DNA of 64,000 bases, taken from the NCBI RefSeq assembly GCF_034661235.1, contig NZ_CP141059.1, forward strand, positions 1,426,001 to 1,490,000, read 5' to 3'. This DNA comes from Nocardioides bizhenqiangii (GTDB lineage: Bacteria; Actinomycetota; Actinomycetes; Propionibacteriales; Nocardioidaceae). Within the stretch, counting starts at the first letter, position 1; each line of letters begins with the position of its first letter. The notes beneath the pieces are model-generated. The model was given only the letters and a program-made list of their open reading frames with translations, was not told the origin of the DNA and ran no database searches. The translations under genes were made by a program, and so were the position numbers. Of the stretch, positions 1-64,000 are shown piece after piece.

Positions 1-328
1 GGACACGGCGGACACGTCGATCCTCCCCGACTGGGAGGCGTACGTCGCGAGGCACAACCAGATCGTGCGCAACGACGACCAGGACTTCCGTGGACCGGCA
101 TTGCGAGTCGCGACCGCCGACGACGCGAGCGGGTCCAACCAGCCGTTCACCGACTTCGACGAAGCGGCCCAGAAGCTCGTTGACGACAACTCCGAAACCA
201 CGACGGACGAGCTGAGAGCGGGGCGCGCTGCCGCGTTGGTCGGCAGCATCCTCACCCTGCTGCTCGGACTTCTGGCAGCTGTTGCGGTCGTCCGAGGGAT
301 CGGCGCCCGGAGAAGGGAGTACTCATGA
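1..328 (+). CDS. glnX: GlnX-type membrane sensor protein, C-terminal part (5' end outside window)
   Basis: The reading frame is already open at base 2 and ends at TGA 326-328, so only about 108 C-terminal residues are present. The visible part is a soluble, acidic segment followed by one strongly hydrophobic helix (LVGSILTLLLGLLAAVAVV) and a short basic tail, the topology expected for the last membrane segment of an extracytoplasmic sensor. The stop overlaps the next start (ATGA at 325-328). In mycobacteria glnX lies between glnH and pknG and helps pass amino-acid signals to PknG. The glnX name is inferred from synteny with the glnH and pknG homologues here, not from a recognisable domain. 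Confidence 0.6.
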   Translation, partial: DTADTSILPDWEAYVARHNQIVRNDDQDFRGPALRVATADDASGSNQPFTDFDEAAQKLVDDNSETTTDELRAGRAAALVGSILTLLLGLLAAVAVVRGIGARRREYS

Positions 329-1314
329 CCGTCGCGATGAGGCTGGCAGCAGTCGCGTTGGCCGCGGCGCTCCTTGCGGGCTGTGGCTACGAGGACACGC
401 CGCTCCCGGAGGAGCCCGAGGCGTCGGCGGCCACGAGCGCGCCGGACTGCGAGACCCCGGACGAGTCCGGCACCGACCCGGTCGCGTCCTACCACCCCGG
501 TGAAGGCGTGCCGACCGGACCCAAGCTGGACGAGATCCGAGCTCGCGGCCGTCTGATCGTGGGCGTTTCGGCGGACACCTACCTGATGGCGTCGGAGAAC
601 CCCGAGGAGGGCAACCGCATCGAGGGCTTCGACATCGAGTTCGCGAAGGAGATCGGCAGCGCCATCTTCGGCTCTGACTTCAACGCGGGTCGAAACCTGG
701 AGCTCCGGGTCATCACCGCATCGCAGCGGATCCCACTGCTGACTGCAGGTGACCTCGACCTCGTGATCCGCAACTTCACGATCAACAGTCAGCGGTGGGG
801 CTGCATCGCCTTCTCGGCGGAGTACTACCACTCGGGTCAGAAGGTTCTGGTCGGCGCGTCCCTGGCCGACGACGACGAGGAGAACGGCGAGTACCGGGAC
901 CCGTCGGACCTGGCCGGCTTGCGCGTCTGCGCACCGACCGGGTCGACCAGCCTCGTCAACATCGAGGAGGCGGAGCCGGACGCGAAGATCGAGCCGGCGG
1001 TGAATCACACCGGCTGCCTGGTCAAGTTCCAGCGGGGCGAGGTGGACGCGATCACGGGCGACGACACGGTCCTCGCCGGGTTGGCGGCCCAGGATCCCTA
1101 CGCCGTCGTACCGGACCAGGAGCCTCTGAGCGACGAGCCGTACGGTATCGGAGCCAACCAGGAGGACATCGACCTGGTTCGCTTCGTCAACTACGTGCTG
1201 GCGGAGATGAGGGACGGCGAGTGGGAGGCCGCGTACGAACGCTGGCTTCAGCCGGTCCTCGACCCCGAGGGGGACGACGACGTCGTCCAGCCGACACCGA
1301 CCTACGGACGCTAG
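325..1314 (+). CDS. glnH: GlnH-type amino-acid-binding lipoprotein (SBP_bac_3)
   Basis: 329 residues. The N-terminus is a lipoprotein signal with lipobox LLAGC, so the mature protein should be anchored outside the membrane by its cysteine near residue 20. The rest reads as a polar amino-acid ABC substrate-binding domain: a start of domain near 'RGRLIVGVSADTYLMA', then 'IEGFDIEFAKEIGSAIFG', then a second lobe with 'GLRVCAPTGSTS' and a 'GEVDAITGDDTVLAG' hinge segment. No permease or ATPase follows. As in mycobacteria, the protein probably serves as the ligand sensor of the GlnH-GlnX-PknG route (Asp/Glu sensing in mycobacteria) and not as a transporter part. ATG 325 has a GGGAG site seven bases upstream. 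Confidence 0.85.
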   Translation: MTVAMRLAAVALAAALLAGCGYEDTPLPEEPEASAATSAPDCETPDESGTDPVASYHPGEGVPTGPKLDEIRARGRLIVGVSADTYLMASENPEEGNRIEGFDIEFAKEIGSAIFGSDFNAGRNLELRVITASQRIPLLTAGDLDLVIRNFTINSQRWGCIAFSAEYYHSGQKVLVGASLADDDEENGEYRDPSDLAGLRVCAPTGSTSLVNIEEAEPDAKIEPAVNHTGCLVKFQRGEVDAITGDDTVLAGLAAQDPYAVVPDQEPLSDEPYGIGANQEDIDLVRFVNYVLAEMRDGEWEAAYERWLQPVLDPEGDDDVVQPTPTYGR

Positions 1315-1333
1315 GACCGGAAACCTCTACCCC

Positions 1334-2443
1334 ATGACCACCGCACCTACCGCCCCAGGACGGCTCGGCGAGGCCATCGAGCCGGCGCTCATCCAGCGCT
1401 ACCTCGCCGAGCTGGACTCCTGGCTGCGCACCCGCAAGGACGAGCTCGACGAGCTCGACCGCGCTGCGCTGGCGGCGGGACGGGGGGAGGAGGTGGCGAG
1501 CGACATGTCGCTGACCCTGGCGATGTGGCAGGCGATCCACGACCGCTACCAGCTGGTCTTCGCGACCTGGGACGGCGGCCGGGTGCTCCAGCAGGAGCGG
1601 GAGCGGATCTCGGCGCTGATCTGGGGCCGGCTCGACGGAGCGTCCGGGATGCCGGGCGGGCTCGCGGTCTCGCTTCCCGAAGCGTGCCGCCTCAACGACG
1701 CGCTGACCGGCCAGCTGCGCACCAAGCTGGCACTCGCCCATGACGCAACGGAGCAGGTGGCCCGGATCCGCGAGCTGCGCGCCCAGCTGGAGCGGATCCG
1801 CGACCAGGTGGGTCTCGAGCCGGCAACGACGCGCGACAAGTCGGTCAACACGCTCGCCGGCCTGATGGCGCGGCTGGAGCAGGTCAGCGACCGCGCCGAG
1901 CGGGGCGCCGACGTGGGCGGCATGCTCGGCCCGATCGAGATCGAGGCGACGACGTTCGAGCGCGACCTCATCGTCGGCAACGCCCGTCGCCGCGACGCCC
2001 GCTCCAAGGTGATCTCGGCCCGCGAGCTGCGCGCCGACCTCGAGGCACGGGAGCAGGCGGTGGAGAAGCTCGCGGCGCAGTGTGTGGCCACCGTCGACAC
2101 CGCGCCCCGCTACGCGGTCCCTGACGTCGAAGCACTCGGTCCGGTACCGGTGACGCCCGACGAGATCGACGACTACCTGCAACGGTTGGACCGGGTGTCC
2201 CAGGCGCTCGAGTTCGCCCAGCACAAGTACGCCGACGCGCTCGCCCAGCACACCGACCTGGTCGCGCTGCTCGACGCCTACGTCGCCAAGGCCAGGGCCC
2301 AAGGGGTGGCCGACAGCCCCGACCTCGTCGAGAGTGAGCGGCAGGCCCGCGCCGTCCTCGCTCGCACCCCAGCACCGATGTCCGTCGCCCAGCAGCTGGT
2401 CGCGACCTACCAGACGTGGCTTCAGAAGGAGACCGCCCAGTGA
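1334..2443 (+). CDS. Hypothetical coiled-coil protein of the glnH-pknG operon
   Basis: 369 residues, predominantly helical and charged, with long stretches of Glu/Arg/Leu typical of coiled coils (for example around 'RIRELRAQLERIRDQVG' and 'SARELRADLEAREQAVEKL'). There is no signal peptide or membrane segment and no family I recognise. It sits 19 bases after glnH, and its stop overlaps the pknG GTG start (2440-2443), so translation is probably coupled. A cytoplasmic adaptor or kinase substrate is a reasonable guess from position only. Confidence 0.75.
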   Translation: MTTAPTAPGRLGEAIEPALIQRYLAELDSWLRTRKDELDELDRAALAAGRGEEVASDMSLTLAMWQAIHDRYQLVFATWDGGRVLQQERERISALIWGRLDGASGMPGGLAVSLPEACRLNDALTGQLRTKLALAHDATEQVARIRELRAQLERIRDQVGLEPATTRDKSVNTLAGLMARLEQVSDRAERGADVGGMLGPIEIEATTFERDLIVGNARRRDARSKVISARELRADLEAREQAVEKLAAQCVATVDTAPRYAVPDVEALGPVPVTPDEIDDYLQRLDRVSQALEFAQHKYADALAQHTDLVALLDAYVAKARAQGVADSPDLVESERQARAVLARTPAPMSVAQQLVATYQTWLQKETAQ

Positions 2444-4827
2444 GCACCTGCACGCAGCCCGGATGCACCGGCAGCATCCTCGACGGCTACTGCGACGTCT
2501 GCGGTTCCCCGGGAGATCCCGGTGCCTCGGCAGGGTCGGTCAGCGCGGTCCCGACCGCCACGGTCGGGGCGCCCGCGACCGGCACCGCGCCGGCGCAGCC
2601 GGTCCCGAACGGCGCTCCCTGCGGCCAGCCCGGCTGCACCGGCAAGATCCTCGACGGCTACTGCGACGTGTGCGGCACCGCCGCCGGTGCACCGGCGGCG
2701 CCGGTCGCGGCTCAGGCCGACCCCGTCTCCGACCACGGCGCCTCGGTCGCCACCTCGGCCAGCCGCGTCCAGTCGGCGGCGATCGGCTCCAAACGCGCCG
2801 GCAGCAGCGGCACCGGCTCCACCCGCCGCACTCGCGCCGGGAGCCAGCGGATGCGTGCCGCGCGGCTCGGCGCCGGTCTCACCTCGGTCCCGCCCGCGCC
2901 GCCGGTCGACGCCGCCAAGGCGATCATGGCGCACGCCCAGGTGCCCGAGGACAAGCGCTTCTGCTCGAAGTGCGGCAACAAGGTCGGCCGCAGCATCGAC
3001 GGCACGCCGGGCCGCCCCGAAGGGTTCTGTGCGCACTGCGGACAGGCGTTCTCGTTCACGCCGAAGCTGCAGCAGGGCGACCTCGTCGCCGGGCAGTACG
3101 AAGTGGCCGGGGCGCTCGCGCACGGCGGTCTCGGCTGGATCTACCTCGCTCGCGACCGCAACGTCTCCAACCGGTGGGTGGTGCTCAAGGGCCTGCTCAA
3201 CTCCGGTGACCCCGACGCGCTGGCCGCCGCGATCGCCGAGCAGCAGTTCCTTGCCCAGGTCGAGCACCCGGCGATCGTGGAGATCTACAACTTCGTGACC
3301 CACGAAGGCGCCGGCTACATCGTCATGGAGTACGTCGGCGGAAAGTCGCTCAAGCAGATCCTCAAGGACCGGATGCGGGCCAACAACGGCAGCTACGACC
3401 CGCTGCCGGTCGACCAGGCGCTCGCCTACATCCTCGAGCTGCTGCCGGCGTTCCAGTACCTGCACGACCTCGGTCTGGTCTACTGCGACTTCAAGCCCGA
3501 CAACATGATCCAGGTCGGCGACGCGATGAAGCTGATCGACCTGGGAGGCGTGCGGCGGATCGACGACCAGGAGTCGGCGATCTACGGCACGGTCGGCTAC
3601 CAGGCTCCCGAGGTGGCCGAGGTCGGCCCGTCGGTCGCCTCGGACGTCTACACGATCGGCCGCACCCTGCTGGTGCTCACGATGGAGTTCCGCGGCTACC
3701 AGGGCACCTACCTCCACAGCCTGCCGCCGGTCGACCAGACGCCGCTGTTCCAGCAGCAGGACTCGCTCTACCACCTGGTCGCCAAGTGCTGTGCCGCCGA
3801 TCCGGCCGACCGGTTCGCGTCGGTCGACGAGCTGCGCACCCAGCTGCTCGGCGTGCTGCGGGAGGTCGTCGCGAGGAACCGGCAGGGTACGGCGCTCACG
3901 TCGGCCGCGTCCGTGCTGTTCGAGTCGCCGGCGATCGCGCGTCCGATCACCAGCTGGGACCACCTTCCCAAGCTGCGCGAGGACACCACCGACCCGCAGT
4001 ACGGCTGGCTCTCCACGATCAGCGACGAGAACCCCCGCCAGCGGCTGAAGGACCTCGACAAGGCGCCCGAGGACAGTGCCGAGGTGTGGCTGGCGCGCTG
4101 CAAGGCGGCCCTCGAGCTCGGGGAGTCCGCGGCCACCAAGAGCTATGCCGGCAACCTGCTGGCGGCCGACCCGTGGGAGTGGCGGGCGCTCTGGATGGAG
4201 GGCCTCGCCGCCGTGCAGCAGGACGACTGGGAGACCGCGAAGGCCTCCTTCAACGCCGTCTACCAGCAGGTGCCGGGTGAGCTCGCACCCAAGCTGGCCC
4301 TCGCGTTCGCCTGCGAGGAGGGTGGCCAGCCGGAGGTCGCCGAGGCGCTCTACCAGACCTGCGCCGCGACCGACGCGACGTACGTCGCTCCTTCCGCCTT
4401 CGGGATGGCCCGGGTGCGCGCCGCCCGCCGGGACACCGCCGGCGCGGTCGCCGCGCTCGACCTGGTGCCCACGACCAGCCGGGGCTACACCGAGAGCCGC
4501 CAGCAGCGGGCGGAGGTGCTGCTCGCCGGAAGCGCGATGGATCTCGCCGTCCTCGACCAGGCGCTGCGGACGATCGAGAGCTCGTCGGTCGACGGTCCGA
4601 CCCGCCAGCGCTACACCGTGCGGATCCTCAAGGAGGCGCTGCCCGTCGTGGCGAAGAACCCGCCGCGCAAGGGCGTCACCATCGGCTCGGTCCAGGCGTC
4701 CGAGCACCACATCAGGACCGGACTGGAGAACGCCCTGCGCCTCCTCGCCCGCGAAGCACACGACCTCGACGAGCGCGTGGACCTGGTCAACCAGGCGAAC
4801 GCCGTACGGAACTGGAGCCTCACATGA
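2440..4827 (+). CDS. pknG: PknG-type serine/threonine protein kinase with zinc-knuckle N-terminus and TPR C-terminus
   Basis: 795 residues from GTG 2440, which overlaps the previous stop; an ATG at 2416 would start inside the preceding gene and adds only eight residues. Order of parts: two near-identical short cysteine modules (C4/C9/C18/C21 and C61/C66/C75/C78, both ending GYCDVCG), an Arg/Ser-rich linker, a rubredoxin-like pair CSKCG (175-178) and CAHCG (197-200), the kinase domain (about 215-470), and helical TPR-like repeats to the end. Catalytic residues are K250 (VLKGL), D350 in YCDFKPDN and D367 in LIDLGG. The Tyr-Cys-Asp triad in place of HRD is usual for PknG, which lacks the RD arginine. 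Mycobacterial PknG controls glutamate and TCA metabolism through GarA/OdhI; no such FHA target was found, except possibly the FHA protein of this operon. Confidence 0.9.
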   Translation: MSTCTQPGCTGSILDGYCDVCGSPGDPGASAGSVSAVPTATVGAPATGTAPAQPVPNGAPCGQPGCTGKILDGYCDVCGTAAGAPAAPVAAQADPVSDHGASVATSASRVQSAAIGSKRAGSSGTGSTRRTRAGSQRMRAARLGAGLTSVPPAPPVDAAKAIMAHAQVPEDKRFCSKCGNKVGRSIDGTPGRPEGFCAHCGQAFSFTPKLQQGDLVAGQYEVAGALAHGGLGWIYLARDRNVSNRWVVLKGLLNSGDPDALAAAIAEQQFLAQVEHPAIVEIYNFVTHEGAGYIVMEYVGGKSLKQILKDRMRANNGSYDPLPVDQALAYILELLPAFQYLHDLGLVYCDFKPDNMIQVGDAMKLIDLGGVRRIDDQESAIYGTVGYQAPEVAEVGPSVASDVYTIGRTLLVLTMEFRGYQGTYLHSLPPVDQTPLFQQQDSLYHLVAKCCAADPADRFASVDELRTQLLGVLREVVARNRQGTALTSAASVLFESPAIARPITSWDHLPKLREDTTDPQYGWLSTISDENPRQRLKDLDKAPEDSAEVWLARCKAALELGESAATKSYAGNLLAADPWEWRALWMEGLAAVQQDDWETAKASFNAVYQQVPGELAPKLALAFACEEGGQPEVAEALYQTCAATDATYVAPSAFGMARVRAARRDTAGAVAALDLVPTTSRGYTESRQQRAEVLLAGSAMDLAVLDQALRTIESSSVDGPTRQRYTVRILKEALPVVAKNPPRKGVTIGSVQASEHHIRTGLENALRLLAREAHDLDERVDLVNQANAVRNWSLT

Positions 4828-6125
4828 CCGAACAGGACACCGGGTCGGTCGGCGCGCGGGAGACGGCGTGTCCGTCCTGCGGGGCGGGAGTGCCCACGGG
4901 TGCCCGCTTCTGCGAGTCGTGCGGTGCCCAGGTCGGCGACGCACCGGCGCCGGCAGCGACGTTGACGCCGCCGACGATGGTGCCGGCCGACGACCTCGGT
5001 GACGCGCCGATCAGCGCGCCGACCCGTCGACCGGCGCACGCGCTGCCGGACCCGCCTCCCGACCCGGGCCGCCGCCCGTGCGGCAACTGCGGGGGAGAGG
5101 TCGGGCCCGACCTCTACTGCCTGTCCTGCGGCACCAAGGCACCCAGCGAGCGCGACCACTTCCGCGAGACGCCGGCCTCGTGGGTCGCCGGCGTGTGCGA
5201 CAAGGGCGTGAAGAAGAGCCGCAACGAGGACGCGATGGCGCTGCTCGCCGGCGAGCAGCCCGGATCGCGGGCCGTCCTGGTCGTCCTCGACGGCGTCTCC
5301 AACCTGGTCGACTCCGACGTCGCGTCCCTCGCCGGTGCCCGAGCGGCGCGCGAGGTGCTGCGGACGCCCCTGCCCGCCGGCATGGGCACGCCGCAGGGCC
5401 GCGACGCAGCGGTGGCCAAGGTCTTCACCGATGCCGCTGCGGCGGCCAACACGGCGATCATCGCGGTCACCGACCCCGACGAGCCCAACCCGGCGTCGGC
5501 GACGTTCACGGTCGCGGTGCTCGAGGGCACCCGGATCAGCCACGCCAACATCGGCGACTCCCGCTGCTACTGGCTTCCCGACGATGGTGAGCCGGTGCAG
5601 CTCACGGTCGACGACTCGGTGGCACAAGCCCAGATCGCCTCCGGAGTGGCCAAGGAGGTCGCGGAGACCGGCGAGTTCGCCCACGCGATCACCAAGTGGC
5701 TCGGGCGTGACTCGCAGGACTTCGTGCCGGTCGTCGGCAGCCTCGAGGTCACCGGGCCGGGCTGGCTGCTCGCCTGCTCCGACGGGCTGTGGAACTACGC
5801 GTCCGCGCCGACCGCGCTCCGCGAGCAGATCCAGGCGGCCACCGCGACCGACCCCGAGGGGATCGCGCTCGAGCTGGTGGCGTTCGCCAACGCGGCGGGC
5901 GGCCACGACAACATCACCGCCGCGCTCGCCCGGGTGGGGCCGCTGCCCGAGGCGGCACCCCCGCCGCAGCCCGCGACGACCGCCGCCACGCCGACCGAGC
6001 CGACCGAGCCGGCGGGCGCCGTACCGCCGCCGCCACCACCGGTGCAGAATGCCGGTACGCCGCCCGCACCGCCGACGACCCCGAGCACCGAGGCAGCAGG
6101 AGAGGGAGTCCCGACCGATGGCTGA
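4824..6125 (+). CDS. PP2C-family serine/threonine protein phosphatase with two zinc ribbons
   Basis: 433 residues. ATG 4824 overlaps the pknG stop (ATGA). Two zinc-ribbon motifs come first (CPSCG...CESCG at residues 16-33 and CGNCG...CLSCG near 92-110). The PP2C domain follows: GVCDKGVKKSRNEDA, VVLDGVSN, the core segment SATFTVAVLEG...ISHANIGDSRCYWL, ACSDGLWNY and GGHDNITAAL, which carry the metal-binding aspartates and the terminal DN pair. The C-terminal 75 residues are Pro/Ala-rich and disordered. It is the natural counter-enzyme to the PknG kinase one gene upstream; the shared cysteine modules suggest that the two dock on a common partner (inference). Confidence 0.9.
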   Translation: MTEQDTGSVGARETACPSCGAGVPTGARFCESCGAQVGDAPAPAATLTPPTMVPADDLGDAPISAPTRRPAHALPDPPPDPGRRPCGNCGGEVGPDLYCLSCGTKAPSERDHFRETPASWVAGVCDKGVKKSRNEDAMALLAGEQPGSRAVLVVLDGVSNLVDSDVASLAGARAAREVLRTPLPAGMGTPQGRDAAVAKVFTDAAAAANTAIIAVTDPDEPNPASATFTVAVLEGTRISHANIGDSRCYWLPDDGEPVQLTVDDSVAQAQIASGVAKEVAETGEFAHAITKWLGRDSQDFVPVVGSLEVTGPGWLLACSDGLWNYASAPTALREQIQAATATDPEGIALELVAFANAAGGHDNITAALARVGPLPEAAPPPQPATTAATPTEPTEPAGAVPPPPPPVQNAGTPPAPPTTPSTEAAGEGVPTDG

Positions 6126-7413
6126 GTTCACCACCGCCGTCTTCCAGAACGAGTTCCTGCCGGACGGCGGGACCGACGTCAACGCGATCGTCACCATCGC
6201 CTGCAAGGGGGCCGGCACCGCCGGCCAGTCCGGCTCGGGTGACGCCGGCGAGATCATCATCGTCGACACGTCCGGCTCGATGGGTCCGGCGACGATGGCC
6301 GCCGCGAAGGACGCCGCGCAGGCGGCACTGTCGGAGATCGTCGACGGCACCTGGTTCGCCATCATCGCCGGCGCCGACCGGGCGATGCTCGCCTACCCGC
6401 CGGTGACGAGCGGGCCGGCCCTGGTGCAGATGAACGCCGAGACCAGGCAGGAGGGGTCGGCCGCGATCAGCCGCTTCGTCGGCAGCGGCGGTACGGCGAT
6501 CTCCACCTGGCTCGACCTCGCCGGCCAGATCTTCGCGTCCGTCCCGCAGGTGACCCAGCGTCACGCCCTGCTGCTCACCGACGGCGAGAACCGGGAGCGT
6601 CCGGGACGACTCGACGAGGCGATCAACCGCGCCACCGGCTACTACCAGTGCGACTGCCGCGGCGCCGGCACCGACTGGCAGGTCGCCGAGATCAGGCGGA
6701 TCGCGCAGGCCCTGCTCGGCACCGTCGACATCATCCCGAGGCCCGACGAGATGCGGGCGCAGTTCCAGGAGATCATGCGGGCCTCGATGGCTCGCGGCGT
6801 GGCCGACGCCAAGCTCCGGGTCTGGACGCCGCAGGGCGCCCAGGTCCTCTTCGTGCGCCAGGTCGCCCCGACCCTGGAAGACCTCACCGACCGCGGGGTG
6901 GCGGTCAACCCGCTGACCCGCGACTTCCCGACCGGTGCCTGGGCCGACGAGTCCCGCGACTACCACATCGCCGTGCGGGTCGCGGCGAAGGCGGTCGGGC
7001 AGGAGCAGCTCGCCGCGCGGGTGCAGCTCGCGCTCGGTGAGAACGTCGTGACCCAGGGCCTGGTCAAGGCGACCTGGTCGAGCAACTCCGAGCTCACCAC
7101 CCGCATCGACAAGCAGGTCGCCCACTACACCGGCCAGACCGAGCTCGCGGCCATGATCCAGGAAGGCCTGGCCGCCAAGGCCGCCGGTGACGAGGCGACC
7201 GCGACGACCAAGCTCGGTCGCGCCGTGCAGCTCGCCGCGGAGACCGGCAACGACGAGGCGACCTCGAAGCTGCGCAAGGTTGTCGACGTCGAGAACGAGG
7301 CCGACGGGACGGTGCGGTTGAAGCGGGCGGTCGACAAGGCCGACGAGATGGCGCTGGACACCGCGTCGACGAAGACGACCCGGGTCCGCAAGGACTCGAC
7401 ATCCGGGAGCTGA
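6118..7413 (+). CDS. von Willebrand factor A domain protein
   Basis: 431 residues from ATG 6118, eight bases inside the end of the phosphatase gene and preceded by an AGGAGAGGGAG ribosome site. A complete VWA fold is visible: MIDAS motif DTSGS (D50, S52, S54) and the later TDGEN (D155). There is no signal peptide or membrane helix, so it acts in the cytoplasm. The last 100 residues are Ala/Glu/Lys-rich and helical. VWA proteins of this kind bind a partner through a metal ion. In a kinase-phosphatase-FHA cluster it is likely a scaffold or phospho-target, a role inferred from neighbours. Confidence 0.85.
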   Translation: MAEFTTAVFQNEFLPDGGTDVNAIVTIACKGAGTAGQSGSGDAGEIIIVDTSGSMGPATMAAAKDAAQAALSEIVDGTWFAIIAGADRAMLAYPPVTSGPALVQMNAETRQEGSAAISRFVGSGGTAISTWLDLAGQIFASVPQVTQRHALLLTDGENRERPGRLDEAINRATGYYQCDCRGAGTDWQVAEIRRIAQALLGTVDIIPRPDEMRAQFQEIMRASMARGVADAKLRVWTPQGAQVLFVRQVAPTLEDLTDRGVAVNPLTRDFPTGAWADESRDYHIAVRVAAKAVGQEQLAARVQLALGENVVTQGLVKATWSSNSELTTRIDKQVAHYTGQTELAAMIQEGLAAKAAGDEATATTKLGRAVQLAAETGNDEATSKLRKVVDVENEADGTVRLKRAVDKADEMALDTASTKTTRVRKDSTSGS

Positions 7414-7418
7414 GCCCC

Positions 7419-8210
7419 TTGCCGACCTGCCCCTCGGGCCACGACTCGACCGCCGACGACTACTGCGACGTCTGCGGCCTGCCGATCACCGACGCCGGCT
7501 CCGCGCCGCCGCCGGCCGGCGACGCACCCGCCGCGCCGCCGGAGACGGACGTGCCGACCCCGGCCGCGCCGGCCGGGGCGACGTGCCCGAACTGCTCGGC
7601 GCTCAATCCGGAGAACGCCCTCTTCTGCGAGGCCTGCGGCTACGACTTCACGACCGGCCAGGCTCCGCGGACGCCGTCGCCGCTCGACCTGGACGCGGCC
7701 GCTCCACCCGCCACGTCGACGCCCTCGCCGCCGCCGGCCGAGGCCACGCCCGCCGCCGGAGACCCGCCGACCAGCGAGGCGCAGCGGTCGATCGCGCCGC
7801 CGCTCACCGACGCCTGGATGGCCGAGGTCTGGATCGACCCCGACTGGTACGCCGAGCAGGACTCCTCCGACCCGCTCCCGTCCGCAGGCGTGCCGACCGT
7901 CGTACCGCTGAAGACGACGTCGATCCTCGTCGGCCGCACCTCCCGCAGCCGCAACATCCATCCCGACATCGACCTGTCGACCGACAACGGGATCAGCCGC
8001 CGGCACTGCCAGTTCACGACCGACGGCAGCCGGTGGTGGGTCGAGGACCTCGGCTCCTCCAACGGCACCTACGTCGGCGGCCCGATCGGCCCGTTGCCGA
8101 CCCAGCCGCTGTCGCCGGGGGCGAAGCGCGAGATCGCCGCCGACGAGCGGGTCTACCTCGGCGCCTGGAGCCGCATCGTGATCCGCAAGGCCGCCCCAGG
8201 GGAGCTCTGA
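7419..8210 (+). CDS. Zinc-ribbon and FHA-domain phosphopeptide-binding protein
   Basis: 263 residues from TTG 7419, the only in-frame start that keeps the N-terminal cysteine module (CPSGHDSTADDYCDVCG), which resembles the PknG modules. A second ribbon, CPNCS...CEACG, follows near residues 57-75, then a Pro/Ala linker. A C-terminal FHA domain shows the family signature residues GRT, SRRH and SSNGTYV (about 165-260) that bind phosphothreonine. It is the last gene of the operon. An FHA reader next to PknG recalls GarA/OdhI, but the architecture differs: long linker, ribbons, and no GarA-type N-terminal ETTS motif seen. Confidence 0.88.
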   Translation: MPTCPSGHDSTADDYCDVCGLPITDAGSAPPPAGDAPAAPPETDVPTPAAPAGATCPNCSALNPENALFCEACGYDFTTGQAPRTPSPLDLDAAAPPATSTPSPPPAEATPAAGDPPTSEAQRSIAPPLTDAWMAEVWIDPDWYAEQDSSDPLPSAGVPTVVPLKTTSILVGRTSRSRNIHPDIDLSTDNGISRRHCQFTTDGSRWWVEDLGSSNGTYVGGPIGPLPTQPLSPGAKREIAADERVYLGAWSRIVIRKAAPGEL

Positions 8211-8223
8211 GTTGAACTGCCCG

Positions 8224-8316
8224 AGCGTGTCGCAGACGGCGCGGCACCGCCCGGACCATCGCTTCGCTCGGCCCGCGGGCGCCGCGCCGTGCGGCTTCGC
8301 CGCGGTGCGACACGCT
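8224..8316. terminator. Long inverted repeat between convergent genes, likely bidirectional terminator
   Basis: Perfect 11-base arms AGCGTGTCGCA (8224-8234) and TGCGACACGCT (8306-8316) enclose a GC-rich core with smaller hairpins. No U-tract follows. It lies between the 3' ends of the FHA gene and the methyltransferase gene. A REP-like element is the alternative. Confidence 0.5.
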
Positions 8317-8382
8317 GCCGGGCCGCGGTTGGCGTAGTCGCCGATTGCGACCGCCGGCGGCTTGCGGGTGGCGGCGGGCGGG

Positions 8383-8952
8383 TCAGCTACGAGTGGCAAG
8401 CACGACCGAGGAGTCGCTGGCGACCATCACCTCGACGGCGGTGAACCGGTCGTCGGTGAGCCACTGCTCGCGCAGGATGTCGACCCGGCCGTCGGTCAGC
8501 GGCGGCCACTGCTCGCACGGCCAGAAGTTGTCGAGTACGACGATCCCACCCACCTCGACGAGGTCCGCGATCGCGTCGACGCCGACCTCGGCGGGCTGCT
8601 CGGAGTCGAGGAAGAGCAGGGAGTAGGGGCCCTTGTCGGTCAAGGTGGACCAGTCGGCGGTGAGCACGTCGACGAGCGGGTCGTCGGTGAAGATCTCGGC
8701 GGCCGCGCGCGCCAGCTTGGGGTCGCGCTCCGCGGTGAGGATCCGGGCCTGGGTGTCGCGGACACCTGACCGCAACCACGCCGTGCCGACGCCGCAGCCG
8801 GTGCCGAACTCGGCCATGATCCCGGAGCGGGTGGCGGCCAGCGCCGCCAGCAGACGGCCGGTCTCGTTGCGGCAGAACGACACGTAGCCCGCGCGGCGGG
8901 AGACGTCGAACGCGCGGTTGACCACGTCGGGAAGCTCGGGGGGCGCGCTCAT
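8383..8952 (-). CDS. Class I SAM-dependent methyltransferase (O-methyltransferase-like)
   Basis: 189 residues. The SAM-binding motif I is plain as MAEFGTGCGVGTAWL near residue 46. It is followed by an acidic strand end (ILTAERDP), LVDVLTADW, and LLFLDSEQPAEVGVDAI with a DNFWP segment, in the order of the O-methyltransferase/Methyltransf_24 fold. The ATG at 8952 was chosen because it begins the conserved-looking N-terminus and has a GGATGAAAG stretch upstream; the longer frame adds an unlikely Arg-rich extension. The substrate is unknown. It is a single gene, convergent with the FHA operon. Confidence 0.8.
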   Translation of the reverse strand: MSAPPELPDVVNRAFDVSRRAGYVSFCRNETGRLLAALAATRSGIMAEFGTGCGVGTAWLRSGVRDTQARILTAERDPKLARAAAEIFTDDPLVDVLTADWSTLTDKGPYSLLFLDSEQPAEVGVDAIADLVEVGGIVVLDNFWPCEQWPPLTDGRVDILREQWLTDDRFTAVEVMVASDSSVVLATRS

Positions 8953-9035
8953 GCAAACGAGTCTTTCATCCTGATACCAACGTCTCGCCATCCGAACACG
9001 GATCGAAATGTGACGACACCGGCCCGCGGACGCCG

Positions 9036-9176
9036 TACGCTCGTGCTCACCATGCGGCAGTTCTTCGTACTTATCGTGCGCCGCGGCGAGGCCTGAGAGA
9101 GGCCACCTCGCCGCGGTGACTGCGGCGTGCATCCCTCGCCCGCGTGGGCTTCTCATCCAAACTCGGTAGAAGCCCA
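9036..9176 (+). promoter_or_regulatory. Candidate branched-chain amino-acid attenuator ahead of leuB
   Basis: A TACGCT -10-like hexamer (9036-9041) is followed closely by a 14-codon leader, then a stem CCGCGGCGAGG/CCTCGCCGCGG (9081-9091 with 9106-9116), then a second stem TGGGCTTCT/AGAAGCCCA (9145-9153 with 9168-9176) followed by TTTG. GGCGAGG (9085-9091) can pair either with 9106-9112 or with a second CCTCGCC at 9134-9140, giving mutually exclusive folds. The U-tract is weak, so the termination step is less certain than at cimA. Confidence 0.55.
9052..9096 (+). CDS. Leader peptide MRQFFVLIVRRGEA
   Basis: A 14-residue reading frame with a run Val-Leu-Ile-Val, all three branched-chain amino acids, placed directly before a hairpin whose 5' arm overlaps its last codons. 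This matches the leader peptides of ribosome-mediated attenuators known for ilv/leu genes in actinobacteria. Its start lies about four bases after the predicted transcription start, so it would be almost leaderless. Confidence 0.55.
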   Translation: MRQFFVLIVRRGEA

Positions 9177-9194
9177 TTTGCCTGGAAGGCGAGC

Positions 9195-9356
9195 ATGACC
9201 ATGTACGACATGTATCCGGACTGGGGCCCGGCGAAGAACGACCCCGATCACCCGCTGCACCGCAACAGCCACAGCGATGCCCTGCAGAGCGCGTTCAACC
9301 GGTCGGCAGGGACTGCCCTGCGAGACGACGACGAGCCTCGTCCCGACGACAACTAA
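9195..9356 (+). CDS. Small conserved-looking protein between the leader and leuB
   Basis: 53 residues, [20 protein letters not shown] at the start, His/Asp-rich with an acidic end. ATG 9195 has GGAAGG six bases upstream. There is no membrane helix and no recognised domain. It lies 11 bases before leuB, so it is probably co-transcribed and under the same attenuator. Confidence 0.6.
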
Positions 9357-9359
9357 CGT
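9354..9359 (+). promoter_or_regulatory. Leaderless -10 element for leuB
   Basis: TAACGT, formed partly by the TAA stop of the small upstream gene, ends eight bases before the leuB ATG. That spacing is expected when transcription begins at the start codon. It would give leuB an internal promoter independent of the attenuator. Confidence 0.4.
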
Positions 9360-9367
9360 CTCCGCCC

Positions 9368-10477
9368 ATGACCTCTGCGACCAGCAGCACCGCATCCACC
9401 GTCGCGCCCGCCGAAGGGAGCGTGGCCCTCGCCGTCGTCCCCGGTGACGGCATCGGACCCGAGGTGACGGACGAGGCGCTGAAGGTGCTCGAGGTCGCGG
9501 CCCCTGCAGGAGTGAAGTTCGAAAAAACCCGCTACGACCTGGGCGCCGAGCGGTACCTCGCCACCCATGAGGTGCTGCCCGACTCCGTGCTCGCCGAGAT
9601 CCGGCGGCACGACGCGATCCTGCTCGGAGCGGTCGGCGGCAAGCCGAACGACCCCAACCTGCCGCCGGGGATCCTCGAGCGCGGGCTGCTGCTGCGGCTG
9701 CGCTTCGAGCTCGACCACTACGTCAACCTGCGCCCGTCGCGGATCTACCCGGGCGCGGTCTCGCCGCTCTCGACCGAGATCCTCGGCAAGGGCGACGTCG
9801 ACTTCGTGGTCGTGCGCGAGGGCACCGAGGGCCCGTACACCGGCAACGGCGGCGCACTGAGGACGGGAACCCCGGCCGAGGTCGCGACCGAGGTGTCGGT
9901 CAACACGGCGTACGGCGTGGAGCGGGTCATCCGCGACGCCTTCGCCCGTGCGCAGCGCCGGCCCCGCAAGAAGCTCACCCTGGTCCACAAGACCAACGTG
10001 CTCGTCAACGCGGGGTCGCTGTGGTGGCGCCTGTTCGAGGAGGTGGCGGCGGAGCATCCCGACGTCACCACCGACTACTGCCACATCGACGCGGTGATGA
10101 TCTACCTCGCGACGGACCCGCAGCGGTTCGACGTGATCGTCACCGACAACCTGTTCGGCGACATCGTCACCGACCTCGCCGCCGCGATCACCGGCGGCAT
10201 CGGCCTCGCGGCCTCGGGCAACGTCAACCCCGACCGCACCACGCCCTCGATGTTCGAGCCGGTGCACGGCTCGGCGCCCGACATCGCGGGCCAGCTGGTC
10301 GCGGACCCCACCGCCGCGATCCTCAGCGGCGCGCTGCTGCTCGACCACCTCGGACACCCCGAGGCGGCCGCGCGGATCGAGGCCGCCGTCATCGACGATC
10401 TCGCCGCCCGGACGCCGGGCCGGCAGCGGTCGACGCCCGAGGTGGGCGACGCGATCGCGGCCCGAGTAACGGGTTAG
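9368..10477 (+). CDS. leuB: 3-isopropylmalate dehydrogenase
   Basis: 369 residues. It catalyses the NAD-dependent oxidative decarboxylation of 3-isopropylmalate in leucine synthesis. Visible family features are the N-terminal [48 protein letters not shown], the HKTNVL catalytic lysine segment, [17 protein letters not shown] with metal-binding aspartates, and [13 protein letters not shown] near the C-terminus. The first 20 residues are a Ser/Thr/Ala-rich extension. The next gene, ilvE, belongs to the same pathway. Confidence 0.96.
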
Positions 10478-10539
10478 TCAGTAGTCCGGCTCTCATGCCG
10501 GCAGAAAGACCGACTCTCCCAACTACTAGGACGTTCGAC

Positions 10540-10545
10540 TATCTT
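10540..10545 (+). promoter_or_regulatory. Leaderless -10 element for ilvE
   Basis: TATCTT ends seven bases before the ATG at 10553, so the mRNA probably starts at the start codon. No ribosome site precedes the gene. No clear -35 box was seen. Confidence 0.5.
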
Positions 10546-10552
10546 GTCTGAC

Positions 10553-11632
10553 ATGCAGATCACCACCACGCTCACGTCGTCTCCGACCGATGACGCGCGG
10601 TTGGCCGAGATCCTCGCGAACCCCGGGTTCGGCACCCACTTCACCGACCACATGTTCACGGTCGAGTGGACGCCGGCGGACGGCTGGCACCAGGCGCGGA
10701 TCACGCCGTACGGCCCGATCACGCTCGACCCGGCCGCCGCGGTCCTGCACTACGCGCAGGAGATCTTCGAGGGCATGAAGGCCTACCGCCACGGCGACGG
10801 CTCGGTGTGGATGTTCCGGCCGGAGGCCAACGCCGAGCGGATGGTCCGCTCCTGCCACCGGCTGGCGCTCCCGGTGCTCGACGTGCCCGACTTCGTGCAG
10901 GCGGTCGCCGCGCTGGTCGAGGTCGACCAGCGCTGGGTGCCGGCCAACGAGGAGGGCGGCGAGAAGAGCCTCTACGTGCGGCCCTTCATGTTCGCCTCGG
11001 AGAAGTTCCTGGGTGTGCGACCCGCCGAGCACGTCACGTTCATGGTGATCGCCAGCCCGGCCGGTGCGTACTTCAAGGGCGGGGCCAAGCCGGTCAACCT
11101 GTGGCTCACCGAGGAATACACCCGCGCCGGTCGGGGTGGCATGGGCGCTGCCAAGACCGGCGGCAACTACGCCAGCTCGCTCATCGCGCAGCAGGAGGCC
11201 TACGCCAACGGCTGCGACCAGGTGGTCTTCCTGGACGCCGAAGAGGGCAAGTACGTCGAGGAGCTCGGCGGCATGAACATGTACTTCGTCTACGACGACG
11301 GCAACGTGGTCACCCCCGAGACCGGCACCATCCTCGAGGGCATCACCCGCGCCAGCATCATGGAGCTCGCGGGCAAGATGGGCCATCACGTGACCGAGCG
11401 GAAGTTCGGCATCGACGAGTGGCGTCAGGGCGTCGCGGACGGCCGGATCGTCGAGATCTTCGCCTGCGGCACCGCCGCGGTCGTGACCCCGGTCGGCGAG
11501 CTGCGCACCAAGGACGGCGTCACCCCCGCCCCCTCCCGTTCCGAGCTGACCATGCAGATCCGCGACGCGCTCGTCGACGTCCAGTTCGGCCGGGCCGAGG
11601 ACACGTTCGGCTGGATGCGCCAGATCGTCTGA
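10553..11632 (+). CDS. ilvE: Branched-chain amino-acid aminotransferase
   Basis: 359 residues from ATG 10553; TTG 10544 would add three residues but falls within the promoter. It is a fold-type IV PLP enzyme that transfers the amino group in the last step of Leu/Ile/Val synthesis. Features include YAQEIFEGMKAYR, FRPEANAERM, SLYVRPFMFA, the AAKTGGNYASSL segment, where the PLP lysine is expected, and EIFACGTAAVVTPVGEL near the C-terminus. Part of that C-terminal coding sequence recurs as a decayed copy 2.2 kb downstream. Confidence 0.95.
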   Translation: MQITTTLTSSPTDDARLAEILANPGFGTHFTDHMFTVEWTPADGWHQARITPYGPITLDPAAAVLHYAQEIFEGMKAYRHGDGSVWMFRPEANAERMVRSCHRLALPVLDVPDFVQAVAALVEVDQRWVPANEEGGEKSLYVRPFMFASEKFLGVRPAEHVTFMVIASPAGAYFKGGAKPVNLWLTEEYTRAGRGGMGAAKTGGNYASSLIAQQEAYANGCDQVVFLDAEEGKYVEELGGMNMYFVYDDGNVVTPETGTILEGITRASIMELAGKMGHHVTERKFGIDEWRQGVADGRIVEIFACGTAAVVTPVGELRTKDGVTPAPSRSELTMQIRDALVDVQFGRAEDTFGWMRQIV

Positions 11633-12026
11633 AGTCCGCGATGTTTTCGTCGGGCTGAGCTGGCTCGCCCCAAGCCGTGCACGTCGCACCGTCGACCATC
11701 TGCCACGCACAGAGTTGCCCTCGGTGGGTTCGGCCTCGCCTGATTGGGCGACGCCAAACCGGGTGAGAGCAATCGGATGCGTCCGCATCCCCAACGCGCG
11801 CCGTGCGCCATCGCTCTGCGGACACGGGGCGTGCCCGCCGCGCTCGCACCCACGGGTGTGAGCGTGTCTCACCCGAAGGCAAGACCGACGGGCACGCACC
11901 TGACCAGTACCCGTCGGCTCGAGAATGACGCGCTTCGGCCCGAATCGGCGTGCGGCTCCGAGCGCACGCAGGGCGGCAGACTCGGAGGTTGTCAGACTGC
12001 GTGACCCACCTGTGTCCCGAAAGGCC
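11633..12026. other. Gene-free stretch between convergent ilvE and O-methyltransferase
   Basis: 394 bases without a convincing gene. A weak hairpin (11652-11672) follows ilvE. A near-perfect palindrome GCTCGCACCC-AC-GGGTGTGAGC lies at 11842-11863 and could act as a terminator or operator. The only sizeable frame (11744-12004, plus) has no ribosome site and a composition like non-coding GC-rich DNA. Confidence 0.5.
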
Positions 12027-13049
12027 TCACTGAGCGGGGGCGGGCTTGGCCTCCAGAAGGCACATGATGCCGGGCGTCACGATGGCGCGGGTCAGGCGTA
12101 GACCGGCCGCAGCAAACAGTTCCGCGAACTCTGCCTCTGTGCGTTCTCTGCCCCCGGGTAGCACCATCATGTGTACATCCAAGAGCGGTCCGTCGTCGCC
12201 GGAGTTGGGGGCGCCGATCACCACCTCCGCGAGCACGACTCTGCCTTCGGGATTCATGGCTCGAGCACAGTGGCTGAGGATCTTGACTGCGTCTTCGTCC
12301 TCCCAGTCGTGGATGATCCACTTGAGCAGGTAGAGGTCAGCTCCCTCCGGGACACCCTCGAAGAAGTCTCCGCCCACGGTTGTGCATCGGTCAGCCACCC
12401 CGTCCTGACGCAGCGTATTTCCGGCGCCGCCCACGACGTGGGGTTGGTCAAAAATCACTCCTCGGAGCGCCGGGTGCGCCCTGAGTATCGCCGACATCAA
12501 CCGGCCCTCACCACCGCCCACGTCGACCACGGTGCGCACACCTGAGAAGTCGTAGGCCTCGACGATCTGTGGGATTTCGGCAGTTGAGAAACTGGTCATG
12601 CGGCGATCGAACATGCGCGCCTCGTCCGGATGATCCGCGAGGTACTCGAAGAGCGACATCCCGTGGACATGGCGGAACGCGTTCTCACCGGTGGCGACCG
12701 TATGAGCCAGGGCACCGTAGGCGCGGTACCACGGGCCTGCATCGAAGACGGCGATCTCTCGCTGCGACGCTGGATGCTGGGTGCGCAGCAGGTCGGAGAT
12801 GGGGGTGATCGCGAACCGCCTCTCCGGGAGCTCGGCGAAGATGCCCCTCACGGCCAAGACGCGCAGGACACGATAGAGCGCGTCCGGATCTGAACCCGTG
12901 GCATCGGCCAACTCATCTGACGTGAGCGGTCCGTCCCCCAGCAGGTCAGCAATCCCAAGTCGAGCCGCCACAGCGACGAACTGGGTGTCCTTGTAGCCGT
13001 CGATCATTCGGTCAAGCGCCGACTCGGCCTCTTCGTCCGAAGGCTCCAC
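12027..13049 (-). CDS. Methyltransferase family 2 (acetylserotonin/hydroxyneurosporene-type O-methyltransferase)
   Basis: 340 residues from GTG 13049. The N-terminal third is a winged-helix dimerisation domain (GYKDTQFVAVAARLGIADLL, then TGSDPDALYRVLRVLAVRGIF). The catalytic domain has motif I VVDVGGGEGRLMSAIL near residue 180, then VIFDQPHVV, GGDFFEGVPEGADLYLLKWIIHDWEDEDAVKIL with the His-Asp catalytic pair, and GRVVLAEVVI. These enzymes methylate phenolic or polyketide hydroxyls; the substrate here is unknown. It is alone, with no biosynthetic partners, and lies between ilvE and a fragmentary copy of ilvE, which marks it as part of an inserted segment. Confidence 0.9.
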   Translation of the reverse strand: MEPSDEEAESALDRMIDGYKDTQFVAVAARLGIADLLGDGPLTSDELADATGSDPDALYRVLRVLAVRGIFAELPERRFAITPISDLLRTQHPASQREIAVFDAGPWYRAYGALAHTVATGENAFRHVHGMSLFEYLADHPDEARMFDRRMTSFSTAEIPQIVEAYDFSGVRTVVDVGGGEGRLMSAILRAHPALRGVIFDQPHVVGGAGNTLRQDGVADRCTTVGGDFFEGVPEGADLYLLKWIIHDWEDEDAVKILSHCARAMNPEGRVVLAEVVIGAPNSGDDGPLLDVHMMVLPGGRERTEAEFAELFAAAGLRLTRAIVTPGIMCLLEAKPAPAQ

Positions 13050-13203
13050 TCCGCGTCACCACCCCTACCGTGCCGTCTTCTTCGCGATGCTGTCACGACA
13101 CAGCCAGGCGCGCACAGGCCCGCGCGAAACGCGCGGCCGCCGGCCGTGCCAGGTGCCCCAATGCCCGATTGCTCCGTGCATGCGGCGGTCGCTCGCTCAG
13201 CGC

Positions 13204-13602
13204 CTACGCGCGGTACTGGACCTCGTAACGAGTCCCTACTTCTGCCTGGAGCCGCGCCGCCAGCTGGCCAGCCCGCACGTCCAACTCTTGCTGACGTGCC
13301 CGCCACTCGTCGGTGGACGGGCGGTGATTGAGCACGTCCATGTCTCTTTGCCAGCCCAGGAGGTCTGCGATCAAGGATTCGCTGATTCCGAGCGCTCGCT
13401 GCAACCAGATGGGGTCGTCCGGGAGCAGCCCGTCGACACCCCACAACGGACCAGCGCTCTCGTCCCACATGATTCGAAGGTGGGAGCCGTCGACGGTGTG
13501 GTCGTCGTCGACATCGGGCTCCTCGCCCAGCGGCACGGCCAACCAGTAGGAGCCGTTCGGGTAGTTGCCGAAATATGGACGAGGTGCCTCACGTTCTTCC
13601 AC
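13204..13602 (-). CDS. Hypothetical protein, possibly truncated at its 5' end
   Basis: 132 residues from GTG 13602, with no ribosome site. The sequence (PYFGNYPNGSYWLAVPLG, LRIMWDESAGPLWG, then a helical DEWRARQQELDVRAGQLAARL) looks like real protein with normal composition, but I recognise no family. The open frame continues upstream into the antisense of the ilvE-like fragment, where it is clearly unnatural, so the original N-terminus may have been lost in the rearrangement. Confidence 0.5.
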   Translation of the reverse strand: MEEREAPRPYFGNYPNGSYWLAVPLGEEPDVDDDHTVDGSHLRIMWDESAGPLWGVDGLLPDDPIWLQRALGISESLIADLLGWQRDMDVLNHRPSTDEWRARQQELDVRAGQLAARLQAEVGTRYEVQYRA

Positions 13603-13650
13603 GACGGTAGTGGACCACGTGGCGACGGCGTTCTCCTCGGCAGTTTGCGC

Positions 13651-13761
13651 CGGCCGGCGCGTCGAGATCTTCGCCTGCGGCACCGCCGCGGTCGCGACCC
13701 CGGTCGGCGAGCTGCCCACCAAGGACGGACACCTTCGGCTGGATTGCGCCGGATCTGCTGA
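13651..13761 (+). pseudogene. Decayed duplicate of the ilvE 3' end
   Basis: Bases from about 13661 to 13728 match ilvE 11451-11517 almost base for base and encode VEIFACGTAAVATPVGELPTKDG with single changes. The copy then jumps about 78 bases and resumes with GGACACCTTCGGCTGGAT, the counterpart of the last codons of ilvE. It has no start and an internal deletion, so it is non-functional. Together with intact ilvE it brackets 11633-13650. Confidence 0.85.
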
Positions 13762-13899
13762 GCCAGCGGTTCGACGTCCGCGGCCGCGGCGTTTGCGGTT
13801 CTGGTAGCGGTCGCAGCGTGAGCGCGTGCATCGCCGAGTCCGCGTGCTTAGTGTCGAAGGATTCGATGTTCCGTCTCGGGTGAGTGGGAGGGATCTGAA

Positions 13900-14253
13900 A
13901 TGAACTACCGACGGATCGCCATCAGTGGGGTCGCGGCAGTCGCCGCGATACTCGTCACCGCAGTGCCGGCAGACGCGCACTTCTGCTACAAGAACAAGCT
14001 CACGCCCCAAGCAGCCGCTGGCATGGCGCGGTCGCAGGGATTCGTGACCTTCGGCGAGCTCGCGTTCCAGTTCACCGGCCTGTGTCCGGCCGGCATCGCG
14101 GTACTGGCCGACGCGGCCGGCGTCACCACCGGCACGCCGATCCACGCCAGAGCAGTGATGGCCGGTGGCAGCGGCGGCAACAAGGCGATCCGTCACCTCG
14201 ACTTCGACGCGATCGACGCAGCCTTCCCGGACGCGGTAGCCGCCTGCACCTGA
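13900..14253 (+). CDS. Small exported protein of unknown function
   Basis: 117 residues. There is a clear Sec signal peptide (basic start, hydrophobic core, ADA cleavage site near residue 27). The mature part begins HFCYKN and ends in AACT, so the two terminal cysteines could form a disulfide; a third cysteine is in GLCPAG. The protein is Ala/Gly-rich with no recognised domain. ATG 13900 follows GGGAGGGAT at a good distance. It stands alone, upstream of a kinase gene with its own promoter. Confidence 0.75.
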   Translation: MNYRRIAISGVAAVAAILVTAVPADAHFCYKNKLTPQAAAGMARSQGFVTFGELAFQFTGLCPAGIAVLADAAGVTTGTPIHARAVMAGGSGGNKAIRHLDFDAIDAAFPDAVAACT

Positions 14254-14408
14254 CGTCTCGGGCACCGGTTCGGGTCGGTGGTCAGTCCTCGGCAGCGCGG
14301 TAGACCGCGTCGCGCAGGCGCGCCGTCCGCCGAGGTAACGGGCGACTCGACGTCGAGCAGCACGGTGAATCAAGACGCGGCCTACGCGTCGGACGACGCT
14401 GCGCTGGG

Positions 14409-14414
14409 TAGCCT
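14409..14414 (+). promoter_or_regulatory. Leaderless -10 element for the 14421 kinase
   Basis: TAGCCT ends six bases before GTG 14421, and no ribosome site is present. Confidence 0.45.
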
Positions 14415-14420
14415 CTGAAC

Positions 14421-16046
14421 GTGACGACCCAACCGCAGGGCGAGTCGCCCACGCGGGTGGGCGACTACACGCTGCTGACCCGACTCGGTGAGGGCGGCAT
14501 GGGCATCGTCCACCTCGCCCGGAGCACCGACGGCCGCCGGGTCGCGCTCAAGGTGTTGCGACCCCACATCGTGGGCGACGAGGAGGCCCGGGCCCGGCTC
14601 GCGCGCGAGGTCAACACCCTGATGCGGGTACGCAGCCCCTGGATCGCCGAGTTCCTCGACGCCGATCCGTGGGCGGAGATCCCCTACGTCGTCACCCGCT
14701 ACGTGCCGGGCCTGTCGCTCCACGACTACGTCGTCGAGGAGGGACCGATCGAGGATCGGGACCTGTTCTGGCTCGCCGGGTGTCTGGCGGAAGGCGTCGC
14801 CGCGGTCCACCACGCCGGCGTGCTCCACCGCGACATCAAGCCCTCCAACGTGCTGATGGAGGGCCGCACGCCGATCCTCATCGACTTCGGCCTCGCCCGG
14901 GTCACCGACGACCCGCGGCTCACCCAGACCGGCTGGCTGCTCGGCACGCCTGGATACCTCGCGCCCGAGATCCTGTACGGCGACGACGCGACTCCCGCGG
15001 CCGACGTGCACGCCTGGGCGGCGACGGTCGCGTACGGCGCCACCGGGCGACCGCCGTACGGCCGCGGCCCGTCGATGGCGATCATGGACCGTGCCCGCCG
15101 CGGCGAGCACGATCTCACCGGTGTCGAGGGGCCGCTCGCGGCCGTCCTCGACGCCGCGCTCGCCCCCGACCCGCTCGCCCGGCCGACCCTCGGCGAGCTG
15201 CTCGCGTGGCTGCGGCCGCTGAGCACGCAGCCGTCGGCACCGGCGGTGCCGCCGCCGGTCGCCGACGTCCCGGACGACGAGTTCACGCTGCCGGTCGCGC
15301 TCGCGAACGGCGGTCTCGAACCGCGCACCGCAGCCACCCTTCCGGAGCCCCGCCCACCGACCCGGTTGATGACCGGCGCGGTCCCGCCGCCTGATCCGGC
15401 CCGCTATCCGGCGCCGCCGACCATCGCACCCACCCCCGCGGTCGCCCAGTGGGAGCAGGAGTGGGACGCCCGGCTGCTCGGACCCCCGAAGGTCCCCCTC
15501 GGCGAGCGGATCCGCCGCGGCGTCGCGGTCGGTTGCGGGGGACTCGCCGTGGGTGCGGCGACCGCCCTCGCGCCCTACATCACGGCTGTCGCCGTCGTCC
15601 TCGGCGTCTGGCTGCTGCGCACCGGCTCGCTGGCGGCGTCCGCGGGTGCCGATCGACGTACCACCCGCGGCAGCAAGTGGTACGACGGGGCGCAGCTCGC
15701 ATTCACCACCCCATGGCACTCCCTCCGTGCGGTCACCGGCACGGTCGTGCTCGTCCTCTGGAGCCTGGGGCTGGCCCTCGCGGCCGCCCTGCTCTGCTAC
15801 GCCGCGGCGCTCGATGGGGCGGCGACCCTCTTCGCGGGCGGCACCGCCCTCGGCATCGCGCTGTGGTCCGGGCCCGGTGCCAGCCGGTTGCGCTCACCGC
15901 TCTCGCGGATCGTCTACCCGCTCGCCAGCAGGTGGGGCCGCTGGCTGGCGATGTGCGGCGTCCTGCTCCTCGTCGCGGCCGTGCTCGGCCTGGTCGTCGC
16001 GGCGGAGGGCGTGCACTGGATCCCGGCGTCCACTCCGCCGTTCTGA
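14421..16046 (+). CDS. Membrane-anchored Hanks-type serine/threonine protein kinase
   Basis: 541 residues from GTG 14421. The kinase domain occupies about residues 12-275, with the glycine loop LGEGGMGIVHLA, catalytic lysine K44 (VALKVL), HRDIKPSN with D138, IDFGLAR and GTPGYLAPE. A Pro-rich linker follows (about 280-350). The C-terminus has several hydrophobic helices (residues about 370-540) and no PASTA repeats. The polytopic C-terminal region is unusual for bacterial kinases, which normally have a single membrane span followed by an extracellular sensor. Substrates are unknown. Confidence 0.92.
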   Translation: MTTQPQGESPTRVGDYTLLTRLGEGGMGIVHLARSTDGRRVALKVLRPHIVGDEEARARLAREVNTLMRVRSPWIAEFLDADPWAEIPYVVTRYVPGLSLHDYVVEEGPIEDRDLFWLAGCLAEGVAAVHHAGVLHRDIKPSNVLMEGRTPILIDFGLARVTDDPRLTQTGWLLGTPGYLAPEILYGDDATPAADVHAWAATVAYGATGRPPYGRGPSMAIMDRARRGEHDLTGVEGPLAAVLDAALAPDPLARPTLGELLAWLRPLSTQPSAPAVPPPVADVPDDEFTLPVALANGGLEPRTAATLPEPRPPTRLMTGAVPPPDPARYPAPPTIAPTPAVAQWEQEWDARLLGPPKVPLGERIRRGVAVGCGGLAVGAATALAPYITAVAVVLGVWLLRTGSLAASAGADRRTTRGSKWYDGAQLAFTTPWHSLRAVTGTVVLVLWSLGLALAAALLCYAAALDGAATLFAGGTALGIALWSGPGASRLRSPLSRIVYPLASRWGRWLAMCGVLLLVAAVLGLVVAAEGVHWIPASTPPF

Positions 16047-16089
16047 CGACCCCGCGACCGAGCTTGCGAGGTCGCGGACCAGGTCGGCA

Positions 16090-16169
16090 GGTCGAGTAGC
16101 GGCACGGCTGAGGCACGAAGCCGTGACCCGCGTATCGAAACCAGCCCCGCGTACCCGCGTATCGAGACC
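16090..16169. repeat. REP-like palindromic element upstream of cimA
   Basis: GGTCGAGTAGCGG (16090-16102), a hairpin CACGGCT/AGCCGTG, then CCGCGTATCGAAACC (to 16142) and a second CCGCGTATCGAGACC (16155-16169). The outer parts are imperfect inverted copies of one another. Such units recur between genes in Nocardioides-like genomes (general knowledge). Related short forms occur at 22869 and 24602. Confidence 0.6.
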
Positions 16170-16207
16170 AGGACACCGAAGGTCGCGCGGCGTGGCAGAC
16201 TAAGAGG

Positions 16208-16240
16208 GTGCAGCACCGTTTCGCCATCATCATTAGCTAG
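16208..16240 (+). CDS. Leader peptide VQHRFAIIIS with Ile-Ile-Ile
   Basis: GTG 16208 to TAG 16240, ten codons; codons 7-9 are ATC ATC ATT. A ribosome waiting for charged tRNA-Ile would sit at the foot of the first hairpin. The regulated gene makes the first committed intermediate of the citramalate route to isoleucine, which fits exactly. The start is probably leaderless, since the AAGAGG stretch abuts the GTG. Confidence 0.7.
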   Translation: MQHRFAIIIS

Positions 16241-16293
16241 CGCGTCGAGCCCCTCGACGCGCCAACCTCTCGTCTCCGAGAGGTTTTTCTTTT
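16208..16293 (+). promoter_or_regulatory. Isoleucine-type transcription attenuator of cimA
   Basis: Leader peptide with three consecutive Ile codons (16226-16234), then a 10-bp stem GCGCGTCGAG/CTCGACGCGC (16240-16249 with 16253-16262), then a canonical intrinsic terminator AACCTCTCG-TCTC-CGAGAGGTT (16264-16285) running into TTTTTCTTTT (16284-16293). The terminator lies 30 bases before the cimA start. Ribosome stalling on Ile codons would be expected to melt the first stem. I did not find a strong competing antiterminator, so the switching detail is open. Confidence 0.8.
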
Positions 16294-16322
16294 GCCCGGA
16301 CGATCCGACCCGAGAGACACCG

Positions 16323-17951
16323 ATGAACCAGCCAGCCGACGCGCTCGACCCCCCCGTTGACCTACATGGCGCGTTCCACGTCTACGACACCACCCTGCGG
16401 GACGGCATGCAGCAGGAGGGCCTCAATCCGACGGTCGCGGACAAGCTGGCGATCGCGCGGCAGCTGGACGGCCTGGGCGTCGGCTACATCGAGGGCGGCT
16501 GGCCGGGCGCCAACCCCAAGGACACCGAGTTCTTCCGCAGGGCGGCGGCCGAGCTGGACCTCCGGCACGCGAAGCTGGCGGCGTTCGGCGCGACCCGTCG
16601 GGCCGGGGTCACGGCGGCCGACGACCCGCTGATCGCGGCGCTGCGCGAGAGCGGCGCCGGTGTGGTCACCCTCGTCGCCAAGTCCCACGCCGGCCACGTC
16701 GAGAAGGCGCTGCGCACCACGCTCGAGGAGAACCTCGCGATGGTCCGCGACACCGTCAGCCACCTCCGTGCCGAGGGCCAGCAGGTCTTCCTCGACGCCG
16801 AGCACTTCTTCGACGGCTACCGCCTCGACCGGGCCTACGCGCTCGAGGTGCTGCGGACGGCGTACGACGCGGGAGCCGAGGTCGTCGCCCTCTGCGACAC
16901 CAACGGGGGGATGCTGCCGGGCTGGGTCGCCGACGTGGTCGACGACGTGGTGCAGACGACCGGGGTCCGGGTCGGGATCCACTGCCACAACGACACCGGC
17001 TGCGCGGTCGCCAACACCCTCGCCGCGGTCGAAGCGGGCGCGACACACGTGCAGGGCTGCATCAACGGCTACGGCGAGCGCACCGGCAACGCCGACCTGG
17101 TCAACGTGGTCGCCAACCTGGAGCTCAAGCTGGACCGGCGGGTGCTGCCCCCCGGCCTGCTGAGCGAGGCCACCCGGATCGCGCACGCGGTTGCCGAGGT
17201 GACCAACGTGCCGCCCGCATCCCGGCAGCCGTACGTCGGCGTCTCGGCGTTCGCCCACAAGGCCGGTCTGCACGCCTCGGCGATCAAGATCGACCCCGAC
17301 CTCTACCAGCACATGGACCCGGCGGGCGTCGGCAACGACATGCGGCTGCTGGTCTCCGAGATGGCCGGCCGGGCGTCGATCGAGCTGAAGGGCAGGGAGC
17401 TCGGCTTCGACCTGTCCGCGACCCCGGAGGTCGTCTCCCGGGTCACCGCCCGGGTCAAGGAGCTGGAGTCGCAGGGCTACACGTTCGAGGCCGCCGACGC
17501 GTCGTTCGAGATGCTCCTCATGGAGGAGGCGGAGGGCCGGCGCCCGTCGTACTTCGACGTCGAGTCGTGGCGGGTGATCACCGAGACGCTCACCCACGCC
17601 CGTCCCGGGGAAGAGGCGGTCTCAGAGGCGACGGTCAAAGTGCTGGCCGCTGGCGTCCGGTACGTCGTGACCGGGGAGGGCAACGGTCCGGTCAACGCTC
17701 TCGACCAGGCGCTGCGCACCGCGATCGTGCAGGCATACCCGGAGATCGCGAAGTTCGAGCTGATCGACTTCAAGGTGCGGATCCTCGACCAGGGCCACGG
17801 CACCGACGCGATCACCCGCGTCCTCATCGAGACCAGCGACGGCGAGTCGTCCTGGGTCACCGTCGGCGTCGGCGCCAACGTGATCGAGGCGTCGTGGGAG
17901 GCGCTGGTCGAGGGGCTGACCTACGGACTAGTGCGCCACCACGTCGAGTGA
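16323..17951 (+). CDS. cimA: (R)-citramalate synthase
   Basis: 542 residues. It condenses acetyl-CoA and pyruvate to citramalate, the threonine-independent entry to isoleucine. The catalytic TIM barrel begins HVYDTTLRDGMQQEGLNPTVADK and contains VALCDTNGGMLP and GIHCHNDTGCAVANTLAA with the HxH metal site. ERTGNADLVNVVANLELK and VGVSAFAHKAGLHASAI follow. A C-terminal LeuA-type allosteric domain is present (about residues 430-540). Length and motifs match the CimA branch and not LeuA. The attenuator with Ile codons supports the assignment. Its 3' end overlaps the convergent TetR gene by 24 bases. Confidence 0.93.
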   Translation: MNQPADALDPPVDLHGAFHVYDTTLRDGMQQEGLNPTVADKLAIARQLDGLGVGYIEGGWPGANPKDTEFFRRAAAELDLRHAKLAAFGATRRAGVTAADDPLIAALRESGAGVVTLVAKSHAGHVEKALRTTLEENLAMVRDTVSHLRAEGQQVFLDAEHFFDGYRLDRAYALEVLRTAYDAGAEVVALCDTNGGMLPGWVADVVDDVVQTTGVRVGIHCHNDTGCAVANTLAAVEAGATHVQGCINGYGERTGNADLVNVVANLELKLDRRVLPPGLLSEATRIAHAVAEVTNVPPASRQPYVGVSAFAHKAGLHASAIKIDPDLYQHMDPAGVGNDMRLLVSEMAGRASIELKGRELGFDLSATPEVVSRVTARVKELESQGYTFEAADASFEMLLMEEAEGRRPSYFDVESWRVITETLTHARPGEEAVSEATVKVLAAGVRYVVTGEGNGPVNALDQALRTAIVQAYPEIAKFELIDFKVRILDQGHGTDAITRVLIETSDGESSWVTVGVGANVIEASWEALVEGLTYGLVRHHVE

Positions 17952-18545
17952 CCCGGCCGGTGCGGTGACGCGCCGGACCAGGTCGGACCAGCCCGCGACG
18001 AGCCGGCCCATCGGCAGGTGGGCCCGGTCGACCTGCTCCCGCAGGACGATGCTCTCGAGCGGCGCGACCAGGGCGGTCGCGAGATAGGCAAGGTCGCCCT
18101 CGACGCCGAGCTGGTCGAGCAGGTAACGCACGTGCATCGTCGTGAAGGACAGCGCGCCGACGCTGCGCGCGCCAGGGTTGCCGGCCGCCTCGATCAGCTC
18201 CGCGTGCCGGAGGTTGAGCAGCATCCGGGACTCGCCGAACGCCAGCAGCCGCTCCATCGGCGGCGCGCCGGGGCCGAGCGACGGCGGGCCGGCCATCACG
18301 GCTGCCTGCCACTCCGTCTCGGAGTGGTTGAGCAGCGCTCCCATCAGGCCCTCGCGGCTGCCGAACCGCCGGAACACGGTGCCCTTGCCGACCCCCGCGC
18401 GGCACGCCAGGGCGTCCATGGTCACCCCGCGGACGCCGACCTCCTCCACGAGCGCCGCGGCGGCCGTCATCAGTGCCTCGCGGTTGCGGGCCGCGTCGCG
18501 CCGCTCGGTCGGCGGCGAGGTGAGCAGGGGGAGCGGTTTGGACAT
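17928..18545 (-). CDS. TetR-family transcriptional repressor
   Basis: 205 residues from ATG 18545. The N-terminal DNA-binding domain is ARNREALMTAAAALVEEVGV...TMDALACRAGVGKGTVFRRFGSREGL, a standard TetR helix-turn-helix. The C-terminal ligand domain has no recognised subfamily. It is divergent from an FMN-reductase gene, and a perfect 20-bp palindrome lies between them, so it most likely represses both itself and that reductase. Confidence 0.9.
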   Translation of the reverse strand: MSKPLPLLTSPPTERRDAARNREALMTAAAALVEEVGVRGVTMDALACRAGVGKGTVFRRFGSREGLMGALLNHSETEWQAAVMAGPPSLGPGAPPMERLLAFGESRMLLNLRHAELIEAAGNPGARSVGALSFTTMHVRYLLDQLGVEGDLAYLATALVAPLESIVLREQVDRAHLPMGRLVAGWSDLVRRVTAPAGSLDVVAH

Positions 18546-18611
18546 GGCGCTGGTCACTCTAGGGCGCGACACCGACCTTGTTCTCGATCTTTTCCGAACA
18601 CCCGGGAATGA

Positions 18612-18631
18612 AAACGGACCACGGTCCGTTT
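18612..18631. promoter_or_regulatory. Palindromic operator between tetR-type gene and FMN reductase
   Basis: AAACGGACC-AC-GGTCCGTTT, a perfect inverted repeat with 9-base arms, nine bases before the reductase ATG and 67 bases before the regulator ATG. ACGGACC/GGTCCGT half sites are common for TetR proteins. Confidence 0.8.
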
Positions 18632-18639
18632 CGCCCCAC

Positions 18640-19194
18640 ATGACAGATACCCGCGTACTCGTCCTCGTCGGCAGCCTTCGCGCCGACTCGCACAACCGCA
18701 AGATCGCCGAGGCGATCCGCGAGCAGGCGCCCGCCGGCGTCTTCGTCGACATCGCCGACGGGCTCGGCGAGCTCCCGTTCTACAACGAGGACATCGACGG
18801 CGACCAGGCTCCGGAGGCGGTCGTCCGCCTGCGCGGCCAGGTCGCCGCAGCCGACCGGCTGCTCGTCATCACGCCGGAGTACAACGGCACGATGCCCGCC
18901 GTCCTCAACAACGCCATCGACTGGGCGTCGCGCCCGTTCGGCGCCGGCGCCATCAAGGACAAGCCGTTCGCTGTCGTCGGCACCGCCGTCGGCCAGTACG
19001 GCGGCCAATGGGCCCACGACGACACCCGCAAGTCGGCACGCGTCGCCGGTGCCGCTGTGGTCGACGAGATCTCCCTCTCGCACGGCTACGCGTGGGGCAG
19101 CGACCCTGCCGCCGACGCTGAGACCGTCGCCAAGTTCGTCGCGGCCGCGACCGACCTCGCGTCGTACGACGCCGCCACCACCACCGCTGCCTGA
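18640..19194 (+). CDS. NADPH-dependent FMN reductase
   Basis: 184 residues from ATG 18640. It has the flavodoxin-like fold: VLVLVGSLRADSHNRKIA binds the FMN phosphate, LLVITPEYNGTMPAVLNNAIDWASRP is the conserved flavin segment, and KPFAVVGTAVGQYGGQWA follows. Enzymes of this family reduce flavin, quinones or chromate with NAD(P)H. It is divergent from and probably repressed by the adjacent TetR protein, which suggests induction by a quinone or other electrophile (inference). Confidence 0.9.
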   Translation: MTDTRVLVLVGSLRADSHNRKIAEAIREQAPAGVFVDIADGLGELPFYNEDIDGDQAPEAVVRLRGQVAAADRLLVITPEYNGTMPAVLNNAIDWASRPFGAGAIKDKPFAVVGTAVGQYGGQWAHDDTRKSARVAGAAVVDEISLSHGYAWGSDPAADAETVAKFVAAATDLASYDAATTTAA

Positions 19195-19208
19195 CGATTC
19201 TGCCCGGC

Positions 19209-19214
19209 TACGTT
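19209..19214 (+). promoter_or_regulatory. Leaderless -10 element for the amidase gene
   Basis: TACGTT ends seven bases before GTG 19222, and no ribosome site is seen. Confidence 0.5.
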
Positions 19215-19221
19215 GGGTCGT

Positions 19222-20655
19222 GTGACTGAGCTGCACGACCTCACCGCGCTCGAGCAGGGCGCGCTGGTCCGGTCCGGCGAGACCAGCGCCGTCGAGCTGA
19301 CCGACCACTACCTGGCTCGCATCGAACGCGCCGGCCGCGAACATGGGGACTTCGTGGCCGGCGCGTTCGCGTTCCTCGACCCCGACCTGGCGCGGGCCAG
19401 GGCGCGGGAAGTCGCGGCGGTAGGCCCGGTCGGCGACGGGGCGTCGCCGCTCGCCGGCACGCCGACCGCGATCAAGGACCTCAACCTGACCGCCGGCGTC
19501 CCGACGGCGTTCGGGTCACCGGTCTTCGCCGACCACGTCCCCGAGGTCTCGGACGCGGTCACACTCGCCATGGAGGCGGCGGGCCTGGTGAGCCTCGGCA
19601 AGACGAGCACGCCGGAGTTCGGTTCGCCCTGCTACACCGAGCCCGAGGGTCGCCCGCCGGCGGTGACGCCGTGGGACACCACCCGGATGGCCGGGGGGTC
19701 CTCGGGCGGTGCGGCGGCCGCGGTCGCGGCCGGCCTGGTCCCCGCTGCGCAGGGCTCCGACGGCGGCGGGTCGATCCGGATCCCGGCGTCGTGCTGCGGC
19801 CTGGTCGGGCTCAAGCCCACCCGCGGCCGGATCAGCGGCTTCCCGATGTACGGCGACCCGATCGGGCTGGCCACCTCGGGTTCGATAGCCCGGTCGGTCG
19901 GTGACGCCGCGGCGCTGCTTGACGTGCTGGCAGGTCGCCGGGCGAGTGATCCCTACTGGGCGCCGGAGCCGTCCGGCACGTTCCTCGAGGCGACCCGGCG
20001 CGGGCCCGGTCGGCTGCGGATCGCGCGGTTCGTGCAGCCCGTCATCGCCGACGTCGACGTGAGCGCCGAGAGCCGGCAGGCCTACGAGGAGGCGTCGCAG
20101 CTGCTCGCCGGCCTCGGGCACATCATCGAGGACGTGCCGGTGCCGCTGCCGGCCGAGGCAGTGACCACCTTCGAGACCTGCTGGTCGGTCCTGACGGCGT
20201 TGTCGGTGACGCCGCTGCCGCCCGAGAAGCGTGACCTGCTCCGACCGCTCACCAGGTGGCTGGGGGAGCGCGGCGAAGCGGTCACCGGTCCCGAGTTCGG
20301 CCTCGCCATCGGCCGGCTCCGGGAGTACGCCGCGGGAGCGCTGATCCGGCTGGCGCCGTACGACGTCGTCCTCACGCCGACCCTCGCCACCCCGCCGCTG
20401 CCCGTCGGCGCCATCCGCAACGACGCTGACCCGGCCGCCGACTTCGAGGCGCAGAAGCGGTTCACGCCGTGGACCTCGGCCTGGAACGTCACCGGGATGC
20501 CGGCGATCTCGCTGCCCCTGCACTGGACGGCCGAGGGGCTGCCGGTCGGGGTCATGCTCGCGGCGCGGCCGGCCGAGGAGGAGCTGCTCCTCTCCCTGGC
20601 GGCCCAGGTCGAGGCGGCCTCGCCCTGGCGCGATCGGCATCCGCCGATCTGGTAG
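19222..20655 (+). CDS. Amidase-signature family amidase
   Basis: 477 residues from GTG 19222. The Ser-cisSer-Lys triad is visible: the Lys in [10 protein letters not shown] (about residue 83), the cis-Ser in [15 protein letters not shown], and the nucleophile Ser in [27 protein letters not shown]. The C-terminal [22 protein letters not shown] is typical. It resembles GatA, but no gatC or gatB is adjacent, so it is a stand-alone amidase of unknown substrate. Confidence 0.9.
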
Positions 20656-20709
20656 CGCCTTTCTTCCGATGCCCTGCTGGCGGCCCGTGGTTCGTGATGT
20701 CATGGCACC

Positions 20710-21363
20710 GTGCCAGCCGCCGACGTCATCCGGGTCGTGGTTGCCGACGGCGACGACGCAGGTCGGGCCGCGGCCGTGGCCGCGCTCCGAGCCAACGGTT
20801 GCGTCGTCTGCGGCGAGGCCGATCGCGCCGAAGATGCCGTCGCGGTCGCGGTCGAGCAGCGTCCGGACGTGGTGCTCCTCGACGTTGAGCTGCCCGGCAA
20901 CGGCATCACCGCGGCTCGCGAGCTCGCGCGGCGGCTGCCGCAGACCCCCTTCGTCATGTTCGCAACGACGGCGGACGACGACGACCTCCTCGACTCGCTG
21001 CGCGCCGGCGCCGCCGGCTACCTGTTGAAGAGCACCGATCCGGGACGGCTGGGTCACGCGCTCCGGGGCGTGCTCAACGGCGAGGCGGCGATCCCCCGTC
21101 AGCTGGTACGACGGCTGACCGAGGAGATCCGGGCGCCGGCCCTGCCGACGTTCGTGAAGACCTCACCGGCCGCCAGCAAGCTCACGGCCCGCGAGTGGCA
21201 GGTGATGGAACTGCTCGGCGGCGGCCTGACGACCGACCAGGTCGCCCGCCGGCTGTACCTGTCACGCTCGACGATCCGCGTCCACGTCTCGTCGGTGCTG
21301 AAGAAGCTCCGGGTCAGCGACCGGGAGGGCGCGCTCGCCGTCCTCCGCGGGGAGACGCCCTGA
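20710..21363 (+). CDS. Orphan NarL/LuxR-type response regulator
   Basis: 217 residues from GTG 20710. The receiver domain has the phospho-acceptor D58 (VVLLDVELPG) and the lysine of GYLLKST. The usual pair of acidic residues at the first loop reads VADGDDAG, so one position is Gly. The C-terminal LuxR helix-turn-helix is complete (LTAREWQVMELLGGGLTTDQVARRLYLSRSTIRVHVSSVLKKL). No histidine kinase is nearby. TGTCAT six bases before the GTG suggests a leaderless start. Confidence 0.9.
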   Translation: MPAADVIRVVVADGDDAGRAAAVAALRANGCVVCGEADRAEDAVAVAVEQRPDVVLLDVELPGNGITAARELARRLPQTPFVMFATTADDDDLLDSLRAGAAGYLLKSTDPGRLGHALRGVLNGEAAIPRQLVRRLTEEIRAPALPTFVKTSPAASKLTAREWQVMELLGGGLTTDQVARRLYLSRSTIRVHVSSVLKKLRVSDREGALAVLRGETP

Positions 21364-21373
21364 GAGCGGAGGT

Positions 21374-21420
21374 CCCGGTCGTGGTGCTCGCCTCCCCACC
21401 GAGTGATCACCACGACCGGG
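21374..21420. terminator. Bidirectional terminator hairpin
   Basis: Perfect 13-base arms CCCGGTCGTGGTG (21374-21386) and CACCACGACCGGG (21408-21420) between the convergent response-regulator and bioD genes. There is no U-tract, as is common in high-GC actinobacteria. Confidence 0.65.
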
Positions 21421-21513
21421 TCCTGTCACGTGAGGTCCCCCCTCAACTCCCACAACGGTAGGGATCCCGGCGGTGCGATGGGGCGAGCGACGGGCGGTCG
21501 GCCGCTCAATTGC

Positions 21514-22215
21514 CTAAGCGCGGTTCGTGCGCTGGGTGAACCACCCGGGGGCGGCAGCGACGAACTGCTCGCGGTCGAGCGAACCCGCACCGTGCGGCAG
21601 CACGGCGAGCAGAGGCAGGCCGGTCACGCGGGGCAGGTCCTCGCGGTTGCACCGCTCGGCCAGCCCGGGCTCGGCCGGCCAGGAGCCGATGACCAGGCCG
21701 GCCGGCTCCAGCCCTCGCGCCCGGAGCGTGCGGACGGTGAGCTCGGTGTGGTTGAGCGTGCCGAGACCGGCGCGGCAGACCACCACGACCTCGAGCCGGA
21801 CGTCGTCGGGCAACGCCGCCGCCAGCGCGGACGCGAGGTCGAGCACCGTGCCGCCGTCGGTGTCGAGACGCACCAGCAGTCCGCCCGCACCCTCGACGAG
21901 CACGGTGTCGTGGTGGTCGGAGAGTGCGCGGACCCGGTCGACGTACGCAGCCACCGGCGGGATCCGCACGCCCTCGCGGCGCGCGGCAGTGTCCGGCGCG
22001 AGCGGGTCGTCGAGTGCAGTGAACTCCTCGACCGACCGTCCGGTCAGCCGCTCCACCACGCGCACGTCGCGGTCGGGGTCGTCCGCGATCCCCGTCTGCA
22101 CCGGCTTCACGACCAACACGGCGCCGGCCGCGGTGGCCGCGAGCGCTGCGGCCGCGATCGTCTTGCCGACGCCGGTGTCGGTGCCCGTGACCACCACGAC
22201 CCGCCGTCGGGTCAC
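21514..22215 (-). CDS. bioD: ATP-dependent dethiobiotin synthetase
   Basis: 233 residues from GTG 22215, which overlaps the bioF stop by four bases. It forms dethiobiotin from DAPA, CO2 and ATP. The P-loop VVVTGTDTGVGKTIAAAAL opens the protein, followed by VVKPVQTG and LVEGAGGLLVRLD. It is the last gene of the bioBAFD operon. Confidence 0.94.
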   Translation of the reverse strand: MTRRRVVVVTGTDTGVGKTIAAAALAATAAGAVLVVKPVQTGIADDPDRDVRVVERLTGRSVEEFTALDDPLAPDTAARREGVRIPPVAAYVDRVRALSDHHDTVLVEGAGGLLVRLDTDGGTVLDLASALAAALPDDVRLEVVVVCRAGLGTLNHTELTVRTLRARGLEPAGLVIGSWPAEPGLAERCNREDLPRVTGLPLLAVLPHGAGSLDREQFVAAAPGWFTQRTNRA

Positions 22216-23348
22216 TGGTGCTCCTTGGCGACGGTCACGAGCACGGCGACGGCGTGGTCCCAGTCCGCGGACGCGATGCCCGCGCTCGCCGTCGCCCGCA
22301 GTCGGGAGATGCCGTCGGGCACCGACGGCGGCCGGAAGCAGCCCACCCGGACGCCGTCGGCCAGGGCCGCGGCCTGCGCGGTGACCGCCGCTTGTGGCGA
22401 CGGCATCGGGATCGAGAGCACCGCGCCGTCGGGCGTCACCACGCCGAGGGCGTCGGCCAGGGTGCGCACCCGCTCGCGGACCAGGTCGGACAGCTCGGGT
22501 CGGGCCCGGAGCACGCCGAGCGCGGCCAGGGCGGCGGCTGTCGACGCGGGGGCGAGGGCGGTGTCGAAGATGAACGGCCGGGCACGGTTGACCAGGTGCT
22601 CGCGGAGCGCCGGCGGTCCGAGGACCGCGCCGCCCTGGCTGCCGAGCGACTTGGACAGGGTCGCAGTCACGACCACGTGGGGGTGGCCGGCGAGCCCGGA
22701 CCGGGCGACCAGGCCGGGGCCGTGGACGCCGAGCCCGTGTGCCTCGTCGACCACGAGCAGGGCGTCGTACGACGCGCACAGGTCGGCCAGGTCCGCCAGC
22801 GGGGCCGCGTCGCCGAGGACGGAGTAGACCGACTCGGCGAGCACCAGGGCGCGCTCGCCAGCGCTGGCGGTCGAGCCTGTCGAGACCTCGAGCGCGGCGC
22901 GCACCGCGGCGACGTCACTGTGCGGGACCACGGTGAGCCGGGCACGGGACAGCCGGGCGGCGTCGACCAGGGAGGCATGGATGTGGGCGTCGGAGATGAC
23001 GTGCGTGGACCGGTCCGCGAGCGCGGTGACCACAGCGAGGTTGGCGGCGTAGCCGGAGGAGAGCACCAGCGCCGAGGGCTGTCCGAGGTAGTCGGCGAGC
23101 TCGTGCTCGAGCTGGTCGTGGAGGTCGAGGGTGCCGGTGACCAGCCGCGACGCCCCGGCCCCACCGCCCCAGGTGAGCGCGGCGTCCGCCGCTGCCTGCC
23201 GGACGGCCGGGTCGCCAGCGAGCCCGAGGTAGTCGTTGCCGGCGAGGTCGATCGTCGGGTCGTCCGCGCTCCGCGGCTGGAGCCGGCGGGTGAGCCCGGC
23301 CGCCTCGCGTGCCGTCGCCTGCTCGTCGAGCCACTGCTCCCAGGTCAT
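22212..23348 (-). CDS. bioF: 8-amino-7-oxononanoate synthase
   Basis: 378 residues. This PLP enzyme (alpha-oxoamine synthase family) joins pimeloyl thioester and alanine. The motifs [39 protein letters not shown] and [14 protein letters not shown] (PLP lysine in the SKSLGS segment) are present. Its ATG overlaps the bioA stop (ATGA). A 19-base REP-like sequence is embedded in frame at 22869-22887, encoding STGST within a surface-like segment. Confidence 0.95.
22869..22887. repeat. REP-like 19-mer inside bioF
   Basis: GGTCGAGCCTGTCGAGACC, identical in inverted orientation to 24602-24620 at the start of bioA. Confidence 0.6.
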
Positions 23349-24622
23349 CCGGCCTTCACCGCCTCGGTGATCCCGCCGAGGAGGCGGTCGAGCTCATCGT
23401 CGTTGATGACGTACGGCGGCATCGTGTAGATCAGGTCGCGGAAGGGACGCAGCCACACCCCGGCCGCCACCGCGGCGTCGGTGGCCGCGACGACGTCGAC
23501 GGGATGGTCGAGCTGGACCACGCCGACCGCGCCGATGGTGCGCACGTCGGCCACGCCGGGCAGGCCGCGCAGGTGCGCGAGGCCGGTCGTGAGCCGGTGG
23601 TTGATGTGGCGGACCTGGTCCTGCCAGTCGCCGGCGAGCAGCAGGTCGATGCTGGCGAGGGCGACGGCGCAGGCCAGCGGGTTGCCCATGTAGGTCGGCC
23701 CGTGCATGAGGACGCCGCTCTCGGAGGCGGACAGCCCGCTCCCGATCTCGCCCGTGCAGAGCACCGCGGCGAGCGTCAGGTAGCCGCCGGTCAGCGCCTT
23801 GCCGAGGCACATCACGTCGGGCGTCACGCCGGCGGCATCGGCGGCGAACAAGGTGCCGGTGCGGCCGAAGCCGGTCGCGATCTCGTCGAAGACCAGCACG
23901 AGGCCGTGCTCGTCGGCGATCTCGCGGAGTACCCGCAGGCACTCGGCCGGATAGGCGTGCATGCCGCCCGCCCCTTGGAGCAGCGGCTCGACGATGATCC
24001 CGGCCAGCTCGGACGCGTGGGTCGCCGCGAGGCGTCGTACGCCCTCGGCCCAGGCTGGTACGTCGGCGTCCAGCGCGGGTGGGCGCTCGGCGAAGACGTG
24101 CTGGGGGAGCACGCCGGAGAACATCGAGTGCATCCCGCCGACGGGGTCGCACACGCTCATGCAGCCGAAGGTGTCGCCGTGGTAGCCACCGCGCACGGTC
24201 AGCAGCCGGGTGCGCTCCGGTCGGCCGATCCCTCGCTGGTGCTGCAGGACCATCTTGATCGCGACCTCGACCGAGACCGAGCCGGAGTCGGCGAGGAAGA
24301 CGTGGTCGAGGCCGTCGGGCGTGATCTCGACCAGCCGCTCGGCCAGCCGGATCGCGGGCTCGTGGGTGAGCCCGCCGAACATCACGTGCGCGAACTCGCC
24401 GGCCTGCGCGGCCAGCGCTGCGTCGAGCACCGGATGCCGGTAGCCGTGGATGGCTGCCCACCACGACGCCATCCCGTCGACCACCCACCGGCCGTCGACC
24501 TCGATCTCACACCCCGAGGCGCCAGTCACCAACCGCACCGGGGTCGGCGCCGTCATCGAGGTGTAGGGGTGCCAGAGGTGCTCGCGGTCGTACGCGAGCA
24601 GGGTCTCGACAGGCTCGACCAC
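23345..24622 (-). CDS. bioA: Adenosylmethionine-8-amino-7-oxononanoate aminotransferase
   Basis: 425 residues from GTG 24622, with AAGGA about ten bases upstream. This class III aminotransferase converts KAPA to DAPA with SAM as amino donor. Recognisable segments are [66 protein letters not shown], and [11 protein letters not shown] with the PLP lysine. The first codons fall inside a REP-like 19-mer, so the N-terminus VVEPVETL is probably not ancestral. Confidence 0.94.
24602..24620. repeat. REP-like 19-mer at the bioA start
   Basis: GGTCTCGACAGGCTCGACC, the reverse complement of the copy inside bioF. It supplies the first codons of bioA. Confidence 0.6.
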
Positions 24623-24639
24623 CGGAAGGGTCCTTCGTG

Positions 24640-25701
24640 TCAGGCGTTCGCGGGGACCTCGGTGCCGGCGCCGCGGTGGCGGATGGCCGGGTCGTGCTCG
24701 GGGGCGTCGTCGAACGCCTCCTCGGCGCCGAGGATGACGAAGCCGTTGTCGCGGATCATCTCGATGTCGGCCTTTGCCTCCTGGCCCTCCGAGGTGAGGT
24801 AGTCGCCCAGGAACAGCGAGTTCGCGACCTGCAGCGCCATCGCCTGCAGCGAGCGCAGGTGCATCTCGCGACCGCCCGCGATCCGCACCTCCTTGTCGGG
24901 GCACACGAACCGCGCCATCGCGAGGATCCGCAGGCAGCGGCCGGGGGTGAGCTCCCAGGTGTTCTCGTACGGCGTGCCGTCGAACGGCATCAGGAAGTTG
25001 ACCGGGATCGAGTCGGCGTCGAGCTCCTTGAGCGCGAACAAAGCCTCGACCAGCTGCTCGTCGGTCTCGCCGAGTCCGGCGATCAGGCCGGAGCAGGGGG
25101 AGAGCCCGGCCGACTTGGCCTTGCCGATGGTGTCGACGCGGTCGTCGTAGGTGTGTGTCTGGACGATGTTGTCGTGGTGCGACTCGGCGGTGTTGATGTT
25201 GTGGTTGTAGGCGTCCACGCCGGCCGACCTGAGCCGCTCGGCCTGGCCGTCCTTGAGCAGGCCGAGACACGCGCAGACCTCGACGTCGGGGTACTCGGAC
25301 TTGAGCGCCTCGGTCATCTCGGTGACCTTGTCGATGTCGCGGTCGGACGGGCCGCGGCCGGAGGACACCATGCAGACCCGGGTCGCGCCGCCCGCGAGGC
25401 CGGCTCCGGCCTGCTGGAGCGTCTCGTCGGTCGACAGCCAGGAGTACTTGAGGATCGGGGCCTGCGAGCCCAGCGCCTGGCTGCAGTAGTTGCAGTTCTC
25501 GGGACACAGGCCGGACTTGAGGTTGACCAGGTAGTTGACCTTGACCGTGTTGCCGAAGTGGGCGCGGCGCAGCCGGCTCGCGGCGGCGACGACGCTCATC
25601 AGCTCGGCGTCGTCGGCCCGGAGCACCGCGAGTGCGTCCTCCGGTGTCGCGGAGCCTCCCTCGAGGATGGTGGTCGCCAGCTGGTCGAACGACGTGCTCA
25701 T
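24640..25701 (-). CDS. bioB: Biotin synthase (radical SAM)
   Basis: 353 residues. It inserts sulfur into dethiobiotin. The radical-SAM cysteines are seen in [13 protein letters not shown] (CxxxCxxC), preceded by [12 protein letters not shown]. The [24 protein letters not shown] and [18 protein letters not shown] segments are diagnostic for BioB. It is the first gene of the minus-strand bio operon, with a BioQ-type operator 19 bases upstream of its ATG. Confidence 0.96.
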
Positions 25702-25720
25702 GGGTCTCCTCGGGCTCAGG

Positions 25721-25733
25721 TGAACGGTGTTCA
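25721..25733. promoter_or_regulatory. BioQ operator
   Basis: TGAAC-GGT-GTTCA, a perfect 13-bp palindrome between bioB and the divergent tetR-type gene. It follows the BioQ pattern of corynebacteria and mycobacteria (TGAAC-N3-GTTAC in established work). It abuts the -10 element of the regulator gene, which fits autorepression plus repression of bioBAFD. Confidence 0.85.
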
Positions 25734-25736
25734 GGT

Positions 25737-25742
25737 TAGGGT
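25737..25742 (+). promoter_or_regulatory. Leaderless -10 element for bioQ
   Basis: TAGGGT ends seven bases before ATG 25750 and starts four bases after the operator. Confidence 0.5.
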
Positions 25743-25749
25743 GCGACGC

Positions 25750-26286
25750 ATGGGAGGGTCAAAGCAGGCCCCGAGCGTGACTGTCCGGCACCGGCGCGGC
25801 GACGTCGTCGCGCGGGCGATAGCGGTGCTCGACGAGCGCGGGCTCGAGGACTGGTCGATGCGCCGGCTCGCCGCCGACCTGGGAGTCCGACCGAGCGCCC
25901 TCTACCACCACTTCCCCGGGAAGGACGCGCTGCTCGCGGCGGTCGCCGACGAGCTGCTCGCCCGAGGCCGGCGGCCGGCCGAGGTCGTGACCTGGGAGTC
26001 GGAGCTGCGGCTGGTGTGCGTCGAGCTGCGCGACGCGATGCGCTCGCACCGCGACGCCGCCGAGGTGATCGCCGCTGCCCACGCACGGGGGGTCGGCGCA
26101 CAGGAGCCCCAGCGGCGGATGGAGGCTGCGCTGCTCCGTGCCGGGGCGGACCCGGACCTGGCGAGGGTCGGTGCGAACACGCTGCTGCACTTCGCGTTCG
26201 CCCATGTCGCCGACGACCCGTCCGACTTCACGCTCGGGCTCGGGATCGTGCTCGACGGCCTCGCCGCCCGGATCGACGTACGTTAG
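25750..26286 (+). CDS. bioQ: TetR-family biotin regulator BioQ
   Basis: 178 residues. The TetR helix-turn-helix is [47 protein letters not shown]. The C-terminal half is short and helical, as in BioQ. It is divergent from bioB with a BioQ-type operator between them, so the name is supported by both neighbour and site. It probably lowers biotin synthesis when biotin or biotinylation demand is met. Confidence 0.85.
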
Positions 26287-26345
26287 TGGTGTCAGTGGTG
26301 TCAGGTCAGCTCTCGTCAACGTCCTGGAAACATGCGGGAGGCATT

Positions 26346-27794
26346 GTGGAAGACATGTCGATGAAGCCGGTGACCGTCGTCCTGTTCGGGGCGACCGGAG
26401 ACCTCTCGCGACGAAAGCTCCTGCCCGGCCTCCTGCACCTCTTCGAGAGCGGCCTGCTGAAGGACCTGCAGATCGTCGGCACCTCCCTCGACGAGCACAC
26501 CACCGACTCCTTCGTGGCGTTCGCTCACGAGGCGGTCGCGGAGTTCGCGGGAAACGACGGGGACATGGCCGCCTGGCCCGAGTTCTCCAAGCGGCTGCAC
26601 TGGGCTCCCGGCGCCGAGGGTGCGGCCGGGTTGCGCGCGGCGGTCGAGAAGGCCGAGGCCGACTGGGACGGCGACAACGTCCGGCTCCACTACCTGAGCG
26701 TGCCCCCGAAGGCCGCGCTCGCAGTGGTCGGCACGTTGCAGGAGGCCGACCTTGCCAAGGGCAGCCGGATCGTCATGGAGAAGCCGTTCGGCGTCGACCT
26801 CCGTAGCGCCCGGGACCTCAACAGCAGGCTGCACAAGGTCTTCGACGAGTCGCAGATCTATCGGATCGACCACTTCCTCGGGAAGGAAGCGGCTCAGAAC
26901 ATCCTCGCCTTCCGCTTCGGCAACGGCCTGTTCGAGCCGATCTGGCACCGCAACAACATCGATCACATCCAGATCGACGTGCCGGAGGAGCTCGGCCTCG
27001 AGCAGCGGGCCAGCTTCTACGAGGCGACCGGCGCCTACAAGGACATGGTCGTCACCCACCTGTTCCAGGTGCTCGGGTTCATCGCGCTCGAGCCGCCGAC
27101 GTCGCTCTCGCCGGACGCGATCAACGAGGAGAAGAACAAGGTCTTCCGATCGATGCTGCCGATCGACCCGGCCGACGTCGTGCGCGGCCAGTACCAGGGC
27201 TACCGCGACATCGAGGGCGTCGCGCACGACTCGGAGACCGAGACCTTCATCGCGCTCAAGTGCTACATCGACAACTGGCGCTGGGCGGGAGTCCCGTTCT
27301 ACCTGCGCACCGGCAAGCGGATGGCCGAGGGTGCGCGGATCATCTCGATCGCGTTCAAGGAGCCGCCGCGGTCGATGTTCCCGAAGCACTCCGGGGTCGG
27401 TGACCACGGCCCCGACCACCTGACCTTCGACCTCGCCGACAAGGCGAAGATGTCGCTGTCCTTCTACGGCAAGCGTCCGGGGCCGGGCATGCGTCTCGAC
27501 AAGCTCTCCATGCAGTTCGCGATGGGGGACACCACGTGGGCCGGCTCGGTGCTCGAGGCCTACGAGCGACTCATCTACGACGCCGCGCGTGGTGACCAGA
27601 CGCTCTTCAGCTCCGCGGAGGGCATCGAGCGGCTGTGGGAGGTCTCCGGGCCGCTCCTCGAGAACCCGCCCATCGTGCGGCCCTACCGACAGGGCAGCTG
27701 GGGTCCCAACCAGATCCACCAGCTGATCGCGCCGTACGCCTGGCGGCTGCCGTTCGAGCGTGGCTGGCGCGACCCGAACAGCATGCAGGCCTAG
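26346..27794 (+). CDS. zwf: Glucose-6-phosphate 1-dehydrogenase
   Basis: 482 residues from GTG 26346, four bases after a GGGAGG site; ATG 26355 and 26361 are alternative starts. It oxidises glucose-6-phosphate to 6-phosphogluconolactone with NADP. The coenzyme site VVLFGATGDLSRRKLLPGL opens the protein. KPFGVDL and the active-site signature YRIDHFLGKEAAQNILAFRFGN follow, and the C-terminus is typical. There are no pentose-phosphate partners adjacent, unlike the usual tal-zwf-opcA-pgl cluster, so this may be an additional isozyme. Confidence 0.94.
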   Translation: MEDMSMKPVTVVLFGATGDLSRRKLLPGLLHLFESGLLKDLQIVGTSLDEHTTDSFVAFAHEAVAEFAGNDGDMAAWPEFSKRLHWAPGAEGAAGLRAAVEKAEADWDGDNVRLHYLSVPPKAALAVVGTLQEADLAKGSRIVMEKPFGVDLRSARDLNSRLHKVFDESQIYRIDHFLGKEAAQNILAFRFGNGLFEPIWHRNNIDHIQIDVPEELGLEQRASFYEATGAYKDMVVTHLFQVLGFIALEPPTSLSPDAINEEKNKVFRSMLPIDPADVVRGQYQGYRDIEGVAHDSETETFIALKCYIDNWRWAGVPFYLRTGKRMAEGARIISIAFKEPPRSMFPKHSGVGDHGPDHLTFDLADKAKMSLSFYGKRPGPGMRLDKLSMQFAMGDTTWAGSVLEAYERLIYDAARGDQTLFSSAEGIERLWEVSGPLLENPPIVRPYRQGSWGPNQIHQLIAPYAWRLPFERGWRDPNSMQA

Positions 27795-27825
27795 CGCCGG
27801 AACGGCGACCCGCGTCCGCGGCGGA

Positions 27826-27846
27826 CGACCCCGTCAAACGGGGTCG
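27826..27846. terminator. Bidirectional terminator after zwf
   Basis: CGACCCCGT-CAA-ACGGGGTCG, a perfect 9-bp stem overlapping the stop codon of the convergent exported-protein gene. Confidence 0.75.
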
Positions 27847-28181
27847 CTGGTGACCACGACCCCATAGATGAAGTGGCCGTCGCACGTTTCCAGGAGAACC
27901 AGACGGTGCCTGCCCACCGGGTAGACGGACTCGACCGGGACCATCGCCGACACGCCGTCGATCGTCATTCGCTGGACGTAGTTGAAGTTGTAGCCGCAGA
28001 TCGAGGTGACCTGGGGCCGCGCCTTCTTTCCTACCGAGACGTATGAGCCTGGTTGTTGGTCCGAGCCGCTCGGCGAGGCGATCACGGCACTAGCCGGGCT
28101 GGAGCTGAAGACCACCGCGGCGCACGCGCCGGCGACGAGCCCGATCAGCCTTTCGCTCACGTGCATCGGCCGACCGCTCAT
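27834..28181 (-). CDS. Small exported protein of unknown function
   Basis: 115 residues from ATG 28181, with GAGGAG about ten bases upstream. It has a Sec signal peptide (RLIGLVAGACAAVVFSSSPASA) with ASA cleavage near residue 32. The mature part is about 80 residues with two cysteines (SICGYNF and LETCDGH) that could form a disulfide. No family is recognised. ATG 28166 is an alternative start. Confidence 0.75.
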   Translation of the reverse strand: MSGRPMHVSERLIGLVAGACAAVVFSSSPASAVIASPSGSDQQPGSYVSVGKKARPQVTSICGYNFNYVQRMTIDGVSAMVPVESVYPVGRHRLVLLETCDGHFIYGVVVTSDPV

Positions 28182-28284
28182 CTTCCCGCTCCTCAGCTGG
28201 TGTGAAGTCCGGGGACCAGTGTCCCACGCACACGTCCATCGGGAGGCTCGATGCCGTCGGAAATTCGGCGGCACGGAGAGGCTC

Positions 28285-29790
28285 CTAGACCGCGACCGGT
28301 CGCTCCGCCCTCCGGAACTCGTAGTCGTCGAGCGGGAAGTGCGCCGCCTCCCGGTGTGCGCTGAGGGTCGACGTGGGCCGCAGCAGGACGGCCTCGCCGT
28401 GCTGGTTGAAGTAGTAGCTCCGCGCGGTGGCGCAGCTGCCGGCGTTGAACACCGAGTTGCCGAGGAGCTCGGTCATCCGGTCGAGGAACTCCTGGTTGGC
28501 CTCCTCGCGCACCTCGAACACGTCGACGTCCTTCGCCTGCATGGCGCTGAAGAGGCGCTCCATGTGGGCCATCTGGGTCTCGATGGTCGTGAAGTAGGAG
28601 AGGCCTGAGTACGAGTACGGACTGTTGAGGGAGAGGAAGTTCGGGAACTTCGGCACCGTGATGCCCTCGTAGGCGCAGAACCGGTTGTCCCGCCACCACT
28701 GGCCGAGGTCGCGGACGTCGCGGCCGATCACCTGGATCGCCGGGAAGTTCTCGTCCCACAGGTTGAAGCCGGTGGCGAGGACGAGCACGTCGAGGTCCGC
28801 CCGCCGGCCGTCCGCGGTCACGATCCCGGTCTTGTCGACGTGGTCGATCGTGGTCGTCTCGAGGTCGACGTGCGGCCGGGTGAAGGTCGGGTAGTAGGTG
28901 TTGGAGAACGTCGGACGCTTGCAGCCGAAGTCGTAGTCCGGCGTCAGCTTCGCCCGCAGCTCCGGGTTCTTGATCTGACGTTTGAGGTGTCGCTCGCAAG
29001 CGGCTTTGCCGATGGCGTTGGCCCACGGCAGGTTCCGGTAGTGGAGCACGCCTGCCACCATCATCACCTCGAGGATCGACGTACCGGCCAGGCGCGCTGC
29101 CCTCTGGGTCAGCGGGACCTTCGCGAACGCCTTCCGCACCGCACCGGGCACCGGGCCGTCGACCTTGGGGCTGACGTAGATCGGCGTGCGCTGGTAGACG
29201 GTGAGGTGTCCGGCGACCTTCGCCAGCTTCGGGATCAGCTGGACCGCGGTCGCGCCGGTGCCGATGATGCCGATCCGCTTGCCCTCGAGCTCGACGTCGT
29301 CGTCCCAGCGGGTGGTGTGGACGACCTCCCCGGCGAACTCGTCGATGCCCGCGATGTCAGGCATCCGGGGCTGGGAGAGGAAGCCGGTCGCGGTGAGCAG
29401 GTAGCGCCCGCGCTCCACCGTGCCGTCGTCGAGCCGGACCTCCCAGCAGGAGGTGGCGTCGTCCCAGCGGGCGCCGGTCACGACGATGCCGAACCGCATG
29501 TGCTTGCGGACGTCGTACTTGTCGGCGACGTGGGTGGCGTAGGCCTTCAGCTCGGCTCCGGGGGCGAAGAGCCGCGACCAGTGCGGATTGGGCTCGAAGG
29601 AGTAGGAGTAGGTCGCCGACGGGATGTCGACCGCGAGCCCCGGGTAGCGGTTGACGTGCCAGGTGCCACCCAGGTCGTCCTCGCGCTCGAGGATCAGCAG
29701 GTCGTCGTACCCCATCCTGCGCAGCTGGATCGCCGCTCCCATGCCGCCGAAGCCGGCACCGACGATCACCGCGTCGTGGACGTGACTCAT
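28285..29790 (-). CDS. Flavin-containing (Baeyer-Villiger-type) monooxygenase
   Basis: 501 residues. Two dinucleotide-binding motifs (VIVGAGFGGMGAAIQL at the N-terminus and RIGIIGTGATAVQLIP in the middle) bind FAD and NADPH. Between them the Baeyer-Villiger fingerprint FxGxxxHxxxW is complete as FAGEVVHTTRWDD. These enzymes turn ketones into esters or lactones and act on steroids, cyclic ketones or alkyl ketones; the substrate is not predictable. A 24-bp perfect palindrome lies 32 bases upstream and probably controls it. Confidence 0.92.
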   Translation of the reverse strand: MSHVHDAVIVGAGFGGMGAAIQLRRMGYDDLLILEREDDLGGTWHVNRYPGLAVDIPSATYSYSFEPNPHWSRLFAPGAELKAYATHVADKYDVRKHMRFGIVVTGARWDDATSCWEVRLDDGTVERGRYLLTATGFLSQPRMPDIAGIDEFAGEVVHTTRWDDDVELEGKRIGIIGTGATAVQLIPKLAKVAGHLTVYQRTPIYVSPKVDGPVPGAVRKAFAKVPLTQRAARLAGTSILEVMMVAGVLHYRNLPWANAIGKAACERHLKRQIKNPELRAKLTPDYDFGCKRPTFSNTYYPTFTRPHVDLETTTIDHVDKTGIVTADGRRADLDVLVLATGFNLWDENFPAIQVIGRDVRDLGQWWRDNRFCAYEGITVPKFPNFLSLNSPYSYSGLSYFTTIETQMAHMERLFSAMQAKDVDVFEVREEANQEFLDRMTELLGNSVFNAGSCATARSYYFNQHGEAVLLRPTSTLSAHREAAHFPLDDYEFRRAERPVAV

Positions 29791-29821
29791 GGTCGTGAGC
29801 CTAGGACCAGGGAGCGTCGGG

Positions 29822-29845
29822 CGGATCCGACCATGGTCGGATCCG
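29822..29845. promoter_or_regulatory. 24-bp perfect palindrome upstream of the monooxygenase
   Basis: CGGATCCGACCA followed by its exact reverse complement. It lies 32 bases before the monooxygenase ATG and is not an intrinsic terminator. A TetR-type operator is most likely; no regulator gene is adjacent. Confidence 0.6.
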
Positions 29846-29903
29846 TGCGCTTCCTCGCTCGCCGAGCTTGTCGAGGCGCCTGTGCGCGACCAGCCTCCTC
29901 TTC

Positions 29904-32276
29904 CTATTGACGCGCCATTGCGACGCGCAGTCGTTCCTCAGGATCGATGAAGTGGTCGTTGTCGTCCGCTCCGGTGTCCAGCTGGACCCAGTGGAGCTTC
30001 CCGGTGAACCTGCTCGTGTGCAGGTCGTAGTCCGGAGTGACAGACGTGCCCGACTCGTAACCGATGTCGGTCGTCTCGTCGGCCGAGAAGATCATCGGCT
30101 GGGTCGCCTCCACTCGACCGTGACCGACCTGCGTGCCGTCGTGGTAGAGCGAGACGTCGCCGCCCTTGGCCAGACCGCCGCCGTCGTATGCGAGTTCCAT
30201 CCGGACCTGGTGCTTTCCTGCCGGGAGAGGCTCGGTGGCGACGGCGGAGAACTCGTGGATCCCGAGCACGTTGTAGACGAACTTGAGATGGCTGTCTTCG
30301 GTGACGTAGACAGCCCAGCCGCCGAACCTGCCACCTTGAGCGATGATCACCCCGCGAGCGCCGGCCTCGGGCACCTCCACCTCCGCGGTGACTGAGAACG
30401 ACTTGTTCTTGATGCTGACCACACTGCTCTCCGACAGGCGGCCCATGCCGGGGAAGAACAGCTGCCGGTCGCCCTGAATGAGGGTGGGCCGCCCCGCCAG
30501 GTCCGGGTTGACCCGCTCCGCCGAGCGGTCGTCAAGGGGGAGGACGTTGTATCTCACCGCCTCGATGAGCCAGAGCCGCTGGAGCTGGGCAAGCCGCTCC
30601 GGCTGTTCTGTCGCGAGGTTGCGGGCCTGGCTGAAGTCGCCGCCGGCGCCGTCGTAGAGCTCCCAGACGTCGGCGTCGAATGCAGGCATCTCGCCGCCCA
30701 CCATCACCCACGGTGTCTTGTGCTTGGTGACCGCGCTCCAACCGCGGTGGTAGATGCCGCGGTTGCCGAACATCTCGAAGTACTGCAGGTCGTGGCGTTC
30801 GTCGGCGGCCTGGTCGTTGAAGGCGTAGAGCATGCTGGTGCCCTCGATGGGAGCCTGCTGCACGCCGTTGACCATGGCTGGCTCCGGCAGTCCGGCTGCT
30901 TCGAGGATCGTGGGCGCGACGTCGATGACGTGCGTGAACTGCGACCGGAGACCACCGGCCTCCTCGATCCCGTTCGGCCAGTGCACGATCGTGCCGTTCC
31001 GGGTGCCGCCCCAGTGCGAGGCCACCTGCTTGGTCCATTGAAACGGTGAGTTCATCGCCCACGCCCAGCCCACCGAGTAGTGGTTGTACGACGTCGGCGA
31101 CCCGAACTCGTCCATCTTGCTCAGCATGAACTCCGCGGTCTCAAGGGCGGCCATGCCGTTGAAGTTGGCCATCTCGTTGAACGCGCCGTTCATCGTGCCT
31201 TCGGCAGAGGCCCCGTTGTCACCGATGATGTAGTACACGATCGTGTCGTCGAGGATCTCGAGGTCCTCCAGAGCGTCGACCAAACGCCCGACCTGGTTGT
31301 CCGTGTGCTCCAGGAACCCGGCGTACACCTCCATCTGCCGCTCCAGCACCGGCTTGAGCTCGTCGGGCATCTCGTCCCAGGCGGTGATGACGTCGTGACG
31401 TGGCGTCAGCTCTGTGTCTGCAGGCACGACACCCAGCTCCTTCTGCCGGGCCAGGGTCTGCTCGCGCTGCACGTCCCACCCGTGCGAGAACTTCCCACGG
31501 TATTTGTCGACCCATTCCTTGGCGACATGGTGCGGAGCGTGGGTCGCGCCGGGCGCGTAATAGACGAAGAAGGGACGGTCCGGCATCAGTGCCTTCTGCT
31601 GACGGATCCAGCCGACCGCACGGTCCGTGAGGTCCTCGGTGAGGTGGTAACCCTCCTCGGCCGTCGCCGGCGGTTCGACCGGAGTCGTGCCGTCGTAGAG
31701 CGCAGGCTCGTACTGGTTGTTCTCCCCGCCGATGAAGCCGTAGAACGTCTCGAAACCGCCACCGCCCGAGGGCCAGGCGTCGAACGGACCCATCGGCGAG
31801 GTCTGCCACACCGGCACCTCGTGGCACTTGCCGAACTGCGCAGTCGAGTAGCCGTTGAGCTTGAGCGTCATCGGAAGGGGCGCCTTGGTGTTCGGTCGCA
31901 CCGAGCTCTGTCCGGGCGCGGAGGTTGCGGTCTCGGTGATGCTGCCCATCGCCACCGAGTGGTGGTTCCGACCGGTTAGTAGCGCCTGGCGAGTAGGGGC
32001 GCACAGGGCTGTGGTGTGGAAGCGGTTGAACCTCAGCCCTCCCGCGGCCAGACGTTCGGCGGTCGGCGTCTGGCAGGGACCACCGAAGGCACTGGACGCG
32101 CCGAACCCGACGTCGTCCAGGAGTATCACCAGGACGTTCGGGGCACCCTTCGGCGGGAGCAGGGGCTCAATAGGGGGAAAATTTGTTTCCGGGTCCTTGG
32201 CGTCGTAGGTCGTCAGCCCGGTCGCGGGGCGGTCGGGGATCGGCAACATCGTGCGGGCGTGATGTTCGTTCGACAT
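29904..32276 (-). CDS. AtsA-type arylsulfatase
   Basis: 790 residues, the length of mycobacterial AtsA/AtsD. It hydrolyses sulfate esters. Metal ligands D54-D55 lie in ILLDDVGFG. The signature CAPTR has C92, which FGE must convert to formylglycine. GKCHEVPVWQTSPMGPFDAWP and a late C-terminal beta-rich part (IAQGGRFGGWAVYVTEDSHLKFVYN) are typical of the long actinobacterial type. There is no signal peptide, so it is cytoplasmic unless exported with a partner. An FGE gene lies 188 bases upstream on the same strand, and a site of the repeated palindrome lies 106 bases upstream. It is closely similar to the frameshifted copy at 46017. Confidence 0.93.
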   Translation of the reverse strand: MSNEHHARTMLPIPDRPATGLTTYDAKDPETNFPPIEPLLPPKGAPNVLVILLDDVGFGASSAFGGPCQTPTAERLAAGGLRFNRFHTTALCAPTRQALLTGRNHHSVAMGSITETATSAPGQSSVRPNTKAPLPMTLKLNGYSTAQFGKCHEVPVWQTSPMGPFDAWPSGGGGFETFYGFIGGENNQYEPALYDGTTPVEPPATAEEGYHLTEDLTDRAVGWIRQQKALMPDRPFFVYYAPGATHAPHHVAKEWVDKYRGKFSHGWDVQREQTLARQKELGVVPADTELTPRHDVITAWDEMPDELKPVLERQMEVYAGFLEHTDNQVGRLVDALEDLEILDDTIVYYIIGDNGASAEGTMNGAFNEMANFNGMAALETAEFMLSKMDEFGSPTSYNHYSVGWAWAMNSPFQWTKQVASHWGGTRNGTIVHWPNGIEEAGGLRSQFTHVIDVAPTILEAAGLPEPAMVNGVQQAPIEGTSMLYAFNDQAADERHDLQYFEMFGNRGIYHRGWSAVTKHKTPWVMVGGEMPAFDADVWELYDGAGGDFSQARNLATEQPERLAQLQRLWLIEAVRYNVLPLDDRSAERVNPDLAGRPTLIQGDRQLFFPGMGRLSESSVVSIKNKSFSVTAEVEVPEAGARGVIIAQGGRFGGWAVYVTEDSHLKFVYNVLGIHEFSAVATEPLPAGKHQVRMELAYDGGGLAKGGDVSLYHDGTQVGHGRVEATQPMIFSADETTDIGYESGTSVTPDYDLHTSRFTGKLHWVQLDTGADDNDHFIDPEERLRVAMARQ

Positions 32277-32382
32277 CTGTCTCAGCTCCTCGTGCCTCAG
32301 CGGCCGTGCTCTGGGGGTGTCATCGCTGCCGTCCGGAGTGGCAGCGACGCAGTCGACACCACCACTTCACCGAGTCGGACGC

Positions 32383-32401
32383 CTCCTCCCTGACGGGTGA
32401 G
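32383..32401. promoter_or_regulatory. Repeated 7-5-7 palindrome, degenerate copy
   Basis: CTCCTCC-CTGAC-GGGTGAG: right half exact, left half two changes from CTCACCC. It lies 106 bases before the arylsulfatase start (minus strand). Confidence 0.5.
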
Positions 32402-32464
32402 CGAGGTGATGGCGACACCCGCGCAGAGATCGATCGTCGAGGCGGTCGGATCGTGAGCGCTGCC

Positions 32465-33433
32465 TCAGCGAGCGCAGCGGAAGCCGATGTGCGTGGTCGC
32501 AGTGTCGTCGGCTTGTGGCGATCGGGCCGCCGGCCGGTAGCGCAGGCAGTACTCGGGAGCGCACAGGTGCGAGCCGCCCTTGAGCACCCGGCGCGGGATC
32601 GTCGAACCCGGTTCGGCGCTCGCCACCGCCCGCGCCTCGTCCCGTGAGGTCGGTCCGCACCGACAGTTGTCATCGCAACCGTTCGTGGCCAGCAGATCGA
32701 GGGGCTGCTGGGCGCTTTCGGCGGGCGCGTGCCGCTCGGTATAGAAGTCGGTGGTCCATTCCCAGACGTTGCCGATGCAGTCGAACAGACCGTATCCGTT
32801 CGCCGGGAAGGTGCCGACCGGCGACGTCCCGACCCAGCCCTCGGCGCCAGTGTTGTGCCAAGGGAACGAGCCCTGCCAAGTGTTGGCCAGCAGGCGTCCG
32901 CCGGGACGGAGTTCCTCGCCCCATGCATACGTCGTCCCAGGCATGCCGCCCTGGGCGGCGTACTCGAGCTCGGCCTCGGTGGGGAGTCGTTTGCCTGCCC
33001 AGGCCGCATACGCCTCGGCGTCCTCCAGCGCGATCTGGACGACTGGATGGTCCTCACGGCCCCGGATCGAGGAGCCTGCCCCGAAAGGCCGGGCCCAGCT
33101 CGCGCCGACGCCCCATCTCCACCACTGTCGCCAGTCGTTCAGATCGACCGGGCCGCGGGTCGGAACGAAGACCAGCCCGCCGGGTACGAGCTCAGCGGGG
33201 TCGACCCCCGGGAACGCCGCCGGGTCCAGCGGACGTTCGGCCAATGTCACGTATCCCGTCTCGGCCACGAAGGCCGCGTACTGCGAATTCGTGACCGGGT
33301 GGACGTCCAGCTCGAAGGCCTCCACGACGCGCTCGTGGACGGGACCTTCCTCGGGATAGAACGCGTCCGAGCCCATCGGGAAGGAGCCTGCTTCGAGACG
33401 GACCATCTCCGTCGGCGCTTCGGGCGCGGTCAC
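32465..33433 (-). CDS. Formylglycine-generating enzyme (sulfatase activator)
   Basis: 322 residues from GTG 33433. It oxidises the sulfatase active-site cysteine to formylglycine. The whole FGE-sulfatase fold is readable: GSFPMGSD, EEGPVHERVVEAFELDVHPVTNSQYAAFV, HPVVQIALEDAEAYAAWAGKRLPTEAELEYAA, GLFDCIGNVWEWTTDFY, and KGGSHLCAPEYCLRYRPAAR with the copper-binding pair C291 and C296. Both cysteines are kept, so it should be catalytic and not a mere FGE-fold protein. It stands next to its presumed client sulfatase. Confidence 0.94.
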   Translation of the reverse strand: MTAPEAPTEMVRLEAGSFPMGSDAFYPEEGPVHERVVEAFELDVHPVTNSQYAAFVAETGYVTLAERPLDPAAFPGVDPAELVPGGLVFVPTRGPVDLNDWRQWWRWGVGASWARPFGAGSSIRGREDHPVVQIALEDAEAYAAWAGKRLPTEAELEYAAQGGMPGTTYAWGEELRPGGRLLANTWQGSFPWHNTGAEGWVGTSPVGTFPANGYGLFDCIGNVWEWTTDFYTERHAPAESAQQPLDLLATNGCDDNCRCGPTSRDEARAVASAEPGSTIPRRVLKGGSHLCAPEYCLRYRPAARSPQADDTATTHIGFRCAR

Positions 33434-33455
33434 GCGATCAACAATGCCAGACGCG

Positions 33456-34355
33456 TCACGCACCGAGCGAGGTCCTAGCAACAGAGAGCAGCCGCGCGCT
33501 CTCGGCAATGAGTCGCTGCCTGATCGGAGCCGCCCGCTCCGCGAAAACGCGTTGTGACTCGGCGTACTCCTGCTTGCCGGCTGGAGTCTCGATCCTCACC
33601 GGAGACCAGGCGTCACCGTCTCCCAGGTCGAGGTCGCTGAGGTCATACGGGGCGGCACGCATGTCCAGCACCCTGATGTCCCACGCCAGCTCGAAGCAGT
33701 CGGCGACCAGCTCAGAGGCGACCATCGGCGAGAGCCGGAACGCGTGCTTGTAGAGGTCCATGCCGGCGTGCAGGCAGGCCGGCTGCTCGTGAGCCGGGCG
33801 GTCCTCGCGGCCGGGGGAGAGGGTGTTGAGCGGGCGCGCCGGGGCCGTGAAGAAGCGGTAGGCGTCGAAGTGCGAGCAGGCGATCCGGTGCGACTCGACG
33901 ACCGCGTCGGTGCCGGCGGGACCGAGCCGCAGCGGCCATTCGGCATGCCGGGTCTCGTCCTCGGCGAGCCGGTAGACCATGGCCCACTCGTGCAGGCCGA
34001 AGCACCCGAAGCTGCCTGCCCGCCCGGCGGTCGCGGTGAGCAGCCGGTGCAGGGCCTCGACCAGCGTTCGCTGGGTGGCGACGTACGACGCGCTGACCGC
34101 TCCGTCGACGTACCCCTTGAGCCCGGCGTACTTGGGCGCATCGGCCAGCGCCACGCCGTACCCCGGGTGCCACCGCCGCAGCTGCGCCGGCCGGAACGAG
34201 TAGTAGGTGAAGAGGAAGTCGAAGACCGGGTGCTTGACCCGCGCCTCACGGCGCTCCAGGTGGGGAGCCAGGAACCGGTCGACCCGTGCGGCGTGCGCGG
34301 CCGCCCGGGTCTCCCACACCTCCCGCGGCAGTACCTGCTCCACGATGGTCTCCAC
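33456..34355 (-). CDS. Conserved actinobacterial protein (often named 3-methyladenine DNA glycosylase; role doubtful)
   Basis: 299 residues from GTG 34355. Segments such as WETRAAAHAARVDRFLAPHLERR, HPVFDFLFTYYSFRPAQLRRWHPG and CFGLHEWAMVYR are, as far as I recall, typical of an actinobacterial family whose database name is glycosylase-like. No helix-hairpin-helix or catalytic Asp of known glycosylases is visible to me. TAGGCT eight bases before the GTG suggests a leaderless start. The FGE gene follows 22 bases downstream, probably on the same transcript. Confidence 0.7.
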   Translation of the reverse strand: METIVEQVLPREVWETRAAAHAARVDRFLAPHLERREARVKHPVFDFLFTYYSFRPAQLRRWHPGYGVALADAPKYAGLKGYVDGAVSASYVATQRTLVEALHRLLTATAGRAGSFGCFGLHEWAMVYRLAEDETRHAEWPLRLGPAGTDAVVESHRIACSHFDAYRFFTAPARPLNTLSPGREDRPAHEQPACLHAGMDLYKHAFRLSPMVASELVADCFELAWDIRVLDMRAAPYDLSDLDLGDGDAWSPVRIETPAGKQEYAESQRVFAERAAPIRQRLIAESARLLSVARTSLGA

Positions 34356-34363
34356 GACCGTCA

Positions 34364-34369
34364 AGCCTA
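34364..34369 (-). promoter_or_regulatory. Leaderless -10 element for the 34355 gene
   Basis: TAGGCT on the minus strand ends eight bases before GTG 34355. Confidence 0.4.
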
Positions 34370-34407
34370 GGCGCGCTCTCCATGACCGACGCCGGACTGG
34401 TGCCGGA

Positions 34408-34413
34408 TAGGCT
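34408..34413 (+). promoter_or_regulatory. Leaderless -10 element for the FAH-family gene
   Basis: TAGGCT ends six bases before GTG 34420. The same hexamer serves the divergent gene. Confidence 0.5.
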
Positions 34414-34419
34414 CGCCGG

Positions 34420-35241
34420 GTGCGCATCGCGAGATTCACGGCTGCCAAGGACGGGCAGAACGAACCGGCCTACGGGGTGGTCACCGGCGACCTCGACCAG
34501 TTCGGTCAGCCGGCGGAGGACGCGGTGGTCGTGGAGCTGGCCGGCGACCCGATGTACGTCGGCGTCAGGGTGCTCGAGAAGGAGCACCGGCTGGCCGACG
34601 TGAAGCTGCTGGCGCCGGTCCTGCCGCGGAGCAAGGTCGTCGGCGTCGGCAAGAACTACGCCGCCCACGCCGCCGAGATGGGCGGCGACCAGCCGGCCGA
34701 CCCGCTGCTCTTCCTGAAGCCGAACACGAGCGTGATCGGCCCGAACGACGCGATCCTCTACCCGCAGCAGACCTCCCACCTCAGCTACGAGGGCGAGCTG
34801 GCGGTCGTCATCGGCCGGATCTGCCGCGACGTCCCGCCGGAGCAGGCGACCGACGTGATCTTCGGCTACACCGTCGCCAACGACGTGACCGCGCGCGACC
34901 TGCAGAAGACCGACAACCAGTGGGCGCGCGCAAAGGGCATGGACACCTTCTGCCCGCTCGGCCCGTGGATCGAGGACGACCTGGACCCCCAGGCATTCAT
35001 CGACGGCCGCCGGCTGCAGACCTTCCTCAACGGCGACGTCGTCCAGGACGGCACCACCGCCGACATGACCTGGGCCATCCCCAACCTGGTCGCCTACATC
35101 TCCGCCGCGATGACCCTCCTGCCCGGCGACGTGATCCTCACCGGCACCCCCGAGGGCGTCGGCCCGATGGAGCCCGGCGATGAGGTCGAGGTGTTCGTCG
35201 AGGGCCTCGGCGCGCTCACGAACACGGTGGCGAGGCGCTGA
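34420..35241 (+). CDS. Fumarylacetoacetate hydrolase family protein
   Basis: 273 residues from GTG 34420. The FAH catalytic domain begins VVGVGKNYAAHAAEMGG. PLLFLKPNTSVIGPNDAI and SYEGELAVVIGR provide the metal-binding acidic residues. GYTVANDVTARDLQ and LTGTPEGVGPMEPGDEVEV complete it. Family members hydrolyse or decarboxylate 2-oxo acids (acylpyruvases, oxaloacetate decarboxylase). It lies 57 bases before gltX. Confidence 0.9.
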   Translation: MRIARFTAAKDGQNEPAYGVVTGDLDQFGQPAEDAVVVELAGDPMYVGVRVLEKEHRLADVKLLAPVLPRSKVVGVGKNYAAHAAEMGGDQPADPLLFLKPNTSVIGPNDAILYPQQTSHLSYEGELAVVIGRICRDVPPEQATDVIFGYTVANDVTARDLQKTDNQWARAKGMDTFCPLGPWIEDDLDPQAFIDGRRLQTFLNGDVVQDGTTADMTWAIPNLVAYISAAMTLLPGDVILTGTPEGVGPMEPGDEVEVFVEGLGALTNTVARR

Positions 35242-35298
35242 GCAGCACCGATCTGAACATCCGAACAGATCCGAACCGACCGAACTGAGAGTGGAACC

Positions 35299-36783
35299 TT
35301 GACCGACGCACCCGTCGACAGCCGGCCCGTCCGGGTCCGGATGGCACCCTCCCCGACCGGCAGCCCGCACGTCGGCCTGGTCCGCACCGCGCTCTACAAC
35401 TGGGCGTTCGCGCGGCACCACGGCGGCACGTTCGTGTTCCGCATCGAGGACACCGACGCCGCGCGCAACACCGAGGAGTCCTACGCCTCGCTGATCGAGC
35501 TGATGCACTGGCTCGGGCTCGACTGGGACGAGGGTCCGGAGGTCGGGGGTCCGTTCGCGCCCTACCGGCAGAGCGAGCGCGGCGACCTCTACGCGGACGC
35601 ACTCGACCGGCTGCGGGCCTCGTCGTACACGTATGACTGCTACTGCACCAACGAGGAGGTCGACGCCCGGCGCAAGGCGTCCGGCTCCAAGGTGATGGGC
35701 TACGACGGCTTCTGCCGCGAGCTCACCGACGACCAGGTCGCCGCGTTCGAGGCCGACGGGCGGCGACCCGTCGTGCGGTTCCGGATGCCGGACGGCACCA
35801 TCACCTGGGACGACCTGGTGCGGGGCGAGATCAGCTTCGAGACCCAGTTCGTGCCGGACTTCGCGCTCTGCCGGGCCAACGGCGAGCCGCTCTACACGCT
35901 GGTCAACCCCGTCGACGACGCGCTGATGGAGATCACCCACGTCCTGCGCGGCGAGGACCTGCTGTCCTCGACGCCGCGCCAGATCGCGCTGTACGACGCG
36001 CTCATCGAGCTCGGCCTCACCGACTTCACCCCGCGCTTCGGGCACCTGCCGTACGTGATGGGGGAGGGCAACAAGAAGCTCTCCAAGCGCGACCCGCAGG
36101 CGCACGCGCTCGCCTACCGCGACGGTGGCTTCCTGCCGGAGGGCCTGCTCAACTACCTCGCCCTGCTCGGCTGGTCGATCGCCGCCGACCGTGACGTCTT
36201 CTCCCTGTCGGAGATGGTCGACGCGTTCGAGATCGGAGACGTCAACCCCAACCCGGCGCGCTTCGACCTCAAGAAGGCGGAGGCCATCAACGCCGCCCAC
36301 ATGCGACTCCTCTCGATCGAAGACATCACGCACCGCGCGCTGCCGTTCCTCAAGCGGGACGGGGTGGTCGGCGATCCCGTGCATGACGCCGATGCGCAGC
36401 TGCTCGAGCTGGCGATGCCGCTCGTCGCCGAGCGGATCAACAAGCTGACCGAGGTCCCGGACATGCTCGCGTTCCTCTTCCTCGACGAGGAGGCGTTCAC
36501 CGTCGACCCGGCCGACGCCGAGAAGATGCTCGACGAGACCGGGAAGGGCGTCGTGAAGGCGGCGCACGACGCGCTCGTCGACCTGCACCCGTGGTCCACC
36601 GATGCCATCCAGACCGCCCTCCAGCAGGCGCTGGTCGAGGACCTCGGGCTGAAACCGCGCGTCGCGTTCGGCCCGGTCCGGGTCGCCGTGACCGGCAAGC
36701 GGATCTCGCCGCCGCTGTTCGAGTCGCTGGAGCTGCTCGGCCACGACCGCAGCGTCGGACGTCTGCAGCGTGCCCTCGGCTGA
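35299..36783 (+). CDS. gltX: Glutamyl-tRNA synthetase
   Basis: 494 residues from TTG 35299; no other start keeps the conserved N-terminus. It charges tRNA-Glu and, where GatCAB is used, also tRNA-Gln. The HIGH-type signature is [21 protein letters not shown] and the KMSKS-type loop is KLSKRD. The anticodon-binding C-terminal domain is complete. Genes for tRNA-Gln and tRNA-Glu follow within 1.2 kb on the same strand. Confidence 0.96.
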
Positions 36784-37708
36784 TCCCGGCCCGTCCGGGC
36801 TTCGCTACCACCAGCTGCACCGGCTCGGATGGTCGAGCTGGCCGCGCGCGGTGCTCGGCGTGCTCGGCATGGTCCTCGCCCTGATGGTGGTGGTGCCGGT
36901 CCTGCTCACCGGGACCTACGACGGCATCCTCGGTGAGCCGTTCGGCGAGCTCAGCATCGACCCGTTGACGCCCGTCGGGCTCGTGCTGGTCTGCCTGAGC
37001 CTCGCGGCGGCGGTCCCGGTCGTGATCGCAGCCACCCGGCTGGCACAAGGGCTGCCCGGCGGCTGGATCATCTCGGTTGTCGGCCGCCTGCGGTGGGGCT
37101 GGCTGCTGACCTGCATGGGGCTGGCGCTGCTCGCGCTGGGAGGGGCACTGCTGCTCGCTCTCGTCCTCCCGGAGCACGGCGGCGCGGCGGTCGAGGGCGC
37201 GGTCAACGACGCCACGGACCGGACGGTCGCGTTCGCGCTGATCATCCTGCTGCTCATCCCGCTGCAGGCGGCGGGGGAGGAGTACGCCTTCCGCGGCTAC
37301 CTGACCCAGGCGGTCGGGGGTCTGGTGGCGGGTCGGGCCGGTACGGCGGTCGCGGTCGTCGTACCCGCGTTCTTGTTCGCCCTCGCCCACGGCGCGCAGG
37401 ACGCGCCGGTTTTCATCGACCGGTTCGCGTTCGGAGTCGTGGCCGGCGTGCTGGTGATCGCCACCGGCGGACTCGAGGCAGGGATCGCGATGCACGTGCT
37501 CAACAACTGGGTGGTCTTCGGTCTCTCGTTGGCCTTCGGCAACATCGACGAGGCGCTCGCGCCCATTGCAGGCACCTGGTGGATGCTGCCCGGCACCCTC
37601 GTCCAGTCGCTGGGCTACCTCGCGCTGGTGGCGTGGGTGGCGCGCCGGCGGCACCTGGAGACGACGACCCGGGAGGTCGTTTTGGAGCCGAAACCGCCGC
37701 GCGTGTAA
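36770..37708 (+). CDS. CPBP-family intramembrane metalloprotease
   Basis: 312 residues from GTG 36770, inside the last codons of gltX. About eight hydrophobic segments are present. The three Abi/CPBP motifs are visible: EEYAFRG (EExxxR) near residue 170, FALAHG, and HVLNNW. The family cleaves or processes proteins inside the membrane; the bacterial targets are mostly unknown. Coupled to gltX by overlap, but probably only by position. Confidence 0.9.
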
Positions 37709-37764
37709 GGTTTCTCGTCGGCTCCCGGACCATCCGGATCGGGCGCCGAACACCAGCAAAACAG

Positions 37765-37836
37765 TGGTCTATGGTGTAATTGGCAGCACGACTGGTTCTG
37801 GTCCAGTTAGTCTAGGTTCGAGTCCTAGTAGACCAG
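37765..37836 (+). tRNA. tRNA-Gln (anticodon CTG)
   Basis: 72 bases. Acceptor arms TGGTCTA (37765-37771) and TAGACCA (37829-37835), anticodon stem ACTGG/CCAGT around loop TTCTGGT with CTG, and T arm CTAGG-TTCGAGT-CCTAG. CCA is not encoded. Confidence 0.95.
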
Positions 37837-37942
37837 CGAGTTCTCGCGTGAACAGCGTCTGGACGGGGCACGATTTGGCCGCTCAGGACCGGGATCGCTA
37901 GAGTTCCGCAGGTTGCTTTCCAGCAACCATCCGTTAAGTCGG

Positions 37943-38015
37943 GCCCCCGTTGTGTAGCGGCCTAGCACGCCGCCCTCTCAAGGCGGTAGCGCCGGTTCGA
38001 ATCCGGTCGGGGGTA
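37943..38015 (+). tRNA. tRNA-Glu (anticodon CTC)
   Basis: 73 bases. Acceptor arms GCCCCCG (37943-37949) and CGGGGGT (38008-38014), anticodon stem CCGCC/GGCGG around a loop with CTC, and T arm GCCGG-TTCGAAT-CCGGT. CCA is not encoded. Confidence 0.95.
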
Positions 38016-38022
38016 CAAGTCC

Positions 38023-38071
38023 GAAGCGGCTCCAACCAGCGAACACGCTGGGAGGGGCCGCTTCTTCATTT
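38023..38071 (+). terminator. Intrinsic terminator after tRNA-Glu
   Basis: GAAGCGGC (38023-38030) pairs with GCCGCTTC (38057-38064), extended inside by TCC/GGA, and is followed by TTCATTT. Confidence 0.8.
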
Positions 38072-38485
38072 CCGTCAGATCCGGCTCGGACAACACTGGG
38101 GCAACGCGGGGCAACGCTCCCAGGCCGTTGCGACGCCGTTGCGCGACGGTCCTGATGGCGTTCCCGCCGTGGCCAGCGTCTGCGTGGCCCGGTGAGGGCC
38201 AGGTTCGGTTCGCGAGGTGAGGTGCCACCGGCGGGCCGCTCCGCACTCCGAAGTGTCAATAGACATCGGTGACTATCGGGAATCACAAGGCGTAGTCCGT
38301 TCGGGCCGTCTTGCGCTGCATTTCGAGGCATTGCCCTGCGGCGACACCGGGAGTAGACAGGCGGCACTCGGAGAAATTTCGGCTTCACCTTTCGCGTGGG
38401 CGTGGAAGACCGCCTCGGCAGATCAACCGTTTGCCAGGTCGGGGCAGCGGGTCACGTCGCACACAGCCAACCGGTCGAGGTGCCC
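38072..38485. other. Gene-free stretch after the tRNA genes
   Basis: 414 bases with no convincing gene. It contains short direct repeats (GGGGCAACG) near 38095-38115 and AT-richer DNA near 38255-38290 (GTGTCAATAGACATCGGTGACTATC) that may hold the promoter of the following lipoprotein gene. No copy of the tRNA 3' end was found, so an integration site is not supported. Confidence 0.5.
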
Positions 38486-39073
38486 ATGACCGTGCCCGTT
38501 TTGAGTCATGCCCGTCATGGGTTGCGCCGCGAGCCGGCCACGGGTCGGTCCCTGGGCTCGCCTGTGGTCTGGGCGGCGGTGTTGCTGCCGGCTCTGGCGG
38601 GATATTCCGCAGGTTGCGCTGGCGGCGACGAGGGAGCCGGCCGGTCGCCTGCGCCGACCGGTTTGTCGCCGAGCGCCACGGAGGTGTCGAGCTCCGGGCA
38701 GACATCGGACCCAACGAATGACGGACTCCGGCCGACCCGCGTTCCGGTTGGGGTGTGGGCCGGCGAGCAACTCATCCTGACTGTGACACCGGCAGGGGCG
38801 ACCGCTGAGTTCGAGTGTGCCGCCGGCAGGGTCGAAGAGCCGTTGTCGCTCGATAGCGGGCGACGCTTCGACGTCCCCGGAACCTATGCCGACCAGCCCG
38901 GCGGTCCGGTGCCGAGCGGGTCCACGTCGGCGGCGCTGCCCGCTCGGTACCGCGGCCAGCTGAGGGATGCGCGCCACCTCGTGCTGACCGTGGTGCTGCC
39001 CAGGTCTGGCACGACCCAGGGGCCATTCGAGCTCGAGCTTGGCGGCGCTGACGTGCTCCAGCGCTGTGTCTGA
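38486..39073 (+). CDS. Putative lipoprotein of unknown function
   Basis: 195 residues from ATG 38486. A long basic N-region is followed by a hydrophobic stretch and a lipobox GYSAGC with C44. After it comes a Ser/Thr/Pro-rich linker, then a small beta-rich domain with cysteines in FECAAG and the final LQRCV that may pair. No family is recognised. It lies 30 bases before the large DUF11 protein, probably in one operon, so a shared envelope or surface role is plausible. Confidence 0.65.
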   Translation: MTVPVLSHARHGLRREPATGRSLGSPVVWAAVLLPALAGYSAGCAGGDEGAGRSPAPTGLSPSATEVSSSGQTSDPTNDGLRPTRVPVGVWAGEQLILTVTPAGATAEFECAAGRVEEPLSLDSGRRFDVPGTYADQPGGPVPSGSTSAALPARYRGQLRDARHLVLTVVLPRSGTTQGPFELELGGADVLQRCV

Positions 39074-39103
39074 ACGATCAAGAAACTAGGAGACGAGGAA
39101 CAG

Positions 39104-42100
39104 ATGAATCGACGACCGACTATGACTCGAAGGTTTGGCTCTATCGCAGCCGCGCTCCTGGGAGTTGCGGCCACGTCCTTGGCCGTGCTCACCCCGACGC
39201 TGGTGCCGACCGCCACGGCTGCTGACGTCTCGGGTGTGGCGACCATGGGTCTGAACATCGAGATCAGCCAGCAGAACGCCGCCGCGGGGGGCAGCGGGTC
39301 GATCCCGCCTGACACGATGGGAGCGGTCGGCCCGAACCACATCGTGGAGATGATCAACGGCAACTTCGAGATCTTCAACAAGACGACCGGTGCCTCGGTG
39401 GAGGACAGGAGCCTGAACAGCTTCTGGACCAACCGCGTGGGCGTGCCCGCGTTCACCTTGGGGCGGGTCTTCGACCCGCGGATCGTCTATGACCCGGTGA
39501 GCGAGCGGTGGTTCGCCACGGTGATCGACGACGACGTCGACTCGACGGTCCCTCCCGACGGCGTGAACGAGCAGTCGAACAACCTGTACGTCGGTCGTAG
39601 CGACACCTCCGATCCGACGGGTGACTGGGACGGTCTGCAGATCGATGCCGACACCGTGGGTGCGGAGGAGTTCCATGACTACGAGACCCTCGGCCTGGAT
39701 GCCGACGGGTTGTACTCGTGCACCCAGGACTTCGTCGGTGGTGGCAACGAGTCGTGCTACTCGATCCCCAAGGCGGACCTGCTGCAGGCGACCCCCACCG
39801 CCGCAAACATGACGCGGTTTGAGGCTACGCCCGCTGGATTGCCTGCAACCGACGGGTCATGGCAGCCGGCTTTGGACTTCGGTCTCTCCGACGGCCGTGC
39901 GGCGCTGCTGGGCTCGACTGGCACCGCGCTGCAGCGCACGAACATCTTCGGCGCCGCCGGCCCGGGGGCGACGCTGGGCACCCCGGTGCCGATCGCCGGC
40001 GATCCCGGGCACGCCAGCCCGCCGGCGGCGCGGCAGCCCGACGACGCTGACACCGGCGACGGCATCGAGACCCTCGAGAACGTGGCGCCGCGCTTCGTCG
40101 GCAACGTCATCGAGGTCGGCAACAGCCTGTGGGCGGCGCACTCCGTGCGGGGCAGCACACCCAACAACGCGGCGGTGCGGTGGTACGAGATCAACGAGAC
40201 CACCAACACTGTGATCCAGACCGGCCTGATCGACGACCCGAACCGGGACTTCCACGAACCGTCGATCACCGTCAACGACCACGGCGACGTGGTGGTCGGC
40301 TACACCTGCTCGGGCCCCACGCTCGCGGCCAGCGTCTGCGTGTCACTTGGCACAACGACCGGCGGGGTGACCACCTTCCAACCGCCGGCCATCCTCGCCA
40401 CCGGCAACGGGTTCTACTACAACGACTCGTGCAACCCCGCGGCACCCGGATCGACGTGCACCGAACGAAACCGGTGGGGTGACTACAGCGCCACCGTGAT
40501 CGACCCCGTCGACCCGTGCAGCTTCTGGACCTTCCAGGAGTACGTGTCCGTCGGGGGCACCGGGGACGTCGGACCCGCCCCGGACACCGCCCAGAGCGGC
40601 CTGTGGGGTACCCGCGTGACGAAGTTGACCTTCGACGACTGCGTGGCCGACACCGCCGTTCAGGCCGACCTCGGCGTGGTCAAGGAGTGCAAGCCCGACG
40701 TTGCGATGCCTGCGGGCGAGACCGGGATCTGCGACATCGTGGTGACGAACTTCGGCCCGAACGCCGCGGAGGCGGTGAAGCTCGTCGACCGGCACGTCAG
40801 CAACGGCACGTTCGCGTTCGGCACCATCACCACGAGTGCGGGCAGTTGCACATCGACACCGGATCCGCAGGTCCAGCAGGGCACGGTCACCTGCAACCTG
40901 GGCACCGTTGGCGCAGGCGACTCAGTGATCATCCGGGTGGAGGTGACAGCCGACGAGCCGCAGGACATCAACGACGTCGCCACGGTCACGAGCACGACTG
41001 CTGATCCGGATCTGAGCAACAACCAGGCCAGGGACGGGATCGAGGTCATCGCGGCGGCCGATCTGTCGATCACCAAGACCGGTGACCTCAACGGCACCGC
41101 GGGCTCGCAGATCACCTACACCATCGGGGTGGACAACGCGGGACCGTCCGCCGCCAGGGGCGTCAAGGTCGTCGACGTGCTCCCGGCCGGAGTCACCTTC
41201 ACCTCCGCTACAGCGGACGTGGGTTCGTTCACCCTCAACGGACAGGTGCTCACCTGGAACCTCGGCAACGTAGCTCCCGGGGACCCGGTCCGCGAGATCG
41301 ACATCACGGTGAAGATCAAGCCCAACGCCACCGGGCAACTGGAGAACACCGCCGAGGTGGACAGCACCGTTCTCGATCCGGACACCAGCAACAACCGGGT
41401 CACCTTCACCACCGCGGTCAGCGCCACAGCCGGGCTGGCGATCACCAAGACCGACACTCCCGATCCGGTGAGCGCCGGTCAAGAGCTGGTCTACACGCTG
41501 CAGGTCAGCAACGGCGGGCCGTCGACAGCGGTGGACGTCGTCGTGGTCGACACGCTGCCGGCGGGCACCACGCTGGTCAGCGCGGTGGGCGGCACGGGTT
41601 CGACCGCGTGTGCGCTCAGTGGTCCAGGTGTGGTCAGCTGCGACATCGGTGACCTCGACCCCGGCCAGAGCGTGACCATCTTCATCACGGTGAAGGTCAA
41701 CGCGAACGTTCCTTCCGGCACGGTGCTGGTCAACACCGCCGAGGCCACGTCGCCTACCGACCCTGACGGGGCCGAGGTGACCACCGAGACCACGGTGCAG
41801 ACCCAGGCAGAACTGTGGATCGAGAAGACCGGCGTCAAGCCCGCCGGCAACCCGGCCGGTGCGCTGGTCTACCGGATCACCGTGCACAACAAGGCCGGCA
41901 TGGCACCCGACGACACCCCCACCTCGGGTGCCGGCGGGCCGTCCGATGCGCTCAACGTCGTGACGGTGGACACCTTGCCGCTCACACCAAAGAAGCTGAT
42001 CGTCCAGCACCTCACCCCGAGCTGTACCTACAGCGCGGCCACCCACAAGGTGACCTGCACGACGGCTCGGGTGCCGGCGGGAACGGCGGTCACCTACGAG

Positions 42101-42238
42101 ATCCAGGTCCAGATCAAGGGCTCGGTCGGTTCTATCCAGAACAGAGCGACCGTCTCTAGCTCGACTCCGGACCCGGTCCTGGACAACAACACCGACACCG
42201 TGACCAACACGGTCCAGGGAAGCACCGGAAAGAAGTAG
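39104..42238 (+). CDS. Large secreted protein with four DUF11-type repeats
   Basis: 1044 residues; AGGAGACGAGG precedes ATG 39104. The Sec signal peptide ends at about residue 40 (ATAA-DVSG). Residues 45-515 form a single large region (IPPDTMGAVGPNHIVEMINGNFEIFNK, YDPVSERWFATVID) that resembles secreted beta-propeller-like proteins. Four repeats follow at about 520-650, 651-775, 775-900 and 902-1035. Each opens with a version of ADLSITKT, contains a VVDVLPAG-like core and ends in NTAEV...DPDxSNN, the DUF11 (TIGR01451) pattern. The C-terminus (STGKK) has no LPXTG motif or membrane helix, so the protein is released or held non-covalently. The function is unknown. Confidence 0.88.
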   Translation: MNRRPTMTRRFGSIAAALLGVAATSLAVLTPTLVPTATAADVSGVATMGLNIEISQQNAAAGGSGSIPPDTMGAVGPNHIVEMINGNFEIFNKTTGASVEDRSLNSFWTNRVGVPAFTLGRVFDPRIVYDPVSERWFATVIDDDVDSTVPPDGVNEQSNNLYVGRSDTSDPTGDWDGLQIDADTVGAEEFHDYETLGLDADGLYSCTQDFVGGGNESCYSIPKADLLQATPTAANMTRFEATPAGLPATDGSWQPALDFGLSDGRAALLGSTGTALQRTNIFGAAGPGATLGTPVPIAGDPGHASPPAARQPDDADTGDGIETLENVAPRFVGNVIEVGNSLWAAHSVRGSTPNNAAVRWYEINETTNTVIQTGLIDDPNRDFHEPSITVNDHGDVVVGYTCSGPTLAASVCVSLGTTTGGVTTFQPPAILATGNGFYYNDSCNPAAPGSTCTERNRWGDYSATVIDPVDPCSFWTFQEYVSVGGTGDVGPAPDTAQSGLWGTRVTKLTFDDCVADTAVQADLGVVKECKPDVAMPAGETGICDIVVTNFGPNAAEAVKLVDRHVSNGTFAFGTITTSAGSCTSTPDPQVQQGTVTCNLGTVGAGDSVIIRVEVTADEPQDINDVATVTSTTADPDLSNNQARDGIEVIAAADLSITKTGDLNGTAGSQITYTIGVDNAGPSAARGVKVVDVLPAGVTFTSATADVGSFTLNGQVLTWNLGNVAPGDPVREIDITVKIKPNATGQLENTAEVDSTVLDPDTSNNRVTFTTAVSATAGLAITKTDTPDPVSAGQELVYTLQVSNGGPSTAVDVVVVDTLPAGTTLVSAVGGTGSTACALSGPGVVSCDIGDLDPGQSVTIFITVKVNANVPSGTVLVNTAEATSPTDPDGAEVTTETTVQTQAELWIEKTGVKPAGNPAGALVYRITVHNKAGMAPDDTPTSGAGGPSDALNVVTVDTLPLTPKKLIVQHLTPSCTYSAATHKVTCTTARVPAGTAVTYEIQVQIKGSVGSIQNRATVSSSTPDPVLDNNTDTVTNTVQGSTGKK

Positions 42239-42244
42239 CCCTTG

Positions 42245-42276
42245 GCGTGCCGGCCGGCCCGCGCCGGCCGGCACGC
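42245..42276 (+). terminator. Strong hairpin terminator after the DUF11 gene
   Basis: Perfect 14-bp stem GCGTGCCGGCCGGC/GCCGGCCGGCACGC with loop CCGC, seven bases after the stop codon; no U-tract. Confidence 0.75.
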
Positions 42277-42424
42277 TCGGGCAGCGCTTCGAGTGCGACG
42301 CGACCCGCAATCCGAAGCTCCTCGCTTGGGCGCCGCGCCTAGCGCGACGAGCCAGCGCAGAGGCAATAAACCGAACGGGTGGGTGACATCGCGTGAAATC
42401 AGGACCCCCGCCCATGCGAGCCGC

Positions 42425-42838
42425 TCAGGCCGGCCGGTCCAGCCGATCGAATCCTTCTGTCCGCCGTGACAGCCAGACGATCAGGGTGTGGATCAGCCAG
42501 GCCGCGAAGCCGTAGACCACCGTCGCGAACAGCACGGAGGTGTCGAGCACCGCTTCCACCTGGTTGCCTCCGTCGCCGAGCTCGATGGAGGTGAGGATCC
42601 CGCGGAACGGCTCCATGGCACGGTCCAGGGACCGGTAGGCCCACTGGACGAACGGCGGATCGGGATTCGCTCCGAGGAGGAGCAGGACGAACCCGAGCAC
42701 GAGGACGGTCTCCGTCAGGATCACGTAGACGTAGAGCAGGTACGCCAGGGCGCGAGCTCCCCAAAGGACGGCATGTCGCTCGTGACCGACCGGGGCGGTG
42801 AGGGTGTCGAGGCTTGGTGCGCTAGGGCACGAGAACAT
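42425..42838 (-). CDS. YggT-family membrane protein (copy A)
   Basis: 137 residues from ATG 42838. Two membrane regions flank a conserved centre, WAYRSLDRAMEPFRGILTSIELGDGGNQVEAVLDTSVLFA, which is nearly identical to that of the gene at 49720. Proteins of this type have two to four helices and uncharacterised roles in cell envelope or ion balance. It lies directly downstream of the PLDc_N gene on the same strand (28-base gap), so the two are probably co-transcribed from the palindrome-containing promoter region. Confidence 0.8.
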   Translation of the reverse strand: MFSCPSAPSLDTLTAPVGHERHAVLWGARALAYLLYVYVILTETVLVLGFVLLLLGANPDPPFVQWAYRSLDRAMEPFRGILTSIELGDGGNQVEAVLDTSVLFATVVYGFAAWLIHTLIVWLSRRTEGFDRLDRPA

Positions 42839-42866
42839 TACGGACTTCGCTGAGACCTCGGCCTTC

Positions 42867-43148
42867 TCACGGCTCTCCGGCCTGGGAGCGCATCGTCGCG
42901 TGCCTGTCGATCGCCGCCTGCTGCGTGCGATCGGGCAGCGAGTCGCCCCGCGCGAGGAGATAGATGACCGCACCCAGCCACGGCAGCACGACGATGCAGA
43001 AGATCCACAACGCCTTGGAGGCACCACGCAGGCTGCGGTCCCTCAAGATGTCGCCGACGATGAAGACGAACAAGTAGATCCACGACATCAACAGCATGAA
43101 CGAGAAGGTCGAGACGATGACTTCCCACAGGCCGAAACCGTCCTCCAT
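42867..43148 (-). CDS. Small membrane protein with PLDc_N domain
   Basis: 93 residues from ATG 43148, AAGGA six bases upstream. Two hydrophobic helices carry the phospholipase-D-N-terminal motif (IFCIVVLPWLGAVIYLLARG), then a polar tail. The same motif occurs fused to real cardiolipin synthases, as in the gene at 57762. No catalytic domain is present. A perfect copy of the repeated palindrome lies 81 bases upstream. Confidence 0.85.
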   Translation of the reverse strand: MEDGFGLWEVIVSTFSFMLLMSWIYLFVFIVGDILRDRSLRGASKALWIFCIVVLPWLGAVIYLLARGDSLPDRTQQAAIDRHATMRSQAGEP

Positions 43149-43229
43149 GAGCTGTCCTTGCTGTCGTCGGGACCGGGCGCGCGATTGCCGCGCCGGTCCA
43201 TTACCGTCTCGGCGGACCGTCGCAGCGGG

Positions 43230-43248
43230 CTCACCCGCGCAGGGTGAG
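43230..43248. promoter_or_regulatory. Repeated 7-5-7 palindrome, perfect copy
   Basis: CTCACCC-GCGCA-GGGTGAG, 81 bases before the PLDc_N gene (minus strand). Confidence 0.85.
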
Positions 43249-43431
43249 ATCGACCCACAGGTGTGGTCAGCACCGGTGGCGGACGCCTGGCGCGAGCACG
43301 ATCCGGGGCCGAGTCGCGACAGTGGGGGAGGCTGCCCCCGGTACCAGGTGAAGGTGGCAGCGTGCATCTCGAAGCGCCGGAGCGGCACGACAACCGCGTA
43401 GAGCACCACCTGCCTCGGTGATTCCGCGAGG

Positions 43432-43450
43432 CTCACCCCGCGTGGGTGAG
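43432..43450. promoter_or_regulatory. Repeated 7-5-7 palindrome, perfect copy
   Basis: CTCACCC-CGCGT-GGGTGAG, 60 bases before the CYTH gene (plus strand). Confidence 0.85.
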
Positions 43451-43510
43451 GTTCTCGGCGGTGAGGTCCAGTCTTCTGTTGGGACCATTGCCGACGCCTG
43501 GAGAACAGCG

Positions 43511-44275
43511 ATGACCGAAACTGCTCCGGCGGGTAGCCTTGCTCCCGACCAGGCCGACGAGCTGGCGACGCTCCTTCAGAGTGCTGACTCCGTGGAGCTG
43601 AAGCTGACCGTCCCCGACAACGACCAGCGCTCGGCGGTTCGAGCACTGGAGATGGACCCGCTCGAAGCCGAGCTCCGCCAGGTGTTCTTCTTCGACACGC
43701 CCGACCTCGCCCTCAACCGGCAAGGCGTGATTGTGCGAGCACGGAGGACGACGCGCAGGGACGACAGCGTGGTGAAGCTGCGTCCAGTGGTGCCGAGCGA
43801 GGTATCTGCCGAGCTGCGCGCCCTCAAGGGGTTCGGCGTGGAGGTCGACGTGATGCCGGGAGGCTTCGTGTGTTCGGCCAGCCTCCAGGCGAAGATGCGT
43901 GCCGGGAAGGTGAAGGAAGCACTGGACGGCGAGCGCGGACTGACGTCACTCTTCGACAAGAGGCAGCGCGCGTTCTTCGCGGATTGCGCCCCTGACGGGA
44001 TGTCCGTCGATGACCTCACGGTTCTGGGTCCGATCCTGGTGATGAAGCTGAAGTTCTCGCCCAGTGGTTACGACGGTCGACTCGTCGCAGAGCTCTGGCT
44101 GTACCCGGACGGGTCCCGCATCCTGGAGCTCTCCACCAAGGCCGCGACGACCGAAGCGTTTACGGTGGCCGCTAGCACCAAGCAATTCCTCCAGCAGCGC
44201 GGCATCGACTTGACCGGCGAGCAGCAGACGAAGACCAAGACGGCGCTCGAGTTCTTCTCGTCCGAGCTTCGGTAA
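43511..44275 (+). CDS. CYTH-like domain protein
   Basis: 254 residues from ATG 43511. A CYTH-type beta barrel is suggested by VELKLTVPDN at the start, LRQVFFFDTPDLALNRQGVIVRARRTTR (strand with basic residues), VVKLRPVV and, late, ILVMKLKFSP and RLVAELWLYPDGSRILELSTKA. CYTH enzymes hydrolyse inorganic triphosphate or thiamine triphosphate, or make cAMP. The usual ExExK signature appears only as ELK, so activity may differ. There is no membrane segment. It is preceded by a perfect palindrome copy. Confidence 0.7.
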   Translation: MTETAPAGSLAPDQADELATLLQSADSVELKLTVPDNDQRSAVRALEMDPLEAELRQVFFFDTPDLALNRQGVIVRARRTTRRDDSVVKLRPVVPSEVSAELRALKGFGVEVDVMPGGFVCSASLQAKMRAGKVKEALDGERGLTSLFDKRQRAFFADCAPDGMSVDDLTVLGPILVMKLKFSPSGYDGRLVAELWLYPDGSRILELSTKAATTEAFTVAASTKQFLQQRGIDLTGEQQTKTKTALEFFSSELR

Positions 44276-44297
44276 GGCCTCGACGCCGGACCGCCTG

Positions 44298-44373
44298 TCA
44301 GGGGTGCTCGAGTGCCCGATCCCGCCGGTCCAGCCGCCGCGACAGCCAGAGATGCCGCTGTGGATCAGCCAGG
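44298..44373 (-). pseudogene. Remnant of a third YggT-type gene (3' end)
   Basis: About 75 bases resemble the last 25 codons of the YggT genes at 42425 and 49720. AWLIHSGI is recognisable, then the frame slips and LWLSRRLDRRD continues to a TGA. CTGTGGATCAGCCAGG is shared exactly with the 49720 copy. No upstream part remains. Confidence 0.7.
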
Positions 44374-44469
44374 GACTTCGACGCCGATGAGTGGAACGAC
44401 GACATTCGCGCGCAGCACCAGAACCTATCAACGACCACCCCGGCCGACCCGTGGACCGGGGTTGGCATC

Positions 44470-44488
44470 ATCCCCCGCCCGGGGTGAG
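44470..44488. promoter_or_regulatory. Repeated 7-5-7 palindrome, degenerate copy
   Basis: ATCCCCC-GCCCG-GGGTGAG: right half exact, left half 5 of 7. It lies 115 bases before the DUF1622 gene. The rest of 44276-44603 holds only the YggT remnant. Confidence 0.5.
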
Positions 44489-44603
44489 GCCGTCGGACCC
44501 GTAGGGGCGGATGCTGACCAGACGATGGACTCTCGCCTCGGAAACACGGTCCCGAGCGGGCTCATGCTGACGCCATGCTGCACGAGCACGTGAGGAAACT
44601 CAG

Positions 44604-45008
44604 ATGCACTTCCACGAGGCGATGGAGCGAGTCGTCCAGGGTTTCGAGATCGGTGGGGTCGCCATCCTCGTGGTCGGCTCGCTGGTGGCTCTCGGGTCCG
44701 CTGGCCTTGCGTGGCGTCGCGAAGGCGGCTCCATCGCGTATCAACGCGCCCGGCAGGGAGTGGGCAGGGCGATCCTGCTGGGCCTGGAGTTCCTGATCAT
44801 CGCCGACATCGTGCTGACGATCACGATCGAGCCGACACTTGACAGTGCCCTGGCGCTGGGGCTCATCGTCCTCGTGCGCACCTTCCTCAGCTTCTCCCTC
44901 GAGATCGAGCTGGAGGGTGTCTTGCCGTGGCGGCGTAAGGCGATCGAGGGCGCTGACCGTCCTCCCGCTGGCTCCTTGGGGCGCGGGAAGTCGACGCCGG
45001 CAGTGTGA
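44604..45008 (+). CDS. DUF1622 membrane protein
   Basis: 134 residues; GAGGAAA precedes ATG 44604. The N-terminus FHEAMERVVQGFEIGGVAILVVGSLVAL, the central RQGVGRAILLGLEFLIIADIVLTITIEPT and LIVLVRTFLSFSLEIELEG are the three conserved blocks of DUF1622, with about three helices. The function is unknown. It belongs to the palindrome-preceded set. Confidence 0.88.
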   Translation: MHFHEAMERVVQGFEIGGVAILVVGSLVALGSAGLAWRREGGSIAYQRARQGVGRAILLGLEFLIIADIVLTITIEPTLDSALALGLIVLVRTFLSFSLEIELEGVLPWRRKAIEGADRPPAGSLGRGKSTPAV

Positions 45009-45063
45009 TCGGACCGCGAGTCCGACCCCGACGACCGGCCGCTCTCGCCGGCGACGCGGTCGC

Positions 45064-45234
45064 CTAGATGCGACGCCGGCGACCTCGGCCTGGAGTCACC
45101 GCGGCCGCCACCACGGCCGTCCTGGCGACGGGCGACGGCCCGGGGGTGGTGACGGCCTTCGCAACGACCGCGGTCCTCGCCACTGGGTGTCCGATGACAC
45201 CGACTCGTCCTACTCGTGCTGCCCTGAGAGGCAT
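45064..45234 (-). CDS. Small basic protein with an internal repeat, partner of DUF6325 gene
   Basis: 56 residues from ATG 45234, one base after the DUF6325 stop, with GGAG in the end of that gene as ribosome site. The sequence holds PVARTAVVAKAVT and PVARTAVVAAAVT as a tandem repeat and ends RGRRRRI. I recognise no domain. The position and coupled start make it real; it resembles short partners often found after DUF6325 genes (recollection, not searched). Confidence 0.6.
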   Translation of the reverse strand: MPLRAARVGRVGVIGHPVARTAVVAKAVTTPGPSPVARTAVVAAAVTPGRGRRRRI

Positions 45235-45235
45235 G

Positions 45236-45700
45236 TCAGTCTCCTTCAATCGCGTCGTCGTCATGGTCGTCGGCTTCGATCGAGGCGATGATGGCCTGGA
45301 TCGGAATGCGTCCGTCCGCGATGAGCTGTCCCCCGGCGCGCCGCGCGGCCGAGGCGAACGGTGCCGCCCACAGGTTCTCCCAGATGAGCACCCCCGCCGT
45401 ACTGCCCGGGTCCATGGAGGCAGCTAGGTTGACTACGTCCTGCTCGGCAAGGAATTCAGCGAGCTCTGCCTCGACTTGCTGGAGCGGGCCGAGGTTCTCG
45501 ATGTCCGCGAGTTCCATCGCATCGACCGAACCGTCTGCGTCTTTGGTCACCACCAGCATGTCGATCACGCGGATGGTGCCGGAGTCGACCAGGGCGACCA
45601 ACTCGTTCGCCATCTCTCCGGTGAAGTTGCTCTCGCCTGCAGGGAACTCGACGACAAGATAATCGACGGGGCCCAGCTCATCGAGCGATGTCTGCGTCAT
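45236..45700 (-). CDS. DUF6325 family protein
   Basis: 154 residues from ATG 45700. GPVDYLVVEFPAGESNFTGEMANELVALVDSGTIRVIDMLVVTKDADG is the typical DUF6325 start, and ENLWAAPFASAARRAGGQLIADGRIP the typical end. It is soluble and acidic; related to DUF1269-type proteins found in stress clusters. Preceded by a perfect palindrome of the repeated type. Confidence 0.88.
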   Translation of the reverse strand: MTQTSLDELGPVDYLVVEFPAGESNFTGEMANELVALVDSGTIRVIDMLVVTKDADGSVDAMELADIENLGPLQQVEAELAEFLAEQDVVNLAASMDPGSTAGVLIWENLWAAPFASAARRAGGQLIADGRIPIQAIIASIEADDHDDDAIEGD

Positions 45701-45799
45701 CGCTGGCCATCCTTTCGTGGTCGGGGGCGAAGCGCTCACCGATGGCTCAGGTAGCTGGTTCACCTCAATGCGACATTGCCGCCACTTGCAGTTGTCGTC

Positions 45800-45818
45800 G
45801 TCACCCGTGCGGGGTGAC
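45800..45818. promoter_or_regulatory. Repeated 7-5-7 palindrome, perfect with altered outer base
   Basis: GTCACCC-GTGCG-GGGTGAC, symmetric; 99 bases before the DUF6325 gene (minus strand). Confidence 0.8.
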
Positions 45819-45917
45819 TCCCGAGGGTGCGTGGATCCCTCGCTCCTGCAGTGCCGAACCCAGGTTGCCTCGATCCGGGGTGAGGGGAGCGACACCCTGA
45901 CATTGTCGTCCGACGGA

Positions 45918-45935
45918 GCCACCCAGTCGGGTGAG
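45918..45935. promoter_or_regulatory. Repeated palindrome, variant with four-base spacer
   Basis: GCCACCC-AGTC-GGGTGAG, 81 bases before the frameshifted arylsulfatase; weaker because of the spacer. Confidence 0.4.
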
Positions 45936-46016
45936 GCCGGCTCGGAAGTGTCCCCCTAGCCTCGATGGCTCACGGAGCACGTTGAAAGCGGTTCCTGCCG
46001 AGCGGAAGGACCCAGC

Positions 46017-48381
46017 ATGACCGAAGACCGGCATTCTCGCGGCATCCTGCCCATCCCGGACCGCGTTGCCCCTGGTCTGACGACCTACGACGCCAAGGAC
46101 CCGGACACGGCCTTCGCCAAGGTCGCGCCCTTGCGGCCGCCCGCGGGTGCGCCCAACGTGTTGGTCGTTCTGCTCGACGATGTTGGATTCGGTGCCTCCT
46201 CGGCATTCGGTGGGCCGTGTCGGACCCCGACGGCGGACAGGCTCGCGCAAGGGGGGCTGCGCTACAACCGCTTCCACACCACGGCTCTCTGTGCACCGAC
46301 TCGCCAAGCCCTGCTCACGGGCCGTAACCACCACTCGGTCGGCATGGGCAGCATCACCGAGACCGCAAACCTCCGCGCCGGGCAACAGCTCGGTTCGGTC
46401 GAACACCAAGGCCCCGCTCGCAACCACTCTCAAGCTCAACGGGTACTCGACGGCCCAGTTCGGCAAATGCCATGAGGTGCCGGTGTGGCAGACCTCCCCG
46501 ATGGGACCCTTCGACGCCTGGCCGACTGGCGGAGGCGGCTTCGAGACGTTCTACGGGTTCATCGGCGGTGAGAACAACCAATGGGACCCAGCCCTGTACA
46601 GCGGCACCACACCGATCGAGCCCCCTGCCACCGCAGAGGAGGGCTACCACCTCACGGAGGACCTCACCGACCACGCGATCGGCTGGGTGCGCCAGCAAAA
46701 GGCGCTGATGCCCGACAAGCCGTTCTTCGTCTACTTCGCCCCCGGCGCCACCCATGCTCCGCACCACGTCCCCAAGGAGTGGGCCGACCGCTACCGGGGC
46801 GAGTTCGACGACGGATGGGACGCCCTGCGCGACCGCACCTTCGCCCGACAGAAGGAACTCGGGGTCATCCCAGAGGACTCCGACCTGACTCCACGACACT
46901 CAGAGATCACCGCCTGGGACGACATGCCCGATGAGCTCAAGCCCGTGCTGGCCCGGCAGATGGAGGTCTACGCCGGGTTCCTCGAGCACACCGACCACCA
47001 CGTCGGGCGGCTGATCGACGCCCTCGCCGACCTGGAGGTCCTCGACGACACAATCGTCTACTACATCATCGGCGACAACGGCGCCTCGGCCGAAGGCACC
47101 ATGAACGGCGCCTTCAACGAGCTGGCCAACTTCAACGGCATGGCGGCGCTCGAAACCCCCGAGTTCATGCTCAGCAAGTTGGACTCCTTCGGCGGCCCGG
47201 ACTCCTACAACCACTACTCGGTCGGCTGGGCGTGGGCCAACAACACCCCGTTCCAGTGGACCAAGCAGGTCGCCTCGCACTGGGGCGGCACCCGCAACGG
47301 AACCATCGTGCACTGGCCCTACGGGATCGAGCAGCCCGGTGGCGTGCGCTCCCAGTTCACCCACGTGATCGACCTCGCGCCGACCATCCTCGAGGCAGCC
47401 GGACTGCCCGAACCGACCCTGGTCAATGGCGTGCTGCAGTCGCCCATGGAGGGCACCAGCATGCTCTACAGCTTCAACGACGAAGACGCCACGGAACGCC
47501 ACGACGTCCAGTACTTCGAGATGTTCGGCAACCGCGGCATCTACCACAAGGGCTGGAGCGCGGTCACCAAGCACGGCACGCCCTGGGTCATGGTCGGGGC
47601 CCTTCCGCCATTCGACGACGACGTGTGGGAGCTCTACGACGGCAACAGCGACTACAGCCAAGCCCGCAACCTGGCAGAAGACGACCCCCAGATGCTCGCC
47701 AAGCTGCAAAGGCTCTGGCTGATCGAGGCGACCAAGTACGACGTCCTGCCCATCGACGACCGCGGTGCCGAGCGATTCGAACCGGGAGTCGCCGGCCGGC
47801 CGACCCTGATCCGCGGCAACTCCCAGCTGTTCTTCGCCGGGATGGGACGTCTCTCGGAGAACAGCGTGGTCAGCATCAAGAACAAGTCGTTCTCGGTGAC
47901 CGCCGAGGTCGACGTTCCGGCCACCGGTGCGAACGGCGTGATCATCGCCCAGGGCGGTCGCTTTGGCGGTTGGTCCTTCTACGTGAAGAACGGCCACCTC
48001 AAGTTCGCCTATAACGTGCTGGGAATCCATGAGTTCGTGACCGAGAGCGACCAGTCCGTGCCTGAGGGCACCCACCAGGTCCGCATGGAGTTCGCTTACG
48101 ACGGCGGCGGACTGGCCAAGGGAGGCGCCGTCACCCTCTATTGCGACGGCAACCCCGTCGGGGTCGGTCGCGTCGAGGCCACTCAGGCGATGATCTTCTC
48201 CGCCGACGAGACCACCGATATCGGCTACGAGTCCGGCACCACCGTCACCCGCGACTACACGCCCGTGAGCAGCCGGTTCACCGGTCGGATCAACTGGGTC
48301 CAGATCGACATCGGTGATGACGACAACGACCACTTCATCGACCCCGATGAGCGGTTCCGGATCGCTATGGCCAGGCAGTAG
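46017..48381 (+). pseudogene. AtsA-type arylsulfatase with a one-base frameshift
   Basis: GGAAGGA precedes ATG 46017. The product matches the sulfatase at 29904 through C92 of CAPTR to residue 117. There the run AAA (46367-46369) has one A more than expected and the frame ends at 46475. The +1 frame continues with TSAPGNSS and the rest of the protein intact to the TAG at 48381, about 788 codons in all. Apart from the extra base nothing is damaged, so it is a recent mutation, a sequencing error, or recoding. It would need FGE if restored. Confidence 0.85.
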
Positions 48382-48483
48382 GGACGGGGCATCCCGCCGG
48401 GCCGAGGCTGTTGCGCCAACGACCTCTGCTCCGCCCTGGCCTGCCATCCGACGACGGATGCGGGCGACGGTATCCGCAAAGTT

Positions 48484-48502
48484 CTCATCCCTGACGGGTG
48501 AT
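48484..48502. promoter_or_regulatory. Repeated 7-5-7 palindrome, near-perfect copy
   Basis: CTCATCC-CTGAC-GGGTGAT: one change in each half relative to the consensus. It lies 131 bases before the gene remnant at 48634. Confidence 0.65.
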
Positions 48503-48633
48503 GTCCCGCCCAAGGTGGAGCGGCATGGTTTCGCAGAGAACTGGATCGTCGCGTCCTCAGCAGCGGACGCGGCCGACCCGGCGCCGCCGCCTGCGGTGAG
48601 CACGGGCGCCAACGACCGGAGGAAAACCGTCGG

Positions 48634-49217
48634 ATGAACCTTCTGCTGGGTCTCCTGGTCACCATCGCGGCCACGGTCATCACCGTCACTTCGATGCTCG
48701 TCGTGCGGCGACGGGCGCCCCAGGGCAGCTACTTCACCGATGGGGACCGCGCCTCAGGAGTCTTCGGCGTGCTCGCCGCCGGCTTCTGGCCACATTCATC
48801 GCCTGGGCTGATGCCGATCAGCGTCGGGAGGTCGCCGTCGCCGACTTCTACGAGCACCGCTTCCGTCCCGAGTTCCGACCGGCCTTCGACGCGTGGATGG
48901 ACACCGACCCCGGCGCGAACCCCGACGCTCCCCCCACGCCGTTCGCCATGGAGGAGTACCAGATCGCGGCCGAGGACGAGGCAGAGCAGCTCGACGCGGA
49001 CGCAGAAGAGCTGGCCGCTGAGGTCCGCCTCAAAATCCAACGGTCCAGCAACTACGTGCTCACGGTGGTGTTGTACGCCGTCGTACTCTTCTTCGCCGGC
49101 ATGAGCACCCGGCTCGAGAACCGACGGCTGCGCTGGGTGATGACGATATCCGGGTGCCTGGTGCTGCTCGCCGCTCTCGGTTGGGTAGCGACCTTCCCTG
49201 TCAGCCTCGCGGTCTGA
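48634..49217 (+). pseudogene. Deletion fusion of a DUF4239 gene start and a second membrane-protein gene end
   Basis: From ATG 48634 (GGAGG upstream), 51 codons match the N-terminus of the DUF4239 protein at 54367-55185 (MLVVRRRAPQGSYFTDGDRASGVFGVLA). At about 48787 the sequence switches, in another frame, to the C-terminal 140 codons of the protein at 53730 (TFIAWADAD...TPFAMEEYQI...RSSNYVLTVVLYAVVLFFAG) and ends at TGA 49217. An internal start at ATG 48897 could still give a 106-residue piece with two helices. In the intact cassette the same two genes are adjacent and in the order DUF4239 then this gene. Confidence 0.85.
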
Positions 49218-49252
49218 GCGATGGGCGGTATCCGTTCGAAAGGGAGGACACG

Positions 49253-49669
49253 ATGTTCTTTGCACTACTCGCGAAGTTCCTGCTGAAGCAGCCGCCGATG
49301 GTGCAGGCGGCCGTGCTGGGCCTGTGCACCGGGCTCTTCGTCGCTGCGACCGCTGAGGCGAACGAGCGCGACCCTGCCGTCAGCTCGGTGGTCTGGCTCG
49401 TGCTCGGCTGGGGCGCTCTGGCAGGTGCCCTCTACTACGCGGGCTTCATGCTCCAGCACAGGCGCGGAGCGGCGATCGAGGACGACGTGCCTCCCTGGGT
49501 CCACGCGCTGTACGCCGCCGTGTGGGTCTTCGGAGTCGTTGCCGCCCTGCTGGCCCTCTTCGGCGACGGTGGGTTCAAGGTTGCCGCTCTGGCGATCGTG
49601 CCGCTCGTCCTCCTCGCGCCATCCGCCTTCTACGGGATCCGGCAGATCACCCATCGAGTGCCGGCCTGA
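49253..49669 (+). CDS. Small membrane protein, four helices
   Basis: 138 residues from ATG 49253, preceded by AGGGAGGA. Four hydrophobic segments are visible (VQAAVLGLCTGLFVAA, SVVWLVLGWGALAGALYYAG, LYAAVWVFGVVAALLALF, AALAIVPLVLLAPSAFYG). No family is recognised. It lies 35 bases after the fused remnant and may use the same promoter. Confidence 0.75.
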   Translation: MFFALLAKFLLKQPPMVQAAVLGLCTGLFVAATAEANERDPAVSSVVWLVLGWGALAGALYYAGFMLQHRRGAAIEDDVPPWVHALYAAVWVFGVVAALLALFGDGGFKVAALAIVPLVLLAPSAFYGIRQITHRVPA

Positions 49670-49719
49670 CCAGCTCCAACCTCGCGTCGCAGCAGCCTGC
49701 TCCGGCCAACCGAGTGCAG

Positions 49720-50124
49720 CTAGATCGTCCGATCCTGCCAGTCCGACCGTTCCAACTTGCGCGTCAGCCAGACGATCCCGCTGTGGATCAGCCAGGCGAG
49801 GAGGCCGTAGATCACCATCGCGAAGAGCACAGAGGTGTCGAGCACAGCCTCGACCTGGTTGGCCCCATTGCCCAGCTCGATGGAGGTGAAGATGCCCCGG
49901 AACGGCTCCATTGCGCGATCCAGGGACCGATAAGCCCACTCTACGAATGGCGTATCGGGATTCGCGCCGAGGAGGAGCAGGAAGAACCCGAGCACGAGCA
50001 CGACTTCAGTCACGACCACATAGGTGTAGATCAGGTACGCCAGCGCGCGAGCTCCCCAGACGACGGCACGGCCTTCGTGATGCACTGGCCGCGGTGCAGA
50101 AAGCGGGGCCTGGTCCGACGACAT
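49720..50124 (-). CDS. YggT-family membrane protein (copy B)
   Basis: 134 residues. The core WAYRSLDRAMEPFRGIFTSIELGNGANQVEAVLDTSVLFAMVIYGLLAWLIHSGIVWL is close to copy A at 42425, with hydrophobic segments on both sides. Only the first 20 residues differ strongly. A perfect copy of the palindrome lies 75 bases upstream. Confidence 0.8.
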   Translation of the reverse strand: MSSDQAPLSAPRPVHHEGRAVVWGARALAYLIYTYVVVTEVVLVLGFFLLLLGANPDTPFVEWAYRSLDRAMEPFRGIFTSIELGNGANQVEAVLDTSVLFAMVIYGLLAWLIHSGIVWLTRKLERSDWQDRTI

Positions 50125-50199
50125 CTTGTTCCTCGCTCAGGATTGAGAACAACAGTTGTGGGTTCCAGGTACACCTTCGCCGGAGCCTCGGCGACGTCC

Positions 50200-50218
50200 C
50201 TCACCCACCATGGGTGAG
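50200..50218. promoter_or_regulatory. Repeated 7-5-7 palindrome, perfect copy
   Basis: CTCACCC-ACCAT-GGGTGAG, 75 bases before YggT copy B (minus strand) and just after the HAD gene. Confidence 0.85.
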
Positions 50219-50234
50219 TCACGGGGCGCCGGCT

Positions 50235-51146
50235 TCAGACGGGCCGGAAGACGGTCGCCCAGTCACTGGCCATGCTGACCACGGTCCATCCGAGTCGGAT
50301 GCCGACGTCCCTGATCGGCTCGGCCTCCTCGAAGCTTGCGGCCTTGCTCGCGTAGCTGAACTCGCGATCGCCGTCGTCGTGGTCGACGAGCAGTGCGAGC
50401 GTCGGCCCGTCGCCAGCTGCCGCCCACTCGAGCATCTCCCGGTCGCCACCGGAGTTCCCTGCTGCGAGGAGGGGCCGCCGGCCCAGCTGACGCTGGATGT
50501 TGCTCACCTTGACGGTGCCCTCGTTGGCAGCGCCGTCGAGACTGCCGGTCCTGCGGAGCCGTGGCGCGCCGTTGTCGTCGCGGGAGTACTCATAGTCGAT
50601 GAGGGTGCCGACGACCGCCTCCGGCGGTACGCCGTACAGCTGGTGGCTGATCGCCCGCACGAACTCGGTGCCCCCACCCGTGACGATCGTGACCGCCACG
50701 TCACGGCGCCTCAGCTCGTCGATCAGCTCGATCATCGGTTGGTAAACGAGGTCGCCCGGCGGCCGGGCCAGAGTGGGGTGCTGGCTCCTGGCCATGAAGT
50801 CGCGGACCCGGTCCCTGAACTCCTCCGCCGGGATCCCCTCGAACAGGCTGGTCAGAGCGAGGGCGATCCGTTCGAGCCCGAGCTCGCCGACCGCTGCTGC
50901 ATCGTGGTTCAGCAGAGCTGCGAACTCCGGCACCCCCGTCACGTCGGTCTCAGCCGCGCGGACCTTGAGTGCATCGATGAAGAAGTCGTACTGGACGTAG
51001 TTCGGACGTTCGCACCAGAGGGTGCCGTCATTGTCGAAGCAGGCGATGCGATCCTCCTCGGGCACGTCGAGCACCGCGTCGAGGAACCCCAGCACCGCAT
51101 CGCGGGTGGCGCCGGGTCGCCAGGACGGAAGAATCAGGTCGTCCAT
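50235..51146 (-). CDS. HAD-family hydrolase (phosphoserine-phosphatase-like)
   Basis: 303 residues from ATG 51146, which shares one base with the FGE stop. HAD motif I is CFDNDGTLW (nucleophile D38, D40), motif II VTIVTGGGTEF, motif IV LAAGNSGGDREMLEW. A large helical cap separates I and II, placing it in the subclass I phosphatases. It is the third gene of the sulfatase-FGE-HAD operon; a role in removing phosphate from the desulfated product, or in regulation, is conjecture. Confidence 0.88.
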   Translation of the reverse strand: MDDLILPSWRPGATRDAVLGFLDAVLDVPEEDRIACFDNDGTLWCERPNYVQYDFFIDALKVRAAETDVTGVPEFAALLNHDAAAVGELGLERIALALTSLFEGIPAEEFRDRVRDFMARSQHPTLARPPGDLVYQPMIELIDELRRRDVAVTIVTGGGTEFVRAISHQLYGVPPEAVVGTLIDYEYSRDDNGAPRLRRTGSLDGAANEGTVKVSNIQRQLGRRPLLAAGNSGGDREMLEWAAAGDGPTLALLVDHDDGDREFSYASKAASFEEAEPIRDVGIRLGWTVVSMASDWATVFRPV

Positions 51147-52099
51147 CAGGAGATCACCTCTAGGTTGAGGGGGGTGCTGCGGCCGACGCAGCGGAACCCC
51201 ATGTGGCTGGTGCCCGTGTCGATCATCTGCGGGCGCCGCGCAGCGGGGCGGTACCGCAAGCAATAGGTGTCAGCGCACAGGTGTGAACCACCTTTGACGA
51301 CGCGACGTCCGACGCGGAACTGGGGCTGCGCCGGGTCGTAGCTGTCTTCCTGCCGTCCACCGCGCGGGTTGGCCGGCACACAGCAGGGCTTGTCGACCTC
51401 GTCCGGGTGGCGCTGGGTCCACCAGTCCGAGGTCCACTCCCAGACGTTGCCCGCCATGTCGAACAGTCCGTAGCCGTTGGCAGGGAAGCTGCCGACCGGT
51501 GCGGTGCCCACGAAGCCGCTCTCCCGGGTACTGCGCCAGGGGAAGTCCGGACCGTCCCAGGTGTTCGCCATGATCCTGCCGCCGGGGCGCGCCTCGTCCC
51601 CCCATGTGTACGCCGCGCCGTCCAGCCCGCCGCGGGCCGCGTACTCCCACTGCGCCTCGGTGGGGAGCGCTCCGCCCGCCCAGTCCGCGTAGGCGGCGGC
51701 GTCCTCGTACGCCACGTGGACGACCGGGTGGTCCGGTCGCCGCTTCACCGAGCTCCCGGGTCCCTCGGGACTCGACCAGCAGGCGCCGGGTGTCCAGGTC
51801 CACCACTGGCTGATGTGGCGGAGGTCCACGGGCCCCTCGGTCGGGGTGAAGACCAACGAGCCGGGCACCAGGTTCTCGCTCGGCGCGTCGGGGTAGCCCG
51901 CCGGGTCGAGCGGGCGTTCGGCCACCGTGCGGTACCGGGTCGCCTTCACGAACCCGCTGTACTGCTCGTTGGTGACCTGGATCGCGTCGATCCTGAACGG
52001 GTCGACGCGGACCTGATGGCGCGGCGCCTCCTCGGGATAGTGGTCGTCGGACCCCATCGTGAAGACGCCGCCGGGCAGGGAGACCCGCGAGGTCTCCAT
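51146..52099 (-). CDS. Formylglycine-generating enzyme, second copy
   Basis: 317 residues from ATG 52099. It shows the same blocks as the FGE at 32465: GVFTMGSDDHYPEEAPRHQVRVDPF, VTNEQYSGFV, HPVVHVAYEDAAAYADWAGGALPTEAQWEYAA, GLFDMAGNVWEWTSDWW, and KGGSHLCADTYCLRYRPAARRPQ with catalytic cysteines C275 and C280. It follows the CxAxR-type sulfatase by 20 bases and is likely dedicated to it. The C-terminal tail GRSTPLNLEVIS is an addition. Confidence 0.94.
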   Translation of the reverse strand: METSRVSLPGGVFTMGSDDHYPEEAPRHQVRVDPFRIDAIQVTNEQYSGFVKATRYRTVAERPLDPAGYPDAPSENLVPGSLVFTPTEGPVDLRHISQWWTWTPGACWSSPEGPGSSVKRRPDHPVVHVAYEDAAAYADWAGGALPTEAQWEYAARGGLDGAAYTWGDEARPGGRIMANTWDGPDFPWRSTRESGFVGTAPVGSFPANGYGLFDMAGNVWEWTSDWWTQRHPDEVDKPCCVPANPRGGRQEDSYDPAQPQFRVGRRVVKGGSHLCADTYCLRYRPAARRPQMIDTGTSHMGFRCVGRSTPLNLEVIS

Positions 52100-52119
52100 G
52101 ACCGCCTCCCTCCCGCGGC

Positions 52120-53625
52120 TCACGCGCCGGGCATGCCCGCTTTGAGCTTCTCCATCATCTTGTCGATGGTAAAGCTGGCGGGCTCCTGCCGTGGGGGGAA
52201 GTCCTTCAGGCTCTGGATCATCTGGCCGACGAAGGCGGTGGCCGGGATCACCAGCCAGGCATGGTCGAACATCCAGTCGAAGTACGTGTTCGACGTGATG
52301 TCGGCCCGCTCGTAGGGGTCGGTCCGCAGGTTGAAGATCTTCGGGCACCTCAGCACGACGAAGGGCTCGAGCCAGATGCCCAGCGTGCCCGGCATGCGTT
52401 GCTCGAGGAACACGAACTTCCAGTTGTCGTACCGCAACGCGGTGAGGTCGCCGTCGTCCGAGACGTAGAAGAAGTACTGGCGTGGGCTCATCTCAGTTGC
52501 GCCCGTGAAGTAGTCGAGCTGGTTGAAGCCGTCGAGGTGGACCTTGTACGTGGTGCCGTTCAGGTCCGTCCCTGCCTTGAGCCGGTCGGCGACGTCGGTG
52601 TCGCCCGCAGCCGCGAGCAGGGTGACGAACCAGTCGTTGTGGCTCACGATGCCGTTCAGCACCCGACCCTCCGGGATGCGTCCGGGCCAGCGCACCAGAG
52701 CCGGCACCCGGTAGGCACCTTCCCAGTTGGAGTTCTTCTCGCTGCGGAACGGAGTCATGCCGCCGTCGGGCCAGGTGTTCATGTGCGGACCGTTGTCGGT
52801 GGAGTACATGACGATCGTGTTGTCGGCGAGGCCGTTCTCGTCGAGATAGTCGAGCACCCCCCCGACCAGCTCGTCGTGGTCGCACATCGCGTCGTGGTAC
52901 TCCGACTGCCAGCGGCCGGCCTTGCCCCGGCTGCCGTCCTTGACGTGGGTCCGGAAGTGCATGTGCGTGGTGTTGAGCCACACGAAGAACGGCGTGTCGC
53001 TCTCCTTGGCGTCGGTCATGAACCGCAGCGCCTCGGGGACGACCTCCTCGTCGATGGTCTTCATCCGCTCCTTGGTGAGCGGACCGGTGTCCTCGATCCG
53101 CTGGCCGCCCTCGGCGTCGGGATCAGCCCAGGCGTGGATCACTCCTCGTGGGCCGAAGTTCTTCCGGAAGTTGGGGAACTCCTCTTCCGACGGGTAGTCG
53201 AACTGCTCGGGCTCCTCCTCGGCGTTGAGGTGGTAGAGGTTGCCGAAGAACTCGTCGAACCCGTGCATGGTGGGCAGGAACTCGTCGCGGTCGCCGAAGT
53301 GGTTCTTCCCGAACTGTCCGGTCGTGTACCCCACAGCCTTGAGCGCCGTGGCGATCGTGGGGTCCTCGGCCCGGATGCCGATGTCCGCTCCCGGCATGCC
53401 CACCTTGGTGAGCCCGGTGCGGTAGGGGTTCTGACCGGTGATGAACGCAGCCCGTCCGGCCGTGCAGCTCTGCTCACCGTAGTAGTCGGTGAACCGAACG
53501 CCCTCCGCGGCGATGCGGTCGATATTCGGAGTTCGGTAGCCCATCAGACCCTCGCTGTAGCAGCTGAGGTTGCTGATCCCGATGTCGTCGCCCCAGATGA
53601 TCAGGATGTTGGGTTGGTCGGCCAC
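52120..53625 (-). CDS. Sulfatase with CTAGR active-site signature
   Basis: 501 residues from GTG 53625, with AGGAGG upstream. The alkaline-phosphatase-fold sulfatase begins QPNILIIWGDDIG (metal ligands D13-D14). The modification motif is SCTAGRAAFITG with C54, so Ala replaces the usual Pro (C-x-A-x-R, accepted in the family). GQFGKNHFGDRDEFLP, YSTDNGPH and a late TDPYERAD complete it. It belongs to a different subfamily from the long AtsA type at 29904. There is no signal peptide, and its helical C-terminus (AWLVIPATAFVGQMIQSLKDFP) may touch the membrane. First gene of an operon with FGE and HAD. Confidence 0.93.
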   Translation of the reverse strand: MADQPNILIIWGDDIGISNLSCYSEGLMGYRTPNIDRIAAEGVRFTDYYGEQSCTAGRAAFITGQNPYRTGLTKVGMPGADIGIRAEDPTIATALKAVGYTTGQFGKNHFGDRDEFLPTMHGFDEFFGNLYHLNAEEEPEQFDYPSEEEFPNFRKNFGPRGVIHAWADPDAEGGQRIEDTGPLTKERMKTIDEEVVPEALRFMTDAKESDTPFFVWLNTTHMHFRTHVKDGSRGKAGRWQSEYHDAMCDHDELVGGVLDYLDENGLADNTIVMYSTDNGPHMNTWPDGGMTPFRSEKNSNWEGAYRVPALVRWPGRIPEGRVLNGIVSHNDWFVTLLAAAGDTDVADRLKAGTDLNGTTYKVHLDGFNQLDYFTGATEMSPRQYFFYVSDDGDLTALRYDNWKFVFLEQRMPGTLGIWLEPFVVLRCPKIFNLRTDPYERADITSNTYFDWMFDHAWLVIPATAFVGQMIQSLKDFPPRQEPASFTIDKMMEKLKAGMPGA

Positions 53626-53695
53626 GGGTCCTCCTGACTTGCACTCGACTGCCCGAGTGACACCTGCGAAAGTAGGAGCGAGCCGTGCGCGAGGC

Positions 53696-53714
53696 GTCAC
53701 CCGTTGCGGGCGAG
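53696..53714. promoter_or_regulatory. Repeated 7-5-7 palindrome, near-perfect copy
   Basis: GTCACCC-GTTGC-GGGCGAG, 70 bases before the sulfatase-FGE-HAD operon (minus strand). Confidence 0.7.
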
Positions 53715-53729
53715 GACGGGGAGATGAGG

Positions 53730-54383
53730 TCAGACCGCAAAGCTCACCGGGAGGGACACCACCCACGCGATCGCGCCGAGGAGGGTGAGAGCCCCGGCGA
53801 GCGTCATGACCCAGCGCAGCCGGCGGCTGGCGAGTCGCGTGCTCATGCCCGCGAAGAACAGCACCACGGCGTACAGCACCACAGTGAGGATGTAGTTGCT
53901 GGAACGCTGGATGTAGGTACGCACCTCGGCGGCCGACTCCTCGGCTTCCGCGTCGAGACGCGCGGCCTCGTTCTTGGACTCCACCTGGTACTCCGGCATG
54001 GCGAACGGGGTCGACGGAGCGGCCGGGTCGGAGAACGGGCGGGTGGCGATCCAGGCGTCGTACGCCGGCTGGAACTCCTCCCGGAAGCGTTCGGCGAGGA
54101 ATTGTGCGAGGTCGTCCTCCCCGCGCCGGTCTGCCTCTGCCCAGGCGATGAAGGTCGCCACGTCGACCTGCGTCTGCGACCGAGCAAGACCGTCCGCTCG
54201 GGCCGCCTCGATCCTGATCGCGTTCGTCCGCCCGGCAGCGGCGGCCTGCTCGCCGTTCCACCGCGTCGCCTGAAAGCTGCTCCACGACGTTGCCAGCGCC
54301 GCGACCACGAGCAGCACCGTGACCAGCAGCTCTTGCCAGCTGCGCCCGTTCTCCGCGGGCTCCTGCTCAGCTGCGGCGACCAT
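53730..54383 (-). CDS. Membrane protein with coiled-coil middle, partner of DUF4239 gene
   Basis: 217 residues from ATG 54383 (GTG 54413 would add ten residues). One N-terminal helix (ELLVTVLLVVAALATSWSSFQATRW), an acidic helical middle of about 110 residues (FIAWAEADRRGEDDLAQFLAERFREEFQPAYDAW), then two C-terminal helices (YILTVVLYAVVLFFAGMSTRL and WVMTLAGALTLLGAIAWVVSLP). No family is assigned. It overlaps the DUF4239 gene by 17 bases, so the two are translated together. A truncated copy is at 48790-49217. Confidence 0.8.
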   Translation of the reverse strand: MVAAAEQEPAENGRSWQELLVTVLLVVAALATSWSSFQATRWNGEQAAAAGRTNAIRIEAARADGLARSQTQVDVATFIAWAEADRRGEDDLAQFLAERFREEFQPAYDAWIATRPFSDPAAPSTPFAMPEYQVESKNEAARLDAEAEESAAEVRTYIQRSSNYILTVVLYAVVLFFAGMSTRLASRRLRWVMTLAGALTLLGAIAWVVSLPVSFAV

Positions 54384-55185
54384 GCTCGTCACACGGGGGA
54401 TCGACGACGACACCGACAGCCTCTGCCTCGAGCTCGATCACCCGCAAGGTCCGCTCCATCGCCGTCGGCTGGAGCCGGCCCACGCCGTCCCCGTGTGGAT
54501 GGTCGAAGAACAACAACAGCAGCAGGAGCAGGGAGATCACGACCGTGACGCTGCCCATGAGCATCCCCTGCGTCACCGGCCCTTCGTCGGGATCGGCGAA
54601 GAACAGCAGGTAGCCGAAGATGACTGCCGAGATCAGGAACAACACGAACCAGACGGGCAACGGGATGATGCCCTCGGCGCCGTGGATCCGGTCGATCCGG
54701 GCCTGTTCACGTTGCGCCGTCTGGTCCATCCACCGGTCATAGGCGGACTGCTCGGTCGACGCCGCAGGCTCGATCGAGGAGATGGTTTGGAACATCTCCG
54801 CGCCCCAGGGATTGATCTGCTCACCCAGTTCTCCGCTGTCGACGGCATCCCATTCGGTACCCGCCACCGAGCGGGCGTAGCACGTCAGCTCGCCCGTGAG
54901 CTCCTCCGACACCTCGAGGTACTGGGCCGTCTGGACCTGTTGAAGCACGATCGTCGCCTCGGCCTCGGCGCCGGACCTCGACTCGTCGTACGACGTGAAG
55001 GCCAGGAAGATGATGAACCCGAGCAGCACGGAGTAGCCGGTGGCGAGCACCCCGAAGACGCCGGACGCCCGGTCTCCATCCGTGAAGTAGCTGCCCTGAG
55101 GAGCCCGCCGACGCACGACCAGCATCGCGGTCACCGTGACCGCGGTGACGACGACCGTCACCACGAGGCCGAAGACGATGTTCAT
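54367..55185 (-). CDS. DUF4239 (bestrophin-like) membrane protein
   Basis: 272 residues from ATG 55185. A first helix (IVFGLVVTVVVTAVTVTAMLVV) is followed by YFTDGDRASGVFGVLATGYSVLLGFIIFLAF, the DUF4239 core. A soluble helical part and two more helices (PVWFVLFLISAVIFGYLLFF and MLMGSVTVVISLLLLLLLFF) follow. Family members are suspected ion channels through similarity to bestrophin; this is not proven. The palindrome lies 121 bases upstream. Confidence 0.88.
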   Translation of the reverse strand: MNIVFGLVVTVVVTAVTVTAMLVVRRRAPQGSYFTDGDRASGVFGVLATGYSVLLGFIIFLAFTSYDESRSGAEAEATIVLQQVQTAQYLEVSEELTGELTCYARSVAGTEWDAVDSGELGEQINPWGAEMFQTISSIEPAASTEQSAYDRWMDQTAQREQARIDRIHGAEGIIPLPVWFVLFLISAVIFGYLLFFADPDEGPVTQGMLMGSVTVVISLLLLLLLFFDHPHGDGVGRLQPTAMERTLRVIELEAEAVGVVVDPPCDEHGRRS

Positions 55186-55306
55186 CCGGTGGTGGCTCCC
55201 TCGCCGTGCGATCTCTTCGTGGCCTCGATTTGAAACCACCGTCCATGTCACTCAGGCAGGTGTCAGTAGCGTCGATCGGACGCTAGAGAGCGTCTCGGGT
55301 TCTGAC

Positions 55307-55325
55307 CTCACCCGTGGCGGATGAG
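55307..55325. promoter_or_regulatory. Repeated 7-5-7 palindrome, near-perfect copy
   Basis: CTCACCC-GTGGC-GGATGAG, one change. It is placed between the divergent DUF4239 gene (121 bases) and the metallo-hydrolase gene (60 bases to its preferred start). Confidence 0.75.
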
Positions 55326-55385
55326 GACCTCGCGCCGTCCGTGCCCAAACGTAGGAAACCGCACGGACGGGAGGAGAACGACGCG

Positions 55386-56174
55386 TTGGGCATCGTCGTC
55401 ACGTGGCTCGGTCACTCCACAGCCGTCGTAGATCTCGACGGCGTGCGGATCGTCGCTGACCCGCTGCTGAGACGCAACAACGGCATCCTGCGCCGCCGTG
55501 GCATCCAGCCGGTCCGAGCCGCGTGGGAGGCGGCGGATGCCGTCCTGCTCTCCCACCTGCACCACGACCACGCCGAGGTCCCCTCCCTCAAGCTGTTCCA
55601 GGGCGTGCCGGTCCTCACGGCGCCCGCCAACGCCACCTGGGTGAGGCGCAAGGGGCTTGACGGGCGGGGGCTGGCCGACGACGAGTGGTTTCCCGTAGGC
55701 GCTGAAGGCCACGTCGAGGTGCGGCTCGTGGAGGCGATCCACGATTCGCGGCCGATGCCCCACCGTCCGAACGCCGCGAACGGCCACCTCGTCCGGGGGC
55801 CGTCGGGCGTCGCCTGGCTGGCGGGGGACACCGATCTCTACCCCGGCATGGCGGCTCTGTCCGAGATCGCCGGCGGATCCATCGACGTCGCCCTCGTCCC
55901 GATCGGGGGTTGGGGACCTCGTCTCTCACCGGGACACATGGGGCCGCAGGAAGCCGCCGTGGCTTGCCGGCTGAGCGCAGCCCGGCACGCCGTCCCTGTC
56001 CATTGGAAGACGTTGCACGTGCCCGCCGGCGAGATGGTGCCCCGCGGTTGGATGGACGTGGCCGGACCACGGTTCTTGGAAGCCTTGGCGGCAGAGGCGC
56101 CCGACTGCCGGGCGGTCGACCTGGACATCGGTGGATCGGTCACCATACCGACCGTCGTGAGCCCTGGAGACTGA
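55386..56174 (+). CDS. Metallo-beta-lactamase-fold hydrolase (UlaG-like)
   Basis: 262 residues from TTG 55386. This start has GGGAGGAG nine bases upstream, gives the usual beginning of the fold (IVVTWLGHSTAVVDLDGVRIVADPLL), and keeps the palindrome outside the gene; the open frame from GTG 55314 would put the palindrome inside it. Metal site SHLHHDHAE (H57, H59, D61, H62), then AGDTDLYPG and VPIGGWGP, then HWKTLH. Related proteins hydrolyse lactones or phosphodiesters, including NAPE-PLD-like enzymes. The substrate is unknown. Confidence 0.88.
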   Translation: MGIVVTWLGHSTAVVDLDGVRIVADPLLRRNNGILRRRGIQPVRAAWEAADAVLLSHLHHDHAEVPSLKLFQGVPVLTAPANATWVRRKGLDGRGLADDEWFPVGAEGHVEVRLVEAIHDSRPMPHRPNAANGHLVRGPSGVAWLAGDTDLYPGMAALSEIAGGSIDVALVPIGGWGPRLSPGHMGPQEAAVACRLSAARHAVPVHWKTLHVPAGEMVPRGWMDVAGPRFLEALAAEAPDCRAVDLDIGGSVTIPTVVSPGD

Positions 56175-56192
56175 GGCGGCCGAGCCCCCGCC

Positions 56193-56211
56193 CTCACTCG
56201 CCGCGGGGGAT
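56193..56211. promoter_or_regulatory. Repeated 7-5-7 palindrome, degenerate copy
   Basis: CTCACTC-GCCGC-GGGGGAT, one change left and two right; 33 bases before the HerA-like gene. Confidence 0.45.
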
Positions 56212-56244
56212 ACGCAGGGTCGGAACGGGCCGGACACTCGGCCT

Positions 56245-57762
56245 GTGGACACTGCCCTCGATCGGTCCGACCCGCTGGCCGAGCAGATCACGCGTTACCG
56301 AGACGTCCGCGAGCGCATCGAGAAGGGCACCCTCGCGCTGGCGACGTCGGTCGATGGTCGCGCTTTCGAATTCCAGGCCTCACTTCACGGATTGGCGCTT
56401 AGGCGAGGTGCCTACGTCGTCCTCGAGCATGCGGGCGGGCGGCGGTTCGGCCAGCTCACCGACCTGGCGAGTCACACCGCCGACGTCGGGGTGCCCGGCG
56501 TCGACGGCGCGACCACCACGGTTCGCGTCCGGTTGGCCGGAGGCAACGGCCTCCTCCTCGATCAAGGAGGACCGTTCCACGACGCGCAGGTACGGCCCGC
56601 GCTTCCCGACGAGGTGCGCGCGTGGCTCGCGGAGGCCAGTCGACCGGACCGGGCAGGTCTCGTCGTCGGAGAGCTGCTGATGGCACCCGGTGTACTCGCC
56701 GAGCTCGACAGCGGTGGGCTCAACAGGCACACGTTCATGTGCGGTCAGTCCGGCTCCGGCAAGACCTACTCGCTCGGCCTCCTGCTCGAGCGCGTGCTCG
56801 TCGAGACCAGCCTGCGCATCGTCATCCTCGATCCGAACTCCGACTACGTCGGCCTGGGGCGGCTCCGCGCGGACGTCGACCCTGCGCGGGCGGCGGCCTA
56901 TCGATCCGTTCCTGACGACGTCGCGGTGTGGAGCAACGAACCCGGCGCCGACCGGCTGTTGAGACTCCGCTTCGCCGAGCTCGACGCGCGCACCCAAGGG
57001 GCAGTCCTCGGTCTCGATCCGATCGCCGACAGGGACGAGTACGCCGTACTCACCGATCTCCTGCGTGCGACCGAGGCCGGCAGGCCCGTGGTCAGCGGTC
57101 TCGACCAGCTGATCGGCTCGCCCAACCCGGCCGCTCAGCACCTGGGGATGCGGGCGCTCAACCTCGGGGTGCTCGACTGGAGCATCTGGAGCCCCGACGC
57201 GCCTTCGCTCCTCCAGGAGTTGGAGGAGCCGAGCAGCCGGTGCCTGGTCGTGGACCTCGGCTCGCTGGAGACGCTCGACGAGCAACGAATGGTCGCGGAC
57301 GCGGTGCTGGCGTCGCTCTGGAGGTTGCGAAGGAATCGCGAGCCGGTGCTCGTCGTCATCGACGAGGCCCACAACATCTGCGCCGCCGAGCCGTCGAACC
57401 CCGTGAGCACCGTGTCGACCGAGAGGGCCGTCCAGATCGCGGCCGAAGGCCGTAAGTACGGCCTCTATCTCCTGGTGTCGACACAACGACCCGACAAGGT
57501 CCACGAGAACGTCGTGTCGCAGTGCGACAACCTGCTGCTGATGCGGATGAACTCCAGCGCCGACGTCGCAGACCTCGCCCGGATGTTCTCCTACGTGCCA
57601 CCCGGGCTGCTGGACGGGGCGCCGTCGTTCGGGATGGGCCAGGCCCTCGTCGGCGGCCGGATCTACCCCCAGGGTGGTGCCTACGTGCAGATGGGCGCAC
57701 GGGTGTCGCAAGAAGGCGGCGCCGACATACCGACCACCTGGGCCCGGCCCCGGGGCGCGTAG
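56245..57762 (+). CDS. HerA-like ATPase (DUF87)
   Basis: 505 residues from GTG 56245. An N-terminal beta domain with FGQLTDL resembles the HAS barrel of HerA. Walker A is CGQSGSGKTYSLG near residue 170; Walker B is VLVVIDEAHNIC near 372. Then comes IAAEGRKYGLYLLVSTQRPDKVHENVVSQCDNLLLMRMNSSADVADL, the sensor and arginine-finger area of HerA/FtsK-type ring motors. No NurA nuclease is adjacent. It overlaps the cardiolipin-synthase gene by one base, an unusual partner for a DNA-translocase family member. Confidence 0.85.
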   Translation: MDTALDRSDPLAEQITRYRDVRERIEKGTLALATSVDGRAFEFQASLHGLALRRGAYVVLEHAGGRRFGQLTDLASHTADVGVPGVDGATTTVRVRLAGGNGLLLDQGGPFHDAQVRPALPDEVRAWLAEASRPDRAGLVVGELLMAPGVLAELDSGGLNRHTFMCGQSGSGKTYSLGLLLERVLVETSLRIVILDPNSDYVGLGRLRADVDPARAAAYRSVPDDVAVWSNEPGADRLLRLRFAELDARTQGAVLGLDPIADRDEYAVLTDLLRATEAGRPVVSGLDQLIGSPNPAAQHLGMRALNLGVLDWSIWSPDAPSLLQELEEPSSRCLVVDLGSLETLDEQRMVADAVLASLWRLRRNREPVLVVIDEAHNICAAEPSNPVSTVSTERAVQIAAEGRKYGLYLLVSTQRPDKVHENVVSQCDNLLLMRMNSSADVADLARMFSYVPPGLLDGAPSFGMGQALVGGRIYPQGGAYVQMGARVSQEGGADIPTTWARPRGA

Positions 57763-59213
57763 TGGACAACCTTCTGGTCATCGCCGGGGTGGCTCTGGTC
57801 GTCACGGATTACGTGATCAAGTTCCTGGCGATCGGGGTGCTGCCCCACAACCGCAAGCCGTCGTCCGCCATGGCGTGGCTGATCCTCATCCTGATCATCC
57901 CGTTGGCAGGCTTCGGCCTCTTCCTGCTCCTCGGCCGGACCAACCTCGGCCGGAAACGGCTCGCGCGGCAACGGGAGGCGGACGAGGCGATCCGGGCGGC
58001 CACCGACCAGCTGCCGACCACGCCCGTGGCCGGGCCCGGGTACGTCGGCTCGATGGCGACCCTCAACCTCAACCTCGGCTCCCTGCCCCTCCAGGCGGGC
58101 AACCGGGTGGAACTGATCTCCGGCTACGGCGACGCGATCACCGCGATGACGGCGGAGGTGGCCGGCGCGAGGGACAGCGTCGAGGTCGAGTTCTACATCT
58201 CGGCGTGGGACGACGTCACCGCCCCGTTCTTCGAGGCGCTTGCGGCGGCAGCCGCCCGTGGCGTGAAGGTACGACTGCTGTTCGACCACATGGGGTCCAA
58301 AGGCATTCCGGGCTACGACGACTTCGAGAAGCGGCTCGACGGCACCGACATCGAATGGCACCCGATGCTGCCGGTGCGACCGTTGAAGGGACAGTTCCAG
58401 CGGCCCGATCTGCGCAACCACCGCAAGCTCATGGTCGTCGACGGCCGGATCGGGTTCATGGGGTCGCAGAACCTCATCGAGCCGGGTTACAACAAGCCGA
58501 AGAACCATGCGGCCGGACGGGAGTGGGTCGAGCTCGTGGCCCGCGTCGACGGGCCGGCGGTCACCTCGCTCCGGGCAGTGTTCGCCAAGGACTGGTACAC
58601 CGAGACGCACCAGCGAATGGGAGGTGAGATCTCCCCATCGGCGCCCGCGAACCACGCGGATGGGGTGGCGGCCCAGGTGGTGCCCAGCGGTCCCGGTTAC
58701 GTGACCGAGAACAACCTGCGGCTCTTCACCGCGCTCATCTACTCCGCGCAGTCGCGCATCTCGTTGACGAGTCCCTATTTCGTGCCCGACGAGCCATTGC
58801 TGTACGCCGTGACCACGGCCGCGCGACGGGGGGTGGAGGTCGAGCTCTTCGTCAGCGAGGAGGGCGACCAGTTCATGGTCTACCACGCCCAGTGCTCCTA
58901 CTACCAAGCCCTGCTCGAGGCGGGCGTCCGGATCCACCTCTACCCGGCACCGGCGGTCCTGCACTCCAAGCACTTCTCTATCGACGACGACGTCGCGGTG
59001 ATCGGGTCGAGCAACATGGACATGCGGTCGTTCGCGCTCAACCACGAGGTGTCGATGATGCTGACCGGTGGCGACATCGTGGCCCGGTTCCGCAAGGTCG
59101 AGGACGACTACCGCGCCCTGTCGCGGGAGCTGACGATCGACGAGTGGCGGCAGCGGTCCAAGGTGCAGCGGTACCTCGACAACACCATGCGCCTCACCGC
59201 GGCCCTGCAGTAG
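57762..59213 (+). CDS. cls: Cardiolipin synthase (phospholipase D superfamily)
   Basis: 483 residues from GTG 57762. Two N-terminal helices form the PLDc_N anchor (VIAGVALVVTDYVIKFLAIGVLP and AWLILILIIPLAGFGLFLLLG). Two HKD motifs follow: HRKLMVVDGRIGFMGSQN and HSKHFSIDDDVAVIGSSN. The enzyme joins two phosphatidylglycerols, or PG and CDP-DAG, into cardiolipin at the membrane. It overlaps the ATPase gene and is followed seven bases later by the ClC gene. Confidence 0.92.
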   Translation: MDNLLVIAGVALVVTDYVIKFLAIGVLPHNRKPSSAMAWLILILIIPLAGFGLFLLLGRTNLGRKRLARQREADEAIRAATDQLPTTPVAGPGYVGSMATLNLNLGSLPLQAGNRVELISGYGDAITAMTAEVAGARDSVEVEFYISAWDDVTAPFFEALAAAAARGVKVRLLFDHMGSKGIPGYDDFEKRLDGTDIEWHPMLPVRPLKGQFQRPDLRNHRKLMVVDGRIGFMGSQNLIEPGYNKPKNHAAGREWVELVARVDGPAVTSLRAVFAKDWYTETHQRMGGEISPSAPANHADGVAAQVVPSGPGYVTENNLRLFTALIYSAQSRISLTSPYFVPDEPLLYAVTTAARRGVEVELFVSEEGDQFMVYHAQCSYYQALLEAGVRIHLYPAPAVLHSKHFSIDDDVAVIGSSNMDMRSFALNHEVSMMLTGGDIVARFRKVEDDYRALSRELTIDEWRQRSKVQRYLDNTMRLTAALQ

Positions 59214-59220
59214 TCGCCCG

Positions 59221-60588
59221 ATGAGCTCCGAGCCCACGAGTCGTCAGCAGGTGAGCAGCGTGGCGGGCGGCACGCAGGAGCCGGAGCCGCTCGTCGCGGC
59301 AGATCCTGGGCTGCACGACCGCGCCTACCTGGTGCTGCTGCTGGTCGTGGCCCTGCTCGGCATCCCTCTCTCGCTTGCGGCGTTCGGCTTCCTGGTTGCC
59401 GTCCACGAGCTCGAGCACGTGGTGTGGGAGTCCCTGCCGTCGGCCCTGGGGTACGACGAGCTGCCGAGCTGGTGGGCGATCCTCACGATCGCGACGGCCG
59501 GCCTGCTGGTGGGGCTGGCAGTCAAGTACCTGCCCGGTCACGGTGGTCACGTTCCTGTTGCCGGCTTCGGCGGAGAACCTGCGACGCCGAGCATGCTGCC
59601 CGGGGTGGTGCTGGCGGCCGCGGCGAGCCTCGTGGGCGGTGCAGTGATCGGGCCCGAGGCGCCGTTGATCGCGATCGGCGGCGGGCTCGCCCTCGTGGCG
59701 GTCCGCCGCACGCGGATGGGCGAGGACGCCGGCACCGGCACCATCGTCGCCGCGGCGGGTGCAGCGGCTGCCATGTCGGCGATCTTCGGCAACCCACTCG
59801 TCGCGGTGGTGATCTTCCTCGAGATCCTGGGGCTAGGACGCAGGCGGACGATGCTCGTGGTGCTGCCCTGCCTGGTCTCGAGCGCCGTCGGTGCGCTGCT
59901 GTTCACCGGCATGGGCCGCTGGACCGGGCTGGAGATCGGTGAGCTCTCGATCCCGGACCTCGCCCCCGTGCGCCTCTCCGTGGCTGAGGTGGCGTGGGCA
60001 CCGCTCCTGGCAGCCGCTGTCGCGTGTCTCACGTGGTCGGTCTTCTTCGTCGGCGGCTGGGTCGCCCGCGTCGCCGCGTCCCGGCCCATGTCGACGACAG
60101 TGGCTGCTGGACTGGTCGCGGGGGGCGCGGCCTGTGCCTATGCCTGGGCGACGGGTCACTCTCCGGCAGAGGTGGCGCTCTCGGGCCAGGCCCTCCTCCC
60201 GGTGCTGGCCACCGATCCGGCAGCCTGGTCGTCAGGGGGCCTGGTTGCCCTTGTTGCCTTCAAGAGCGTGGCGTACGGCGTCTCGCTGGGCGCGTTCCGC
60301 GGCGGTCCGGTCTTCCCCGCCGTACTGCTCGGGGCGGCGTGTGGCGTACTCGCCAGCAGCCTGACGCCCGGGATCGAGCTGCTGCCGGGACTGGCGATCG
60401 GCATGGCCGCCGGCGCAGCGACGACCGGGCTCCCCGTGACCAGCGTTGCCCTGGTCGTGCTCCTCCTGGGCGACGCTGCCGCCAGTCAGATGCCCGTGGT
60501 GATCCTGGCCGTCGTCACCGCCATGGTCGTCCACGAGCGGCTTTCCAGCTGGGTCCTTCCGCCTGGCGACGCTCAACCGGACGGGTGA
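59221..60588 (+). CDS. ClC-family chloride channel or antiporter
   Basis: 455 residues, about ten to twelve hydrophobic segments. The ClC selectivity motifs are seen as GGAVIGPEAPLIAIGGG (GxxGPE type) and FRGGPVFPAVLLGAACG (GxFxP). There is no C-terminal CBS pair. ClC proteins exchange chloride or fluoride with protons and help in acid or osmotic stress. It is the third gene of the HerA-cls-clc operon. Confidence 0.9.
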   Translation: MSSEPTSRQQVSSVAGGTQEPEPLVAADPGLHDRAYLVLLLVVALLGIPLSLAAFGFLVAVHELEHVVWESLPSALGYDELPSWWAILTIATAGLLVGLAVKYLPGHGGHVPVAGFGGEPATPSMLPGVVLAAAASLVGGAVIGPEAPLIAIGGGLALVAVRRTRMGEDAGTGTIVAAAGAAAAMSAIFGNPLVAVVIFLEILGLGRRRTMLVVLPCLVSSAVGALLFTGMGRWTGLEIGELSIPDLAPVRLSVAEVAWAPLLAAAVACLTWSVFFVGGWVARVAASRPMSTTVAAGLVAGGAACAYAWATGHSPAEVALSGQALLPVLATDPAAWSSGGLVALVAFKSVAYGVSLGAFRGGPVFPAVLLGAACGVLASSLTPGIELLPGLAIGMAAGAATTGLPVTSVALVVLLLGDAAASQMPVVILAVVTAMVVHERLSSWVLPPGDAQPDG

Positions 60589-60596
60589 CGTCGGCG

Positions 60597-60863
60597 CTAG
60601 ACCTCGTCCTCGTCGTCCTCGACGTCGTCCTTGTCGTCGTCCTCGTTCAGGGACCAGGTGAGCTGGAACTCGATCTCCTCCTCGCCGTCCCCGCGTTCGT
60701 GCTCGACCGACAGCTCCGCCCGCCGCGGGACCCGGATCCGCTCACCGGCGATCTGGATGCGGAACGGCCGGTCCTTCTCCAGGGCATCGGCCAGCCGGCG
60801 AAGCTTCGCCACGGCCGCGGCGGTGGAGTAGATCCGTTCGACGTCGCGTTCGTCCTTACCCAC
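60597..60863 (-). CDS. Amphi-Trp domain protein
   Basis: 88 residues from GTG 60863. The core IYSTAAAVAKLRRLADALEKDRPFRIQIAGERIRVP...EIEFQLTWS is the amphi-Trp domain (TIGR04354 type), followed by a strongly acidic tail (DDDKDDVEDDEDEV). It is small and soluble; the function is unknown. Six bases after the DUF7144 gene on the same strand. Confidence 0.85.
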   Translation of the reverse strand: MGKDERDVERIYSTAAAVAKLRRLADALEKDRPFRIQIAGERIRVPRRAELSVEHERGDGEEEIEFQLTWSLNEDDDKDDVEDDEDEV

Positions 60864-60869
60864 GGGCTG

Positions 60870-61313
60870 TCAGTTGATGTGGAGGGCGTCGCGGCCGCCG
60901 TGCGCGGTGACCGCGTAGATGACCATGAAGTCGACGGCGATCATGACGAGCGACCACAGGGGGTAAGCGGGCATGAACGCGAGATTGACCAGCGCGCTCA
61001 GGAACGCCATCGCCACCGCGACGACCCGCGCCCAGGTCGCTCCTCTGGTGAGGGCGACACCGGCGAACGCGACGATCAGCCCGAGGATGAGATGCGTCCA
61101 TCCCCACGCCGTGTAGTCGACCGTCACCACGAGGTCGGACTTGCCGACCAGGTAGTAGTCCTCCTTGAACACCCCGATCAGGCCCGCCACCGCGTGGAAG
61201 GACCCGAGGAGGACCATCATCACGCTCGCGAACGCGATCCAGCCGTACCACCCGTTGCCGGGCGCCTCCGTCCGGTGGGCGCTTCTCTGGTCTGCGGGAA
61301 CACCTGTAGACAT
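60870..61313 (-). CDS. DUF7144 family membrane protein
   Basis: 147 residues from ATG 61313, AAGGGA upstream. Four helices carry the family blocks WIAFASVMMVLLGSFHAVAGLIGVFKEDYYLV, VTVDYTAWGWTHLILGLIVAFAGVAL, and VNLAFMPAYPLWSLVMIAVDFMVIYAVTAHG. The function is unknown. The palindrome lies 63 bases upstream. Confidence 0.88.
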   Translation of the reverse strand: MSTGVPADQRSAHRTEAPGNGWYGWIAFASVMMVLLGSFHAVAGLIGVFKEDYYLVGKSDLVVTVDYTAWGWTHLILGLIVAFAGVALTRGATWARVVAVAMAFLSALVNLAFMPAYPLWSLVMIAVDFMVIYAVTAHGGRDALHIN

Positions 61314-61376
61314 GTTCGTCCCTTCCTCGTCGGACCTGCTTCTGGACCCAGGATGGAGATCCTCGCGGCGCGGTAC

Positions 61377-61395
61377 CTCACCCACGGGGGGTGAC
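61377..61395. promoter_or_regulatory. Repeated 7-5-7 palindrome, near-perfect copy
   Basis: CTCACCC-ACGGG-GGGTGAC, between the divergent DUF7144 gene (63 bases) and the membrane-protein gene (32 bases). Confidence 0.8.
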
Positions 61396-61427
61396 GCCCT
61401 CGGCCCCCATCGGTCGCACGGTGAACC

Positions 61428-62774
61428 ATGACCAGCTCTGACCGAACTGCCTCATCCCCCGAACCGACCGCGGAGGAGGTGGCCAGGCTGCAGGCGGAGC
61501 TCGCCGCACTCAAGGCGTCGCAGAAGGAGGCGGCGAGCCCTGGGAGTCGACGTGGTTGGTGGCGGCCGGTAGTGGCAGGAGTGCTCGTGGCTCTGGCCGC
61601 GCTCCTCGCACCCCTGTCGGTCCTCTCGAACTGGGCGAGCGGTCAGATCCAGGACACCGACCGGTACCTCGCGACGGTCGCCCCGTTGGCGAACGATCCG
61701 GACATCCAGGAGGCGGTCGCCACGCGGATGGAGCAGATCATCTTCTCCTACCTCGATATCGAGGCGGCCCTGGACGAGGTGGTGGGAGCCCTCGCGGCCG
61801 TCGATCTGCCAGAGAACGCTGTCGCCACGCTGGATGCCATGTCGGGACCGCTCGCCGCCAGCATCCAGGGCTTCGTGCGGGAGCGCATCGACGTCCTCGT
61901 GCAGTCCGACGCCTTCGAGCAGGCCTGGGTCGAGGCCAATCGGACGGCGCACGAGGAGCTGGTGGGCGCCCTGACGGGGAAGACCGACGGGGCCGTAGAC
62001 GTCGATCGCGGCACCGTCAGCGTGAACATCGCGACGCTCATCAACGCGGTCAAGGAGCAGCTGGTGAACGCCGGCCTCGGCATCGCGGACCGGATCCCGG
62101 AGGTGGCGGCGACGTTCACCATCCTGGAGTCCAAGGACCTGGCGAACGTGCAACGCCTGCTGGGGTTCCTGGACGACCTGAGCTATTGGTTGCCCGTGAT
62201 CGGTCTCGTCCTGATCGGCATCGCGGTCGCGATCGCCCGCGACCGTCGCCGGATGGTCCTCGTTTCCGGCCTGGCCGTGGCGGGCTCGATGCTGTTGCTG
62301 GGAGCCACCCTCAACGTGATCCGCCCGTTCTACCTCGACGCACTGCCGGCGGACAGTTCTGCGGCGGCCGCCGGCGCGGTCTACGACCAGATCGTGTCCT
62401 TCATCCGCCTGGCGCTGCGAGGAGTGCTGGTCGTCGCGCTGACGGTGGCCATCGTCGCCTGGTTCAGTGCCACTCGCGGAGCGGGGGCAGCTGCCCGGGG
62501 CGCCCTCGTCGGAGGCATCGGCCACCTCCGGCGCGGAACGGCGCGGACCGGCCTCCGCACAGGGAGGTTCGGCGCAGCGCTCGCGTCCTACCGCGGTCCG
62601 ATCACGGTGGCGGTCGTCGGGCTCGCGGCCGTCGGCTACCTGATGCAGGACCACCCGACCGGTGGCACCGCGCTGACGTTCGTGCTGGTCACTGCCGCCG
62701 TGCTGCTGGTGCTCGCCGTCCTGGCAGCCGAGCCTCAGCCCGAGGAGCCCGTCGTGCCCACGCCGCCCGCCTAG
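61428..62774 (+). CDS. Conserved integral membrane protein of unknown function
   Basis: 448 residues. The cytoplasmic start contains a short coiled coil (TAEEVARLQAELAALKASQKE). One helix follows (VVAGVLVALAALLAPLSVLS), then a soluble helical domain of about 200 residues beginning IQDTDRYLATVAPLANDPDIQEAVATRM, then helices near 250-275, 285-300, 330-350 and 390-440. I recognise the 'QDTDRYLATVAPLA' block as common to actinobacterial hypothetical proteins but know no function. Divergent from the DUF7144 gene across a palindrome copy. Confidence 0.8.
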   Translation: MTSSDRTASSPEPTAEEVARLQAELAALKASQKEAASPGSRRGWWRPVVAGVLVALAALLAPLSVLSNWASGQIQDTDRYLATVAPLANDPDIQEAVATRMEQIIFSYLDIEAALDEVVGALAAVDLPENAVATLDAMSGPLAASIQGFVRERIDVLVQSDAFEQAWVEANRTAHEELVGALTGKTDGAVDVDRGTVSVNIATLINAVKEQLVNAGLGIADRIPEVAATFTILESKDLANVQRLLGFLDDLSYWLPVIGLVLIGIAVAIARDRRRMVLVSGLAVAGSMLLLGATLNVIRPFYLDALPADSSAAAAGAVYDQIVSFIRLALRGVLVVALTVAIVAWFSATRGAGAAARGALVGGIGHLRRGTARTGLRTGRFGAALASYRGPITVAVVGLAAVGYLMQDHPTGGTALTFVLVTAAVLLVLAVLAAEPQPEEPVVPTPPA

Positions 62775-62813
62775 CGCGACGGACGGGCACACCGCAGCAG
62801 GAGCGAGACGAGC

Positions 62814-64000
62814 TCAATCCTGTGCGGGCGGGATGGGGCGCACGACCAGCTCGAGCAAGGTCACGGCCACCGTCACCGCCAACGCGCCGAGCACGGCGGT
62901 CCCGAACCCGGCGATGTTGAGCTGCGGCGTCACGCCTGCCGTGACGGCGAAGAGGATCCCGTTGACGAGGAGCGAGGAACCACCCAGCCGGATCCAGGAC
63001 TGGGAGCCCGCGAGCCAGTACAGCACCGGTCCGAGGACCGCGTTGACCAGACCGAAGGTCAGGGAGATGGCGAGGTAGGTCCCGAGCCCGCCGCTGACGT
63101 CGATGCCGGGGATCACTGCCGTCGCGATCCAGACAGCGGCCATCATGATCGCCCAGTTCGTCAGCATCCTGATCAGCGCCGCCAGGTCGTCGCTCGTGAG
63201 TCCCCGGCGATCTGCGGACGTCCCGACCTGGACCACTTCGTCCGCATGGAGTCCGAGCCTTGCCTTCACCTGCCGTACCCAGCCCACGTTTGACGCGTCG
63301 AACTCGGCGCCGACGGCGGTGCACGCCACGAGGACGAAGGCGGCAGCAAGCAGCCAACCGATGAGGGTGATCGTGATGCCGAAAAGTCCGAACTCCTCAG
63401 TCGAACGGGTCATGATGCCGGGCATGTAGACCGGTGTGGCGATCGCGAAGGCGGTCATGGCAACCGCAGACGCGCCACCTGCCACGAGCAGCCGGCGCCA
63501 GTGCACCCGACGGTCCAGCAACAGGTACGGGATCGACGTCCAAAGGACCAGGCCGGTGGCGCACGAGACCGGAATCGTCCAGAGCCAGTTGAGAGGGAAG
63601 CGGCTGGCGATGTCGCGGATGACGAAGGCAACGACCAGTTCGGCGACCAGCGCCGCCAGACCGAGAGTGGCGAACACGGTGCTGCGGATCCCGGACTTCT
63701 CGAGACCCCATCCCGCCCGGTACATCCGTTGCAGCCGGCGCGTGAAGGCGACCCCGGCGTACAGCAGCAGCAGCGCGCTGAAGACGGTGACGCCGCTCGA
63801 GGCGTCCGGTGGCGTCGTGAAGAGCTGTGTGACTGCTTCTGCCGACTCGCCAGTAAGTGCGAACCGGTCGATGATGCTCTCGCCGATCGCGTCCTCCTGG
63901 CCGGCGGGGGCTGCCCCCGCCACGACGATGAAGAGCGGGATCAGCGCGGTGAAGGCCTGGGCGGAGAGCACGATGCAGCGGTCGAACCCTTCGATCATGA
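62814..64000 (-). CDS. YihY/UPF0761 membrane protein fused to a phage-holin-4 domain (start may lie outside window)
   Basis: 394 residues are visible from ATG 63998; YihY proteins usually begin 20-40 residues earlier, so the true start may lie outside the window. The YihY part (six helices, FSALLLLYAGVAFTRRLQRMYRAGWG, FGITITLIGWLLAAAFVLVACTAVGAEF) ends near residue 240. A linker is followed by four helices in PF04020 (holin 4 superfamily) pattern (IMMAAVWIATAVIPGIDVSGGLGTYLAISLTFGLVNAVLGPVLYWLAG). Such fusions are not common; the domain order suggests a single membrane complex. The role is unknown. Confidence 0.8.
   Translation of the reverse strand, partial: MIEGFDRCIVLSAQAFTALIPLFIVVAGAAPAGQEDAIGESIIDRFALTGESAEAVTQLFTTPPDASSGVTVFSALLLLYAGVAFTRRLQRMYRAGWGLEKSGIRSTVFATLGLAALVAELVVAFVIRDIASRFPLNWLWTIPVSCATGLVLWTSIPYLLLDRRVHWRRLLVAGGASAVAMTAFAIATPVYMPGIMTRSTEEFGLFGITITLIGWLLAAAFVLVACTAVGAEFDASNVGWVRQVKARLGLHADEVVQVGTSADRRGLTSDDLAALIRMLTNWAIMMAAVWIATAVIPGIDVSGGLGTYLAISLTFGLVNAVLGPVLYWLAGSQSWIRLGGSSLLVNGILFAVTAGVTPQLNIAGFGTAVLGALAVTVAVTLLELVVRPIPPAQD

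Follow-up and report, generated by a model that had tools for sequence, protein, structure and literature searches.

The closest described system is a gene region of Actinoplanes sp. SE50/110 that is activated by MalT and carries the motif TCATCC-N5-GGATGA. The activation is backed by deletion and overexpression of the regulator: deletion lowers transcription of the cluster, overexpression raises it, and transcription is higher on maltose than on glucose (PMC7567727). Deletion of a second regulator gave only slight effects (unpublished data of the authors), and the physiological role of the region is left unexplained by its own authors (PMC7567727). The region is also named in PMC11205506, in the excerpts of which we found no new regulon data. 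The MalT box of Escherichia coli and Klebsiella is GGGGA(T/G)GAGG (PMC7567727), and in Streptomyces coelicolor the LAL protein SCO6993 binds palindromes as well as its own promoter (excerpts of PMC9628970). Within the literature searched, printed reports of control of the Actinoplanes type come from the Micromonosporaceae only, and a search by half-site letters gave nothing relevant among the matches listed.

The window described here, a stretch of 64,000 nt of Nocardioides DNA, contains part of an island of envelope and ion-transport genes that is organised in a similar manner and runs past the window end. As in Actinoplanes, there are inverted 6-base half-sites with a 5-nt spacer, many clustered genes with many sites, and two MalT-like LuxR regulators within the region, and a position over the −35 region, the sites lying 34.4 ± 1.0 nt from the transcription start site there (PMC7567727) and this position being predicted here from a −10 core at +22/23. 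The half-site is mainly GGGTGA here, one base off the published core GGA(T/G)GA, and GGATGA there; sulfatase, formylglycine-generating enzyme (FGE) and ion-transport genes are prominent here, and the arginine deiminase set of the Actinoplanes region is absent from the proteins that we scanned (PMC7567727). The sequence-only reading of this DNA did not recognise the palindrome as a known actinobacterial operator; it is best regarded as a variant of the published Actinoplanes MalT motif (PMC7567727). We propose that it is the site of an island-encoded activator of the MalT type (LAL, LuxR-HTH), most likely a 757-aa protein encoded just past the window end, and give this reading a probability of about 0.83.

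Palindromes and genes of the island

The palindrome has the consensus CTCACCC-N5-GGGTGAG, and all twelve sites listed in the sequence-only reading were found in the window. They are given here with −10 cores (NANNNT):

32383..32401, 2 mismatches; sulfatase gene 29904-32276 (− strand) follows at 106 nt; no −10 core at 22/23
43230..43248, exact; −10 core GACGGT at 43203-43208 (− strand), toward the PLDc_N gene
43432..43450, exact; 60 nt before the gene at 43511; no −10 core at 22/23
44470..44488, 2 mismatches; −10 core GATGCT at 44510-44515 (+ strand)
45800..45818, symmetric variant GTCACCC/GGGTGAC; −10 core CAATGT (− strand)
45918..45935, variant CCACCC-AGTC-GGGTGAG, promoter-proximal half GGGTGAG intact; −10 core TAGCCT at 45957-45962 (+ strand)
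48484..48502, 2 mismatches; −10 core CATGGT at 48524-48529 (+ strand)
50200..50218, exact; −10 core GAAGGT (− strand), toward the YGGT-like gene
53696..53714, 2 mismatches; −10 core TACTTT at 53669-53674 (− strand)
55307..55325, 1 mismatch (inner base); divergent, −10 cores AAACGT (+) and TAGCGT (−), each at +22
56193..56211, weak, 3 mismatches; −10 core GACACT at 56233-56238 (+ strand); the next gene has its GTG 33 nt further on
61377..61395, 1 mismatch (outer base); divergent, −10 cores CACGGT (+) and CATCCT (−), each at +22

The genes beside them were called by codon bias, with approximate starts (two runs disagree on DUF7144 and SHOCT):

29904..32276, − strand, sulfatase (PF00884)
32465..33433, − strand, FGE-like (PF03781)
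42425..42838, − strand, YGGT-like membrane protein, score under the Pfam cut-off
42867..43148, − strand, PLDc_N membrane protein
43511..44275, + strand, 254-aa protein
44604..45008, + strand, DUF1622
45236..45700, − strand, DUF6325
46017..48381, + strand, sulfatase split over two frames (46017-46475 and 46147-48381)
48634..49217, + strand, apparently a frame-split relative of the bestrophin-like 54367-55185 gene, as judged by eye on the N-terminus that they share
49720..50124, − strand, YGGT-like membrane protein, score under the Pfam cut-off
50235..51146, − strand, HAD-type hydrolase
51146..52099, − strand, FGE-like (PF03781)
52120..53625, − strand, sulfatase (PF00884)
54367..55185, − strand, bestrophin-like (PF14023), previously labelled DUF4239
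55386..56174, + strand, metallo-beta-lactamase-fold hydrolase
56245..57762, + strand, HerA-like / DUF87 ATPase
57762..59213, + strand, PLDc_N + PLDc_2 protein
59260..60588, + strand, ClC chloride channel family
60870..61313, − strand, DUF7144
61428..62774, + strand, open frame of 448 aa, its ATG 32 nt past site 61377; no Pfam match for the shorter form from the gene caller's GTG at 61587

The three exact sites, the symmetric variant with altered outer bases at 45800 and the single outer-base difference at 61377 are as the sequence-only reading described them. Its five-base spacing is present in eleven of the twelve sites, the spacer at 45918 being four bases, and its distance of 30–130 bases to start codons becomes about 32–131 nt provided that the open reading frame starts at 48634 and 61428 are used. 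Its CYTH label for the 254-aa protein could not be confirmed, there being no Pfam or NCBIfam match at E 0.001.

In a scan of the 4.55-Mb genome, all seven sites with at most one mismatch to the consensus fall in one 34-kb stretch, and 18 of the 41 sites with at most two mismatches fall in 46.4 kb (binomial p ~2e-25); the reversed pattern gives 0 and 13 sites genome-wide, respectively. The cluster runs beyond the window end, to G000:C1:1504751. The loose form with up to three mismatches has 13 matches in the 64-kb window against 7.8 ± 3.1 expected, a number reached in 7 of 100 shuffles, and in a window of this size the loose form by itself therefore falls short of significance. Among the dyads of the island intergenic DNA, TCACCC-N5 ranks first, with a count of 16 in the unbiased dyad list compared to five for TCATCC-N5. 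At up to one mismatch, a spacer of 5 gives 16 sites, whereas no other length between 0 and 15 gives more than two; likewise, in a comparison of 30 half-site orders, the true order gives 16 and none of the others more than two. These two controls rule out chance repeats. Position 5 of the half-site is C in 65 and T in eight of 73 oriented sites, a count biased by the TCACCC-based pattern that drew them. Nor is the motif equally frequent in coding regions, a check that had been suggested: 16 of the 18 island sites lie outside genes, while 81% of the island is coding. Sites 65103 and 78733 were counted as inside genes and 61377 as outside, a first gene call having placed the latter within a 269-aa reading frame that matches no Pfam family and overlaps with DUF7144. 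The clustering, the location outside genes, the unique spacer, the recurrence in Nocardioides and the fixed spacing to the −10 core together lend strong support to the earlier proposal of a regulon with a dimeric regulator.

Candidate regulators and their relatives

The two MalT-like regulator genes of the island are:

G000:C1:1495930-1497339, shorter TPR-GerE regulator, 469 aa; no match to an ATPase domain
G000:C1:1497457-1499730, AAA-TPR-GerE protein, 757 aa

The longer protein has the LAL architecture, with a P-loop ATPase (AAA_22, 27.7 bits, cut-off 27), a TPR_MalT region (32.5 bits, under the cut-off of 45) and a C-terminal GerE HTH (58.7 bits, cut-off 23.5) in one large protein. It shares this architecture with the E. 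coli and Klebsiella MalT, whose box likewise lies near −35 (PMC7567727), and the best PDB match of the regulator alignment is MalT (8bob; E 2.7e-62, across the ATPase part); it differs in the inverted, palindromic arrangement of its putative sites and in its score of 337 bits to the NCBIfam MalT equivalog NF003420, which is below the 537-bit cut-off, so that we regard it as MalT-like and not as strict MalT. Among those island proteins that were compared with Pfam, no maltose gene was recognised. SCO6993 is likewise a LAL protein that binds palindromes, but it acts negatively, unlike the regulator proposed here, and according to its authors its own two target palindromes are not homologous (excerpts of PMC9628970). 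Two small proteins beside the regulators show no likeness to each other by BLAST.

It is less likely, in our view, that the DNA-binding protein is mainly the 469-aa regulator or a heterodimer of both. In its favour, relatives of the two genes are adjacent in G029, G109, G017 and G180, and paired LuxR/LAL genes are present in other motif clusters (G008, G010, G217 and G058); however, the effects of deleting the second regulator in Actinoplanes were slight (PMC7567727), and at locus L094 two sites lie beside a LAL gene like that of the 757-aa protein, while inspection by eye of 22 kb there showed no HTH resembling the one of the shorter gene. The 757-aa protein is our preferred candidate.

In other Nocardioides, related genes are again preceded by sites even where they have been rearranged, and orthologues in G029, G109 and G017 keep them; conservation upstream of orthologues was a check that the sequence-only reading had named. 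In other genomes, the further comparison that it had named, exact TCAYCC-N5-GGRTGA sites are unevenly spread, being absent from 133 of 394 genomes of the class and numbering at least eight in 30, although these are raw counts to which larger genomes contribute more chance sites; the reversed control has at most three in any of them. All eight loci with a regulator at least 51% identical carry sites (2–10 each; none for the reversed control), although these amount to fewer than eight independent cases because L094/L096 and L095/L097 each come from one contig; L091 and L093 were taken as the same contigs as G029 and G017. Just two of 72 more distant LAL loci carry at least four sites.

Conversely, a LuxR-HTH reading frame was found in 11 of 12 clusters picked by motif (L203, L211, L212 and L214–L222, hand-picked among the matches listed) and in none of 11 arbitrary control stretches. 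These frames were found with an HMM, a regular-expression finder having proved too strict (one match in 20 loci), and the motif-picked L086–L088 (G008, G010) were left out as their own LuxR proteins had seeded it. The exception, L203 (G516), has four sites, all with a −10 core, and no LuxR-HTH frame even at E 0.1. The LuxR proteins near motif clusters carry several recognition-helix sequences, and the motif is therefore not assignable to one HTH type; inspection by eye found no single signature for all of them.

Spacing to the −10 core

A −10 core starts 22 or 23 nt past the palindrome on the gene side at 27 of 33 one-directional sites and on the opposite side at none of the 33, and 12 of 32 divergent sites have one in both directions. 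At ten of the twelve sites in the list a core begins precisely 22 nt past the palindrome in one direction or both, the exceptions being 32383 and 43432. The spacing is typical of the island sites (14 of 18 compared to four of 23 outside it, the latter near chance with p 0.14). It also holds for 59 of 71 sites in other genomes, drawn from 20 stretches, 17 of them chosen by a known LAL match and three by known motif sites (L203, L211 and L212). Among the LAL-picked stretches, L208 and L213 lack sites altogether, and the two sites of L197 are without a −10 core; neither site of L218 nor of L222 has a core at 22/23. Among 70 start-codon distances of sites with a −10 core, eight are 33–34 nt and 16 are 59–64 nt. 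With the −10 core as a sequence proxy, the sites would occupy the Actinoplanes position, ~34 nt before the start of transcription, and the palindrome is best taken for the site of an activator that covers the −35 region.

An intergenic inverted repeat is what one would typically expect of a repressor, but a repressor operator seems very unlikely here given the 22–23-nt spacing across many promoters and genomes, which is what an activator contacting RNA polymerase would need, and the activation of the Actinoplanes region by MalT (PMC7567727). Genomes of this kind often have G+C-rich inverted repeats, but a repeat, hairpin or terminator-like element in place of a protein site is scarcely credible. 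The sites differ in spacer sequence, no enrichment is seen when the half-sites are permuted or the spacer length is changed, and related genes still have sites before them where they have been rearranged; the predicted starts also lie downstream of the palindrome, which would therefore be outside the transcript. Separately, an out-of-island site at 593706 with a −10 core was traced to a gene family.

Proposed regulon and its distribution

Under the activator reading, we infer that the activator, most likely the 757-aa protein, with the 469-aa protein as a shorter partner, binds the palindrome as a dimer. This dimer would cover the −35 region and the bases immediately upstream, and a −10 element 22–23 nt further down would set transcription to start about 34 nt past the palindrome. 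A module dependent on ligand and ATP, postulated by analogy with MalT, would switch the regulator on, and the site-bearing operons would then fire jointly, supplying sulfatases along with their maturases, ion channels and antiporters, as well as PLD proteins and small membrane proteins. At least one target in trans is likely, a LURP-one protein gene.

The Actinoplanes-type system seems to recur in many actinobacteria. We lean, by a small margin of confidence, toward a widespread actinobacterial system in which island-encoded MalT-like activators act through one symmetric palindrome that serves a single promoter or two divergent ones, with 22–23 nt to each −10, and switch on mobile and reshuffled ion-transport, envelope and sulfatase gene sets, the half-site having shifted between GGATGA and GGGTGA from lineage to lineage. 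The analysis joins the DUF, sulfatase and channel genes of the island into a single regulon that can be tested and for which a candidate activator is named, the promoter rule of a palindrome followed by a −10 at +22/23 finds members in other genomes, and the published Actinoplanes observation is extended to an environmental actinobacterium. The cluster in G029 also holds a class II glutamine amidotransferase, which in Actinoplanes is ACSP50_3919 (PMC7567727).

Clustering of the palindrome in intergenic DNA

The N. bizhenqiangii genome is a single contig of 4.55 Mb, and a motif scan recovers the CTCACCC-N5-GGGTGAG sites proposed in the sequence-only reading. Within the window alone (contig positions 1426001-1490000) the loose motif (up to three mismatches) is not significantly enriched, with 13 sites seen against 7.8 expected and counts as high in 7 of 100 shuffles. 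Across the whole genome, all seven sites with at most one mismatch fall within 1469230-1503337 (contig coordinates; numbers of up to five digits count from the window start and run past its end), and the reversed pattern gives none. With at most two mismatches, 18 of 41 sites lie within 1458383-1504751 (binomial p ~2e-25), and the reversed control yields 13 genome-wide. We refer to this site-dense region as the island.

When half-site hexamers with spacers of 0-12 were ranked in intergenic island DNA, TCACCC with a spacer of 5 came first (count 16), followed by shifted forms of the same element and then TCATCC with a spacer of 5 (5). Throughout the island TCACCC has at most two sites with any other spacer from 0 to 15, and in a test of 30 half-site orderings the real order gives 16 versus at most 2. 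Coding sequence makes up 81% of the island, and the suggested comparison of coding with intergenic DNA favours a regulatory element, with 16 of 18 sites outside genes (p ~4e-10). Of the two intragenic sites, one (65103) is in a SHOCT gene and the other (78733) in an antiporter gene; neither has the -10 core described below. Site 61377 fell within a 269-aa ORF in the first gene call; this ORF was discounted because it has no Pfam match and overlaps the DUF7144 gene on the other strand.

Promoter geometry

The sites stand at a fixed distance from a -10 core (NANNNT). Ten regions in eight genomes provided 33 sites flanked by a gene start on just one side. In these the core begins 22 nt after the palindrome 13 times and 23 nt after it 14 times, with no other offset up to 50 occurring more than twice; it is present on the gene side of 27/33 sites and on the opposite side of none. 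With starts on both sides (n=32), 31 sites have the core in at least one direction, including 12 that have it in both. The core accompanies 14 of the 18 island sites versus 4/23 outside the island (positional background 8.8%), and 59/71 sites in 20 stretches of other genomes. Ten of the 12 sites originally listed have it, the exceptions being 32383 and 43432; the variant site 45918 has a four-base spacer rather than the five claimed, with its proximal half intact and TAGCCT at +22. Start codons behind a -10 core (n=70) are 33-34 nt away in 8 cases, which would coincide with the predicted transcript start and give leaderless messages, and 59-64 nt away in 16.

MalT-type regulators and the distribution of sites

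The island encodes two LuxR-type regulators beyond the window end (Pfam; in each the TPR_MalT match is below cut-off):
1495930-1497339, TPR_MalT-GerE protein, 469 aa
1497457-1499730, AAA-TPR_MalT-GerE protein, 757 aa

The 757-aa protein scores 337 bits against NCBIfam MalT, below the 537 cut-off, and an alignment built from its relatives matches PDB 8bob, the E. coli MalT, at E 2.7e-62. Close relatives (58-65%) occur in four of 196 congeners searched (G029, G109, G017 and G180), G116 has a partial one, and 48/196, N. bizhenqiangii included, have any match at 1e-40. Site 1500137 stands before a small gene that precedes the 757-aa regulator gene, and the same layout, with a GTCACCC...GGGTGAC site, recurs in G029, G109 and G017, which suggests that the regulator is autoregulated. 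Small proteins adjoin both regulators (L039:4848-5141, minus strand; L039:441-914, plus strand); they have no Pfam or NCBIfam match and no BLAST similarity to each other, their relatives occupy the same place in G029, G109, G017 and G180, and they are possible modulators of the regulators.

Among loci encoding large MalT-type LuxR (LAL) proteins, each of the eight whose regulator is at least 51% identical has between 2 and 10 sites, against 0 for the reversed control. At greater distance, 2 of 72 LAL loci reach four or more: L145 in an Acidimicrobiia MAG (6) and L111 in a Chloroflexi MAG (4). Both are from outside the class; the system may have a longer history or greater mobility than the survey within the class indicates. 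Conversely, 11 of 12 clusters picked by motif (L211, L212, L214-L222) contain a LuxR-HTH ORF of 486-1012 aa, versus 0/11 control stretches (Fisher p ~1e-5), with HTH sequences of several types; the core at 22/23 is absent from L218 and L222. The twelfth, L203 (G516:C1:1075001-1095000), has four sites, all with the core, and no LuxR-HTH ORF in its 20 kb even at E 0.1, so if it has a regulator at all, that protein must work in trans. Among 17 LAL-picked stretches two are devoid of sites and in a third both of its two sites lack the core; a good LAL match is therefore not always the right regulator.

Conservation before orthologues, another proposed check, is seen in G029, G109 and G017, where sites precede relatives of island genes in changed gene order. 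Additional clusters occur at other places in G029, and one of them encodes a sulfatase (81% identical to the island's) and an antiporter (75%). Site 593706 of N. bizhenqiangii, outside the island and with its core at +23, precedes a gene (L172:1491-2131) for a LURP-one protein 85% identical to one in the G029 cluster, where the gene follows two others behind site 328019; the G017 gene with the matching N-terminus has a site 59 nt ahead of it. This LURP-one gene is likely a regulon member controlled in trans. Genus-wide, 18/215 genomes have at least six exact TCACCC-N5-GGGTGA sites (reversed control at most 1 among the genomes listed); class-wide, 30/394, N. bizhenqiangii included, have at least eight TCAYCC-N5-GGRTGA sites, a count that never exceeds 3 for the control, and no such site occurs in 133/394.

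Gene content and comparison with Actinoplanes

The scanned island contains three sulfatase genes, two FGE-like maturases and a HAD protein (Pfam), together with SulP, Na+/H+ antiporter, ClC, Ion_trans_2, AI-2E-like, PLD, bestrophin-like, DUF1622, DUF6325, DUF7144 and SHOCT proteins. Going by this list, a plausible role would lie in the envelope and ion balance, and it may belong to late growth or starvation.

Droste et al. 2020 (PMC7567727) describe a 51-gene Actinoplanes region with two MalT-like regulators and the palindrome TCATCC-N5-GGATGA 34.4 +/- 1.0 nt before 17 transcription starts. Deletion of malT lowers transcription of 42/51 region genes and overexpression raises at least 39; maltose genes are unaffected, and the region's role was unclear to the authors. 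The two regions share site geometry, promoter position (in Nocardioides as read from sequence), type and number of regulators and mosaic gene content, whereas the preferred half-site is GGGTGA rather than GGATGA and the genes, as far as scanned, are different ones (sulfatases, FGE-like maturases, ion transport). On these published features the Nocardioides system is therefore a variant of the Actinoplanes one, with another half-site and other genes. By that precedent, and given the fixed spacing, the regulator would bind the palindrome and activate transcription in response to an inducer.

Six families are present twice in the island (YGGT-like, Laminin_G-bearing sulfatase, FGE, bestrophin-like, DUF1622 and DUF6325), in the following regions:
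29904-33433, window
42425-42838, window
44604-45700, window
46017-52099, window
54367-55185, window
L038:15334-15807
L039:10157-10795

Near sites, a sulfatase gene (46017-48381) and a bestrophin-like copy (48634-49217) appear to be split by frame, either as pseudogenes or through assembly indels.
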